Source: Micractinium sp. NFX-FRZ (Eukaryota > Chlorophyta > Trebouxiophyceae > Chlorellales > Chlorellaceae). From it: DNA of 64,000 bases. The DNA lies in NCBI GenBank assembly GCA_029339195.1, contig JAPTJF010000003.1:1-64000 (forward strand), given 5' to 3'. Shown piece by piece: positions 1-64,000 of this stretch. Position 1 is the stretch's first letter, and each line of letters starts with the position of its first letter. The notes under the pieces are model-generated. The model searched no databases and had not been told where the DNA came from. It saw only the letters and a program-made list of their open reading frames with translations. Made by a program: the position numbers and the translations under genes.

Positions 1-1056
1 GTTTTTACACACGCTACCAACCACCTTTGCAACCACGTTAGCTTGATACGTGTGTGTAAGATTGCAAGACACGATATTACGTGTGCAACAACATGTGGAC
101 AGTGAACGTGTGTGCAGTGAACGTGCGTGTAACCAATACACACACGCAAGAAGGTGTGCAATAACGTGTGCATAATGGAGCTGAACCACTAGTGTCCTGC
201 CACCCTGCCCCACATCCCCCTCCACCATTGGCATTCCAAGGCGTGGATCAACCTCGTTGAGGTAACGCCGGTTGCTCGGGGGGCAGTACACGAGGCCGCA
301 GTGACTCGAGGGAGCCCGGGCTTGCCCTTGCTCAACCTTGTGAACCCCGGATCACACTTGCCCCTTGTGAACCCCGCTACCACCCCTTCAATCCGCACCC
401 CTGATGCCTAGGCATGCCGTATAGAGCTTTTTAAAACACCTTGATTGCCTGCTTTACAAGATAAAGTGTGCATCATCGTTGCGAAGGAGTGGGGAAAGGC
501 AGCCAAGCGGCGGGCCTACACAAAAGAGGCGGCGTGCCTGGCATGCGGCTTGGGCAGCTTGGCTGAACAAAAGGGGGGGGTCAAAAACATTCAATCCAAA
601 AGTTATCAGTTCAAAAGCGGATATTGATACAAAAAGGTGTGCAGTGCAGCACCTGCGCGGGTGGGCGCCTCGGCAACAAGCATGGTGATGGAAAGGGGAA
701 TGCACAAACGGAGCAGCAAGAATGGGTCTTCTCAGCAGGGTTGTGGCACAGGTGTGATAGTGCAGGGGGTGGGAAGAAGCCATGAAGAGCACAGACATTG
801 GAGCGGTAGGAGGAGGCGTGCGGTAGCGGGTCGGTCTCGGTCGGGAAGAAGAACGGAGCATCAAGCGAAAGCGAGGAACAATTTGGGCAGAGAAAGTTGT
901 GCGCGGACATGCGTTTCGTGGGTGGCTGCCACAACACTACAGACAGCACAACACACGGGGGACAGCAGCGGGAGGGATCAATAAGGTGAAAAAGAAAGAC
1001 AGTTGCAGGGTGGAAGTCTTAAGACCGCATGAGCCTTGGGGGAGGCGTCAAATGTG
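1..1056. other. Left flank, no gene recognised
   Basis: No convincing coding exon was found. Positions 1-180 are rich in scattered GTGTG/CGTGTG and ACACAC words. The rest probably holds the 3' UTR of the sulfolipid synthase gene that ends at 1057. A TTACA (TGTAA on the minus strand) at 454-458 is a possible poly(A) signal, about 600 bp past the stop codon. Open frames here overlap on all strands, as expected for GC-rich noncoding DNA. Confidence 0.5.
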
Positions 1057-1574
1057 TCACGCTGCCATGGCGGGCGTTGTGGAGGCACCGGCACCATAGC
1101 CACCCTCCTGCTGAGTTGCCTGCACCGCTCGGCCGTAGTACTGCGCTGCCGCCGCCATGGCCAAAGGGTATTGGTACTGCAGCAGGTGCTGGGTAGCTGC
1201 ACGCCAGTCCCAGAGGGACACCTCCTCACGAGCTGCCATGCCCACCCGCGCCCGCAACTCAGGGCTGGCCACCAGAGCAGAAACTTGTGCGCACGCCTCC
1301 TCCACGTTGCCTGCAAGCAAAATGTGGGGCAGGGGCAACACAACCGAGGTTACAGAGAAGCAGGGCCGAGGCAATGAGCTCAAGGCATTGGAGCAAGGAG
1401 GAGGCAGTGGTTGGGCCAAGAGCAGGCGTTAGGATAGCAACGTGCATCCCCACAGCGACAAGGGTGCGTGTGCATCCCCACAGCGACAAGGGTGCGTGTG
1501 CATCCCCACAGCGACAAGGGTGCGTGTGCACAACCAGGGTGCGACAGCTCAGCCCGTGCTCGCTTTGTTGCCTA

Positions 1575-1606
<32 letters not shown>

Positions 1607-4600
1607 ATGATATGTCCCCTCCACTACTTACCTGGCTGGTACAGGTATCCGGTATGCCCCTGCTTGGTAAGGATGTCCGGGATGCCGCCTGCACGCACTG
1701 CCACCACCGGCTGCCCGCTGGCCATTGCCTCCAAAACAACAAAGCCTGTTGGTGGAGAACAGGCGGGATGGCATAGGTAAGAGAGCTTCATATGATGGGG
1801 GGCTGGCAATAGAGGGCACAAATGGCAAACACATGCGAAAGCAGGCATGTGGTGCGCTGCCCTTAGGGCCAACTCAGGGATGTGGCGAGCGATGCAATCC
1901 AAGGCGTGGCCTGCCTGACCGCAACGCCCGCCCGCTAGCGCAGCCAGCTCTCCGCCAGCCAACTCCCATGCCCTGCCCAACACCTACCCCATATTAATAG
2001 GCCATTGTTGGTTTTCAAGTCCTTGACAAAGCGGTGTGCCAATGCTGAGCCCCACCCCCACCCACTGCCCGTGGCTTCAAAGCAAGTGCAAACTTGCATC
2101 GTTTCATGAGGATCCTCCAATCCAAACACAAACAAGCATGGCGAAGATAAAATGCATGCTACGCATAGGTCGCACTGCTAACTACCACCCCTGCACGCCC
2201 AGGTGCTCCCCCAATCGATGCTTCATAACACAACGGTCAAGATCACAATACTCTTGCCACCCACCCAAGGTCTCTGTCTCGGAGGGCATGACGAAGATGT
2301 CTGCCGATGCGTAGGCTGCGCTCAGGTCCTCCCCGTGCAGCATGCCCATGAACACAGTGGGCGTGCCCGCAAAGTGTTGCTTCAGCTCCTCGCGCGCGGG
2401 GCCGTCGCCCACAAAGGCCAGCCGGGTGCCCGGCACACGCGCAAGGATGTCCTGCGGGGCACCAAACCAATTGGGGGGCAAAGTGGCCAATCAGGAACAT
2501 CAAGGATGATAACAGTTGCGAAAAGGAGGCAAGTGGGCACATACACTTTTGCAGGGGTGCTAGAGGGCGGCGGGCAGGCGGGAGGGGGATGTGAACAGCC
2601 AAAGGGGGACAAACGGTGCATGACATACATTGCACACGGTGCCCCATGCTTTGCCCAAGCTCTGCCGCAAAATAAACCCCGATCACCACCTGGGGACCTC
2701 ACGACACCATGCCCCGGTAAAGCTCTTCCGCCCAACAAACACCTTGAGGAATTTCAGGTTCTTCTCGTTGCCCAGCCGCCCCACCGACAGCAGCAGTGGG
2801 GCCTCGGGGTGGCCGCCGCTCAGCCGCTCACGCATCGCGTCGTTGCGGAAGCGTGGATGAAAGGTGTCAGAGCAGACGCCCTTCTTCCATACATCCAGCT
2901 GCGGCGCGGGCGGCGCAGACTGCGGGCGTGCATGGACGGAGAGAAGGGAGGAAATTGATGACAGGTTGAGGGGGAAGGTCACATGTGTTGGGCATGTTGT
3001 ACTTGGCAGCGGCCCGGAACAAGCGGACAGGTGTACAACCCGGTCCTGCTTCCGTATAACCTCCCCGCCCAATCAGGCGCTGCGACATATCACCTGCAAC
3101 CGAGGTTGATCTTAAACACTCGTGCGCCCTTGAAACCCCCAGTCCCCGCCAAACTTTTTTTCTTCAACCCCTGACCTATACCGCCAGCTCTTATGCCATC
3201 ACCACGAGGTGGCCCTCACGCCTCACGCCTGGCACTCACCGCCACTCCTATTACTTTTCCTTGCAAGAGCTTGCTACAAACGCCCCACCCCCACCTGCGC
3301 TGCCAGCTCCTGCGCCATCACGCCCGAGGTCACCAGCGTGAGGTGTGCTGCCGTGTGGAAGAAGCGGATGATGGCCCACATCGCGGGGATGAGCAGGGAC
3401 ATGGCGTACCTGCGGTTACGGGATGTGCGGGGCCGGGGACGGGCAGTACGTTGGGCCGTGGTGGCGGTTAGGTGTGAGTAGGTACAGATGGTGTGGAGAC
3501 GTCATGGGGTGGATGCACCGGAGCACGTCAAGGCAGGGCGCATACCACACATTGCATAGCTAGCGGGTTCAGAAAGTGCAAAGAGCGTGCCTGCCTTGTG
3601 CCTGTGTTGGCTAGTGAGACATGATGAGGCGCAGCCCTTGCCCCGCAGGCCCCCACACCATACCACACCACATAAGGGCCCCAGCCCTCTTCCAAACGCT
3701 GCCCTCCTCTCACCGCGGCATGTACTCGGGGACGTGTGTGTGGTACGAGTAGACCAGAGGGGCGCGCAGCAGGCGGGAGTAGACGAGGGCAGCCAGCCAC
3801 ATGATGCCGGGGGAAGAGCAGTGGATGATGTCGGGTTGGAAGGCCCTGCAAGGCGGGGCGGGGCGGGTGCACAGATCCGGAGTGTGAACAAGGGCAGGTG
3901 GCATGGCTCGGCGCAGCACATGGTGTGAAGGGCTGCCTGACGGATGGGCGCTGAAATGTGCCAGTCCGCGGCAAAGCCAGCAAACCAGCTCCTTGAAAGT
4001 CACGCATTCGCTGCCTCCGGCATGCCTTTCCTGCACATCCTGCCCCGATGCACCCGGCCCCACCCCACTCCGCCTTCAAGCTCCCCCAGCTCACTTGACC
4101 TCCCGGTAGATGCGGGGCGACAGGCCAAAGGAGAGGGGCAGGGAAAGGTACCAGGGAAGGCCAAAGGAGAAGGCCTGCACCACCTTGGCTCCGTGGAACT
4201 CGGCCGGCTGGTCGCAGGCAGCCGAGAAGTCGGTCCCAGGCATGGTCATCCCAGGCCCGGGGGTCACCACCAGCACCTCCACCCCCGCCTCTGTCAAGAA
4301 GCGGATGGTGTTGCGGTAACGGTTCATGTAGCCGCACACGTAGGTGAAGGGGGAGGGCTCAACCATGATGCACACGCGGCGGGGACGCGGCGCACCGCTG
4401 GCGGCGGCGCCCGCGGTGGCGTCAGCTGGGGTGGCACACACAGTCAGGTGGCGCCGTGGCAGGCGCGGCAGCAGCACTGCAGAGCAGGTGAAGGCAACGA
4501 GTAATATAGGGGCAGTGGGTTGGCAGGTTGGCAGGGCTGGGCTATGACAGGCAGCGGGAACCAGTGGGCAGGGCGCCGGCAGCGACGTTTGACGGCACCG

Positions 4601-4784
4601 CCTCGTGGCATATTCTGGACCCCGCGCTTGAACGGGGCTTGCCTGGGGCCGCCAACCGCGTCACAAGTGCCCGGGCAGGCGCAGAGCGCGCTGCGAGCAG
4701 TCGCAGTGCGCTGGGCGTGCAGCTCTGTTGCTGCTGCAGCACGGCGGGCCGGCCGCTGGCTGCTCGGGCCTCCAGGGCAATCAT
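1057..4784 (-). CDS. SQD2: Sulfoquinovosyl transferase SQD2 (sulfolipid synthase), chloroplast
   Basis: A GT4-family glycosyltransferase that moves sulfoquinovose from UDP-sulfoquinovose to diacylglycerol, the last step of sulfolipid (SQDG) synthesis at the plastid envelope. About eight exons are readable. The first domain opens with VEPSPFTYVCGYMNRYRN and SFGLSPRIYREVK. It is followed by FQPDIIHCSSPGIM and YSYHTHVPEYMPR (3845-3714), then a segment with MWAIIRFF and HLTLVTSGVMAQEL (3409-3295). The donor-binding half has LLLSVGRLGNEKNLKFLK, RLAFVGDGPAREELK, DIFVMPSETETLGFVVLEAM and GQPVVAVRAGG. This order matches plant SQD2. The stop is at 1057. The start at 4784 (MIALEARAASGR) is inferred: it gives an Arg/Ala-rich, transit-peptide-like exon (4784-4562) that joins in phase to the exon beginning at 4476. 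The 3' exons are firm; exon 1 is less so. It is divergent from ARL8. Confidence 0.9.
1442..1525. repeat. Three perfect 28-bp tandem repeats in the last SQD2 intron
   Basis: Three identical head-to-tail copies start at 1442, 1470 and 1498, each opening GTGCATCCCCACAGCGACAA. They lie in the intron before the last SQD2 exon. The perfect identity indicates a recent expansion, likely to vary between strains. Confidence 0.95.
1579..1606. repeat. C28 homopolymer in an SQD2 intron
   Basis: An uninterrupted run of 28 C on the plus strand lies just upstream (on the plus strand) of the exon encoding the SQD2 nucleotide-sugar site. On the transcribed strand it is a G run. The exact length may be a sequencing or assembly estimate. 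Confidence 0.9.
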
Positions 4785-5064
4785 GTCGGCGACAATGACC
4801 AGTTGGGAGCGGCCAGGCCTTGTTGCAGCAGCAGGGGACTGCGGGAAAGGGCGCACGCAGCAAGCTGTAACCCGTGCTGCGGCGTGCTGAGCACCACAGG
4901 CAAGCACCACAAGGCCTCCCGTGCCTCCCGTGCCTCCCGCTCCAGCTCCCCTGCCCTCTCGACAGTAAGTTTCAGACGCCCGGCAGCCCGAGATTGCAGC
5001 TTGCTCCCTCCTCGCTCTCCACTCGTCGCTCCTCGCAAGCTTTGCTACTGCTGCAGCCTTCAAG
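4785..5064. promoter_or_regulatory. Short divergent promoter between SQD2 and ARL8
   Basis: Only 280 bp separate the inferred SQD2 start (minus) from the ARL8 start (plus), so both 5' UTRs and promoters must share it. It holds a small triplicated GCCTCCCGT-like word near 4913-4940. No TATA box is evident. The function is inferred from position only. Confidence 0.5.
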
Positions 5065-7543
5065 ATGTCTGGCTGGCTGCAGGGCATTTTGGAATGGTTG
5101 AGGAGGTGCGCTGGGCAGAGCCCTCAGAAAGTGGCACCTTGCTCGGAGCTCAAACGCAGCCCTGGGCAGTGCAGCGGCGCCCAGTTGTTCGTTGCCGTGT
5201 CGTGAAGAGCTTTAGAGATGGAGCTTTAGGACTGCCCGCAACACCCGAAAGCTCTAGGCTGAGTGGGCAGTGGCGGCAGCGGTGGCAGCAACGGGTGGCG
5301 GCGGCCCGCTGAGCGCCCCTCACCCTGGTTGGTCGTCTGTCTGTTGGGAGCGTGCCACGGTCTAACAGCACTCGTTAGAGCTGTCCGCCCACGAGCCTCC
5401 CCCTGCTGCGCCTGCACCCCACCACTGCACTTGGTGTTTTTGTACTTCCTTTCTTGTCCCCCTCCACCGACAGCCAGTTCTTACGAGCGACGGCCGCGAG
5501 CAGGTGTGAGCCCTGCCTCTTCCTCACTCTTTCTTCTCCCCATCACCTCCCCTGCACTTGCAGCCTGTTCTTCCACAAGGAGATGGAGCTGAGCCTGATT
5601 GGGCTGCAGAATGCGGGGAAGACGAGCCTGGTGAATGTGCTGACCACGGGGCAGTTCCACGAGGACATGATACCCACGGTGGGTGAGGTTGGGGAGGCAG
5701 GGGAGGAGAGGAGGTCTGGTTGGGTGGCGTAAACGGGAGTGCGGAAGGCAGAGAAGTCAGGGAGCGGATGCGGTGGCCGGAGGCAGCGAGGAGGCAGGGG
5801 GAGGGGTGGCAGGAGGTGGAGGCCGTTGTGAGGGGAGCCAGGAAATGCCGGCTGCACTGTGGTCACGTAGGCAGGCAGAGAGTTGCAAGTGTTGAGGGGG
5901 TGAGGGGAAGGGGCTCATAGGGATGCGACCAGCAGGCAAAGGAGGCAGTCGGGCTCTCAGCCAAAGCTTGCCGCACCGAGACAGCGGGTTGGTGGGCCAG
6001 GTGGCAGGCGGGGGTGCGATGCTGAGCAGCCGCAAGCGGCAGCTGCTTAATCGTTGAGGCAGGCCGGCCGGCAGGCATCGTACAGCGGCCAGGTCTTCTG
6101 CCCGAGCCTGCTCCTGGCTGCCTGCCCCTGTTCTCGACACCCTGCCCTGCTGCGAGTGATGGGCAAGGTGACATAGGCAGTCGATCAAGGGCTGCGGCCC
6201 CACCGCTGAACCGCTGCTCCTCTGCCCCACTGCAGGCAGGGCTCAGCATGCGCGCAAGGTACTGGCCTCCAGGCAGCTTCATCAGCGCTAACCACACATG
6301 TAGCACCCTTCCCCCCGCTGCTGCCCTGTTGTGTCTGCAGGTGGGGTTCAACATGCGCAAGGTGACCAAGGGCGGCGTGGTGATCAAGCTGTGGGACCTG
6401 GGGGGGCAGGTGAGCGGGCGGGGGGAGGGCGGGCAGGGGCGGGAGCTTTCAGTGCGTGCATTCTGTAAGTCACAAGGCCGGACAGGGCGGCTGCAAGCTG
6501 TGCCTCCTGCAAGCATTTGCTGCCCTCCCCCTGTGCTGCGCGCTGCTATCCAACTCTCCTCCAAGCTTCCCCCTCAAACCTCTTAGTTGTGTGCCGCACC
6601 TCCACGTCCCCAGTCCTCATCATCTCCAGCTCCCTCCTGCCCTGCCTCCTGCTCTGGCAGGCGCGGCGCTGCTCGACATGGGAGCGACTGCCGTTGGTGC
6701 AGGCCGATGTGTGTGCTCCAACTGACCCGCTCGCCCTCTTCATTCCCCCGCTCCCCCCCTCTCCCTTGCAGACGCGGTTCCGGTCTATGTGGGAGCGCTA
6801 CTGCCGGGGTGTGCAGGCCATTGTGTTTGTGGTGGACAGCGCTGACCTGGACTCGCTGGAGGCGGCAAGAGAGGAGCTGCAGGCGCTGCTGGCCAAGCCC
6901 TCGCTGGTGGGTCGCTGAAGCATGCCTCCTTTGTGTGTGCTGCTCCCCTGTGTGCGGGGCTGGCTGCGGGCAGCGGAGCTGGCGCCTGCTGGGGAGCCCG
7001 CTGGTGCATGGCGGTCGTGGGTCATTGCGGAGCAAGGTTGGGGCTTGGGGGGATGCGTTGTGGCATCAAACCGCTGGGGGGCAGGGCCCATGCTGTATGT
7101 CAAGCGCAGGGTGGGGCCCATGCTGTTGGTCCAAGGATGGAGCAGCTTGAAGCCCCGGCTGCCACCTCAGCCGCCCTTGCGCGCCTCCCGTCGCAACTCC
7201 CCCCCTCACCCCGCCACCTCCGGCTGCCCCCTGCCTAACCCCTGCGTCCTGCTGCCGGTGCTGGGCAACAAGAACGACCTGCCTGAAGCGTGCTGCCAGC
7301 CTCCTGCGCCCACCCCAACCCCGCTCCCTCCCGCTCCGCCCTCCCTGCCTGCAGGCGGGCATCCCGCTGCTGGTGCTGGGCAACAAGAACGACCTGCCCG
7401 AGGCGCTGTCAGCCAACGAGCTGATCAGCCGGCTGGACCTGAAGGCGGTGCAGGACCGCGAGACCTGCGTCTACTCCATCTCATGCAAGCGGCAGTCAAA
7501 CATCGACGTCACGCTGCGCTGGCTGCAGGCGCACGCCAAGTGA
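5065..7543 (+). CDS. ARL8: ARL8-type Arf-like small GTPase
   Basis: Five exons (5065-5105, 5564-5678, 6341-6409, 6772-6906, 7355-7543) join in phase to give 182 residues, the normal ARL8 size. The product starts [17 protein letters not shown], an amphipathic helix with no Gly2, as in ARL8 proteins that bind membranes without myristoylation. The nucleotide-binding motifs are all present: GLQNAGKTS (P-loop), DMIPTVGFNMRK (switch I), WDLGGQ with [11 protein letters not shown] (switch II), GNKNDLP (G4) and [11 protein letters not shown] (G5). ARL8 controls lysosome or vacuole position and transport in other eukaryotes; the algal role is inferred. Each of the four introns contains a decayed copy of the start of the exon that follows it (see findings). 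TGTAA at 7880-7884 is the probable poly(A) signal. Confidence 0.95.
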
Positions 7544-8297
7544 GGCATGCCGCTGCGGTGGGGCACAGCCGTGCGGGCGGAACCTGAGCGCCTCCGTGCT
7601 CCCTGTAGGCATGCCAGACCCTGCCCCCCACCTTACTCGCCGGGCCCGCGCCGAGCCGCCCAGACTGTACTGTACCATACATGCACACAGACTGATGTAC
7701 CTCCCTGTTCCAGCCGCCGTGGGTGGGAGTGACCCCCCGGAATGCCGCCTGCAGGCACAGCCCCTGCACGCGCCCCGTCTCCTTCCCTTGCACCCACTTG
7801 AATTCTTTTGGCACAAGCAGCCATCCCACCCCTTGTACTCTGTCTCATGCCGTCCTTGCCGCCTGGCTGCCCTGCCCCCTGTAAACTCGGTACACTCTTG
7901 AGAGCGGTGGTGGGGCCCCTCTTTGGTGGGGGGCTGTTACAGCAACAGATCAAGCTGGAAGAGAGTAAGAGCTGAGTGAGTGAGTGAGCTGGGCAGTGTT
8001 GAGAAAAGGGGAGAACCGCGCCAGGCGGGGGCCGCCGGCGCAGCGAGAGCGGGGGGCCGGTGCAGCAGCACCAGGCGGCAGGGGCGCTGCGGGGCCGAGC
8101 TGCCGGCATGCCAGCCAAGTGGGGTGGGGGGAATGTGCGGCTAGGAGTGCTAGGTACGCCGACAGGCCTGGTGCGGCAACAGGGCTGCTGGCCGGCTGGC
8201 TGCTGGCAGGGGGAGGTGCCCCAGGCGGGTACTGGCGTGGAAACGCATGCGGCAAGCGGTGGCCACTTGCACCGGCCGCAGCGCCGGCGCCAGCGCC
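7544..8297. other. Convergent intergenic region between ARL8 and the MORN gene
   Basis: No gene is seen. It holds the two 3' UTRs. TGTAA at 7880-7884 suits ARL8 (plus), and TTACA at 7937-7941 is TGTAA on the minus strand and suits the MORN gene. The two poly(A) signals are only about 55 bp apart, so the transcripts probably end back to back. A short (GAGT)n stretch lies near 7970-7990. Confidence 0.6.
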
Positions 8298-11200
8298 TCA
8301 CTGCCGCTGCGGCCGCGTCAGCGACCGCCGCGGCGGCGCGCGCAGCGCAGCCGCGCTGAACGCGCGCTGCACCAGCACCGCTGCGCGGGTCAGGCCCAGG
8401 CTGGCGCTGGCCAGCACGGTGGGTGGCTGGAAGCCGCGCTGCTGCTGCTGCTGGCCGCTGCCGCTGCCGCCCTGCTGCTGCTGCTCCACCCCTGCCGTGC
8501 TGGCAATGAGGTCGTCATCATCAATCTCCTCGTCCTCGTCATCACTAGGGGGCTCCTCCTTGGGAGGCGACTTGCCCTTGGGAGGTGCCTTGTCCTTCTT
8601 CCCCTTGCCCCCCTTGTCCTCGGCAGCAGCAGCGGCGCTGCCGCCAGAGACTGCAGCAGCCTCGGTCTCCATGCGGCGGATGCGCTGCTGCTCGCGCAGC
8701 AGGCGGCGCTCCAGGTTCCGCTTCCTGCGCAGGGGTGGGGCGGAGTCGGGCGGCGGGGATCAGCAGGTGAAGGGCGGGGTGGGGCGGAGATTGGTGGGGG
8801 CGGTGATCAGAGGGTGGGGCGGGCGGCGGAGCTGTGTGCAGCGGAGAGCAGGGGACCTGCCCACCCCATGAAGCCATCTTGCGCCTCTTCTCTCCTGGTA
8901 CGTCTAAGCAGTCTCTTGCTCTGCGCCACCAGCGCCCAACTTTCAGTCCAGCCCGCCGTCAGCCATCGCCTGCCAGCGCCAGCGCCCCCAGAAGCGCTTC
9001 TATGCCTTGGCCGTGACAGAGCCTTCCTCCCCTAGTGCTTCCCTGCCCACCCTCCCCAGAGTGCCAGAGCTGCGTGCAGCCACAGAGAGCCCCCATGTGT
9101 CCAGCCCCCATGGTGAAGCCCAGCCCCTGCCCCCGCCAATGTGTGACCAAGCATCACGCTTGGCGCCCTAGCACTGCAGGCATTTGATGTGAACCAGAAC
9201 CAGCAAAGAGCGGCACTCACTTGCGCGCCTCCTTCTTGCGCCACCGCTTCTGCGCCTTGGCCATGATGGAGCCGGGGGCGACGTCATAGGGCAGGTTGTA
9301 GCTGCCAAAGATGCGGGCGTGCAGCTCCGCCGCCTTCTTCATCGCGCCCTTGATGCTGGGCACGTCTGCGCGGGAGTGGAGCAGCAAAGCAACGGAGTTG
9401 AGATGGAGGTGCTGAAGATCCTGTGCTCCTTCCCGCCGCGCACAGCAATCAGCAGAGCAGAGGTGCCCCCACCAAGCGTCCCTGCCACCTCGCACCCCCA
9501 AAACCCTGCTCATGCCCCGCCCCGCGTCCCCCGCTCACCAGGGACGGGATGGCACTGCCCCAGGGGGCCGGGCGCCAGGAACTTAGTGCCGTGGGGGTAG
9601 TGCAGCGGGTCCTGGGGGGACGGGGGAGGAGGCGGGGTGGGTAGGGGGCGGGGTCAGGGTGGGCCAGAGCCGGCGGTGGCAGGGCGGTGGCAGGAGGGGG
9701 CGGGGGTTCAGGGAGCATGACCAGGCATGCATCAAACGTGTGCGGGTGGGGGGGCACGTGGCGCTGGTGCAACCAGGTACTGTGCCTAGGTGCCATCACA
9801 GCCCCCCAACCCTGGCCACACAGCTGCATGTGGCGGGGCGAGGTGCTGCCAGGTGCAGCCAGGTAGGTAGGTGTACACTTGCCTGCCACCACCACCACTC
9901 TGCACGCGCCCACACATGCAGCAGCAGCAGCGGCGGCAGCGGCAGCGGGGGCAGCGCACCTGCATGAGCGGCGCGGGCATGCCGTTGCCGTCCTGCGCAA
10001 ACCGCCAGGTCACCTCGCCGTCGGGCTTGAACTCAAACATGCGCGCCTTGCCCACCACGCTCTGCACCTCCTGCTCCGTGCCCCTGCAGGCAAGCACACG
10101 CGTCGCCCAGGCGGTAGCGCGGTGGGAGCAAGTGTAGGCCTTGCACTGCCGCCTGCCGCATCGCTGCGCTCATCAGCTTCCCTCTCCTGATGCATTGCCG
10201 CACCTGCCGGGAACGTACTGCCGCCCCTCTCGCTGCCCTCCTCTTGTGCCCTAGCTCTCCTACCTTGCCCCTTCGCTGCCCCAGCCCCGTCCCCGCTTCC
10301 CCCACCTTCCCCGCCCCGGCCCGCGCCGCCCAGTCACTGGACTCAGCGCAGAGCATGGGAGTCCCCAAAGCCAGCAGCCCTTGCCACGCAGCAGCCGGCC
10401 CCTCCCACTCACTTGACCTCTCCCAGCGCGCACCACCCGGAGCTGGAGTCGGGCCCGGTGTAGTACACATCCCTCAGCCACGTCCCCATGCGCTTGCGCC
10501 CCTCGATCTCGGGCTGCGCCTCCGCCCACGCGGCGTCGGGGTCCTGCCCCGCCTCCACGCGCTTGAGGAAGGGGGTGGTGTCGTACTCCACGCCGCACCT
10601 GCACGTGCATTAGCGCTTGGTGCACAGCTTCAGGGCTTGCATCCCAGCGGGGGTATTGCACCCGCATACCCCCGCTTCAAAAAGGCGGGTGCGGTGCCGT
10701 GCAGCATGCCGCCCACTGGGTTTGGGGCAGCCAGGGCCAGGGTGCAACAGTGAGCAGAGCAGCGGCAGCTGGCACGAAGCAGCACGCCTGTCCAGAACAG
10801 CCAGCGGCCGCATGCAGTGACCCGCCTGCAAGCGGCTCAGCCCGCCTGCACACTCACAACGCTGCCTGCTGCGCGCCGCCCGCCAAACTGCGCCCCCACC
10901 CAGCATGCAGCTGCCACCACGCCCAGCGCAGCCCAGCCACCGCAGCAGCAGCAGCCAGCCTGTCCCTGCTGCAGCTGCTCCAGTACGCTGCTGCAGCTGC
11001 TCCTGTACGCTGCTGCTGCTTTTGCACATCCAACACATTTCCAGCAGCCAGCGGCCCTCTCAACCAGCGGCCCCTCTCCCCACTAGCCTGCCCCGCCCCG
11101 CCCGTCCCATTGCACTCACCCGTGGCGCATGCCCGCAGTCCACTCCCCGCGGTACACCCGCCCCTTGGTGCTGGTGTACTGCCCCATGCCAGAGGCGAAG

Positions 11201-12014
11201 CCGGCGTCAAACTCCCCCTCGTAGCGGTCCCCCCGCTCCGCGCGCTGGATGCCGCCGCCCAGGCCGTTGCCAAACACGAGCACGCCCTTGTTGTGGGGGA
11301 TGTCGTTCAGCATCAGGCCCTCGTACCTGTTGGCGGCAAGGCAGGGAGGAGCAGGGGTGCGAGGAATGATACATCAGGTGCAAGCGGGGCCCTCGGGTTC
11401 AGGTCGTACAGGACCCGAGGCAGGGCTGACAGGTGCCAATGGGGACACGCAAACACAGCGCCGGCGTAGTTGTGCACACCCATGCTGCCAGCCTGGCACC
11501 CAGGCTGCCTCCCGCCGCTCACGTGGTGCCATCATCATACACGTAGCTGTGCCACTTGAGCGCGTTGCCCACAAAGGGGGCGTAGGGGTGGTTGCTGCCC
11601 GCCAGCCACCACTGCACGTGGAATGTGGCACCGAGGGCACTGGGCGTGAGGAGAGTGCACAACACGTCGTCGCCATGACAGAGCCACATAATTCCAGATG
11701 AGGCGCCACATGCATGTGATAATCATGCACCGAGCAGGGCCCCGCAGCGGGCCCCTGCCAGCCGCCCGCCGCCGCTGCCGGTAGTCCTCGCCACCACCGT
11801 GCTGCTCGCGTAACTGCTAGCTCGCTCCCTGAGCCTGCTATGCTGCACACACGCAACCACGAGCGGCTGGGGGCCCTGGAAGCGGCCGAGAGGCGCCAGC
11901 ATGCGTGGCAGCTCGCCCGGCCCTCACCTGGGGGTCCTTGGGGCTCGCTGTCAAAGCGGAACCACCCTTGCCCTTCCAAGCCGGCACCGGCGGCAGCCCC
12001 TCGTCCTGCTCCAT
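8298..12014 (-). CDS. MORN-repeat protein, probable TIC100 homologue (chloroplast protein import)
   Basis: The spliced product opens MEQDEGLPPVPAW (exon 12014-11928), then WWLAGSNHPYAPFVGNALKW and YVYDDGTTYEGLML (from 11611). MORN units follow: DRYEGEFDAGFASGMGQYT, GRVYRGEWTAGMRHG and GCGVEYDTTPFLK. After these come DAAWAEAQPEIEGRKRMGTW and WRFAQDGNGMPAPL, then a basic helical stretch (AKAQKRWRKKEARKKRN) and an acidic/Gln-rich tail with DDEDEEIDDDD. The stop is at 8298. MORN repeats plus a YAPFVGNALKW-type segment and a long charged tail recall TIC100, a subunit of the inner-envelope TIC complex. I am sure of the MORN repeats, less sure of the TIC100 name. No clear transit peptide is seen at the chosen start. 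The gene is divergent from TEF30. A displaced copy of one exon edge lies at 8995-9025. Confidence 0.8.
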
Positions 12015-12399
12015 AGTGATAGCCGAGGCGAGTAAGGCGCCCTGGTGCTCTGCTGCGGCTGCCGGCTCTCAAACCGCTGGCGATGGGGATGCCGGACCGC
12101 TAGGAACGGTCAGCCGTGACGCCGGAGCTCGATAGGCAGCAGGAGGTGATGGGTGGCCGGGCTGTATGCAAGCTCCCGGCTGTCTGCACTCTTGGACAGC
12201 CTCTTTCACGAGCCTGTCGCTGCCAGCGGTGGTGGCACCGCGCGATGGCTTCGTTATCCCCTGCAACTCCAGCTGGAGGGTCGCGGCATGCACAGCAGGC
12301 CTGCCACCAACTCTCGCCTGCGCCCATTGCCGGCATCGGCCTGCGCACCTCGCCAGACACGCGTCATAAATATCATAGCAGCAGCCGCAGCAAGCAACC
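12015..12399. promoter_or_regulatory. Shared divergent promoter of the MORN/TIC100-like gene and TEF30
   Basis: There are 385 bp between two opposed start codons. An A/T patch (CATAAATATCATAG) at 12363-12376 is the only TATA-like word. It sits about 25 bp before the TEF30 ATG, so it is more likely 5' leader than TATA box. Both neighbours are predicted plastid proteins, which would fit co-regulation, but that is inference. Confidence 0.5.
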
Positions 12400-15300
12400 A
12401 TGGCCTCTGCAGCTGCAACTCTCTCACACCCTGTGGGCAGGGCCTCCCGGCAACAGCCGGCGGGCGCCTCCTTCAGGTGCGGACTCCCCTGCATTTGTGT
12501 GTGGTCCATTGGACGCACAGGGCCACACCTCCCACCTTGTCACTGCGCCCCCACCATGTGCTCCCACGCTGCCTTGCAGGCCCTCTGCCGCGGCTCCCCG
12601 CCTGCGCACCAGCAGCGCGGCCCCCCTGGAGCAGCAGCAGGTGATCCCCAAACGCCCTGGAGGCCTGGAGATCGCGTGGGGAGTGGGGAGAGCTAGGCAG
12701 AGCGGCGGAGGAGGGGTTGCCGCCGGGCGGCGCTGTGGCTCGCCGCACGCACACACACTCCGCGAGCCCTCCAGCTCCAGCCCCTGCTGGCGCTGCTGTC
12801 GACACCGTCATGCAGCTCACCGTGCGTGCCTGCTGTCTCCCACTGCTGCTGTAGCGTGCGGCCCAGCGCGCGGTGCGTGCCAGCGCTGCGGAGACCAAGG
12901 TGGCGCAGGCGGCCACCTCGGCTGCTGAGGAGTACTATGAGGTACGGACAGGAAACGGGGTCAAATCTGTGATGCTTGATGCGATCGATTGTGTGGCAAG
13001 GGCTTGACAAGGGAAGGCATGAGGGTAGGGGCCTGGGCGAGGGCGGCTCCCAGAGTGTGTGTGGGCGGGTGGGTGGGTGAGGGGCAGCAGAGCTCCCGCT
13101 GCTCATCTGCCATCCATCGGCAGGCATCGGATCTGCCGTGTTGGCTGGATAAGGAAACACATGCCTGTGGTGTACAGCTGCCAGCACAGAGGGTCTGGGT
13201 GCCCCAGCGTTCCTGCCCGCCCGCTGTCGCCCGACGTTCACATGTGGTGCCACCCCTGGCCATTCCCACTGGCGTCAAACTTGCGCCCACCGTAGATCGA
13301 TGCCGAAGGCACAACACCTGCGTCCTCCCCCCCCGCCCCCCCACAGGTCACCCTTGCCAAGCCCATTGGCGTCAAGTTTGGTCGCGGCAACGACGGCGGC
13401 GCGTACATCATCCGCACAGACCCCAAGCTGGGCAACACCGACGAGCGGGTGGGTGCAGCACCATGGCGCTGCTGAGTAACTGAAGCGCGGGCATGCGCTG
13501 AATTGGGGGTCCCTTGGCCAGGCAGGGAGGCTGGGGGCCAATGGGCCCGGTGAGCTCTGAACGCCGAGCTGGGCGCCATCGATGCACGCACACTGGCAGC
13601 TGGGTGCATAGTTGTACCGGTGATGTTGAGACGGGATGTGATTGCAGTGGCGGGGTGGGTGAGGCAGAATGCGGGGTATGTGCGGGTCTGTGGCGCCGGC
13701 ACATGGGGGAGGCACATGCCCCCCCTGCTCATCTGCCGTCCCCCGCCCTCCTCCTCTTCTTCGGACATGCACCCGCAGATTGAGGTGGGAGACAAGGTGG
13801 TCAAGGTGTCCGCATCCTTTGGCGGCGACATCTGGGAGGCGCTCAACTTTGGGCAGGTGGGCGGGTGGCACATGGGGGCGGGCCAAGGCGGGGGGGGAGT
13901 GGCGTGCACCTACTGGGTGTTGAAGGAGGGCGAGGGATGCAGTGGCGTGGGTGACGTGCACCTGTTGGGTGATGGAAGGTGTGTCATGCAGCGGAGTTGG
14001 GCAAACGTCTGCGGGGCGTTCACCTCTGGGCAGACCAGGGGGGTGAGCCGCAAACTGCGTCTGGGTGGGGTTGGAGGCGGTGTGCTGGTGCGGGTTGGGT
14101 GCGCTGAAGGTGTGCTCGCCCCCTGTCCCGTGCCCTCTCCCCATTCGTCTCCCCCTCCCTTCGCACTCCCAAATGTGTCATCACCCTCCGTGCCATGCGG
14201 CCTGCGCAACTGTGATGTCCGAGTGGAGACATGCGCCAACAACGCCCGCCATGCTTGCTGCCAACTGCCCTCAGGTCGTGTACGCCATCAAGACGCGTAA
14301 CGGCGACGTGTACCTCCAGATCAAGCGCAACTTTGGGGACATGAGCGCGCTGCAGGTGGGCACACGCTGCGGGGGGAGAATGCGGGAGAGGGTTGGATCG
14401 GGGGAGGTGCCGTGCTGCTTGTTAGGCGCAGGCCAGATATTGCAGGGAGGCGCGGAGCTGTGGGGACATGAATGGGCTGCAGGTGGCCATAGAGGGGGTG
14501 CAGGGCGAGGGAGGACGCTGTGTTGTACTCACGGCGGTACACGCGGCGGCGCTGGAGCCGCCACTCGGAGCGATATGAGCTCGCTGCAGTGCGGGTGAAT
14601 GTTTGGTGGGGGGCAGGAGAGACGAGGGCAGTCGGCCAGATGCTCATGGATGGATTGGATGCTCATGTTTTCTCCCTCTCTTTGCACTGCACATGGCGTC
14701 CCGCCTCCCTAGTGGAATGGCAAGAAAGGGGGAGGGGGCAAAGGCTACAGGGCTGGTGTGTAGGCTGAGGAACGTGCACCCAACAAGTACAGAGCACACT
14801 TGTCGACCCATCCCCTCTGTGTGTTCTTGGCAGGAGGAGGAGCTGACCGAGGCTGAGAAGCAGTTCAAGGCGGAGCGCGGCGGCGGCAACTACGGCGCCG
14901 GCACCAAGGAGATGCAGGTGGGGTGGGGTGGGGTGGGGTGGAGCCGGGGACGGGCGGGACGGGTGCGGGACATTGTTGCGGTGCGCTGCAAAGTGACGGT
15001 AGTGGGCATGTCGGTAGTTCCCAAGTTGGTGTGTGGCTAGGACTGGGGCCCCTGGCAGCTGCTGCCAGGCTGGCGGCAGCTGCATGCGTGGAGCAAAGCC
15101 CGGCTCCCCGCCCTACCTTAGCTGGCAGAGCCCTGTTGTCACCCGTCTGCCCCTCCGCCCTGCCCCCCCGCCTCCACCCCTGCCTCCAGGCGCGCAACTA
15201 CATCAACCGCAAGGAGCAGGAGCGGGAGCGGCGCCAGCTGTTTGACGACGCGCTCGTCAAGTTCAAGAAGGGCACCATCGAGGAGGTGGGTGGCGGAGTG

Positions 15301-16677
15301 GGTGGGCCGCTTGCCTGCCTTGTGTTCTTTGCTGATGGGCACCCTTGCGCACCCTGGCTTCCGTGGCGCCACTTGCCATGTGGAGGATGGGCGGTCAAGG
15401 AGGCAGGGGTGTGGGAGCGCGGCTCTGCCTGTCCCTGCCTGCTTCGGTGCCTGTCGCTGCCACGCGCTTCTCAGCACTGCGAGCATGCCGCTCACTCCTG
15501 GCCTTCCCCCGTGGTTGCTCAATCAAGTTGCAGGGCATGCATAACTGTGAGCATGCGGCGAGCGCACACCCAGCTTCTGTTGGTCACATGGTGTTCCCCC
15601 CCCGCCCCCTTCTCCTGCCCGGCTGCAGGCCCTGATTGACTTTGAGAACGTGCTTGCGCTGGAGCCCAAGAACTACCTGGGCGACGACTTCTCGCGCGTC
15701 ACCCAGGTGGGCGGGGGGCCGGGTGGGCGGGGGCGCCAGCCAGGCGCAAGGGGCTTTCGTTTCCGTGGCAGGCTGGGGGAGCGTGGTGCGGCTGCATGCG
15801 TTGGGGGGGGATTGCGGGTGTGCACACCAGGGGCGACTTGTTTCGCGGGAAGCGGGGCAGGGGTGCTGGCCGAGTGCGTGCTCGGGTTGCGCCGCCCACC
15901 TGGGCGGCAATCAGCACGGCCGCATGCGCGTGCACCCGCCCTCCCAAGGAGTCCACACTGCCGTGCAGTACGACGCCGGGCTCCCACATGCTTGCTTACA
16001 CCACGTGTGCTGCTCCTGCCCCTCCTCACGCGCAGATCTACCGCGTGACCCAGTACAACATTGCGTGCTGCTACTCAATGCTGGAGCAGACGGAGAGCGG
16101 GCTGGAGGCGCTCAACGCAGCCATGGCCGCGGGTGAGAGCTTGGTGCTCCGTGTGTCGACAGCTCACTATGTATGCACTTGTGCAGTGATGTGCGGGAAG
16201 AGTGGGAGGGAGGGTGGAGACGTATGTGCGCTTATTGGGTGCCAGGCAGCCGTGGCCTCAGGGGAGAGGCCCAGGAGGGGTGCGTACGTTGGGTTTGCAT
16301 GTAGCGTCAGTGCGGTCGTGGGAAGGCAGCGGGGTGGAAGTGGGCGGCATGCACGCCAGTCTGCTTGGCCCCGTGGGGCGTGACCCGGCCTGGCCTGATG
16401 CCCCGCTCCCTCACCTAGCCCACGTCGTGCTGTCCGCTACCCTCCCCCACCTGTTCCTTGCTTTGATCCGGCTTTGCCTGCCCCACCTCCCATTGCCACT
16501 GCAGGCTTTGAGGACTACTCCAAGATCCGGTCCGACCCCAACCTGTCTGTGCTGCGCAAGTCGCCCAAGTTCAAGACGCTCATCAACCGCTACGACGAGC
16601 CGCTGATCAACGAGGGCGCCATCAAGGCCCTGAAGTCCATCTTCTCCTTTGGCAAGAAGGACGAGGATGACCTGTGA
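12400..16677 (+). CDS. TEF30: MET1/TEF30 photosystem II assembly and repair factor (PDZ + TPR), chloroplast
   Basis: Eleven exons, each phase checked (12400-12476, 12580-12640, 12855-12941, 13347-13448, 13779-13856, 14275-14355, 14834-14917, 15190-15285, 15629-15706, 16036-16132, 16505-16677), give 337 residues. The start [19 protein letters not shown] is a Ser/Ala/Arg-rich plastid transit peptide, and the ATG sits in the good context AACCATGG. A PDZ-like domain follows ([29 protein letters not shown]). A linker with [20 protein letters not shown] comes next, then TPR helices ([37 protein letters not shown]). The end [20 protein letters not shown] and [16 protein letters not shown] is the signature of Arabidopsis MET1 and Chlamydomonas TEF30, which attach to PSII core complexes on stroma thylakoids and promote supercomplex assembly and repair. 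Several introns hold echoes of exon edges. TGTAA at 16802-16806 is a likely poly(A) signal. Confidence 0.95.
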
Positions 16678-17379
16678 AGGGGCCGGTGCTGATGTGGCAT
16701 CAAGCTGACGTGGCACTGCTTCTGACGTGGCGCTAATGCCCGCACAGCATCTGACAGCGCTGGCGTTGTGTTCAGCACAGCACGAGTGGCCCTGGCTGCC
16801 ATGTAACCCCGCACTCCCCACCCCCTGCCCTCACTGCCCTCCCGGGCGGGCGCCACCCCCTTGGAAGACGAACGAGAAAACCGAACCCTGCCCCTAACCC
16901 ACCCCCTTACTGCATCCCCTCTTCTCTTTATTTGATTCTGCTGCCCTCCGCACCGCCAATTCGTTTCCTGCCTACCCATTGATGCCTGGCCTTCTGATGT
17001 TGCAACGCCAGACGCCCCCCGCAACACACACGTCCCAGGATGCTCACAGGCCAAGCAGGCAGATCCGGCAGGCGGGCGGGCAGGGTAGACAAGTGCTGAT
17101 GCCAGGGTCCACCAAGCCAGGCAATATGAAACTTTCCGAGGCCTGGGCTGCGCCTTGCTACATGGCTGCGCAGGCTGCATGGCGTGGGTCTGCATGCATG
17201 CACGACTGCCGGCTTTGAGATCGAGTGCCAGCCCCCCAGCTCCTGCGCCTCCTGGTCTCCTGGGCTCAGCGCCGTGGGCCGCTGCGGCTGATGGGGCGCG
17301 GCCAGCTCATGACGTCTTTGTCTTGCATTACAAAGCTTTTCACGGTTATTAGCAGTAACTGGTTGAAGGGGAGGCCCAT
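16678..17379. other. Convergent intergenic region after TEF30
   Basis: No gene is seen in these 700 bp. The TEF30 3' UTR begins with three close copies of CTGAYGTGGC (16688-16733), a G-box-like ACGT core in two of them. TGTAA at 16802-16806 is the likely TEF30 poly(A) signal. TTACA at 17328-17332 is a possible minus-strand signal for the exostosin gene, only 50 bp past its stop. Confidence 0.5.
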
Positions 17380-20300
17380 CTATCGTGTGGCCGGTATTCT
17401 GGAGTGCAGCCAGGCCATGACGGTGGCAAAGGCGTCGTCTGCCGCCGGGTCCAGGTCGGGCAGGGAGTCGGGCAGCGACAGCGGGGGGCTGCCAGGGGTG
17501 ACGCCTGCCGCAGCTGCTTCTGCTGCGTTCTCTTTCTGCAGCTCCCGCACGCGCTGGGCGTAGGGGCGGTAGGAGGAGTAGGTGAACCTGCATGAAAGGG
17601 GGGGGGGGGGGAGCAGGGGGTGCGGGAGGCACAATGACGGCGGTAAGCATGGCGTGCAGTTGGGACGTGCCAGAGGATGTGCTGGTGAGGTGAGGGGCAG
17701 TGGGTGGAGGTGCAGGACAAGGCTGGGGGTGTGGGGTGGTAGGGGATGAGCGGACAGCACAGTGTGTGGTGTGGTGGGCCAGGCAGAGGTAGGGCACAGG
17801 TGGTGGGAGGGTGGGAGGAGTGAGTTGACTGTGCAGAGGGCAGCGGTGGCCATGAGGGGCGCAAGGGGGGAGGGCCACAGTGGGAGGAGGATGCGGTGCA
17901 GCAACACGGAACGGGTGAACAGGACGGGCTGGGGACAGCGGTGGCAGGCTCATCCCCTGCCCGACCACTCCTCTCTTGTCGTACATCTTGGCCCAACCCC
18001 GCCTCCTGCTGCCTCCCCACACCGCTCTCCAACCTTCCGACCCTCCACCCCATGCCGCCCCTGCCCAGCACTCCCCCCCGCTCACACATGCACCACCTGC
18101 AAAACCACACACGTGTCCCGCGACAATCGCAGCTCACCGCTGCCAGACGCGTGCCATGGCCGCCCGCATCTCCTGCCGCCGCTCCTCCGACACCGCCGCC
18201 AGGATGTCGGGCAGCTTTTCGACGTCCTTCTGGGCGATTCGTATTGTGAACTGGGAGAGGTCGATGACGGAGTCGAACGACACCACCACGTCGTCCTGCC
18301 AGCAACAGAAGGGCCGAGAAGAGGGAGGGTATTGAGACGTGGGCTGGGTGTCGGAGTCTGGGCAGGCAGGCAGGTAGGCAGGCAGGGCCCCTCTCCCACC
18401 CTCCCCATGTGCCCTACCATGATGATGACGGGCAGGCAGCCGTTGAGCGTGGCGTCGTCCATGCGCGCGCTCCACCCGTGCCCGGGCACCACGAGGCAGA
18501 AGATGGAGGAGGACATGAGCTCGGAGTAGTCGCCCGGGAAGTCGTCGTACCTGCGCATACACACACACACACACGAACGAGCGGAATACGGAAGTGTGGG
18601 ATAGGGGTAGGGTTGGGAGGCAGGAGACGGGGGGCGGAGGGGAGCAGGCGAGGGCGGGAGCCCAGGTCACCCTCCTCCCTCCCCGGGTGTGCCACAGGGG
18701 GGGGGGGGTGGGAGGCGCAGCAGCGAAGCAGACATTGTTGAGCTTAGCAAGATGCAGGGGCAAGTGGACGGGGGGTGGACAGCGAGTAGGTTTCTGTGTG
18801 GTGGTGGGGGGCTTGCAGAGCGGAGCAAGGGCTGCTGCATTGCGCAGCAGCAGTTGTGGTAGGGGGAGCGAGCAGCAGGGGTGGGTGTGCTGACAACGGG
18901 CGGCGGGCAGCTGAGCTGCGTACAAGCCGGCTCCGCTGCCCCACACAAGGCATGCCGACGCGCACGTTCCGTCTTGAGAGGGAGGGGGAGGGAAACGGCG
19001 GCACTCACTCTCCGATCTGTATGTTGTACTTCTCCTTCCAGCCGCCCGCCAGCGAGGCGTTGACCAGGCGCTGCCGGATGCCGCGCGAGTAGGGGGGCCA
19101 CCCCATCTGGACCTGCATAGAGGATGTGATGCAATACATCGCGGCTTTGCTGGACCCAAGTCAAGTGCAAGCAACCTAGCAACAGCGCAGGGCCCCTGTG
19201 CACGTGCCACAAAAGTCTGGGTCAGGGTCATCAGCACCGAGTTTGGTAGACGAGCAGAGCGGGGGCGGTAAGGCGGCATGCGCCCCTCCCCGCCCTCCCT
19301 CCCCGCCCCCCTCCACCGCCACCATGCAAGCAGGGCTGTGCACGCGTGCCCCCGCCTCACCAGGCCGCGGTGGAAGGCCAGGATGGTGCGGTTGCGTGTG
19401 TGCCCCCCCAGCAGGGGTGACTTGTGGAAGTGGTTGGGGTTCTTCATCAGCGGGACCACCAGGTCCTGCACAACATACAGCAATCAAGTACATTTGCCTT
19501 GTGGAGACGGGGTTGTATGGGGGGGGGAGAAGGTCGGCGGACAGACTTGCGTGGTGCCAATGCGCCAGGAAAGGGAGCAGAGTTCAGCTGCACACGCGGC
19601 GCAAGGACGAATGGTTGGGGTGGGCAGCCAGTCAGCTGCTCGCAAGCAGCAGCGCCAGGCGTGCCGCTCACTGCCACCCACCCACCCTGCCCGCCCCCTG
19701 TCTGCTCGCCTTTTCTGGGTCGTAGCACTGGTGCCCCTGGAACTTCCACAGAAAGCCGTCTGGAGCCCACTGCAGGGACAAAGAGGATGCGCCGTCAGCC
19801 CAGGCCGGCCGGCGCTGCGGGGCTCCCGCACGCCCCCGCTGCCCTGATGGCGCTGCCAGCATATCATGCGCAGCATAGCGCATGATGCACAGCGCAGCAA
19901 CATGAGCAGCTGGCATGCACACATGCTGCAGGTTCACAGCCCGAGCAAGCAAGCTATAGAATGCACGCTGAGCCTGCACCCAGCCAGGCTCACATGCGGG
20001 TGTTGGAATTCCACCGAGTACTCGTCTTCCCAGTACCTGCAACGGGAGGGGGAGATGAGGGGGCACCTCAGATGAAGGCCCACCCACAGGGGTCAGGGGA
20101 GACGAAGTCAGCTCAACCTCCTAATACCTGCAGGGTCAAACACAAGCAGTGAAACCAGGGAGGCCGTAACCAACTAGCAGGCAGCATGGATTGTTAGAGT
20201 GCGCATGCTCCCGGCACGTGTGGTGGTGACACGCGCACAGGTGCCAGACACTGGGATGAGCGGCTCCAGCAGCAGCTCAGCAGCGACTGGCATGCCTGCT

Positions 20301-23300
20301 GCGGAGTGCACTGCCTGCGTGCGGCACCCTGAGCCTGTGCCTGCTCTGCCTGCTGCCAGCGCTGCCCGCCTCACCCCGTGGTTGTGGTGTGGTTGGGCCC
20401 GTCCATGCGCCCCCAGTGCGTGAGGATGATGCTGGGGCGGATGGCGGAGGGCACGTAGCAGGAGGCCTCGTCGTGCGACACCAGCCAGATGTGGTCCTTG
20501 CCGCCCCGCCGGTCCCTGCAGTACAGGCAGTGCATGTCGTACAGTGTCAGCGACGTTCTCTCACTGTTGCTCGGACTTGCACCCGGAAATACTATGGTCG
20601 CATGCCCCCCGACTTACAAACCTGCTGCACACTCATATGCTGTATTGTATGTAAACCTGCCCCTCACCAGTAGGGGTAGTGCGACTGCACCCAGTGGTAC
20701 GCCTCCAGCAGCATGTTGGTCACGCCATGCACCCGCGTCTCGTGCACGCCGTACCAAAAGTCGCGTGGCGTGTCGCTGACGCCCCTGCAGCCAATGTCGA
20801 ACACGTGGAATGGTTGCGGCACCGGTAGGGCAGGGGGAATTGGACAGAGGCAGGGGCAGGTGTGGTGGTGGCGCAGGTCATTGTCAAGGTTCCAGGCCCT
20901 TTGGACACCCCCCTGCCCCCCGGCACATGCAGCCCGCACCTGACTGGCTCGATGAAGCAGGAGGTGAGTACCGGCACGTAGAAATAGTCTGCGCACAGGC
21001 AGGTTGAAGTTCGAATGAGGGTTTGGGAAAAAGCAGGGGACAGGGCAGCAGAGGGAGGAACAACCATAAAAACACAGGAAGGGATGGAGCGGCGCTGGAG
21101 TGGGGCAGCGCATGGCAAAGCGCATGGCCAGGACTGAGGGCAGCTGCACCGCAAGAAGCATGCCCTATAACCACTTCTCGCACCAACTGCTCACGCCCAG
21201 TCCTTTCCTACCCCACCCCGAGAGTGAGCCTCCCGCCCGCCCTTACCACCCACATAGCCCCACCCCCCACCCACCCGCCTCCTCCGGGTCCAGCGTGCGG
21301 TGCTCGCTCTGCAGCAGCGTCTCCAGGAATCCAGGCTCAACATTAAAGGTCCAGCCTGCGGTGGGCCACCGGGGAGAATGGAGGGCGGGACAGAAACACC
21401 ACGGAGTTGGAGCATGCGCATGAGTGCAGCAGCTTCTCTAGACTTGGCTCAATGCCCATGACCTAAGTGAAGCACCACCAGTGTGCCTCACTGCACCTGC
21501 CGCCCTCCCTGCAGCGCATGGCGCACCCGGCAGTGCTCGCCTTGGTGCTCTGCGGGTGAAGTGGGGGAGTGCCCACTGCCCTCCCCAAGCTGTGCATGCT
21601 CTGCTGCTCACGAGCGTGCAACCACACCACAGCACTGCATTGGAAGTGTTGTAATGCTGCATTGCCACGCTAAATCCCTCCCCCACCCCCTGGTCGCCTC
21701 GTGCTGCACACGGTGCACGCGTGCACCCACCCGACAATGCGGTCTGGTTGCCTGCGGTGTAGTGGCGGGACGTGCAGCCGTTGCGCTCGTGCCGGTACTG
21801 CATCATCAGGGTGGCATAATCTGCGGCCATCTCGTACCTGCAGGCAAGTTGCACAACACACATGTCGCATGGCATCATGCATGCAGTGCCAAACGGCAGA
21901 CTGATCTGAAGAGAGGCAGAGGCAGAAGGTTGTGAAGGAGGGGAGGGATGTGCGTTGATGGTGCATTGATGGAAAGGAATGGTGCGATCGGTTGGCCTCT
22001 CGCACGCGCCGACCTACGCAGACCCACCCCGGCCAACCAACAGAGTAAGGTGCGATGAGGAGGAGTGAAGTGGAGGATACACAGACCGCCATGCCCAAGC
22101 AAGCGACTCCAGGCGCTGTGCGGAGGCATGCTGTTGTTGAGCAAGCGCAGCCAGCAGCCACCACCTCACGGCACCCCTCCCTTCTCACACTCACACGTAT
22201 ATGAGCGGCCGCTTGAGCGTGGCACCGGGCGCAAAGTCCTTGGCAGCGGGCGTGTGCACGTGGGGTGCAATCCAGGGCCGCTCAGCCTCACGCCCCGGCT
22301 TTGAGACGTCCGCTGCCTCGCTGCGGTGCGCGCAGTCAATGCCGTGCCACCCTGCAAGAGGGAGGGAGGCAGGGCGCACGCAAGCAAGCGGCGTGTGTAA
22401 AAGTTGGGTGGCGTGCAGCAATGCAGGGTGCTGCAGCAAATGCCTGCACAGAACAAACTGCACGTACAAACACACACACTTTCAACGCCAGCCCACCCTC
22501 TGCTCCAGCAGCCTGTCGCTGCCAGGCCCGCACCTGGGTCGCACTTGCAGTAGCCGTGCAGGCACTCCCCCCGCCCGTTGCACTGGTTGAAGCAAAACTG
22601 CATCCACAGGAGCAGGGGGGCAGGGGCAGGGAGGGGAGCAGTGTGCCGGTTCAGCTTGGTATCAACAGGCAACAGCAAGGTAAGCGGCAAGCTGACACAC
22701 GCATCGTGAGGGGCTCCGCTGAACCGGCCGGCGCTGCACACGCCTCCCCACCTGCTCATAGCGCTCCTCGCAGCCGTTACCGCCATAGCCTGCCAGGGCA
22801 GAGGGAAGCAACAAAATGCAGGTGGGTTGCAGTCAGCTGTTGGCACACACAGGCCAGCCAGAGCACCTTAAGGCAACTTGCAGGTAGCCTGGCTGCTGAA
22901 CGGGCAGTTGAGCACACCAGTGCTGGGTGGCGTGCACACGCGGGCAGACAGGCAGCAGGCAGACAGCGACAGGGCAGCTGGGAGGCCCTGCCCACCCTGC
23001 ATGCAGCCACCAACAAGCTGGAGCCCAATTGTCCACCCTGCAACCAGACGCACGCCCCGTCAGGGGAGCACCCATTCCTTCCAGTGCAGGCCGTCGGGCG
23101 GGCGGGCCAGCCGGCAGGCGGAGCGCAAGGACCAGTTGCCTTCCCCCAGCGCGCTCACCGTCGAGGAAGCACTCGCACTGGTGCTTGGGCACCTTTGCGT
23201 TGCACCACCCCTCGGGCCCAAACAGCAGCTCCGGGTCTATGGTGCCCCACCCCGTGATGTTGGGCTGGCACCAGCCGCCCATCATGCGGCCCTGCCTGAT

Positions 23301-25153
23301 TGGCGGGCTGCCTGCGGGCGGCACGGCAAGGGCGGAGTGAGAGCAGGCAGGCAGGCACCAGCTCTGCCCTGCTGTGTGCTGAGCTGAACAGGATCCCTTG
23401 CAAAAACGCCCAGCAGCGGAGAGCGACCGAGACAAGCTGCTCGTCCAAAAGCAGTTGTTGTGCAGGCCAGGGCCCAGCTGCTGGCCCCAGATGGCCCTGC
23501 TGCCCGCTCACCCTGTGGCGCCTCCGGAGGTGCGGGGATCCTGCCGTACGTGGTGTTGCTGGGGCAGTAGCAGGCCCCAAGGTCGTCGTCGCACTCCCCT
23601 GCACACCAGGAGGCAACCAGAGACAGCCAGGGGAGGGGCAACCAAGCGGTGGCATTCATGAGTTTCCCAGCACCGGGCAAACGTCCTGGCACGCTTGTGC
23701 AGAAGCCCCAGCCACCATCCAGCAGGTGAGTGTAGATACGAGTGCCCCATCACCCTGACAGCGCACCGCAAAGCATGCCTACAAAGCAGGCTCGGCCTCT
23801 CAGCCACAGCAGGCAGGGCATAACACGGCGGCATGCCAAGCCCTCAGCCACAGCACAAGCGGCATCGCATGTCGCTCGCCCAGCGCAAGACCACAGCGGG
23901 CGCAGCACACAGCGCACCCACAGCCACAGGGCACACACTGGCATGGGCGAGTCCCCCAAGCGCAGCACAGCCCCTCCCACCCCTGGGCGCGGCCTCACCC
24001 GCGCAGCGTGAGCGCGCCCATTGGAACAAGTGCGGCCCGTGCGGCCCCGCCGCCTCCGTGAAGTTTGGCGGCATGCGGTGGTGCTCCCACCCCATGTTCC
24101 GGTACTTGTGCACGCAGTGCCGCTTCATGGGGTGCAGGCAGTTGAAGCCGGTCCAGCCTGCAGAAGGCGGTCGGAACCGTCAGGCCAGGCCTCACAGCAT
24201 GGACACCCTCAATCACAGCAGCAGGCAAGTGCGCGAGGGCCACACGGCTAGCCAAAGCGCGTACAGGCTCGCGAGATGCTGCACACAATACATCATTCAG
24301 TCGCCTGCACCCTGCCACACAGGCCCTGGTTCCCCTTGAAACCACCACGTGGCCCCACCTGCTGGGCACGTGCACATGCCGCTGAGGGCGTTGCACACGC
24401 CAACCTGCAACAGAGGCGGTGCCAGTTGGGGTGAGAGAGACTGGCTCAGAGGCAGAGCGCGCCGACGCACCACTGAACACACCTGGGCTGAGGTGCAGCA
24501 CCAACAGCAATATTTTCTTGCTGTGTTTGAGCTGTGGAAGGTGCAGGGTCAGGGCAGCTGATGGCAAGAGATCAGCCAACACCACTTCCCGTGCAGCAAC
24601 CGCCACACACCTGGTTGCAGTCGAGGCTGCACGTCTTGTTGCCGCGTGGCGCCGTCCTGGCCGGCACCTCTGCCTGGGTGTAGTAGTCCACACACCACGT
24701 GCCCAGCGTGCCTGCACACCGCCGCTCAATCTCCGGCGTCACCGGCTGGGCCTGCGGCTCTGCCGCTGCCTGCTGCTGCTTGGGTTGCTGCCGTGCTGCA
24801 GGCTCCGCTCTCTTGGTGCCACCGCCGCGACTGCTGCTGCTGCTGCCTGGAGCTGCTTGTGCTGTGGACCCCTGCATTGCACAAGCGGGGCGATCGAAAG
24901 GTATGGCATGGACACACCAGAGCGGCTTGAACAGAAGGCGGCGGCACGTGCAGGCGGCACATGTGACTCTCGGTGGCGGCGGCGGCGGCGGCAGCAGTGG
25001 CAGCAATACCTGCGGCTGCGATGCGGAGCGCTGCGACATCCAAGCTCCCTCCCATTTGCCAACGGCGGCAATTCCCAGCACTAGCGCTAAGGCAAGCAGG
25101 GGAAGCACCAGTCGCCGCCCCCGGCCGGCTTGCTGTCGTCTCTGCAGCGCCAT
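17380..25153 (-). CDS. EGF-like/exostosin-family glycosyltransferase (GT47), copy A
   Basis: A type II membrane glycosyltransferase, probably in the Golgi. The start MALQRRQQAGRGRRLVLPLL (25153) gives a short basic cytosolic tail and one hydrophobic helix (LVLPLLALALVLGIAAV). The lumenal part begins with Cys-rich EGF-like modules: CSLDCNQVGVCNALSGMCTC, GECDDDLGACYCPSNTTYG and FCFNQCNGRGECLHGYCKC. The exostosin domain follows: KRPLIYVYEMAADYATLMM, ADYFYVPVLTSCFIEP, DHIWLVSHDEASCYVPSAI, FHRGL, YSELMSSSIFCLVVPGHGWS and GCLPVIIM. The end is LPDLDPAADDAFATVMAW and HSRIPATR. GT47 enzymes add sugars to wall polysaccharides or glycoproteins; the acceptor and sugar here are unknown. It has about 17 exons with junctions matching copy B, its head-to-head paralogue. 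A (CA)n run lies in one intron near 18560. Confidence 0.88.
18558..18574. repeat. Short (CA)n microsatellite in an exostosin A intron
   Basis: About eight CA units follow the splice junction of the exon encoding EYDDFPGDYSEL. On the transcribed strand it is a GT run directly after the donor. Confidence 0.8.
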
Positions 25154-25591
25154 GTGTGGGCCCTTCCAGACACCAAGGGCTACCAGCCCATCGCAGGCAG
25201 TGGGACTGAGCCCACGAGGGGCTTTCAACAGCAACTCTGCAGCGCAGCACGGCCCAGCACGAGGGCCCGTCCCTTGACTTGTGCTGCCCTCAAAGCGTCC
25301 AATTGAGCATCAAGACAAGTGTTCCTAGTTGGATCAAAGCCCGTCGTCAAGGGACCTGCCGCGGCTGTTGCACTCCAACCTGGTACTTGCTGCCCGTTGG
25401 CAGACAGGTGCCCCGGCGCTGATATTTGGAATGAACACCGATGCGAAAGCTTCTTGGCAAGCCAGAGCACCACTTGATGCCCACATGCCGGAGTTTTAAA
25501 GTTGTGCCCGTCCAACTGTACCAATGCCAGCTGGGCTTCGCCTCGCTCTCTGCGGCGCCCTGGCATCGGGGAGCTGTCTGTACTCGTCATC
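25154..25591. promoter_or_regulatory. Bidirectional promoter at the axis of the exostosin inverted duplication
   Basis: There are 438 bp between two opposed start codons of paralogous genes. It therefore sits at the centre of a roughly 15-kb inverted gene pair. I see no extended inverted repeat in the spacer itself and no clear TATA box. A shared promoter would make the two enzymes co-expressed, which is inference. Confidence 0.55.
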
Positions 25592-25877
25592 ATGGCGGTA
25601 GCCCGCCGGCCAGGCCGGCGCTGGGCGGGCAGGCTGGTCCCGGCGCTTGCGGCGGCTATTACACTGGGTGTGCTCGCCGTCAGCAATTGGGAGGGGAGCC
25701 AGATGTCTCGGCGCAACGCGCCGCAGCAGCAGCATCAGGTGCGGGGGTGGGGAAGGGGCAGCTGCCGCCGCTGCCGCCGCTGCTGCCGCCGGTGATGCAA
25801 GCCAACACTCCTCACTTGTTGCAGGGTGCGTCAGAAGTGATACCCGCCAGCAGTGCAGGAGCAGACGAAGGTGCAGC

Positions 25878-25910
<33 letters not shown>

Positions 25911-28900
25911 GGCAGGAGATGCCAAAGCGGGGGTGCGGCAAGCAGCGGCCGAGCCGCAGGCCCACCCTGTGACGCTGGAGATTGAGCGGCGGTGTGCCGG
26001 CACGCTGGGCACCTGGTGTGTGGACTACTACACCCAGGCAGAGGTGCCGGCCAGGACGGCGCCACGCGGCAACAAGACGTGCAGCCTCGACTGCAACCAG
26101 GTACGCGGGATGCTCCGTGGGAACTGGCTGTGGCGTGTGCCATGCCCCTCTCAATGCAAGCATTCAGAACTCTGAACAGCAGACAGGCAAAGAAATTCGT
26201 GTGGTTCTGCTTGGCCTACCCCAACTGCCGCCGCTGCAGGTTGGCGTGTGCAACGCCCTCAGCGGCCTGTGCACGTGCCCGGCAGGCAAGTCGAGCCAGC
26301 TGCCGCTACACTTCCTTGGCACCCACCCCCAGGCTCCAGAGGCCTGTGCCAGACAGCCACAGCACTCTGCCCTGGAATGCCTTGTCTGCCATGCCATGCT
26401 GGGCACCGGCAGCTTTGCCGTTGCCAAGCTGCGTGCCCCGACCTGGCGTAGCCTGCCGCCCAGCTGAGCTGCCCAGTCCTGCTTGCGTCGCCGCCCAGTT
26501 CCACCCTTTGCTTTTCCACCCTTTGCTTCCCTGCCCGACCTTATCCTAACCACCTCCCCCGTCCTGCGCCACTATAACGTGAACCCCCGCCCTCGCCCGC
26601 AGGCTGGACCGGCTTCAACTGCCTGCACCCCATGAAGCGCTACTGCACCCACAAGTTTCGGGACCACGGCTTCGAGGTGCCCCGCCTGGCACCCAACTTC
26701 ACCGACTCCCTGCAGCACCCCCGCCCCAACGTCTTCCAAAACACCGTCTCGCATTGCGCAGGTGGGTAGGCGGCCAGGACGGCGGGGGGTGGGCGGCTCC
26801 GCTGCCTGGTGGGCATGCGTCAAGTGTTGGTCTTGCAGTTGCCTTGATCAACAGCGTCTGTTGCATCCTTACTTGCTGCTCCCGCCCTGTTGTGGTGCCA
26901 CCACCAGTGCTTCCTGCGGCCCTCCCTCCTCACGCTGCAGGCGACTGTGATGAGGATGTGGCTATGTGCTACTGCCCCAGCAACACAACCTACGGCCGGA
27001 TACCGGCACCCGAGGATGCGCCTCCAGGCACGTGCTGCCGCCCTGCTCTGCCTGCTCTGCAATCGCCTGCCTGCCCGCCTGCCTGAGCTGCAACCACGCT
27101 CGCCCCCAGTAATGTCCTAGCATAGCGTTTGGTGAGCCAAAGCGCAATGTCCCTCATGCCACATTGCCCCCCGCCTGCATCACCCACCGACTCTGCCCTG
27201 CTCCTCCTGCCGCCCTGCTGTCTCCCTCCCCGCAGGCAGCCCGCCGCTGCGGCGCGGCCGGCCGCTGTCCCAGTACTGCCAGCCCAACACGACGCGGGAT
27301 GGCAAGGAGACGGGGTGGGGACTGAGGAAGTGGGAGGAACTGTTTGGGCCCGAGGGCTGGTGCATGGCAAAGACACCCAAAATCACGTGCGACTGCTTCG
27401 CTGACGGTGCGTGGGTGGGGGTAGGGGGACAGAGGTGGGTGGGGCCCTGGGGCAGGGAAGGCTGGAGGGGCAGGTCCCGCCGCCGGGGAGCACAGGCAGG
27501 GACTGTGGGCAGCCAGCCAGCCTGCCGGCCGGCTTGCAGGGTAGGGGGCTGGGAAGGCGGGGCATGGCTGCCTCGGGCAGGGGCGCTAGCGGGGGTGCAG
27601 GCCGAGGGCAGGGAGTCTGGGGGTGGGGAGGCGCCATCGGGGGTGCTGTAGAGCTGAGCTGCGGCATGGGTTGTGCGGTTCGTGGGCGTGGTGGTGCCGG
27701 TCCCTGTGGGTGCTGCGGTCTGCGCTGGAGGCGCGCACGCTCGGCATGCTCAGCCTGCTGGGTTGTGCTGTGCATGCTGCCACCTGCAGGGCTGACAGGG
27801 CACACATGCGCGGAGACGTTTGAGCAGGTTGGTCTATGCATCGGCAGCTGCTCAGTGATTGGCTGCATAAATGGGGGGCTGCATTGCGGCACTGTAATGG
27901 CTGACCAAGCAGTTTCACCTTGCCTGATTTGCGAGTGAGCAAGCTGGGCCTGCGCCTGCACTTCCCCCCGCTCATCCCCTGCCCCCCGCTCCTGTGGCCG
28001 CAGTTTTGCTTCAACCAGTGCAACGGGCGGGGGGAGTGCCTGCACGGCTTCTGCAAGTGCGACCCAGGTGCGAGCCTGGCGGACACGAGCGCACGCCGAG
28101 GGCGGATTTAAGCGGATCAGCGAATGCACGCTGCACAAGAATGCATGCCCGCCACCCTGTCTGCTCCCCCTGCCTCCACGTGCAATGCGTAACCACCACC
28201 ACTTGCTCAACCTTGCAGGGTGGCATGGCATCGACTGCGCGCACCGCACCGCAACGGCGGACGTGTCAAAGCCGGGGCGTGAGGCTGAGCGGCCCTGGAT
28301 TGCACCTCATGTGCACACGCCTGCTGCCAAGGACTTCCCGCCGGGCGCCACGCGCAAGCGCCCCCTCATATACGTGTGAGTGCGAAGAGGGGCGTTGCCA
28401 GGCAGGGGAAGGGCTTTGCCTGCCTCACTGATGATGTGTTGTGTGCTCGTCTGCTTGCACACTGACAGGCAGGCGCTGCCGCCTCTCAGGGCCAGATGTG
28501 CAGCACCCTGCCCACCCCTGCCCACAACCCGCCCCACTTGCCTGCCGTTGGGTGCACTGCCTGTCGGTTGCAACAGTCACACAATCACCCGACTGACGCA
28601 ACTCGCACATACCAAAGGACAGAACTACGCCGTCTAGCTGACGCCTGCCTGCAGTACTACCTGCTCCCCGCTGCACCACCCTCCCGCAATGTGCAGAAAC
28701 CTTCAACCCGGTTCCCAAGCCCTCATGTGCCTGCAGGTACGAGCTGCCCGCCGACTACACCACCCTGATGCTGCAGTACCGGCAGAGCGCGGGGGGCGCC
28801 TGCACGGCGCGCGTCTACCACCCCGACAACACCACCAACTTCTCACGTGCGTGCCCCTGTTCTTATGCACGTGCTTTTGCGTGCGAGAGAGCGTGTGAAC

Positions 28901-31900
28901 TTGCATCCGTGACAGACACACCTGGTGCTTCCGTGCGTGTCCCCCTTTGTGTGGTCCGCTTGAAGTGGGGTGGTGGAGTTGCAGGGTGCAGACGGTACCT
29001 GCCCCGCCAGCAATGCCATCCCCCTCCCAGCGTGCCCCCTTGTCCCTGCACCACCTGCCCGCTTTTATTCACTCGCAACCTCCCAACCCAACTAGCATGC
29101 ATGTGCTGCAGCCTCGCTGTACAACCTGGAGTCTGGCTTCCTGGAGACGCTGCTGCAGAGCGAGCACCGCACTCTGGACCCGGAGGAGGCGGGTGGGTGG
29201 GGGGGAGGTTTGATCAGCTACATTGCATGTTGCCAGGGGTGACCTGGATGTGCCGGGAACCGGGGGTTGTCTAGAGTCCTCATAAGTACGCAATCACTGC
29301 CATGTGCCCACCTCCCAGCCGAAACTTCTCTGCCGTGGCTAGCTCCTCCTGGTCACCCCCCTGTCATGTCAAACATCGCAATTGTCTGCAGACTTCTTCT
29401 ACGTCCCCGTCTTTTCCTCCTGCTACATCGAGCACGTCAGGCAAGCACGCCAGCCGCCCTGGCCGGGGTTGCCGGGGCTGTCCCTGGGCCACGACGCCGC
29501 ACCCAACAGCCTGGCCAGACTGCTTGTTCATTTTACCAACTGGGCATACGGCCCACATGGGGGGCATCACGTATCACACTCACCCCCAGCCCTGCCCATT
29601 CTCTGCCATATGTGGTCCCACCCCGTGCAGGACCCACGCGGACAGCCTGCGCGACACGATGTACGGCATCCACCCGCCCCGGGTGCACGGCATGACCAAC
29701 ATGATGCTGGAGGCGTTCCACTGGGTGCAGTCGCACCACCCCTACTGGTGAGGGGCAGGAGGGTGGGTGAGGGGCAAGTACACACGTGTGCACCATGCTC
29801 GGCGAGGCAAGTGACGTGGCCTGGCAGGTGCAGCCGCGCCACCCCTGCGAGCGAGGTGGGGGCGCATGCAGGCAAGCATGCAGCTCCGGAGACACGTGAC
29901 GAAGCCTGTGCTGCCTCTGCCCTCACACCATTCCATGCTGCCTGTGCTGCAGGGACCGTCGGGGCGGGCGCGACCACATCTGGCTGGCCACCTTCGATGA
30001 GGCCTCCTGCTACGTGCCCTCCGCCATCCGCCCAAGCATCATCCTGAGCCAGTGGGGGCGGAAGGACAAAAACCACACGTCCAACACGGGGTGGGTGGGC
30101 GGGCGGGCGGGCGGGCGGGCGCACAGCAGTGAGCGGCAGGCGGGGGGCCTCCCCAAGCCAGGTGTGTGCGCAGTGAAGAATGTCCAGCTCAGCCCCCCGC
30201 CTGTTGGCACCAATGCACTGTCACAAAGCAGGAGGACAGGTCCCCTCCACTTCCAGCACATGCCACCTGTTTGACCAGCAGGCAACGGTCCATCGCCTGA
30301 ATGTCAAACTGCCTGCCCAGGGGCTGGCCCCGCACGTGCTGGGGGGACAAGTATACTTTCCTCCCTGGCCATGGTGGGTTCACACAAGGTGCCCCCTCGT
30401 CTCCCTCCCCGCTGCAGGTACTGGGAGGACGAATACTCCTCAGAGTACCGGCACCCGCAGTGGGAGCCAAACGGGTTCCTGTGGAAGATTGCGGGGCACC
30501 CCTGCTACGACCCTGTCAAGGCAAGCGCCAATGGGAAGAAAATGTGGCTGGGGGATGGAGGGGCGTGAATGGAAAGTGTGAGGATAGCCTGATGTGCTGT
30601 TGAGGGCGGTGTGCGCTGCAAGTGGGGAGTGTGCAGACATGTCGCAGCAAGAGGGAAGGAGTGGGCAGCTGCTGAGCTGGCCCCAGTTGCCGCTCAGCTG
30701 GACTGAAGCAGACGACCTTTTGAAGGCCCCCGGGCCACCCCCCCAGGGCGGCTGCTCTCTGTGATACTCTGCCGCGCTGCTTGCTTGGTGTCGGCTGCTT
30801 GCAGCAGCCTTGCGCCTCATCGCCGGCGGGCTGTGTGCCCTGCTGTGCTCGATTTAAGCCTTGCCCTTGCTGCTGCCCTGCAGCGCGTCCTACGCAAGGC
30901 CACCAGTTTTTGGCTTCACAGGTGCCTCTTTCTGCCTACCCCAACACCCCCTCCCCGGCAGGACCTGGTGCTGCCCTCCATGAAGCAGCCCAGCCACTTT
31001 GCCTCCTCCCCCCTGCTGGGAGGCCGCACGCGCGAGCGCACGATACTGGCCTTCCACCGCGGCAGGGTGAGCGGCGCCGCCCTTGCCGGCTGTGCTTGTG
31101 GGCCTCCAAAGCATGGTGCCTGCCCCAGTACATCCTGGCAGCCTGAGTTTGTTGCTGCACGTGCCGCGATCATGCACACCGTCTGTCCTATCGCTGCACG
31201 GTCATTAGACGTGCTGCCGGCACTCATGCAGGCCAGCAAGCAGTTGTGCATGCCTGGGCCACTCTGCAGCAGTAGAGCAGCGCTGCTGAGCAGGCGCAGC
31301 CCGGCAACCTTCTCCGGACCTGCCCCTGCTCTTCCATATGGTGCCCACCCGCAGCTGTGCCCGGGGAAACTTCCTCTCCCCTGACCTGCCCCATGTCTCT
31401 GCCCCCATGTGCTCTGCTCCCCGCAGGTCCAGCCCGACAACTTGGCCTTCTCCCGCGGCATCCGCCAGCGCCTGGCGGCCGCCGCCAAGAACCAGAGCTG
31501 GGGGGAGAAGCACAACATACTGATTGGGGAGTGAGTGCCCCGCCGGCAACGCCGATTGCCCGCCTGCCTGCCCACCCCGCCTTTGTGTGTCAACGTGTCC
31601 AGGCAGTCCTGTCTGGCGATTGGCAAGCCTGCTGCACCTGGCAGCTGCGCTGTGGCATGACGTGGCGTGCTGGCGTGCTTGCTGCGTGGAACAGGTGTTG
31701 CTGTCGTTCCGGTGTACACCAGCCCCCTCACCCCTGCTGCAACCCCAACACCCCCCGCAGGCAGGAGGACATTCCCGGCGACTACAGCGAGCTCTGCACC
31801 TCCTCCATCTTCTGCCTCTACCTCCCGGGGGACGGGTGGAGCGCGCGCATGGAGGACGCGATGCTGCACGGGTGAGGGGCGGCGGCGTGGGGTAGGGGGT

Positions 31901-32944
31901 GGCGTGCGGTGGCAGGGGCGGGGAGTCTTCCTTCCTTCCTTCCTCCCTTCCTTCCTTCCTTTCAACTGCCGAGATGGTGTTTGGTAGCAGGGGGCGGCCT
32001 GCTGCATGGGTGAGCAACCCTATGGGTGCCTGTACCTCCCTGCCCTGCTCCTGCCAATTGACATGTGCTGCCCCACCCTCCCCGCTTCCACACCCCCACC
32101 CTCCCCCTGGCAGCTGCCTGCCCGCCGTCATTGTGGACAATGTGGACGTCAGCTTTGAATCGGTGCTGGACTACCCCTCCTTCAGCATTCGCATTCCCGA
32201 GTCTGACGTGGACAGGTGGGACAGCTGGCCGCGTGACTTGAGTTCTTTGCATGACGGTCTAATTGGTGACAGCATGTGCCTATGCCTGCAGCTGGCCCAG
32301 GTTCGGTAAGCATTGATTCGGCAGGCATTGGCGTTCAAATGGAAGCGTGCACATGTTGTGTCCGTGCAGGCTGCCCCAGATCCTGGCGGCGGTGCCGGAG
32401 CAGCGGAGGCAGGAGATGCGAGCGGCGCTGGCGCGCGTGTGGCAGCGGTGAGTTGGCAACGTGGCATGTGGTATGGCAGAATGCGTGAGACGTTGCAGAA
32501 AGTGAGGGGCAGCCGGGGCAGGCAGGCTGGGCTGTGTTCGCCACACGCTTGTCATGCCCTGCACCGCATTAGTTTCATTGCCACGACCCTGCGATGTGCC
32601 CTACTGGTTGGGGCGGGGGCCGCAGTGCGGTGCGCTCGTGCAAGCCTTCTATCGGGCAGCGCCTGCCTGCCACGGTGACTCATCCCCTGCCTGCCTGCCC
32701 CCTCCCCCTGCCTGTCTGCCCCTCCCGCCTCTGCAGCTTCACGTGGAGCAGCTACCGCCCCTACGCCCAGGCCATCCGGCAAATCCAGGACGAGAACAAG
32801 GCGGCAGCGGCTGCGGCAGGCGTCGCCCCCGGCAGCCCCCCGCTGTCGCTGCCCGCCTCCCTGCCCGACCTGGACCCGGCAGCAGACGACGCATTTGCCA
32901 CCGTCATGGCCTGGCTGCACAGCCGAATAGGGGCCACCCGATAG
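25592..32944 (+). CDS. EGF-like/exostosin-family glycosyltransferase (GT47), copy B
   Basis: Paralogue of copy A in head-to-head orientation. The start MAVARRPGRRWAGRLVPALA (25592) again gives a basic tail and one signal-anchor helix. A poly-Ala stretch follows near 25880-25920. The EGF-like modules are CSLDCNQVGVCNALSGLCTC, GDCDEDVAMCYCPSNTTYG, ADGLTGHTCAETFEQ (small exon near 27790) and FCFNQCNGRGECLHGFCKC. The exostosin domain reads KRPLIYVYELPADYTTLML, FFYVPVFSSCYIEHVR, DHIWLATFDEASCYVPSA, YWEDEYSSEYRHPQW, YSELCTSSIFCLYLPGDGWS and GCLPAVIVDNVDVSFES. It ends LPDLDPAADDAFATVMAW, HSRIGATR. It is likely a Golgi type II enzyme for wall or glycoprotein glycans; the specificity is unknown. TGTAA at 32957-32961 lies 13 nt after the stop. 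At least four introns carry echoes of exon edges. Confidence 0.88.
30087..30121. repeat. (GGGC)n tetranucleotide just after a splice donor
   Basis: GGGTGGGTGGGCGGGCGGGC and further GGGC units follow directly on the exon ending NHTSNTG of exostosin B. G-triplet runs at donors can act as intronic splicing enhancers and can form G-quadruplexes; neither is shown here. Confidence 0.8.
31927..31962. repeat. (CTTC)n polypyrimidine repeat in an exostosin B intron
   Basis: About nine TTCC units with one CCC interruption lie between the exon ending MEDAMLHG and the exon starting CLPAVIV. It is a plain microsatellite. Confidence 0.85.
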
Positions 32945-33247
32945 CATGTCCAATGTTGTAACATCCTTGCACGGTCCCCCAAGCTGACAGCTAGGATTGG
33001 GACTAAACATTTCAAGCTCTACACAACACAGCCAACACAGGACTGAAAGCAGAGTGTGCTGCACTCAGGCTTGGAGGCGGTGTTGCACGTTTCCAGGCCT
33101 GCCACATCTTTCAGGCAAAAGCTGTGCAGCAAAAACTGTGCAGCAACGTGAGCAAACAAAGGCAGGGCAGGGCAGGGCGGGCGGAGCCGCAGGGTTTGGT
33201 GGGGCTGTTGGCATTGCCGCTCCTCTTCTCTAGCTAGTGGGACGGTC
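32945..33247. other. Convergent spacer between exostosin B and the ankyrin-like gene
   Basis: These 303 bp hold the two 3' UTRs. TGTAA is at 32957-32961. A short imperfect direct repeat AAAGCTGTGCAGCA / AAAACTGTGCAGCA is at about 33118-33145. No gene is seen. Confidence 0.5.
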
Positions 33248-35399
33248 TCACCACATCCACCCAGTCATGGGCGCCGCTGCCAGCTCCAGCACGTGCAGAA
33301 GTGCATTGCCTGGCAGCAGCGCCAGCAAGCCGCCCCGACAGCCAGCAGTGGGGGCGCCCCCGCGCCGGCGCCGCTTCCTGCCCACGCTGGCCTCCTCTTG
33401 TGCCTCTGCGCGCTGCTGCGCCCCAGCGGGGCTGCCCGCCAGAAGCACCACGCGGGCAGCGGCCTTGAAGGGTGCAGGCCAGTGGTGGTGCGAGGCGGGG
33501 CTCCAGGCGCCGCCGCGCGCCACGAACGCCAGCCTGCAGAGGGGCGTTTATGAGAAGTGTGAAGAGTGCTTCGGACAGGAGGTGTCCCCTGACTGCTGGC
33601 CACCACTGGTCAGCCAGGCTGGGACTCAGGGATGCGGGTGACAAGGAATGCACAGCAACCCTGCCTGCTGGCTGCAGGCAGGCTGGCTGCTCACGGCGTG
33701 TTGAGCAGCGCGGGCGGGTGGAAGTCCGCTGGGTCCAGCACCGGCCGCACTGCCTGCCCCAGGCCTAGGAAGGGCGGGGGCACCACATTGCGGTACACTG
33801 TGGGCCTGTAGCCCGCCTCCAGCAGCAGTTCCAGTATGCGCAGGCTGTTCCACCGCCCCTCCTTCCACAGGCCCTGGCTCAGCCAGTAGGCCCCCTGGAG
33901 CAGGGGAGAGGGGGGGAGGGCCCGCCAGGCGGGGGTCAGCATGTTCCAACAAAGGACGAGGCACAGCCACCACTGCCTGCTCAATGACACAGACCAGTCA
34001 TATGAGCGGCGTCTTCTGGGTCTTGATGAGCAGCCTTACAGCTTGCAAATGGTGCACGCACAGGGCCAGCTCACCATGAGGTGCAGCACATAGTGGATCG
34101 GGCAGGAAAAGGTGCCCCTGCCGTTGATCAGCGCTGCCGGCTGGCTGACATCCACAGCTGGGCGGCCGTGGGAGAGCAGCACAGCAACTGCTTGTGGCTG
34201 CAGGCCAGAGGCGGCATGCAGCACAGCTGCCATCGTCACCGGCCCGCCCGCCTGAAGCAGCATCGGCACCGCAACCGCTCGGTCGCCTCCCAGGGCTGCC
34301 GCTGCCAGCGGGACGTGCGAGCTCCGGCCGTACGCACGGGAGAAGTCAAAGGGAAGCTGGCTGGCCAGCAGCACCTGCAGCGGCGCCGCCACCTCGCCTG
34401 CCTTCAGCCCCAGTGCTGTGAACAGGATGGCAGACAGCAGATCCGCATCCCCTTGTGCCAGCGCTGGCGGTGCTTGCTCGCCGGGGGCTGCACCCGGCAA
34501 CAGGAGGCTCTCTAGGCAATCTATGCCGTAGCTGAGCAGCGGGCGGTGGCCAGCCCTGATGACCGCCCGCACCAGCTGTGCCACCCGCTGCGTGCTGCCC
34601 AGCTGCAGGTTGCCGGCTGCCCGCTGCCGCTCCAGATGCGCCAGCATGCTGGCCCCCAGGCCATTGCTTAGGTGCTTGTTCAGGGCACAGGTGTAGTGGC
34701 TGCTGCTCCCCGGCAGCAGGCAGTCGGCGCCACACTGCAGCAGCAGGGCCAGCAGCTGGCGGGTGACGGGAGCAATGTGCCCCTTCTTGATGCGGTCCGG
34801 CAGCGCTGCCAGCGCTTTCAGGGGCCCAGCGTTAGGGTCAGCACCCATGTCGAGCAGCTGCCGTGCTGACTGGACATCTTGCACCCTGCAGCACACCGAG
34901 TCCACAGTATGCAGTCATTCAAGGAGTCAAACACCATAGCAGGCTGCACAGAGTGACAGGCAAGGCTAAAATTTGTTGTTGGTGGCTTGCACTTGCGACC
35001 CAGGCCGCACCTGATAGCGAAGGCCAGAGGGGTAAACCCCGCGGAGAAGCTGCGCTGTTGAAGCACCACCTGGAAGGCTTTGCACCCACTCTCAGTCAGC
35101 AGGGCGTGTAGGGGGGCCCACGATGCACTTGATTTGAAAGTGTAGCTGTCCAAGAACACTTGTAGCTGGCTGTCCAGCGGCGCGCCGGCGGTGAGCAGCG
35201 GCAGCAGCGCCTCGCGGCACCGCCCCAGCACAGCCGCGTGCAGGCTGGTGAAGCCGCACGGGCCGGTGTGCGCCAGGCAGGCCTCCTGCGCCTCTGGCCC
35301 CTGCAGCAGCGACAGGGCCGCCTGGGCGTTGCCCAGCAGCAGGGCCTCGAACAGCGCCCGCGTCTCGGGCGAGGGCGGGGCGGCTGCAGCTGCTTCCAT
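33248..35399 (-). CDS. Ankyrin-repeat-like protein of unknown function
   Basis: Four exons join in phase: 35399-35011, one from about 34889 to 34073, one from about 33896 to 33694, and one from about 33536 to the stop at 33248. The product starts MEAAAAAPPSPETRALFEAL. Degenerate ankyrin units are visible: GFTSLHAAVLGRCREALLPL, WAPLHALLTESGCKAFQVVL, GFTPLAFAIR, VQDVQSARQLLDMGADPNAG, VTRQLLALLLQCGADCLLPG, VPLAAAALGGDRAVAVPMLL and MAAVLHAASGLQPQAVAVLL. The tail contains a basic patch (GRKRRRRGG), possibly a nuclear signal. Exon 3 appears to end in a stop, but its last bases form a GTGAGC donor (CCGTGAGC) and the next exon joins in frame. No enzyme domain is seen. The role is unknown; the repeats point to protein binding. 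Confidence 0.75.
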
Positions 35400-35912
35400 T
35401 CTCAAGACAATGGCAGATCGAGCGCGGTGAAGGGACAGGAGACAGTTGGGGCGGCCGGACTGGAGCGGCGACGGCAGTACCTGTCCCGCCGCCATTTGTT
35501 GTTGCAATCTGCCCCAGGTCTGTACAGGGTGCTTGTCGTACTTGGTCCGCTTGTTGGGTTTGGCACGCCTATGCACAGGCAGGAGGGACCAGGGGTTCAG
35601 TTCTTTCCATCACATCTTGTCTTGCGTCAGGCTGGGCCCGCCACAGGTTGCAGCTGGTGGCGAGCCGCCCATGGACCCACACCTGGCCGTAGCTGGAGAG
35701 TGATTCCATCACAGTTCAGGCAAAAGGTGGGTCAGAATTACATGAAAAGTAAAACCAGTCAATAATGGTATTTCATTAATAAGGAACGATTCTAAGGAGC
35801 AAAGAATACAAGTGTATAGCGGGCGGGAGAACCGGTCGTGCAGCTGCCTTGCCTACGTGACAACTCCTCTGCTCGGTGCGCAGGAACGACTTGCCGCTCT
35901 GCGCGCCCATCA
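35400..35912. other. Spacer between the ankyrin-like and XEG113-like genes
   Basis: Both neighbours are on the minus strand, so this holds the ankyrin-gene promoter and the 3' UTR of the arabinosyltransferase gene. The stretch 35735-35815 is clearly A/T-rich for this window. TTACA at 35738-35742 reads TGTAA on the minus strand, 171 bp past the stop, a good poly(A) signal. Confidence 0.55.
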
Positions 35913-38900
35913 TCATACGACCACCTCTGTGCCTGCAGCTGACGTGGCATTGGCGGCGTCCCGCCGCGGCGCAAAGGAGCACGGGTGCTGCGGCAGCTTG
36001 GTGAAGTCCCGGTTCCCGTTCTTCTCGCTGATTTGGTCGCACCAGTCTGGCGCCCAGAGCTTGGGAGGCTCATAAGGCTTCCACCCGGCTGCAGCAGGGA
36101 CAGAAGGGAAGGTGGGTAAGCAGGCCATGGTGAGTGTGTGCGGCGGCAGGCGGGCGGGTGAGGCAGGCGTGAGGGCGGGTGCAAGGTGGCCAGGGCAGGC
36201 CAGCCCTCTTGAGCAGCCAGCGTGCCCTGCCACGAGCAGCGGCGGCAGGTGCAGGCAGCAGAGGTGCGTGCTCCCTTGGCCCAGCATTGCACCAATCGCC
36301 CAACCCCCACCCAAGCCACCCCACCCACCGGCCGCTCCTCTTCAATCCGAGCCCCCAAAACCCCTGTAGCCAACCGGGCCCACCCCGAGGGATGCTGACA
36401 ACACGCGCTGACGGTGCCATGGCGGGATGCATGGATGCGCAGATCCTTCAATCACACCCACCCCTAGCCAGCACCCACCCCACCACCCCATGCAGTCGAG
36501 GATGGGACCACACTCACCCGCAAAGGGAGGGATGGTGGCCAGGGGGAAGGGTCGGAACTGTTCGTCGGCATCCCCCCACGTGGTGCAGCACCAGTTGGTG
36601 TCCCGCTGGTACAGGCCCCACCACTCGTCAAACTCGGCGGCCACCAGCTGCTCGTCCCACCCACCCAGGAAGCCCGGCACAGAGCCCCTGCAAGGCGGGA
36701 GGAGGGGGCGCAAGGGGCGTCGAAAGGGCTAGCAGATGGAGCCAAGGCTGGGTGGGCGGGCGGCGGCAGCAGCGGGCGGGTAGGCAGCGGCTGGCGGAGC
36801 GAACACGCAGGGCGGCGGGCAGGCAGGGTGGCGGCAGCGCCTCCTCATACTTGGCATGCCATGCCACCTGCCCGAGCACGCCTGCCCCTCAACTCCCCTT
36901 AATTGGGGAGAGCGTGGCTAAACACTCCCCACGGCCCGGTACGTACCTCTCCTCTTAGCATCCCCCTACCCTCACCACCCTCCACCGCCCCCAACAAAGT
37001 GCGACTGACCCTGCCCCGCACCTCAGCTCCAGCACCGCCACCGCCTCCACCGGCTCCACCGCCCGCACCAGCTCCCCCTGCCTGATGCCCGGCCAGATGG
37101 TCACGCCGTGCCCCACCAGGTGGGAGGGAGGGGGGAAGGGCGGGTCTGGGCGTGCCTCGGCAATCTGCACCTGGGCGCGGCTGAAGCGGATTGACGCGGG
37201 GACCTGCGGGGAAGGAGTGGAGGCGGCAGGAGGGTGGGGGCGTGGTTTGTGTGGGTGGGTGGGCGGCCCGCGGGGGTGGCCCGCTGGGTATACGGGCCTC
37301 ACCCCACGCCACCCTGCCCCGCAGTACCACCCCACCCCGCCCTGTACTGCCATGCACCCACCTGTGGAAGGTTCAGGAAGCCGGGGACGCGGTACTGCCA
37401 CTGGTCTGTGGCGTCGTCCAGCGTGTGCAGCGGGCCCAGGAAGTCGACGGGGCACCGGAAGGGGGCGGTGTAGTCGGCGTTGCTGCACGAAACAGGTGTG
37501 TGGCACATGGGGGGAGGTGGGGGATTTGATGAGGCAGGGGGCAGCGCTGTGCATGAGCCCGGCCTCTGCCCCTTCCTCCCTCCTCGTCCCACCCCTGCAA
37601 GCCCCTCACTCGTTCAGGCACGTCGCCAGGATCAGGGGGGCCTCGTCGTAGTCGCACCAGCACCAGAGCTGGGGCAGGACCACAGCGCGCCGCAGCATGC
37701 GCCCTGCAGCCAGCGCGTCCCTGCGCAGGGTGGGGGACAGAGGGGCGGGCGGGCGAGCGGGGTGTGAGAGGGTGGCTTCCCGGCTGTGAGCCGTGGGAGC
37801 CGGCGCAGGGCGTGCTGCTTTTGTTGAAGAGATGTGCCTGCCGTTGGGTGCAAGCAACACGGCAGAGTGCAGGCCCCGCAGGATAGGCCGCCCCTTCCCG
37901 CCATGCAGCCCTCCTCCTCCCGCCAGCCATCCCCGCCTGCTGCCCCCACCCCCCCGGCCGCTTACCCCTGGCCACACCCTGTGTCCCTTACCCCCGTGCC
38001 ACACCCTTCCATTCCCGCCCCTCCATGCAGGCCCCCCGCTCATCGCTCGCTCACCTGAAGGCGGCCAGCTGGTAAGCCAGCCCCAGCCAGTTCTTCTCAA
38101 ACAGCGTCATGCCGCCCCCTTCCGCCTCCCTCCTCCTCTCCGCCTCCTCAATGTGCGCCAGCACGCCGTTCTCATACGTGAGGAAGCGGGAGGAGATGCC
38201 GGCCCGGTAGTAGCTGGGGTACACATGCTGCCCCTCCACCGTGATGTTGTTCACCCCGTCGGGGCAGTGCGCGCAAAAGGTGGCGAGTGGGGTGGTGTCG
38301 GGGAGGCCGTAGTAGCCGGGCGGGTCGATGTGCCACAGGCCAAACTCGCGGAGGCGCGAGATGCGGCCGCTCTCCCACCAGCGCTGGAAGGTCATGTGGA
38401 TGACAATCGGCTCGACGCCCGCCCTGCAGAAAGAGGGCAGGTGCACTGGGATTCGTATGAAAGCTGATGCAAAGGCTGGGCAGAAGCAGGAATGGCAGCA
38501 GATGGGGCAGGGGCATCGCCAGAGGCAAGCGGTGCGCTGGTTGGTGAGCACAGCGCAGCAGCAGCAGCAGCAGCACAGCGCCCACTTCATGGCAAATTCT
38601 GGAAGGAGCAGACAGACAACAAGGCACCAGCAGCAGCCTAAGCGGGAGGGTGGGCAGAACCGGCATTTTTAACCCAACGCAGTGCAGCGCAGCACAGCAC
38701 AGCACAGCACAGCACAGCACAGCACAGCACAGCGATCAATAGGGCGGCTTCTGCATGAAAGCATTACCGACGTAGCAGCAGCAGAGGCGGCAGCAGAGCA
38801 AGCTGCAGCGACCCCAGCCCCAGCACGGCACAGCACGGCACAGCACACCGCAGCAGGGCGCTCACTTCCACGGCAACCGCTGTACGAAGGCCACGTGCCC

Positions 38901-41302
38901 TCCTGAGAAGAGCACCACCGGCAGCACCTGCACCCGCAGCTTTCGGTTCCACGCCAGGATGGTGCGCGGGTCGTCTGCAGCAGGGGGGGTGAGGAAAGCA
39001 GGGCAAGGAAGTGTGTGTGATGCAAGCCAAACACAGGTGGTGTGCCCTGGTGCGGTTCCAAGCCAGGGTGATGCGCGGACCGTCATGCAGGGTGGGTGGG
39101 GCCCGAGGCAGCGGCAACATTTCTTGTGTGGGCAGAACAGCACTGGTGGACATGCAGGCTCAACAGTTGCACACAGAGGGTCCTCTCCCAGGTCCCGCTC
39201 TTGGCTGGGTGCAATGCAGGGCAGCGTGTGTGAGCAAGAAAGGAGGCAAGAAGGCGATCATGGCTGCAGACTCAGCCGGAGCTAGCAGCGGTGGTGGGTG
39301 GGATTGCACCACCGCCAGGATGGTGCACTGGTCCCTTGGCAAGGAGGAAAGGAGACGGGGAGGGCGGTGGGGGGAGGCCACGCCCCGGAAGTGCAGGGGA
39401 AGGCGGGCGGGCACGCGCGTTCTGACATCCTCACCATCCAGTCAGCGCCCGCCTCACCTTGCCCCACCCCCGCCAGGACCCCCTTCTCAAACAGCAGATT
39501 GAGCGCCAGCTGGTCGTCCACCCCCCTGTCCTGGTCCCGCTCCTGCTCCTTGTCAGTCAGCATGTCGGCCCAGGCGGCCAGGAAGGCGCGGGAGGCGGGG
39601 GTGTTGCGCGTGGCAAATAGGCCGGTGTTGAAGGCGACGCTGCGGGGTGGGGGAAAGTGGGGGTACAGGCAGGGCGGGGGAAGCGGGGTGGGTGGGGTGG
39701 GTGGGCAGTAACGCCGGCGCCACATGCACACGCCCGCCGCATGCCCGCACACACTGCACACACTGCACACACTGCACACACTGCACACACTGCACCGGCA
39801 CCCAGCGCGCCCTCACCCTGCGTTGCCGGGGATGTGGCCGCACGTCTGCTTTGTGTTGCCCGGCTTCCACCTGTCCTCCATCTGCAGCAAGCAGGGCGGC
39901 TTGTAGGAGAGGTCAGAAGCGGTGCGGTGCAGTGGGGAGGCAGAGCCCTCCTCGGGCACCCAACAACAATCCTGGCCAGTGCCCCACCTGCCCCCGCCTC
40001 ACTGGTGCCCCTCTGCTGGCGCTGCAGCCCGGCCCCCTCCCTGGTAGCGCTCCCGCTCTTGACTCAACGGACAGGCACCGGGGCAGTGGTGTTGGTCATG
40101 GCACAGTGGGAGGAAGCGGCTGCACGGAGCCCCACCCCAGCGCCAAGGCAGCGTGATGTGGAAAGGGCTCGGCCCCTTGGCCCCGCCCGCAACTCTCAAA
40201 CACTGCACCCTACACAAACAAGCCTTCTTGGCGCCCCACCTCCACGCTCAGGCAGTCTGAGGAGATGAAGAACTCCGCCCCCGGGCGCTGCTCAAAGTAG
40301 GTCCACGGCTCGCGCAGCCACACGGTGTCCGAGTCTGCCACAACCACAAAGGGCAGCTTGGGATGCTGCTCCAGCAGCCTCAGGACCAGGCGCACCTGCA
40401 GGGGCGGCCGGGAGGGGCAGCGTGACAGTAAGGGGGGCAGTTGGCCACTGGAGCAACCAGTTTGGCTGTACGGACGATGGGGTTTCCTTGATCAGGCACT
40501 TGAACAGCTGTCCCGTTGTACAATTCCTTCAGCCTGACCACCCACACGCATTGAGGAAGGGCACTTGCATTGCCTGCCCTCCCCCCGCCCCACCCAGGAG
40601 GGGAAGCCCTCACCTTGTGCGCCCCCATGGCCCGGAAGGCGGCAAAGTCGCCCCGGAAGTACTTTGCCGACGCAAACTTGGCGCTCACGCAGCGCAGGCC
40701 CTCGCGCTTGCACATGGCCAGCATGGGGTCGTCAAAGGCTGCGTACAAGGAAGACACAGGAGGGGAGGATTGAGACAGTCACAGGCAGCAAACGAGGGAA
40801 GGCATCAGGGCGTAACAGGCTGCAGAAACAGAGCAAAGAGGGGAAGAGGAAGGCGGGGGTCAGGTGTGGGGGTGGGTGCAGGCAGGCACGTGCGTGTGCC
40901 CAGCATGGGGCCGCCACGGGCAGCAGGGAGGGGGGCGGGAGGGTGACAGGATGGCAGATGGATCCAGACAAGTGGCACTGCTGCAGCTGACGCCTGCACA
41001 GGGTCCTGATGCATCTCACCAGGCAGGCAGGCAGGCCTTGCACGCCACGCTCAGCCCCATCCCACCCCGCCCCGCTCACCCGCCACCAGGTAGGGCGCCC
41101 CAATGGCCTGCACGCTCTTGGCCCAGTTGTGCACAAAGGGGAAGTACGCTGCATTGCCAAAACTGATGAACAGGTGGGGCAGGGAGTCCAGGTCTAGATC
41201 CAAACCTTCCAGCTGTGGCGGGTTTGAATCTAAGCTGCCGCCGCCCCCTGCAGAACCCGCTGCCCCCGCGCCGCTGCCTGCTTTGCCGCTGCCGCTGTCT
41301 GA

Positions 41303-41335
<33 letters not shown>

Positions 41336-41644
41336 TGCCGCGCCGGGCGGCACCGGCGGCGGCAGCGTGCCTGGCAGCAAGGCGGCGCCCGTGCCTGTCG
41401 TTGCCTGCCTGCAGGGACACAGCGCAGCGAGCGGGGCGGGTGGTTGGACCCTCCTGGTGGCCCAGCATGACTCCATCATGCATCCAAGCATAGCAGTTAG
41501 CTACTCTTACCTGTGCTGCAGGGCCAGCACCACCAGGGTGCAGGCCAGCATGCCGGCGGCAAAGCCTGCCGCCGCTGCGCTGCCGCTGCTGCCGCCGCTG
41601 CCGGCGCGCCCAAACCGGCGGGCCTGCGAGGCGCGCAGCGCCAT
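35913..41644 (-). CDS. XEG113-like arabinosyltransferase (GT77), Golgi
   Basis: The start MALRASQARRFGRAGSGG (41644) is followed by a hydrophobic segment (GFAAGMLACTLVVLAL) and a Ser/Gly-rich stem, so this is a type II Golgi protein. The catalytic domain reads LPHLFISFGNAAYFPFVHNW, SAKFASAKYFRGDFAAFRAM, then FVVVADSDTVWLREPWTYF with the DSD metal/nucleotide-sugar motif. It continues with VAFNTGLFATRNTPASRAFL, DDQLALNLLFEKGVLAGV, RTILAWNRKLRVQVLPVVLF and GVEPIVIHMTFQRWWESGRI. The C-terminal half has LVRLP-type text replaced by VLPQLWCWCDYDEAPLI and RCPVDFLGPLHTLDD, and ends with GLYQRDTNWCC and YEPPKLWAPDWCDQI. This is the Arabidopsis XEG113 layout. XEG113 adds the second or third arabinose to hydroxyproline of extensins, so the likely substrate is a Hyp-rich wall protein; linkage in this alga is inferred. 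Microsatellites and exon-edge echoes lie in its introns. Confidence 0.88.
38691..38733. repeat. (AGCAC)n pentanucleotide microsatellite in an XEG113-like intron
   Basis: Eight to nine perfect AGCAC units are present. Related CAGCACGGCA words recur at 38820-38850 and again in CTNNBL1 introns at 60820-60910, so this word is a general intron motif in the window. Confidence 0.9.
39749..39795. repeat. Five copies of a 9-bp repeat (ACACTGCAC) in an XEG113-like intron
   Basis: The copies are perfect and head to tail, directly before the exon encoding VAFNTGLF. The word is G/C-balanced and non-coding. Confidence 0.9.
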
Positions 41645-42282
41645 CGCTCCTGATAAAAGGCTTCGAGCGCTATGCTCGATGCAGCCGCCCTGTTCCCCTC
41701 ACGGTAAAGCCGAGCCGGAAGCACTCCGCACGGTCACTTGGTCATGGTGCCAAGCTCAAGGGGCGTCAGTCAAGAGCGACGGATTGACGATTGCCGGGTG
41801 CATGAGAATACGCCGGGAGCGAAGCGGACAGGGGGAACTCTGGGACGCAGCACTACAGGCGGGGCGTAGTGCCGCCGCCGGCGGCCCAGCAAGCGGCAGG
41901 GCCTGCTTGTCCAGGCAGCCGGGTGTGGCAATGTCTGGCACCTGCCTTGTAAAATGACATCCCCTGCAACATGTGACATGATGCCATCCCAAGATGCTGG
42001 GCAACGCGTGCACAATTTGGTGCGCCCCCGCGGGTGCACACGGACCATGAGCTATTTTATGTCAACTTCAAACCCCACCAGGAACGTCTTCTCACACAGG
42101 TTTGGTAGGTCGGTCTCAGATGAAAGGGGTGCTTGCAAGATACATATCAAATTCAGGACTGCTGACCATCACAGGGGTGAGGCGCGCGAGCAGGGGGTCC
42201 GGTGCGCCGCCTGCACTGCCACCAAGCGTGCTTCGCACACGGCGCACCGAGCCAACCAAGCGCAGTGTTCTACAAGCCGGGC
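41645..42282. other. Spacer upstream of the XEG113-like gene
   Basis: These 640 bp hold the promoter of the XEG113-like gene and the 3' UTR of the J-protein gene (both minus). It is less GC-rich than the genes. A small A/T word (CTATTTTATGTC) lies at 42052-42063. No coding exon is recognised. Confidence 0.5.
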
Positions 42283-44646
42283 TCACTTCTTGCCCATCTT
42301 CCGCTTCAGCGCCGCCAGCTCATCCTCCACGATCTCAGCAGTCGACTTGCGCTCCAAGGGAGGCCTGCCCGCTCCCCCCGCCGCCGCCCCGCCGCCGCTG
42401 CTGCCGCCGGCCGCCCCGCCGCTGCCGCCGCCAGAAAAGGCCGAGGACATGGTCCGGCCCCCTGGGGCGCTGCCAGCACTGCCGCCGCTGGTGCGTGCGC
42501 TGCTGCTGCTGCCGCCGCTGCTGCTGCTGCTTTTGGGGCCAGAGTCGGCGTCGCCGTTGCCGCTGAGGTCACCATACTTCTTCTTGAAGTTTGAGTACGA
42601 GGTGGCCTCTTCGTCAGACACCCCCAGGTTCTGTGGGGGGCGGAAAGGAGGGGCAGGCGCAAGGAGGGGGAGACATGGGTGGGGTGCCAGGCGGATGCTT
42701 GGATCTCGCATCTTACCCAGGAGCTCCACGAATCCTGCCCAACACTCTCGGTGCCTGCTGTTGTCATCAACACTTTCCCTCCCATCCCCCCACGCATTCT
42801 GCAGCACTCCCCCTTGGCTCACATGCCACCTCGCCTACTACTGGACCTCCACAGTCTCCCCCGCCCCACACACCACACACCATATGCACACGCTTGCACA
42901 CACACACTTGCCGCAAGCGTGCACTACAGCAGAGAAGCAGGCCAGGGCGGCCCCCCCCGCCCCCCACCGGCTCCAGCAACTCCACATCCTCTCCCCCCTC
43001 CTCCCACACGCTTGCACAGAAGCCAGGCCAGGGCGCCCGCCCACCTGCTCCAGGAACTCCACAAACTCCTCCCCAATGTCGTACAGCTCCTCCCACAGAG
43101 ACTTGGGCAGGCCCCCGGATGCGGCAGAGGATGAAGAGGCAGAGGCGGAGGCTGAGGAGGAGGAGGCGGCACGCTTGCGCTGCCGCTCGCGTGCATAGTC
43201 GGACAGCTCCTTGTCCAGGTCGCGCAGCAGGTCGCCTGGACAACAGGAGGGGGGAGACACAGGCAGGAGTGAGGTGTGCTATGAGTGTGCAGCAGGCGGG
43301 CAGCTTGTTCATGAGCCACAGACGGCATGGGAACGGAGGCCCTGCAGAGTATGCACACTATCGCCTGGGGAGGAAAGGGGAAAGCAGGGCGAAGACAGAG
43401 CAAGGGGGACAGCTGCACATGCGTGGTGGGGCAACAGGTGCAGGGGGCAGCAAGGCGGAGCGAGTGGCGGCAGGAGGCAAGGGACACAGGCAGCGCAGCA
43501 CGCAAGGCACGGTACAGGCTGTGCAGCAGCCGGCAACATGGGCGGGAAAGCACGGCCAGGCAAGGCGGTGCAGGCAGTACCGGCAGGTGGCCCAGCAACC
43601 CAAGTTCCCAACCCAGGCGGGCACCCACCGAATGAGTAGTCCGGCTCCGGAGGCTGCCACTGCCGCTGCTGCTGCTGCCCACCGTAGGAGGACTGCCCGC
43701 TGCCGCTGCTGCTATTGCGGGCGCCCCAGCTGCCGGCGCCACCGCCTGCTGCGCCGCCGCGCCCGGCGCCGCCGTACCCGCTGCTGCTGCTGCTGCTGCT
43801 GCTGCCGCCCCTGCTGCCGGTGCCCCGGCCTTCCCGCTCATCCAGCAGCTGCTGGTAGGCCTGCTTGGCTTCCATGAACCGCTCGCGGGCGTCCGGCTGT
43901 GGGGCAGGCGGGGAGGGGCAAAGGTGAACCAAGGGTCTCAGCAGGGCCCATGGTCTGCTTGCTCTGGGAGGCCATGGCAGGGCCACCCCTACCCCGAGGA
44001 GCTGCCGCCCTCCCCCCATTTGCTCGCTCCACCAACCCCCGCTACTCGTCATGCCAGTACCAGCAGCAGACTGTCGATGCCCAGCAGTGCTCCCACCCAC
44101 CTGCCTGGCCACACTCACAGCCAGCATGCAGCAGCTGCAGCCCTCATCACACTCGCAGAGGGCAGGCAGTGCCACGCTGCTACAAACAAACACCCAGGGG
44201 GTGTACAGCTGTGGCCCCCACACTCGCTCACCGCCTTGTTGACATCAGGGTGCAGCTTCAGCGCCCGCTTGCGGAAGGCCTTCTTGATGTCTGCCGCGCT
44301 GGCGCTGCGGGGCACGCCCAGCAGCTCATACGGATCACGGTTGCTGGCTGCCGCCACCACGTGCCGCGCCGCTCCCTCCCGGTGGCAGCGGCAGCAGCGG
44401 TGGCGGCGCAGTAGCTGCGCCGTTGCGCCCCGCGGCTGCTGCACCTGCGATGGCCTGCAGGCAGATGGTAATCAGAGACGGCTGTAATGTAAGGAAGGAG
44501 TGGCGAATGTAAGGAAGGAGTGGCGGAGGTCCTGCCTGCGCGGGAGCTTGGCAATTCTTCTTGGCGGTGCGGTGCGCTCACCTGCTGGCACGAGCCTGCG
44601 GCGATCGCAGCCAGGCACAGGCTGCTTGAAGGCCGGCCGCCGGCAT
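42283..44646 (-). CDS. J-domain (DnaJ-like) protein, plastid type
   Basis: Exon 1 starts at 44646 with [20 protein letters not shown], an Ala/Arg-rich transit-peptide-like leader. It joins in phase to an exon containing the J domain: [36 protein letters not shown] (the HPD motif is intact), then [21 protein letters not shown] long Ser/Gly/Gln linker follows. The C-terminal part has [20 protein letters not shown] and [20 protein letters not shown], and ends [20 protein letters not shown]. There is no Zn-finger or DnaJ C-terminal substrate domain, so it is a type III J-protein that would recruit an Hsp70. The [17 protein letters not shown] segment recalls a plant plastid J-protein subgroup. Plastid location is inferred; the client is unknown. 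Confidence 0.85.
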
Positions 44647-45131
44647 GACGGAGGAGGCAGGCCCTCCACGCTAGCTGTCAAAAAGGAGCGCAGAGCCGCT
44701 CGCCCTGCCTGCTATTCAATCTGACAGGGCAAGAGAGGGTCAGAGTGGATGACGGATGTTCCGAATTGCCTTCCTCGCGGCAGGCAAGCCACTGTGGCGG
44801 GCCATCAGGCGGCGGCATGCGGGAGACAACCCCTCCAGCTGCACCGCATGGAATTCTTGACAATCTGAATGTTTCGCGTGGGCCCTCCTAGAGCCTTACT
44901 CTGCTTGTACAATGTGACAACTACAGATCAACACAACCGATGCAAGGAATGCGACTGAGGCGGCAGACGGGGCCGCATGTCCGCCCTTGAAACTCTGGTG
45001 CCGGGCGCTTGCTGTGTTCCGCTACTGCTGCCTGAAGCCCAATTTAACCAGTCAGCCGAGTGCAGATTCGCAGCATGCTGACGGTTGATGATAGTGGCAT
45101 AGGCTGTTTTGTGAGCCCTGACCCGCCCCAG
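44647..45131. other. Spacer between the J-protein and SMYD4-like genes
   Basis: These 485 bp hold the J-protein promoter and the SMYD4-like 3' UTR (both minus). A short direct repeat, AATGTAAGGAAGGAGTGGCG, lies just inside the first J-protein intron (about 44487-44525). No clear poly(A) signal or TATA box is seen. Confidence 0.45.
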
Positions 45132-47723
45132 TCAGGCCGAGGCCCCCGCCGCCCCCCCGCCAAAGTGGCGCTCCAGCACGGCCTCCGCCTGCTCCTCCGC
45201 CTCCCGCGCCTCCGCCAGCAGCTGCTCCACCGCCGCTGCCGCACTGCCCGGAGCAGCGTCAGCCGCCGCCAGGCGCAGCGTGCGCGCCAGCTGGCGCTGC
45301 TGGAAGGCCACCGCTGTGCTGCCTGGCGGGTAGGCGTGGCGCAGGGCGGCCAGGCTGTGCCGCAAGTGCTGTGCTGCAGCCTGTGCGTTGCCGACCAGCA
45401 GCCAGGCGTGCGCAAGGGCGTCGTGGGTAGCACCCAACAGCAGGTTGTGTGGGTGCATGTGCGCCTGGCGCTGGCGCAGGCACTGCCGTAGCGTGCGGAT
45501 GGCCTGCTGCGCTGCCACCCCAGCTGCCTGCTGCTGCTGCTGCTGGCGTGGCTGGTCGGGCTGCGCCTGCGCCGCATCCTGCCGCCGCTCCTGCTGCTCC
45601 AGCAGCGCTGCTGACGTGGCATGCGCCTCAGCAGCTGCCTGCAAATCGGGCAGCACCCGCTGCCAGCGCTCCGCTGCGAGCGGCGTGCCACAGGCGCAGC
45701 AGGCGCCGCTGCCAGGCGGGAGGGGGTACCGGTGCAGCAGGCCCGGCGGCACCTCAACTGCCGGCAGCACCGCGCCGTCACAGGGCATGCCGCCGCCGCC
45801 TCCGCCACTGCTCCTGCTGGCCGGACAGCGCAGCCCTGCTGGCGCCATGTCAGCGAGCGTCTGCCGTGCCTCCTGGGCGGCCCCGGCGCAGGCCCGGCAG
45901 TGGCAGGTGAAGAAGTACTGGTGGCGCAGCATGAGCTGGCGCTGGGATGCCGTCATCTCCCCGGCTTGCGGGCCTGTGAAGGGGGGACAGAATGGCCAGA
46001 GGAAGAACACATCACAAAGACGAACATGGTGTGCTGAGAACGGACACACAGCGCCATGCAACTCCTGGGCGGGCTGCCTGTACACAGCATGCGCTGCTCA
46101 CTGCCGTTGCTTACCGTAGCAGGTGAGCAGTGGCTCGCCCGCGGCCAGGGGCTCTACGGCACGCACGCACAGAGTGCCGCCCTGTGTGTGCCAGGGAGAG
46201 AGGCGAGCAAGGGAGACGGGCGGGCAGGGGAGGGGTGGTAGGAGAGGTGAGCGCGGGTGCTCAGTTGAACGGCGGATGGGAGGCAGTGCTGAGCACAGGG
46301 GCAGCGGGAGGGCAGCTTGCAGGCCAAGGGACCAGGGTGGCCACGGGGCCGAGGAGGGAGGGGGCAGCGCAAAGCAGGGCAATAACAAGCAGTGCAGTGC
46401 AGGGCAGGGCAATGCAGGGCAATGCAATCCAGCTCAGAGCAGGGGCGTGCCACTGCAGCGGTCCACCTCGAAGCGAGTGGCGACGTTGGGCAGGCAGGCA
46501 TGGTTCATGAGAGAGCCAACCTGTTGAAAGATAAACAGGGGCAGCAGCATGGGAAAGTCTCAACTGAAGGATGGGCGCAAAATACGGCGTCCCCTGACGT
46601 GGGTACAGTCGCACACGCAGGTGTGCACAGGCAGGCAGGCAAGCAGGCAAGCGGGCGGGCGCTCGCTGGCTGTGTCCTTTAGGCTCGCCCAACTTGCCGC
46701 CTCTAAACCGCACCACCACCCAGCGCTCACCTGCCCGTGCCCCATCCTTCCAAACCAGCACCCCAACCCGCACCAGCCACCCCATGCAACTACGCCCCAC
46801 TCCTTTCAACCCACCACCCACCCACCCACCGGGTACAGCGCCAGCCCCAGCCGGTCCCCGCTGCCCCCACGCTCAGCTGGCACCACCGCCAGCCCATTGA
46901 TCTGCGGCATGGTGAGCAGGGCAGCAGGGAGGGTGGAGTGCTGTGAAGACTGTGAATGCTACTCTAGACTATACCAGACTAGCTACAGGGAGGACTGGTG
47001 TTGGGTAGGCAGTGTGGGGTGTGGGCGTGCAGGGCTGCACACAAGGCACGTGAAGGCAGGCGGACAGCCGGGCAAGGGCAGGCAGGGCAGGGCGCGGGGG
47101 ACGAGCCAGGCAACGTGTGCCTCCCTGCTTCAAGTTGCTAACAAGAGCTACACAATCATGCACGGGAAGCCCCCCACCTGCAGGCGGCAGAGCGCCTCCA
47201 AGACGTCGCCAGCTGTGACGCTGCTGCTGCCACCACCTGGCAGGCCCTCCTGCTGCCCCACCTCCGCCCTGCCACCACGCACTCCCGCTTCAGCTGCCGC
47301 CGCCGCCTGCTGCTGCTGCTGGGGCCCCTCCCCGGCCTCGGCCTCGGCCACCGCCTGGCGCCAGGTGGCGTGCGTGACTGCCGCCAGCGCCGCCAGCTCA
47401 GCAGCCTCCTCCGGCTGCAGCTCTGGAAAGTGGGTGCCCAGCGTGGCCACCTGTTGTGCCGCCGCTGTGCCAGCCTCCGCCCCACGCAGCCGCCGTGCCA
47501 GGCGCAGCGCTGCAACCGCCTCTGTGGGCAGCAGCACGGCCCAGGGGCGCCCGCACTCGGGCCCGCCTGGCAGGTGGAAGGGGTCGGAGGCGCGGCAGGC
47601 GGCGCTGCAGTATTGGGCCATGGGGCAGCGCCGGCAGTAGTAGGGGGCTGGCACCTCAGCCAGGGGGGCCAGGCAGGTGGCGCACACCTGCGGCACGAAG
47701 GGGTGGAGGAGGGGATGCCGGGA

Positions 47724-47770
<47 letters not shown>

Positions 47771-49189
47771 GTGGACGGTGCGGCTCGAGCGTTCAATTGT
47801 GGCCGACGTGCTGGGTGAGGGGGGCAGTCAGGAGCGGCGCTGGCGGCACAAAGCGTGTTCCCAGGCAGAGCCGTCTGGCACACGCAGAAACCAGGCAGGC
47901 ACGCCCTGACTCTGACTGAACGGGCCAGGCAGGCCCGGCGGTAGGTGCACCTACCGAGCGGCGGCCTCGCTTGGTGAGTGCGTGCGCAAACGGCTGCTCC
48001 CGCAGCACGTCGCTCCCTGCCGGCAGCGCCTCTGTGGAGACTAGGCAGCGCCCGGCCCCCGGCGCCTCCGCCACCCCCAGCTGCCGCCCGGCTTGCGACA
48101 GCAGGCTGTGCAGGCCCTCACCGCCCGCCCCATCGCCAGTGGTCACAGCTCCAGCCGCAGCGGCGATCTCAGCGTGGCTAGCGTGCCCGTTGGCGCCGCC
48201 GGCCGGCGAGGCCGCCTGCCCTGCCGCTTCTGCCGCTGCTGCTGCCGGCCGCTGGACCGCTGCATCCACCTCTTCTGATGCTGCTACCTCTTCCTCTTCT
48301 GATGCCGCTGCTGCTACGGCTGCGCCCTCCTCGGCCTCCAGTTCTGCCACCAGCGCCTCCGTCTGGGCGGTGTCCTGTGCCCGCTGCTCCCGCAGCAGCT
48401 GCAGCGCACGCCGCGCATCAGCCAGCGCAGAGCCGCCAGGGCTACCAGGGCCGCCGCCGCCGCCGCTGCTGCCGGCCCCACTGCTGGCGTCGCTGGCACC
48501 GTCGATGCCACGGCCACCGCCGCTGGCACTACGTCGCAGCGCCTGGGCCGTGCAGGCGCGGCGGTACCACGCCTTTGCAAAGGTTGGGTCAGCGGCGATG
48601 GCGGCGCTGCTGTCCTGCAGTGCTGCCTCCAGCGCCGGCGGCTGCACCCGCGACAGGCACAGCGCGCGGTTGCAGTAGAGCCGGGCTGCCAGCTGCGCCC
48701 CCGCCTCGCTGCTCTCATCGCAGTATCGGAGAGCCTCAGAGAAGAGGGCGGTCGCTTGACGGTGCTGTCCGCGCCCAAATGCTGCTGCCCCACGCTGCCG
48801 GCATGACGCCACATGCTCTTCATCCGCTACGCACCCCTGCAAGAGGGAGGGGCATCCGGGGAGGGGTTGGGGAGAGGCATGCGGTGCACTGCAGTCCCCC
48901 GCATCAAGTCAATGGCGACATGAGGGCCGTTCTGGGGTGCAGGTGCTTGGCCGGCCAAGCGGCGGGCAGGCGGGGGCGGGGGCAGGCGGGGGGGAATGTG
49001 CGGCGGGCCCACCTGCACTCCCGGCTGCAGTAAAATGGCTAGCACATCAGGAAGATGCTCCGCTCGTTGCGCCGAGGCCCACGCCGCATCGGTCGCCGCG
49101 TCGAAGGCAGCTGCGGACGGCTCCAGGCGCTGCACCGGCTCACACGACTCTTTGATCGCCTCCAACAGGAGCGCCAAGGGGCTCTGCAT
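45132..49189 (-). CDS. SET and MYND domain protein, SMYD4-like (TPR + MYND + SET)
   Basis: The start MQSPLALLLEAIKESCEPVQ (49189) leads through 49012, then an exon from 48836 with TPR helices (SCRQRGAAAFGRGQHRQATA, LYCNRALCLSR, DPTFAKAWYRRACTAQAL). A long Gly/Ser, Ala/Glu-rich insert follows. The SET N-part GRCLVSTEALPAGSDVLREQ precedes the MYND zinc finger (CATCLAPL, YYCRRCPMAQYCSAAC, GPECGR). The SET core has GSLMNHACLPNVATRFE, where canonical NHSC is NHAC, and GGTLCVRAVEPLAAGEPLL. The post-SET cysteines are FTCHCRACAG. The C-terminal helices (QAHMHPHNLLLGATHDALAH) match the SMYD TPR-like lid. SMYD4 is a poorly characterised lysine methyltransferase-like protein; activity is not shown. A (GT)n repeat lies in the intron before MYND. 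Confidence 0.85.
46380..46432. repeat. Imperfect GCAGGGCAAT/GCAGTGCA repeat in a SMYD4-like intron
   Basis: Short head-to-tail words of 8-10 bp (GCAGTGCA, GGGCAGGGCAATGCAGGGCA). It is of low complexity, with no function seen. Confidence 0.7.
47727..47762. repeat. (GT)18 microsatellite in a SMYD4-like intron
   Basis: Eighteen uninterrupted GT units, the longest dinucleotide run of the window, lie in the intron between the first SET segment and the MYND exon. On the transcribed strand it reads (CA)18. Confidence 0.95.
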
Positions 49190-49600
49190 AATGCGCCAGC
49201 GATGGCAACGATCAGGCACAGCCCGCCCATCAACATGTTGGCCTGAGCAGGCGGCCCGCCAGCCTGGCCGCCGCCACCGCCTGGCTGTTGACCCACCCTG
49301 GCAGCGGGGCCAGCCGTGCCATCCTCCTTTGTTGAACATCAAGAGAATTATCAACGGATATAAAAAAAGGTCAGACAGCAGAGAGTGAGCGCATCACCGT
49401 AATATATCTGTTATCGTTCTTTCTTGGGTGTTTATCTGTTATTGTCGTAGCAGGGAAAGAAAGAGGGCAGGGCGAGAAGGATTTGCGACGACTGAGAGTG
49501 TGCGCAGAGGGCACCAGGAATGCAGTGGTCTGGCGTGCAACACAAGGATGGGTACATGTGTTATGTGTGTCTGAACTTGATAAGTCATGAACAGTGGGAT
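49190..49600. other. Promoter side of the SMYD4-like gene
   Basis: No gene is seen. An A-rich word (GGATATAAAAAAAGG) at 49357-49371 stands out from the GC-rich surroundings. The gene is on the minus strand, so the TATAAA word is in the wrong orientation to be its TATA box in a simple sense. The region is otherwise unremarkable. Confidence 0.4.
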
Positions 49601-49770
49601 TTAACTTGTTGGGTGTGGGAGTAAGTTGTTGGGTGCGGGAGTAAGCTGTTGGGTGTGGGAGTAACTTGTTGGGTGTGGGAGTACATTGTTGGGTGCGGGA
49701 GTAAGCTGTTGGGTGCGGGAGTAAGCTGTTGGGTGTGGGAATAACTTGTTGGGTGTGGGAGTAACTTGCT
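49601..49770. repeat. 20-bp minisatellite, eight full copies plus a half
   Basis: The unit is GTAACTTGTTGGGTGTGGGA, repeated in exact 20-bp register from 49601, with single-base variants (TGTGGGA or TGCGGGA; AACT, AAGT or AAGC; one GTACAT). It lies about 60 bp past the stop of the GARP-like gene, so it is probably in that gene's 3' UTR. There are no spacers between units, so it is not a CRISPR. Confidence 0.97.
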
Positions 49771-49831
49771 GTGTGATGGATCATGCCCGACCAGCAGCCG
49801 GCAGCGCAGCCTGCCGCCCACGGGCAGCCGC

Positions 49832-52800
49832 TCACATGGAGCCCAGCGGCGGGGACATCCTGAGCAGGTCATGCAGGTCACCCAGGGGGGCTTGAACCAA
49901 GTCTGGTGGCCCGCCAGCACGCATGCCGGCCATGCCGGCCGCCGGCCCCACCGCAGCCGCGCCGTCGGCGCCAGCCTGCAGCCGCGATTGCAGCCGAAGC
50001 TCGTACGCACAGCGCCAGCAGCCAGGCTGGCGGCAGCTGGCAAGGTGCGCCGCGCCGTCGCCGTGGTGCTGCTGCTGCTGCTGCTGCTGCTGCAAGCCCG
50101 CCACCAGCACAGCCGCCTCGAACTCCTGCAGCAACGACGGCGGCGCAGCGCTCACCCCGCCCTGCCGGCTGTCATTCGGCCACCCGGCAGCGCCGGGGTT
50201 GCTGCCCCCGCCGGGTGCTGCTGCCGCGGCCCCCACCACGCTGGCCAGTGCAACGGTCTGCAGGCTCAAGCCGTCAAATGGCGACCGCCGCATCGCGCGC
50301 AGCATGCTGGGGGGCAGGCGCAGCGTGGGGGGGGCGTCCCGTGCGGGGCAAGCGGCTGCGGGGCCCTGCTGCGCCAGGCGACTGACATCCGACTGAAGCT
50401 CCGCCACCCGCTGTTGCAGGGTCTCCATGGCCTGCAGGGCAGGGAGAAGGAAGCACCGAGAATGGAGCTTTCATCAGGCTTGGGCACACATGCACATGTG
50501 GTCTGAGGCACGTGGGCTGCTGCAGCGCACGGGCAGGGCAGGGCAAGATCAGGGCAGGGCGAGACCAGGGCAGGGCAGAGCAGCAGCACGGTGGCTGAGC
50601 AGGCTGGGCTGCAAGGCATGTGCCCAGCAGGAAGCAGGCGCCGCTCGGCTCTGTCCACCCAGCCAACCACACCACATCGGCTGGCCCAACGCTGGGCGCC
50701 CACCCTGCACTTCTCTCTACTGTGCTCCATAAAACCCCAGCAAGCCCCGCCACGCCCCACTTGCCTGCCGGAAGAGGAGCAGGCGCCACCTGGCAGCTTT
50801 CAGCGAGGCCTCCGCCTCCCGCAGCAGCAAAGCCCCCCATGGGCACTCCTCCACCTTCTCGAAGCTCAGTGCCGCCTGCTGCGCCGTAACACGCCGCTGC
50901 TGCATGGCGCGCTGGTGCACCGCCTGCTGCTGCTCCTGCACCTGCACCTGGTGCAGCTGCTGGAGAGCCAGCTGATGGTGGTGTTGCACCGCATGATGCC
51001 GCGCCTCCTGCTGCCGCATCGCCTCCTCCTGCTGCGCCGCCTGCTGCTGCGCTAGTTGCTGCTGCTGCGCCGCCTGCTGCTGCGCTAGTTGCTGCTGCTG
51101 CGCTGCCTGCTGCAACTGCGGCTGCACTAGTCGCTGCTGCTGCACCTGCGGTTGCATCGCCTGCTCCTGCTGCGCCACTTGCTGCTGCTGCGCTGCCTGC
51201 GGCTGCGGCGCACCACGCTGCTGCTGCACTGCCCGCTGCTGCTGCACCATCTGTGCCTGCGGCTGCTGCCCTCCCTCCTTCCCCCGCTGCCCGGCGGCGG
51301 CCTGCGTCGGCAGCTGCTTGCTGGAGTGGGACCGGTTCAGGGTGCCGGCGGGAGCAGCACTGGTGCTGGGCTGGGAGGGTGCGCCCCCACTGCCCGATAC
51401 CAGGGGTGCGCTGCCTGCCTCAAAAGAGGTGAGCGCTCCCCGCTTCTGCTGCTTCGTGCGCTGCTTCTGCAAGTGCCTGCATCACGTGACAGGTGGCAGG
51501 GCCGGGGGGCCGGAGGCGATCAGCACTCTCAGCCAACCCTGTGCAAACAAGCAGCGTGATGGCGGGATCAGGACTCTTAGACACGGGAGGCAGGGCGGAC
51601 AAGGGCTGGGGGTGGGTGGCGGGAGCACATGAGCACATCGTGAGCTGCTCCGACCAGCTGCCAGCCCCCCAGCTGCCGGGTGCTTGCTGCCGGCGCACCG
51701 GCCTGCCAGGCGCCAGTCAAACCCCGCCTGCTCTCGCCAGTCAACGGATGGCAAACCCAGCACGCACAGCAGGGGAAGGAAGCCACGCCGCCAGCCCTCA
51801 GCACAGGAGAGCAGTACAGAATGACAACTAGACATGCTTCGCAGGCAGCGGGGGTGGCGGCTCACCACTTGATGGACAGCAGCGTCAGTTCGGGGAACTC
51901 CGGCTGCAGCTCGTCCAGCAGCGCCTTGGGGCGCGCCCCCACCAGCCCGCCCAGCCGCTCCACCGCCGCCTCGTACGCCTCCTCCAGCCTGGGGGGAACA
52001 CGGGGAGCACGAGCTCTCTCAGCGGAAGCAGCCCAGACCGGGGTGCACCAGCGGGAGCGCACGCAAGCAAGCCAGCAAGCGGTACAGTGCAGTGCAGCAG
52101 CTTGCAGGCACACAAAGGTGATGGCGCAGCACGGTGCGGCGCCCGCCGCGCCCATCCTCACCTGCCCGCCCACTTGAGTGGCTGGCTCTCGGGGGGCCCC
52201 ACCTCACGCACGCGCTCCTCCCTCCGGCGGCACGCCAGGATGTGCCTGCACGAGGAGGTGGCGTGCCAGCTGGCCCTGTCAGGCAGCAAAGCATGCTCTC
52301 ACTTGTGCCCTCTTGGACAGGCCAGCACGTCATGCCCAGCGCATGCATCAGAACGAGTGCTGTGCAGGCAGAGCGTGCGCCTGCTGCGGCTCTCTTCTCT
52401 TCTCAGGGAGCCAGGCTCTCTGGCTCTTTGGCTGCTGCCCCACCGGGTGTGCTCACCATTTCACGTTCTGCACACAATCGGGGGTAGGAGTGCGGGCGGG
52501 AGGTCAGGAGGCGACCACGGGGCACCATGGTGGCGGTACCCATGCACGGCGCCAGCAACAGTTGCTGGCCAGCGGGCCCAACAACAACCACCGGCAGAAA
52601 GGCCATCGAGAGCAAATATCCACTGCCCAGCGCAGGTGCATGCCCTCCCACCTCGGCTGTTTCCAAAAAACAAAAGCTGTCAAGCGAGGCATAACGGCGC
52701 TGCCATGTGTCGCCCGCCTCAACATACCCTCCCACCTCCGCAGCGTCTCTACGACACATGCTGGCTTGGCTGCTCGGATTTGCTGTGATCCGTAATGCAC

Positions 52801-53595
52801 TCCTTCCCCGCTGTCACCCACCCATGCCCGCCTGCCCCGCTACGATTGTTCGCCTCGCTCAGTCCATGCTAAGGCATGCCCCACTGCATGCTAGCGCAAC
52901 ACTCCACCCCCCCCGCTGGCACGCTGCTTTGGTTGCCAACATACACGGCAGTACGGCTTAGGTTAGTACGCCAAGGCACCTAAGCCCTACGACCCAGCCT
53001 GCCTCCCTCCTGCTGGCCTCCCAAGCCTCACACCCCCGCCCCCCTGCGTGTAGGCCGCCCACTGAAGTTCCCACCTGCACTGTGAGCCAGGGGAACTCGT
53101 CTGTCAGGGAGGCGTGCACCACCCGCGGCTTGGCCTGCGCCAGCCCGCCCGCCTCTGCCAGCGCCGCCTCAAAAGCCTCCTCCATCCTGCGGTGCAGCAA
53201 AATATTGTTTGGTGGCGTGTGCAGGTGTATTTGAGCAGCAGGTTCCTGGTGTGGGGGGGAGCCGCAGGGTTGGGGGGCGGTTCAGTGCAGGCGGGCGGCG
53301 CAGAAGGGCAGGCGTGGCGACGGGACGGTGCCAGCTCCAGGAGTGGCCCCCTGCCCGGCTGTCCGGGACAGCGGTCAGTGGGCCGGCTCGCTGCTCTGGG
53401 CTTGCGAAACCTGGCTTGTGGCGGGCCGCCAGCCGCGGAAGCCCCGGCAAACAGGTTTGTCTTCAACGTGCGAACTCAACGGGGGGCCCACCTCTGGCTG
53501 CTGCAGCGCGCCGAGCCACTTGCTCACCTGGCCGTCCACTTGAGCACTGTTCTGCTGCTCCCGCCGGCAGGCTCACCGCCCTCCGAGCCAGCCAT
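49832..53595 (-). CDS. Putative transcription factor with two GARP/Myb-like repeats and a coiled coil
   Basis: Seven exons. The start at 53595 (MAGSEGGEPAGGSS) leads into repeat 1: LKWTARMEEAFEAALAEAGG, LAQAKPRVVHASLTDEFPWL, TVQNVKWHIL. Repeat 2 reads LKWAGRLEEAYEAAVERLGG, LVGARPKALLDELQPEFPEL, TLLSIKWHLQKQR. Both follow the plant GARP (G2-like) plan: a W at the start, a GG turn, then LT-x-x-x-V/I-K-x-H-L-x-x-x-R in the recognition helix. A Gln/Ala-rich segment follows (about 50900-51270), then the exon from 50431 with METLQQRVAELQSDVSRLAQ, a short coiled coil, and a Gly/Ala/Gln tail to the stop at 49832. DNA binding and nuclear location are inferred. Exon 3 is only 11 nt long (52467-52457). 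Exon phases of the DNA-binding part were checked. No close family name can be given. Confidence 0.8.
52457..52467 (-). other. 11-nt microexon of the GARP-like gene
   Basis: The exon AACGTGAAATG lies between an acceptor (TGTGCAG) and a donor (GTGAGC). It joins phase 0 upstream and phase 2 downstream, and encodes NVK plus two bases of the W codon. These are the recognition-helix residues matching HVKSH in GARP proteins. Without it the reading frame of repeat 1 would break. Confidence 0.8.
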
Positions 53596-55374
53596 GGTGC
53601 CGTGGCCGGGCCGCCGTTTGCCGCCTGTTAGGGGCGCCCAATGTCAGCCCATGCAATGGTGTGAACTGTGCGCCGTTGCAATGGACGCCGGCAGGCGTTT
53701 TGCACTGGCATCAGCAGGACACCGCTGGTGGCTGCCAATGTGGCGTGGCAGCCACATCTGGGCCCACATGGCCCCATCTCCAGCACTGCCAGCCCCCAGG
53801 CTGCCTGGACGCGGCAGCACAAGGTTGCCAGAGATAATTACAGGGCGGGAAGAGGGGCCGCAGCCGGGCTATCCACCCTCAACTTCCGCCGTCACAGCGC
53901 CCACACCCCCTGCCGCCACTCAGCCATCATATGTACAACAATCCTGATGGAGGCGCTGGTTCACATCTGCCCGCCAGATTCAGCACTTTTTATTCCCACC
54001 CAGGCTGCCGTGCGTCAATGCTGCGGGTCTTGTGAAGGCACTGGCCGACGAGTACTGCCACCAACTGCACTGCATGACATGGCATGGCATGGAGCACAGC
54101 ATGGCGGGCACGGCACACCACGGCCGGAAGATGCCATTTTGGAAGTGGAACCTTCCTGGTGCACGCACCCAAGGAGTCGGATTGTGCACGACCATGGGGC
54201 ACAGGCATTGCACAGCATCACAGGCACCACCATGAGCACCAAGTTAGTTGGCGCACCCACGATGGCTGCACACACACTCACCTGCCCACCCGCCCCGCCC
54301 GCAAGCTGCCTGGCTGGTTTGCAACCTGCCACTTTACTGCACCGCACTGTGGTAGTCTTTGGGGGCGCGTGGTGGGCGCAGCTGACGTGCACGTCCTGCG
54401 GTGAGCTCTGCCTAGGGTTTTAGGGTTAGGCAGTGCCATGAGGAGTCCCCAGGAATAGAGGTCAGCAGCCAGCGGACACTGCTGCGGGGGCACGAGAGGT
54501 GGGCGGCAGGAGCGGGGCGGGCCCAGGGGGTGAGGACAGGGCGGCAAGGGAGTGGGGTGCCTGGCCGACAGCTGGCACAGGCACCCATGGCACCGATTTT
54601 GGCAGGCAGGATGGCAAGCCGCTGGTTGCACGATGTGCTGTGCATGCTGTGTAGCTGCGCATGTGCCCTCATTCAAGCTCATCCCGCCCACGATTGCGTG
54701 TCCAGTGTGCCCCAGCACAGCCACGGCACTTGCAAACAATGAGAATAACAGCTGGCATAGCCTGCTGCATCAGATGCAGGGTCCAGATTGTGGCGCGTTC
54801 ATGCGACCTGCTCCGCTGCCTGGCCAGAGCCATGAAGAAAGCGCCTGGCACGCCGCCGCCACGCCCTCGAAGCAGCATGCACGTCTGCAGGCTCAGGAGA
54901 CACAGCATCGTGAGAAGCAACGTCCTGGTGCATGCCTAATCAACCACCCAGTGTCTGGTGCCTCCTTGACTCAAAATCCTGGCGATGTGTGTTTTGGGGG
55001 GGGGGGAACAGCATTACAGCTGTAAGAAGTATAGCGTCGGGAGCAGCATGAAGACGAAGGGGCACCCTCTGCATTGACCGGGCGGATACTGCAATTGGAC
55101 CTCCTCCGCGGCATCTTCAGCTCGCCCGCTGAGAGATCGAGGACGTTCATGAGATCAGCAAGTGAGATGAATAGCAACGTGCGAAGCAGCAGAAGGAGCA
55201 GGACTCCTCGGAGCAGTGCCGCCAGCTGGTGGCGATGGATTGGGAAAGATTGCGCCAGCGCGACGGGACGGTCGGATTGGAACGGTAGCAGGGCAGACGC
55301 GGTTCACCGGCCCCCAAATGGTGAGCTTGACTCCCGGTCTTTCCCTCTAGCGAGCGCATTGGTTACAGCCAGCC
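53596..55374. other. Divergent 1.8-kb intergenic region, no gene recognised
   Basis: This is the longest gene-free stretch. It must hold the promoters of the GARP-like gene (minus) and of the secreted Cys-rich gene (plus). Open frames here have no recognisable protein content and no consistent exon borders. Features seen: a run of ATGGCATGG-type words at about 54070-54100, a telomere-like palindrome at 54408-54433, and a G9-10 run at about 54995-55006. A small unrecognised gene cannot be excluded. Confidence 0.45.
54408..54433. promoter_or_regulatory. Telomere-like (telo-box) word inside a small palindrome
   Basis: The plus strand reads CTGCCTAGGGTTTTAGGGTT followed by AGGCAG. It contains TTTTAGGG and TTAGG, and the minus strand has AACCCTAAAACCCTA, like the plant telo-box. 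The outer arms CTGCCTA (54408-54414) and TAGGCAG (54427-54433) are perfect inverted repeats. It could be a regulatory site of either neighbour or a scar of telomere-repeat insertion. Confidence 0.5.
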
Positions 55375-57431
55375 ATGAGGACCTGTGCAGCCGTCCTGCT
55401 GCTGGTCATTACGATGGGCGCACGTGCTGCCGGCGCCGCTGCCGGTCCGAGCCGCACGCTTCTGCAGGCGAGCCTCTGACTGCCCGCCTGCCTTTTAGCA
55501 GACACCCTGCGCCTAGAGAGTTAGGGTGCGGTACACCCAGGACCACGTTGGCCGACAGAGGCCTTCTGGGAGGGTGTGAAATTTCTGAGTGTGTGCGCCA
55601 ATCCGGTCGCCTTGCACAGGTGCAGGCTGCTATGCCCGTCTGCTTAAGAAGCCGGTTAGGCACCCTCCGTGTGACAGGTCGATTGCACCCTTGCCAGTGT
55701 CACTGTACCGCCACCCGCCGACCGCCACTCCCTGTCCTCTTTCATTCCTGCCTCCCTGCTGCCCACTCCTGCCCATGCTGCCCTGCCAGACCGCCTGACA
55801 GGTTGCAGATGCGCCCACCCCACTCCTGCTGCGGCACCTGGGCTCATTCTTAACCCCCCTTCCTGCTCCTGCTCCTGCCTGCTGTGCCGCTCACTTTCCA
55901 CAGCTCCCTTCCATTCGCCGCCTCACAATTACCTGCTTCACTATTGCTCACCCGCCTCCCCCTCCTGCCCCTCCCGCCCCTCCCGCCTTGCCAGGGCACC
56001 CAGCCGCCTGCCCCAACCACCTGCAACACCTGGGGCTGCGGCTTTTTCGACTGCACGCTGAGCTGCAGCGGGCAGCAGACGGTTTTCAGCTGCACGTGCA
56101 AGGCTGATGATCCTGGCTGCAACTCTGTGACCTGCAAGCTTGGAGGGTCCGCGCTTGATTGCCCCGTCAGCAATGGACAGGTGAGCATATATAGACCAGT
56201 TGGCGAGTACAGTTGAGGCTGTTTGTGGTGACTGACAGAACTGTCACATACAGATGCATGGCGTTCTTGAAGGCTGTGCTGTGCCGCTTCAGGCAGCCAG
56301 GCGTGGCGGCGGCAGCACAGTCAGCGGTTCACAACAGCGGGCTGGTTGTTGCGGCGGTGCCAGGGATTGAGGGGCCGGCATGCAAACCTGCCTGCCTCTG
56401 ACCTGCTGTGCCACCCCTCTTGATCTCCGCCCTCGCTGTCAGGTTGGGACGTGCGGTAGTGACAAAGTTGGTCCCGCTTGCCAGGTGAGTCTGTCTGACG
56501 TGTGTGACGGCGCACTGCTGAGCCTGCTGTGCCCCATGGCATGGCCCTGCTGTGTCAGGGGAGCCATGCTGCACCTGCTACACACCACGGCATGCCCCTG
56601 CTGTGCCTGCTGCGCTCCCTGCCCATCTGTCAGGCGGACGTCCAGGGTGTGCTCAAAGCTTGGCAGCCGGTCTGCCAAGCCACCACCGGTGCTGGCGCCG
56701 GCGTGACTGGCGGGGCCTCCGACAAGCCTGACACGCGCACGGATGCCAGCCCCCCGGCACCAGGCCCCCTGCCGCAGTTGCCCCTGCCGTGTGCGCCTGC
56801 GTCCCCTGCCCCTGTTAGCTGTGCAGGGCCAGCGCTGTATCCTGCAGCGGGCCTGAACCCTGACACCCCGGTGAGAGGCGGGTGGTAAGTGCCACCCACC
56901 TTGTCCAGCGAACAGCTGCAAAAGGTACACACAGCGATCGCCTGAGGCACTTGTGTGTGGTTTGTGGTGCTCTTGGCTGCTGTTCCGCCCTCGTGGTACC
57001 ACCACACATGCAAGGGTTGTCCCAACGCAAGCGTGCCCGCATTCCTTCAGACAAGAGCACCCCAAACATGAGCCTTCCTTGCATAGCCCCACGAGCACTG
57101 CTGGCTCCGTGGACACAACACGACACCGCAGTGTAACCGATTGATGAAATGCAACCAAGTTGGTGCGTGACGTGACGCCCAACGCAGGCCGTGCAGCTGG
57201 GAATGCAGTCAAAACAGGGCCATGGCTGTTGTTGCGCCTTTGCTGCAGCCTCCTGTAAGTGCGTGCGTGGCATCCGGGGGTCTGGTAAAAATTGCTGCGG
57301 CTCAGCTTGGGGAGGCGGGAGGCTGTCGCTGTGTAACGGCAGCCCGGCCCCCTGCACCCTCCCCTGCACCGCCCTCGTCCCGATCGCTGTTAGTGGGCTG
57401 CAAAGGGAGTGGGTCTGGCAGTGCAGCTTGA
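55375..57431 (+). CDS. Secreted cysteine-rich protein of unknown function
   Basis: Five exons (55375-55467, 55995-56180, 56443-56484, 56634-56870, 57249-57431), all phase 0, give about 246 residues. The start MRTCAAVLLLVITMGARAAG is a clear signal peptide. It is followed by PSRTLLQ, a motif common near the cleavage site of algal secreted proteins. The mature part has many Cys: TTCNTWGCGFFDCTLSCSGQ, FSCTCKADDPGCNSVTCKLG, VGTCGSDKVGPACQADVQGV. A Pro/Ala-rich linker (PPAPGPLPQLPLPCAPASPA) and a Pro/Ser C-terminus follow. No known domain is recognised. Intron 1 appears to use a GC donor (CAG|GCGAGC), since no GT donor keeps the frame. The last exon is the least certain part. Confidence 0.6.
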
Positions 57432-57913
57432 GATGCGCGGCAAGCAGGGGGATTGGAAGGAGAGCGAGAGACAGGGGCAGTACAATTGAGCAGGGTAGGG
57501 GCCACCAGGGACCGGCACCGCATGAGCTGTTGGTAGCTTCAGGCGGGATGAGGTGGGCACACTCAGCAGGCTGCGGGACACCTCTGCGCAGCTAGGCAAT
57601 ACAAGTCACAGGGCAGCCTCCAAGTCAAGTCACCTGGGCAGCCTCAGCCAGACACCTGGGCAGCCTCAGCCCGCCTGCACGCCTACAGTGTCCCTCCATT
57701 CCGCTTACGGCATCACCAGCTGCATGACACCCTGCTAGGGGCCCTGGTCCGCCACGCTGCACACACAGACTCGCTGCTCTCTCTGCCTCAGCCTGCACGC
57801 GCAGCGAGCATTTACATGCCACGTGCATTCGCGAGGCGGCACGCAGCAGCAGCACAGCCGGCGCAACGTTGCAAGGGCGGAGAGTGTGCCAGGATATCCG
57901 GCAGCGCAAGGCG
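57432..57913. other. Convergent spacer before CTNNBL1
   Basis: No gene is seen. TTACA at 57811-57815 (TGTAA on the minus strand) is about 100 bp past the CTNNBL1 stop and is a good poly(A) signal. A short tandem word, CACCTGGGCAGCCTCAGCC, is repeated at about 57630-57668. Confidence 0.55.
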
Positions 57914-60900
57914 TCAACGCCGGTCGCGCTTCGAGCGCTCCCGGCTGCGGCTGCGGCTCCTCCGCCGCTCCTTCTCCTTCTTCCTCTCCTTCTCCCGCGG
58001 CGGCGACCGGCTCCTGCTGCCACGCCGCTCCTTGTCCCGCCGCCGCTCCCCCCGCTCCCGGCTGCGGCTCCTGCTGCGCCGCTCCTTGTCCCGCCGCCGC
58101 TCGCCGCGGTCGCGGCTGCGGCTGCGCCGCCGCTCCCGCTCCTCCCGCTCCCGCTCCTGCCCGCCGCGCCCCTCCGCCTCCTCCTGCCGCGCCCCCGCCA
58201 CTGGCGCGGCAGGCACTGGCCGCCGCTCCTCCCCTTCCTCCAATTCCATGTCATCCTCAGCTGCCGCCGCCGCTGCTGGTGCTGCCGCCGCCTTGCCTGC
58301 CCCCTTCCTCCCCTCTCCATCCTCCTCAATCTCCATGTCGCCCTCCTCCTCGGCTCCATCCCCACCACCGTTGGCCGCCCCCGCCTCTGCAGCGCCGGCA
58401 GCCGCCTGGGCCGCCTTGGCTTCCGCCTCTGCCGCAGCTGCCGCCTCGTCCTCTGCCGGGTTGTGCCCCAGAGCCACCAGCATCTGGGTGACGCGCTCCA
58501 CCTGGCGGGCCCGCTCCTCGGCGCCGTCTGCAGGCAGGGGCGGGGAGTGGGGCGGGCACACGGCTGGGTGCAGAGGAAAGCAGCAGGGGGCAGATCATGG
58601 CAGGCGTGCAGGGGAGGTGGACGTGTGGGTGACATGCTCCGGGGCCTGCGGCAGGAGCCAGGCAGTGGGGCAGCAGGAGGTGCATGGTTGGCTGGAGGGG
58701 AGGACCGCGGGAGATGGTGGTGGCATGCCCAAGCTGCAGAAGGAACCAGGCAAGCAAGGCAGGCCGCCCTGCCCAGCGCTCGGGGAGGCGCCTCACACTG
58801 CCGGGCCGTGCACGTCCACCCCGCCCTCGCCCCAATGCCTGCGTCTCCTGCCCTGCCCTGCCCACTGCCCACAACCTGCCACCTCACTAACTCACGGGGG
58901 TTGGCCCGGTGGCCCAGCAGCAAAAGACGCATGCCGCACCCTACCCCACCCACAACCCATACAGAGCCGCACCCCCTGCCCCGACTGGCCCTCCATACTC
59001 CACTGCCACTCACCGTCCTCCCCCAGGTTGGCGGGAGTGCCTCCCGAAGTGCACAACTCAAATCCCTCATCTGCTGCCCTGCCCCATGCCCGCTGCCCAA
59101 AGCCTGCCACTGCACTAACTCGCCGTCCTCCCCCAGGGTGACCCGATAGCCCAAATGGAGAAACACACCCCCACCTCCCAACCCACAAAAAGCCTCACCC
59201 CCGGCCCTGACTGGCCATAGCAGCCTCACTCACCGTCCTCCCCCAGGTTGGCGCGGTACTCCAGCAGCACGCTGCGCAGCGAGGCCAGGGTGCGCCCCTT
59301 TTGGTGCAGCAGGCGCAGGATGCGCTTGCGCACGCCCACGTCGCCCACCAGCCATAGGGCGCCCACGATCAGCGCGCACTGCGGGGTGGGAGTGGAAAGT
59401 TGGGGCGGGGGAAGAAATCGGTAACCATAGTGGCAAAGGCAAGAGAAGGCAGTAGCATGCAAGGCAGGAATTGGCCCCCGCTTGCCCAACCGCATGCCCA
59501 CCCGCCCCACCTCCCTCCTGCTGCATGGTACACAGTCCTTGCCGCAATTGGCGTGCCACCAGCACCTCAACCCCACACCGCCACGCACCCTCCCCAGACA
59601 GTTGCTCGCCAAAGACACCTAAGCAAGGAACCGCCCGCCACCCTCCCTCTCACCTGCTGCAGGGTGTAGCGCCCCGCCTCCATGCGCGCCAGCAGCAGGT
59701 CGTCCTCATCTAGCTCATCATCTGCTGCCGCCTCACCAGCCAGCCTGAACAGGGCAGCAGCAAACAGAGGATGCAATCCAACAGTGAAAGTTGAGAGGGG
59801 CCAGGGTCTGGCACGAGGGCAGCCCCTCTGCCTCACCCAGCCACAAATCAGCCAAGGCACATGCACGAAACTGCCCCTTTGTCGGCTAACTCACCACGCC
59901 GCCACCGCCGCCACCCGAGGCCCACGCTTGGTACGCCTCCACCTGGTCCTTCCCCCCACACAACCTCTGCACCCCCCAGAACACGTGTATGCTACTGGCC
60001 CCCCTCGTCGGCTCACTCACCGCGCCTCCTCCGCCGCCACCCGCCCCTCGTACTTGAAGTACACCTCCATCAGGCGGTCGCACTTTTCAAACTCAGATTC
60101 AACGAACTTGGCGGCCACGCGGTCGCGGCGGGACTGCAGGGGAGGAAAGAAGACGAAGGGTGGATCGAAAGACGCAAGGGAGAGGGAGGTGTAAGGCGGA
60201 GAGGGGGATGGGAGCAGGGCAGGAGGGAGGGTGGCGGCCATGCGGTTATGGCCGGAGTGGAGTGGAGGTCGGAGATGGGTAGAGGAAGCGAGGATCAAGA
60301 GGGAGCGGCGGGCATACTCGGCAAGCATGGTGGCCGCACAAGCGCGGGGTGGCTGCCAGGGTTGGGGTGGGTGCCAGAAACTGGAACTGAGAAGGAGGGG
60401 ACAGGTGTGGCGTCCGCAGGATCAAGGTGCAAATGCCGGGGCCGGCAGGGGGGTGATGGCGCAGAGGCGAGACACCTGGGAACCAAGCCGAGTGGAGCAC
60501 AGGCCTGCCCCCTCAGGCCTCCTTACCTGCTGCTGTTCACACTCTTCATGCCTGCACCTATATGCTCTGCTCACCCCGCCCCGCCCCACCGCACCTGCTT
60601 GGTGCAGCCGGCCAGCAGTGATGAGATGATGGACACGGTGCGCTCCTCCTCCTCCTCAGCCGCCGACTCTTCGCGCTTCTTCACCTGCAGCGCAGCGCAG
60701 CACAGCCAGCACAGCAAGGGCATGGTGTGAGCATGGTTTGGCATGACCAGCATGAACAGCACAGGCGCGCTCCTCCCTCCTTCGCTACAGCACACACAAG
60801 TTGCGCTTGCTCACCTGCAGCACAGCACGGCACGGCGAAGCGTGACACAGCACAGCACAGCACAACATGACCCGATTGGCACAGCACAGCACAGCACAGC

Positions 60901-63900
60901 ACAACCCGGTTGGCACAGCTCCAAATCCGGCACAGCGGCGCGCATGACAGCATGTCACGACACGGCACAGCACGGCGCACCAAGGCCCCCCCGTTGGCAC
61001 GCCTACCCGCGCCCCTCCTGTCCCCACCTTCTGCTTGCCCGCCCAAGAAGATGACTAGGCACACCCACCCGCGCCCCTAGTAAACCCACCTTCAGCTTGC
61101 CCATGAAGATGGCGAAGATGGTTTTCAAGCCCTGCTGGTCCACCACCCGGTCGCAGGCGGGGGGGCAGCGCGTGGTGGCAAAGTCCAGGCACTTGAGCGC
61201 GGAGGTGCGCGCCGCACGCTTGCCCTTCAAGATCAGCAGCAGCAGCTCCACACCTGGGGGCACGGAGGTGGGAGACAGGGGCAAGAGGGCAGCGCTTGAG
61301 TGGGCACATGGCTGGGCTTGCCCTTGAGGAGTGGCAGCAGCAGCACACCTGGGGAGTGGGGGTAGGCGGAGAGGGAAGAAAGGACACATGGAGGGGGTGC
61401 GTGCAGAGGGCAGGCATGGGCACAGCTCGCCAGGCCCAGTTGGGCACAGAGTGGCACAAGAGGCGCAGCGTTGCACATGCGACTCTCACCCACCGTATCC
61501 AAAAACACGGCCATGCTGCAGAATAGGCAGCCGGCACAGCCTGGCACAGCGCAGCGGGCACAGCACAGCAGCCCAACACAGCCTCACCCTCTGCCTCCAC
61601 AAACACGGTTTTGTTGTCGGGCAGCAGCAGGCAGGATGCGATGACGTCAAACAGGTTCTCAACCAGCTCCTCCTCCTCTGTGGTCTCAGGGTCCCTGCAT
61701 TAGAGGGCCGGGGTGGGTGGAGTGGGGGGCAAAGAAGCGTAAGGTGGGGTTCAGTTGGGGTGGAGATGAGGGAAGGACAACCAGCTGCTCTTCCTGGATG
61801 ATCTCCAGGCCCCTGCAGGAGGGTTAGGGAAGTTCAAGTAAAAGGGGAGCATGAAGGGATTAAGATAACTTGGGGAGGTTCAGCAAAGTTCCCCATCCGC
61901 TCCGACTATTTTTTCAACACAACACGCAGCCAGGCAGACGGGCAGGCAGGCAGGCAGGCAGGCGACAGGCTGGCGGGCGGGCGCACCTGTTGCGGTAGGG
62001 CGCGATGGACTGCAGCACCGCGTCAATCCCGTTTGTGGCCCCCATCTTGCGCTTGTTGGCGTCTGGCGGGGCCGGGCAAGGCAGGGGCAGGGGCAGGGGG
62101 AGGGAGGGGTAAGGAGGGGTAAGGAGGAGTGGTGGGGTGGGCCAGGTGTGGCAGGCATGCAAAATAGTCCAGAGTAGTGAGCAGCGGCGGGGAAGAGGGT
62201 CGTGTTCTCTGTTCTCCGTGCCACTGCAGCCTCCTGGGCTCTGCCTGCTTGCAGGCTTCCTCACTGCCCACAGCCCACCACACAGCCCACCCCCTGCCTG
62301 CACCCACCCACCCGACTGCTGCACCAGTATTGCCAGTATCTCGCTGGCGTACTGCTTGTTGCTGTCCGCATCCTTGGACCGCATGCGGGACAGCAGCCAC
62401 TTGAGGAGCTGCGGGCAGGCGGGCGCGCCACAGGCGAGGGGCCGGGCATTAGCACAGGAGTAGGGGTGAGGTAAGCAGGCAGGGGTGGGCAGGCAAGGGC
62501 AGCAGGGGTGGCAAGTGTGACAGGCAGGGGTCTTGAGCGGCGCAGGGAACTCAGGCGGGAGGTGCGCGGACGGTGCACAGGGGAGCACTGTGGTCAGCGG
62601 GGATTCTGACCGCTGCCGGCACCACCACCGCATGCGTGATACGACCATCCTCTCGCCTTGCCCTCGCCAGCACAGCGCCCCCGCCTGCTGCCTTCCACTT
62701 CACGACATCCTGCCCCTCCACACACACCGGCATCCTCCCACTTCTTCAGGTGCCTGCTCCCCTCCCTCACCTTTGTGCTCTCCAGCACCGCCTCTGCCAC
62801 CTCAGGCTTCACCTCCACCATGTTTTCCACAATGCTCAGCACATTGTAGACAGCCCCCGCCTCGGCCGCCACCTTTTCGTCAAACGACGACAGCCGGTGC
62901 ACCAGCAGGGTGAGGGCGTCGTTCTCCAGCAGGTGGTCCACCAGCACCGCCGCCTCCTCCTCCTGCAAGCAAGCCACAGTAAAGAGAGGGAGGGTGACGG
63001 AACCTGGTCAATGGCAGAGAAGTGTACACAATGCACCAGGCAGCCAAAGGACACGTTCTCCAGCACGCACGCCTCCTCCTCGTCAAGCATAGTCAGAGAG
63101 GGAGGGCGATGGGACTCGTCAGGTGGCAGAAGATTTCAAGCACTGCACCAGGCAATATGTGCCGGCAGGTGGTCCACCGGCACCGCCGCCTCCTCCTCCT
63201 GCGCACGCACACACATATGTGAAGGGATGACAGGACTCATCAATTAGCAGTGAATTGCATACACTGCGCCACCAGCATGAGAGGTCTCGTTCTCCGGCAG
63301 GTGGCCCAGCAGCAAAGCCCGCCTCCTCCTCCTGCAAGCGCAGTCCACAACCACACGTGCCCTCCCTCCCAATCCTGCGGCCTAACCCTCCTGCCCACCC
63401 ACCCCACCCACCCCCATGCAGTTGGTCAGTCAGTCCCCTCAGTCAGTCAGTCCCCTCCTCACATTGTCCTCCACCGCGTCGCCGTCGGTGAGCTCCGACA
63501 TGACCTCGATGGCATCCGCCGCAATGTCGCTGTTCTCGTGGTTCAGCAGCGCCAGCAGCGTGGGCACCGCGCTGGTGCTGCAGGCGGGCGGGGACAGGGG
63601 TCATATACGATGGCAGGTGGGAGGACGTGCAGGTTTGCAAGCAACGCGACGAGGGGCAAGAGGAAGAGTCACAGCGCCGGCAGCAGCGTGGGGCTGGCAG
63701 CGGTGCTTCAGGGGTTGGGTGGGGCGTGAGAATGGGCAGGAATACAACTTATGTGAAGAAACGGAAGCAGGGAAGAATCCTCCCTTTTCAAGCCCCCCAT
63801 CCCCAGCAGCCACCCCTTCCTGACCTGGCCACCAGCTCCGGGTAGAGGTCGGGTGCTGTGGCCACCACCAGCAGCGCCTTGACCGCCTCATCCAGGTCGG

Positions 63901-64000
63901 CCTCGCTCTCCAGGAATTTGTCGGGCTGGTCGGCGTACCGCATGCGCGCCTCCAGGTTGGCGTTGTACTGCAGCGGGTCAAGGGGCGGTGCAGGGTTTGG
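57914..64000 (-). CDS. CTNNBL1: Beta-catenin-like protein 1 (CTNNBL1) with an RS-rich tail; 5' end beyond the window
   Basis: An ARM-repeat protein that in other eukaryotes binds the Prp19/CDC5L spliceosome complex. Exons read, in order: YNANLEARMRYADQPDKFLE, KALLVVATAPDLYPELVA; VPTLLALLNHENSDIAADAI with VMSELTDGDAVEDN; EEEAAVLVDHLLENDALTLL, YNVLSIVENMVEVKPEVAEA; LLKWLLSRMRSKDADSNKQY with ASEILAILVQQS; ATNGIDAVLQSIAPYRNR; ELVENLFDVIASCLLLPDNK; GVELLLLILKGKRAARTSAL with KTIFAIFMGKLK; TVSIISSLLAGCTKQ; VESEFEKCDRLMEVYFKYEG; LLLARMEAGRYTLQQ; IVGALWLVGDVGVRKRILRL with SLRSVLLEYRANLGED. The order matches CTNNBL1 throughout. The last exon (about 58530 to 57914) adds RQVERVTQMLVALG, an acidic stretch, and then an Arg/Ser/Glu-rich tail. 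Residues before YNAN lie beyond 64000. Introns are full of exon-edge echoes. Confidence 0.9.
58893..59253 (-). repeat. 110-bp tandem repeat carrying copies of a CTNNBL1 exon end and donor
   Basis: The real exon end and donor lie at 59231 (plus-strand word CACCGTCCTCCCCCAGGTTG). Copies sit at 59121 (CGCCGTCCTCCCCCAGGGTG) and 59011 (identical 20-mer), exactly 110 bp apart, with a fourth decayed copy near 58893. Between them the flanking text also repeats. The copy at 59011 still has an intact GTGAGT donor. Confidence 0.9.
62917..63340 (-). repeat. 118-bp tandem repeat carrying copies of a CTNNBL1 exon start and acceptor
   Basis: The real acceptor and exon start are at 62962 (encoding EEEAAVLVDHLLEND). 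Copies begin near 63080, 63199 and 63331, reading EEEACVLEN, EEEAAVPVDHLP and EEEAGFAAG. The acceptor AG survives in the second and third copies and is lost in the first. Spacings are about 118, 119 and 132 bp. Confidence 0.88.

What the first reader, a model, noticed from the sequence alone, without database searches (positions are those of the whole stretch)
5065..63970. Window-wide 'echo' pattern: introns contain decayed tandem copies of the adjacent exon edge and its splice site
In at least six unrelated genes (ARL8, TIC100-like, TEF30, exostosin B, XEG113-like, CTNNBL1) I find intron segments that align to the first or last 20-55 nt of the neighbouring exon plus its splice site. Acceptor-side echoes lie upstream of the real acceptor and donor-side echoes downstream of the real donor, most often 60-140 bp away. 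So each is what a small tandem duplication across the junction would leave inside the intron. More than 20 cases were found by eye. Most copies are out of frame or have lost the splice site, so they do not look like alternative exons. The inference is that intron length in this lineage grows by recurrent junction-spanning duplication. A functional role (decoy or recursive splice sites) is possible. I know of tandem-duplication models of intron gain, but not of a description of this layout.
Basis: partly seen in the sequence, partly recalled or inferred. Interest (0 to 1): 0.92.

Follow-up and report, generated by a model that had tools for sequence, protein, structure and literature searches.

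The report
Decayed exon-edge duplicates inside algal introns
In this green alga many introns carry worn copies of the neighbouring exon's edge together with its splice site, best explained as small tandem duplications across the splice junction that lengthened the intron and then decayed without function.

Summary
With gene models for 349 kb of this algal genome (window plus 29 other stretches; 601 introns), 89 of 1106 exon edges match their adjacent intron at p<=0.01 (11 expected; 6 of 1106 against reversed introns; 8 of 1049 against a non-adjacent intron of the same gene). A separate scan found 58 exon-intron copy pairs; 37 are spaced 80-140 bp, and 33 of those 37 reach the splice edge (20 acceptor, 17 donor). 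Introns carrying one are longer (median 393 vs 243 nt). Three exostosin paralogues differ at one shared intron: no echo, donor echo, acceptor echo. The copies show no frame preference, mutate almost evenly over codon positions and keep the splice dinucleotide at the neutral rate (22 of 34). They look like neutral relics of junction-spanning tandem duplications, visible because the exon copy is conserved. That most copies lost the splice site is not supported; no decoy function is seen. One such duplication is published in potato; I found no genome-wide description. The sharp spacing and an exon part never above 64 nt hint at a splicing filter. Other lineages could not be tested.

The parts
7244..7289 (+). 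acceptor-side echo in ARL8 intron 6907-7354 (copy of exon 7359-7404, lag 115); extended duplicate 7199-7301 vs 7309-7414
   Evidence: p=0.008; 108 aligned columns at lag 111.5, 78% identity, so close to a complete tandem unit
6679..6705 (+). acceptor-side echo in ARL8 intron 6410-6771 (exon 6790-6819, lag 111)
   Evidence: p=0.014
8995..9016 (-). donor-side echo in TIC100-like (MORN) gene intron 8725-9220 (exon 9245-9266, lag 250)
   Evidence: p=0.009; MORN in Pfam
13254..13278 (+). acceptor-side echo in TEF30 intron 12942-13346 (exon 13351-13375, lag 97); splice site lost
   Evidence: p=0.008; site check
14005..14033 (+). donor-side echo in TEF30 intron 13857-14274 (exon 13828-13856, lag 177)
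   Evidence: p=0.008
14452..14482 (+). donor-side echo in TEF30 intron 14356-14833 (exon 14325-14355, lag 127); donor CAG|GTGGCC kept
   Evidence: p=0.009; site check
3183..3210 (-). donor-side echo in glycosyltransferase-like gene intron 2920-3294 (exon 3302-3330, lag 120)
   Evidence: p=0.008; gene name recalled, not tested
21425..21441 (-). acceptor-side echo in exostosin A intron 21356-21730 (exon 21310-21326, lag 115)
   Evidence: p=0.008
28654..28682 (+). acceptor-side echo in exostosin B intron 28376-28736 (exon 28737-28766, lag 83)
   Evidence: p=0.007
29827..29846 (+). donor-side echo in exostosin B intron 29748-29952 (exon 29724-29743, lag 103); the exostosin A counterpart (20516-20667, 152 nt) has none
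   Evidence: p=0.005; paralogue comparison
39053..39078 (-). acceptor-side echo in XEG113-like gene intron 38975-39457 (exon 38944-38969, lag 109)
40897..40916 (-). acceptor-side echo in XEG113-like gene intron 40739-41079 (lag 182)
   Evidence: p=0.007
42970..42996 (-). donor-side echo in DnaJ-like gene intron 42631-43044 (exon 43047-43074, lag 78)
   Evidence: p=0.008; gene name recalled
59014..59033 (-). donor-side echo in CTNNBL1 intron 58528-59233 (lag 220); a second copy lies at 59115-59148 (lag 110), a two-step ladder
   Evidence: p=0.009; events at lags 110 and 223.5
59897..59941 (-). donor-side echo in CTNNBL1 intron 59745-60020 (exon 60023-60069, lag 128)
   Evidence: p=0.006
61316..61344 (-). 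acceptor-side echo in CTNNBL1 intron 61254-61587 (exon 61218-61246, lag 98); AG kept
   Evidence: p=0.007; site check
63060..63339 (-). ladder of acceptor-side echoes of CTNNBL1 exon 62771-62962 (lags about 126, 235 and 368); one rung region (63178-63198) was called a 21-nt exon by the gene finder and is probably spurious
   Evidence: events at lags 126, 235, 368; the 7 residues are absent from the solved beta-catenin-like protein 1 sequence 4hnm
63672..63692 (-). acceptor-side echo in CTNNBL1 intron 63578-63824 (exon 63544-63564, lag 128)
   Evidence: p=0.006

Best explanation
Small tandem duplications, mostly of about 85-137 bp, arose across exon-intron junctions, duplicating roughly 20-60 nt of exon, the splice site and some tens of nt of intron. 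The protein stays intact only if splicing uses the outermost copy: the last acceptor or the first donor. Survivors are therefore those in which it does. The inner copy becomes part of the intron, which grows by one unit, and it then mutates neutrally. The functional exon edge is held constant by selection, so it serves as a reference in which old duplications stay visible long after intron-internal ones of the same age have faded. Shown: locality, orientation, junction anchoring, longer introns, neutral decay, differences between paralogues. Inferred: the duplication step itself (break repair or slippage), the splicing filter, and that most of the visible events are old.
For: Excess of junction echoes against reversed, reverse-complement, other-gene and non-adjacent-intron controls. 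Near-complete head-to-tail units in several events: aligned length/lag 1.12 in L007, 0.97 in ARL8, 0.96 in L019. 33 of 37 events at lag 80-140 reach the splice edge; 20 acceptor, 17 donor. Lag modulo 3 = 19/23/16 in 58 events. Mismatch by codon position 66/427, 75/431, 85/426 in 38 events. Splice dinucleotide kept 22 of 34 against 23.7 expected. Echo introns longer: 375 vs 241.5 nt (acceptor), 389 vs 238.5 nt (donor), median lags 117 and 127; 34 introns with an event, median 393, vs 567 without, median 243, p=1.5e-7. Paralogous intron 152 nt without echo / 205 nt with donor echo at 103 / 355 nt with acceptor echo at 98. Simulated neutral tandem duplications aged 0.3-0.7 substitutions per site (a window chosen to fit) give exon-intron:intron-intron 3.6-8.9 (observed 37:6), a detectable intron half in 0.15-0.29 (observed 11 of 44), seed length 31-32 (33) and a high-identity share of 0.14-0.16 (8 of 44). 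Gene models: TEF30 colinear with 7 homologues, ARL8 with solved ARL8A.
Against: A steady-rate model with uniform ages fails: it predicts about 1:1 exon-intron to intron-intron, a detectable intron half in 0.39-0.57, and a high-identity share of 0.43-0.61, so an old age peak must be assumed. Other age windows fit less well: 0.2-0.6 gives 2.3:1, and 0.4-0.9 gives 24:1 to 59:1, or 5.4:1 with fewer indels. With measured exon identity taken at face value the intron half should be seen in 51-99% of events, against 9 of 26. Several high-identity copies (L024 lags 83 and 98, L029 lag 97) show no sign of the intron half; among 8 high-identity events 3 show it. The exon part never exceeds 64 nt (0 of 37) where unrestricted simulations give 10-29%; a filter is assumed. 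The length excess of echo introns (150 nt) is larger than the median lag (109). No RNA data and no second species.
Confidence: 0.8

Rival explanations
1. The copies are functional decoy, recursive or backup splice sites kept by selection, so the exon edge and its site persist in the intron while the rest decays.
For: Exon-intron pairs far outnumber intron-intron pairs at lag 80-140 (37 to 6). The intron half is detectable in only 11 of 44 events. 22 of 34 copies keep an AG or GT, with median scores of 5.1 and 5.5 against 7.2 and 7.05 for the real sites.
Against: Kept sites are no more than the neutral expectation of 23.7. Mismatches are nearly even over codon positions. No echo with the same side and spacing is shared between the paralogous introns compared (14 exostosin A introns with a counterpart in B, 8 with one on contig 275; one intron has acceptor-side hits in both A and contig 275, but at lags 181, weak, and 113). 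An old neutral age peak reproduces the same numbers.
Confidence: 0.08
2. A process coupled to the junction itself (for example break repair or RNA-templated copying tied to the spliceosome-bound region) copies the exon edge and splice site into the intron about 100 nt away, without duplicating the whole unit.
For: High-identity copies in L024 and L029 without a visible intron half. Exon part never above 64 nt in 37 events. Tight spacing, quartiles 97-117 within the 80-140 class, with none at 140-160.
Against: 9 of 26 events show duplication of the intron half by local score, 11 of 26 by global score, and some are complete tandem units. The intron-half deficit fits old neutral duplications.
Confidence: 0.08
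3. Chance or compositional similarity of exon edges and intron ends, or errors of gene models or assembly.
For: The genome is G+C-rich and repetitive; the gene finder calls some echoes as exons.
Against: Reversed, reverse-complement, other-gene and non-adjacent-intron controls are at or near chance; the highest is 4 of 125 for reverse-complement donors. The annotation-free lag scan shows 34 exon-intron hits at lag 80-140 against about 0.2 expected from lags 2000-3960. Copies are diverged, so they are not assembly duplicates.
Confidence: 0.03

Closest known systems
Potato RdRp tandem duplication (PMC4974935)
   Same: A tandem duplication crossing an intron-exon boundary: 3' intron end, splice site and 5' exon part (passages, including parts of the abstract, and the results section seen).
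   Different: One case; there the unit created a new intron and a new exon piece. Here many introns already present were lengthened and the inner exon copy is spliced out.
[quoted passage not shown] Hellsten 2011; Gao and Lynch 2009)
   Same: Tandem duplication supplies extra splice sites.
   Different: That model duplicates an exonic AGGT segment and makes a new intron from the duplicated stretch. Here the unit spans an existing junction and the intron is far longer than the unit. Known only through passages in PMC4974935 and PMC3443670; the Gao and Lynch original is not held and the other two were not looked up.
Small tandem duplications at staggered DNA breaks (PMC8355091)
   Same: Short head-to-tail duplications; [quoted passage not shown]
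   Different: Enzymes and break geometry cannot be tested here; no link to splice junctions appears in the passages and introduction that I saw.
Tandem exon duplication / mutually exclusive exons (recalled)
   Same: Duplicated coding sequence beside the original.
   Different: Here only an exon edge of at most 64 nt is copied in the 37 events at lag 80-140, without frame preservation.

Membership tests
Small tandem duplications | Direct orientation, local, head-to-tail unit | tested here: met
   Reversed and reverse-complement controls at or near chance (reverse-complement donor 4 of 125 was the highest); complete units in several events; but the intron half was found in only 9 of 26 and 11 of 44, so completeness is shown for a minority
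Small tandem duplications | Made by fill-in at staggered breaks (Pol alpha-primase, end joining) | not testable with these tools
   Breakpoints are decayed; needs young alleles or mutants
[quoted passage not shown] new intron about one unit long | tested here: not met
   Introns with events have median 393 nt against a lag median of 109; units reach across existing junctions; 14 of 18 exostosin A introns have a counterpart in B
Tandem or mutually exclusive exons | Frame kept, coding selection on both copies | tested here: not met
   Lag modulo 3 = 19/23/16; mismatch 0.155/0.174/0.200 by codon position
Functional decoy or recursive splice sites | Splice site of the copy conserved above neutral | tested here: not met
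   22 of 34 kept, 23.7 expected
Functional decoy or recursive splice sites | Site used in RNA | not testable with these tools
   No RNA-seq
Introners or transposon-borne introns (recalled) | Same sequence dispersed over many genes | tested here: not met
   Exon edges match their adjacent intron beyond other genes' introns, which are the null; one non-adjacent intron of the same gene gives 5 of 530 and 3 of 519. Only exon edges were tested, not whole introns against each other

The most novel reading that the evidence does not exclude
Duplication in this alga is coupled to splice junctions. A process tied to the exon-intron boundary repeatedly copies a unit with at most about 64 nt of exon, at a preferred spacing near 105-110 bp, and has supplied much of the intron sequence. 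If detection is 5-10% as simulated, each intron has received about 0.6-1.3 such events.
Probability: 0.15. Interest if true: 0.88.

Novelty: new variant of a known kind. Interest (0 to 1): 0.62.

Why it matters
How introns grow where transposons are not the obvious source is, as far as I know, little documented. Conserved exon edges here act as fossil markers, so junction-spanning duplications can be counted, roughly dated and compared between genes. The copies are natural experiments in splice-site choice: two once-equal sites a known distance apart, with a known amount of exon behind the losing one. They also mislead gene finders, which call some echoes as exons.

Tried and rejected
Uniform-age neutral model: rejected (EI:II 0.92-1.10 by events, 0.6-0.9 by ungapped hits; intron half 0.39-0.57). 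A first reading that about half the copies lack the intron half and so are not tandem duplications: weakened once the full detection pipeline was simulated with old ages, not excluded for single copies. Intron gain (intron length equal to lag): of three short-intron candidates, printed, two were echoes that the gene finder had partly called as short exons, and the third (L014) has a lag of 109 in a 128-nt intron and was not followed further. Gene-finder absorption of long echoes as the sole cause of the 64-nt limit: tested at acceptor junctions with exons of 110 nt or more by inserting simulated echoes; at t=0.4, 6 of 60 (80 nt) and 6 of 60 (100 nt) were called exon and 1 and 11 of 60 lost the real junction; at t=0.1, up to 26 of 60 were called exon and 24 of 60 lost the junction. 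So it weakens but does not remove the limit. The printed extensions contain self-alignments where the compared stretches overlapped; I used instead. The cross tests acc_x and don_x search the same introns and were not used. Rows set aside: L001 (overlaps the window) from all counts; 11 satellite-like events; 4 of 38 events without an aligned edge. Of the 6 intron-intron events at lag 80-140, one belongs to an exon-intron ladder (L018) and two to one array (L024). Literature: nine searches showed in their listings no description of the genome-wide layout; most subscription papers are not held.
Full report
SETTING. The window is the start of contig 3 of a 66.07-Mb, 838-contig assembly, about 65% G+C. 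It comes from a chlorellacean green alga: the TEF30 model is 82% identical to a protein of Micractinium sp. CCAP 211/92 and 78% to one of Chlorella ohadii.

GENE MODELS. I trained a hidden Markov gene finder on the window and 20 stretches of 10 kb. It gave 457 introns, median 249 nt, with canonical splice consensus. External checks: of five window models scanned, Pfam recognises the Arf family, MORN, exostosin GT47 and CTNNBL1 in four, and nothing in TEF30. ARL8 aligns without a gap to solved ARL8A (4ile) over residues 15-181. TEF30 aligns with 7 homologues without a gap in columns 101-300; gaps lie in the N-terminal part and near the C-terminus. CTNNBL1 matches solved beta-catenin-like protein 1 (4hnm) but carries a 7-residue insert that is itself an echo called as a 21-nt exon, 63178-63198. 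So in these genes the outer splice site is the coding one, and echoes can fool gene finders.

THE OBSERVATION. Each exon edge (50 nt) was aligned to its adjacent intron and scored against length-matched introns of other genes. 37 of 432 acceptor and 37 of 422 donor edges reach p<=0.01, against 4.3 and 4.2 expected; reversed introns give 1 and 3. Exon ends far from the junction give 3 of 244 and 1 of 232. Nine further stretches (85 kb, fetched later, no retraining) give 8 of 127 and 7 of 125; reversed 1 and 1, reverse complement 0 and 4. Pooled, 89 of 1106 against 6 of 1106 in reversed introns. Against one non-adjacent intron of the same gene, 5 of 530 and 3 of 519. The similarity is therefore local, directional and confined to exon edges. 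In the window alone, 17 of 201 tested edges reach p<=0.01.

ANATOMY. An alignment scan that starts from sequence alone, labelled afterwards with the gene models, found in 349 kb 58 exon-intron, 26 intron-intron, 15 exon-exon and 12 intergenic copy pairs, besides 11 satellite-like arrays. Of the exon-intron pairs, 37 have a lag of 80-140 bp, none 140-160, 2 below 80 and 19 above 160; intron-intron pairs are below 80 in 13 of 26 (Fisher p=1.2e-6). Of the 37, 33 reach within 5 nt of the splice edge; 20 are acceptor-side and 17 donor-side; the copied exon part has median 27 and maximum 64 nt. In several events the whole head-to-tail unit is still visible. CTNNBL1 holds ladders of two to three rungs. 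Lag modulo 3 is 19/23/16.

INTRON GROWTH. Introns with an echo are longer: 375 vs 241.5 nt and 389 vs 238.5 nt for acceptor and donor echoes, differences of 133.5 and 150.5 nt beside median lags of 117 and 127. In the full set, 34 introns with an event have median 393 nt and 567 without have median 243 (p=1.5e-7), a difference of 150 against a median lag of 109. Exostosins A and B of the window (70% identical) and a third paralogue on contig 275 share many intron positions. At one, the introns are 152 nt (A, none), 205 nt (B, donor echo, lag 103) and 355 nt (contig 275, acceptor echo, lag 98). No echo of the same side and spacing is shared in that comparison; at one other intron A has a weak acceptor hit (lag 181, p=0.033) and contig 275 an acceptor hit at lag 113. 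I read these as independent gains.

FATE. Differences between echo and exon fall almost evenly on codon positions: 66/427, 75/431, 85/426. The splice dinucleotide is kept in 22 of 34 events, against 23.7 expected from exon identity. So the copy decays neutrally: neither purged nor preserved. It also implies (inference) that the inner site was mostly ignored from the start; otherwise its loss would have been favoured.

AGE AND COUNTS. If duplications arose at a steady rate, intron-intron pairs should be about as common as exon-intron pairs at lag 80-140, and the intron half should be detectable in 39-57% of events. Observed: 37 to 6 and 11 of 44. A neutral model with ages of 0.3-0.7 substitutions per site gives 3.6-8.9 to 1, 15-29%, and about the observed seed length and identity; ages of 0.2-0.6 give 2.3 to 1 and ages of 0.4-0.9 between 5.4 and 59 to 1. 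The window was chosen to fit, so this shows sufficiency, not proof. The simplest reading is that most visible events are old, and that the conserved exon edge is the reference in which they survive. Detection under such models is 5-10%, so 37 visible events would stand for roughly 0.6-1.3 junction-spanning duplications per intron. This is an extrapolation from simulated parameters, not a count.

WHAT REMAINS ODD. The exon part never exceeds 64 nt, where unrestricted old-age models give 10-19% above it and the uniform-age model 29%. Gene-finder absorption of long young echoes explains part of this. A splicing filter would explain it and the lack of short units: an inner site followed by little exon, in a unit long enough to carry a full set of intron signals, loses to the outer one. 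Three high-identity copies show no intron half and could be exon-edge-only copies.

PRIOR WORK. A single duplication crossing an intron-exon boundary is described in potato RdRp, where it made a new intron (PMC4974935; passages and the results section seen); the same paper mentions an 83-bp tandem duplication inside the first intron. Reviews treat tandem duplication as a route of intron gain from exonic AGGT segments (PMC3443670, passages). Small tandem duplications at breaks are well established (PMC8355091, introduction and passages). The listings of nine searches of the held library showed no account of genome-wide junction-spanning duplications lengthening introns; Gao and Lynch 2009, which may bear on it, is not held.

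VERDICT. A real, strong and replicated pattern, best explained by a known kind of mutation seen through an unusual lens. It is a new variant of a known kind, interesting chiefly as a tool for intron growth and splice-site choice. Its taxonomic spread is untested.

Noticed in passing
L020:5700-7050: A 1.2-kb array of roughly 41- and 63-bp repeats between genes, labelled intron by the gene finder in a probably spurious two-exon, 18-aa model.
   Followed up: no
window 17380-24377 (-) and 26396-32944 (+): Two divergently oriented exostosin GT47 paralogues, 70% identical, with mostly shared intron positions; further exostosin-like exon matches on contigs 36, 90, 97, 270, 275, 277, 349 and 423.
   Followed up: partly
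window 63178-63198: A predicted 21-nt in-frame exon of CTNNBL1 lies inside an echo ladder and has no counterpart in the solved beta-catenin-like protein 1; either spurious or an echo on its way to becoming an exon.
   Followed up: partly
L006:7594-7641 and L006:9505-9512: Echo copies that the gene finder called as exons; the second keeps an intact CTGCAG acceptor.
   Followed up: partly
window 49594-49768: Tandem array of a 20-bp unit (8.4 copies) with a 60-bp higher order, within an intron of the gene model 45132-53185.
   Followed up: no
L024:8305-8690: Stretch with several overlapping duplications (lags 91 to 348), a nested array with identities of 0.71-0.96.
   Followed up: no
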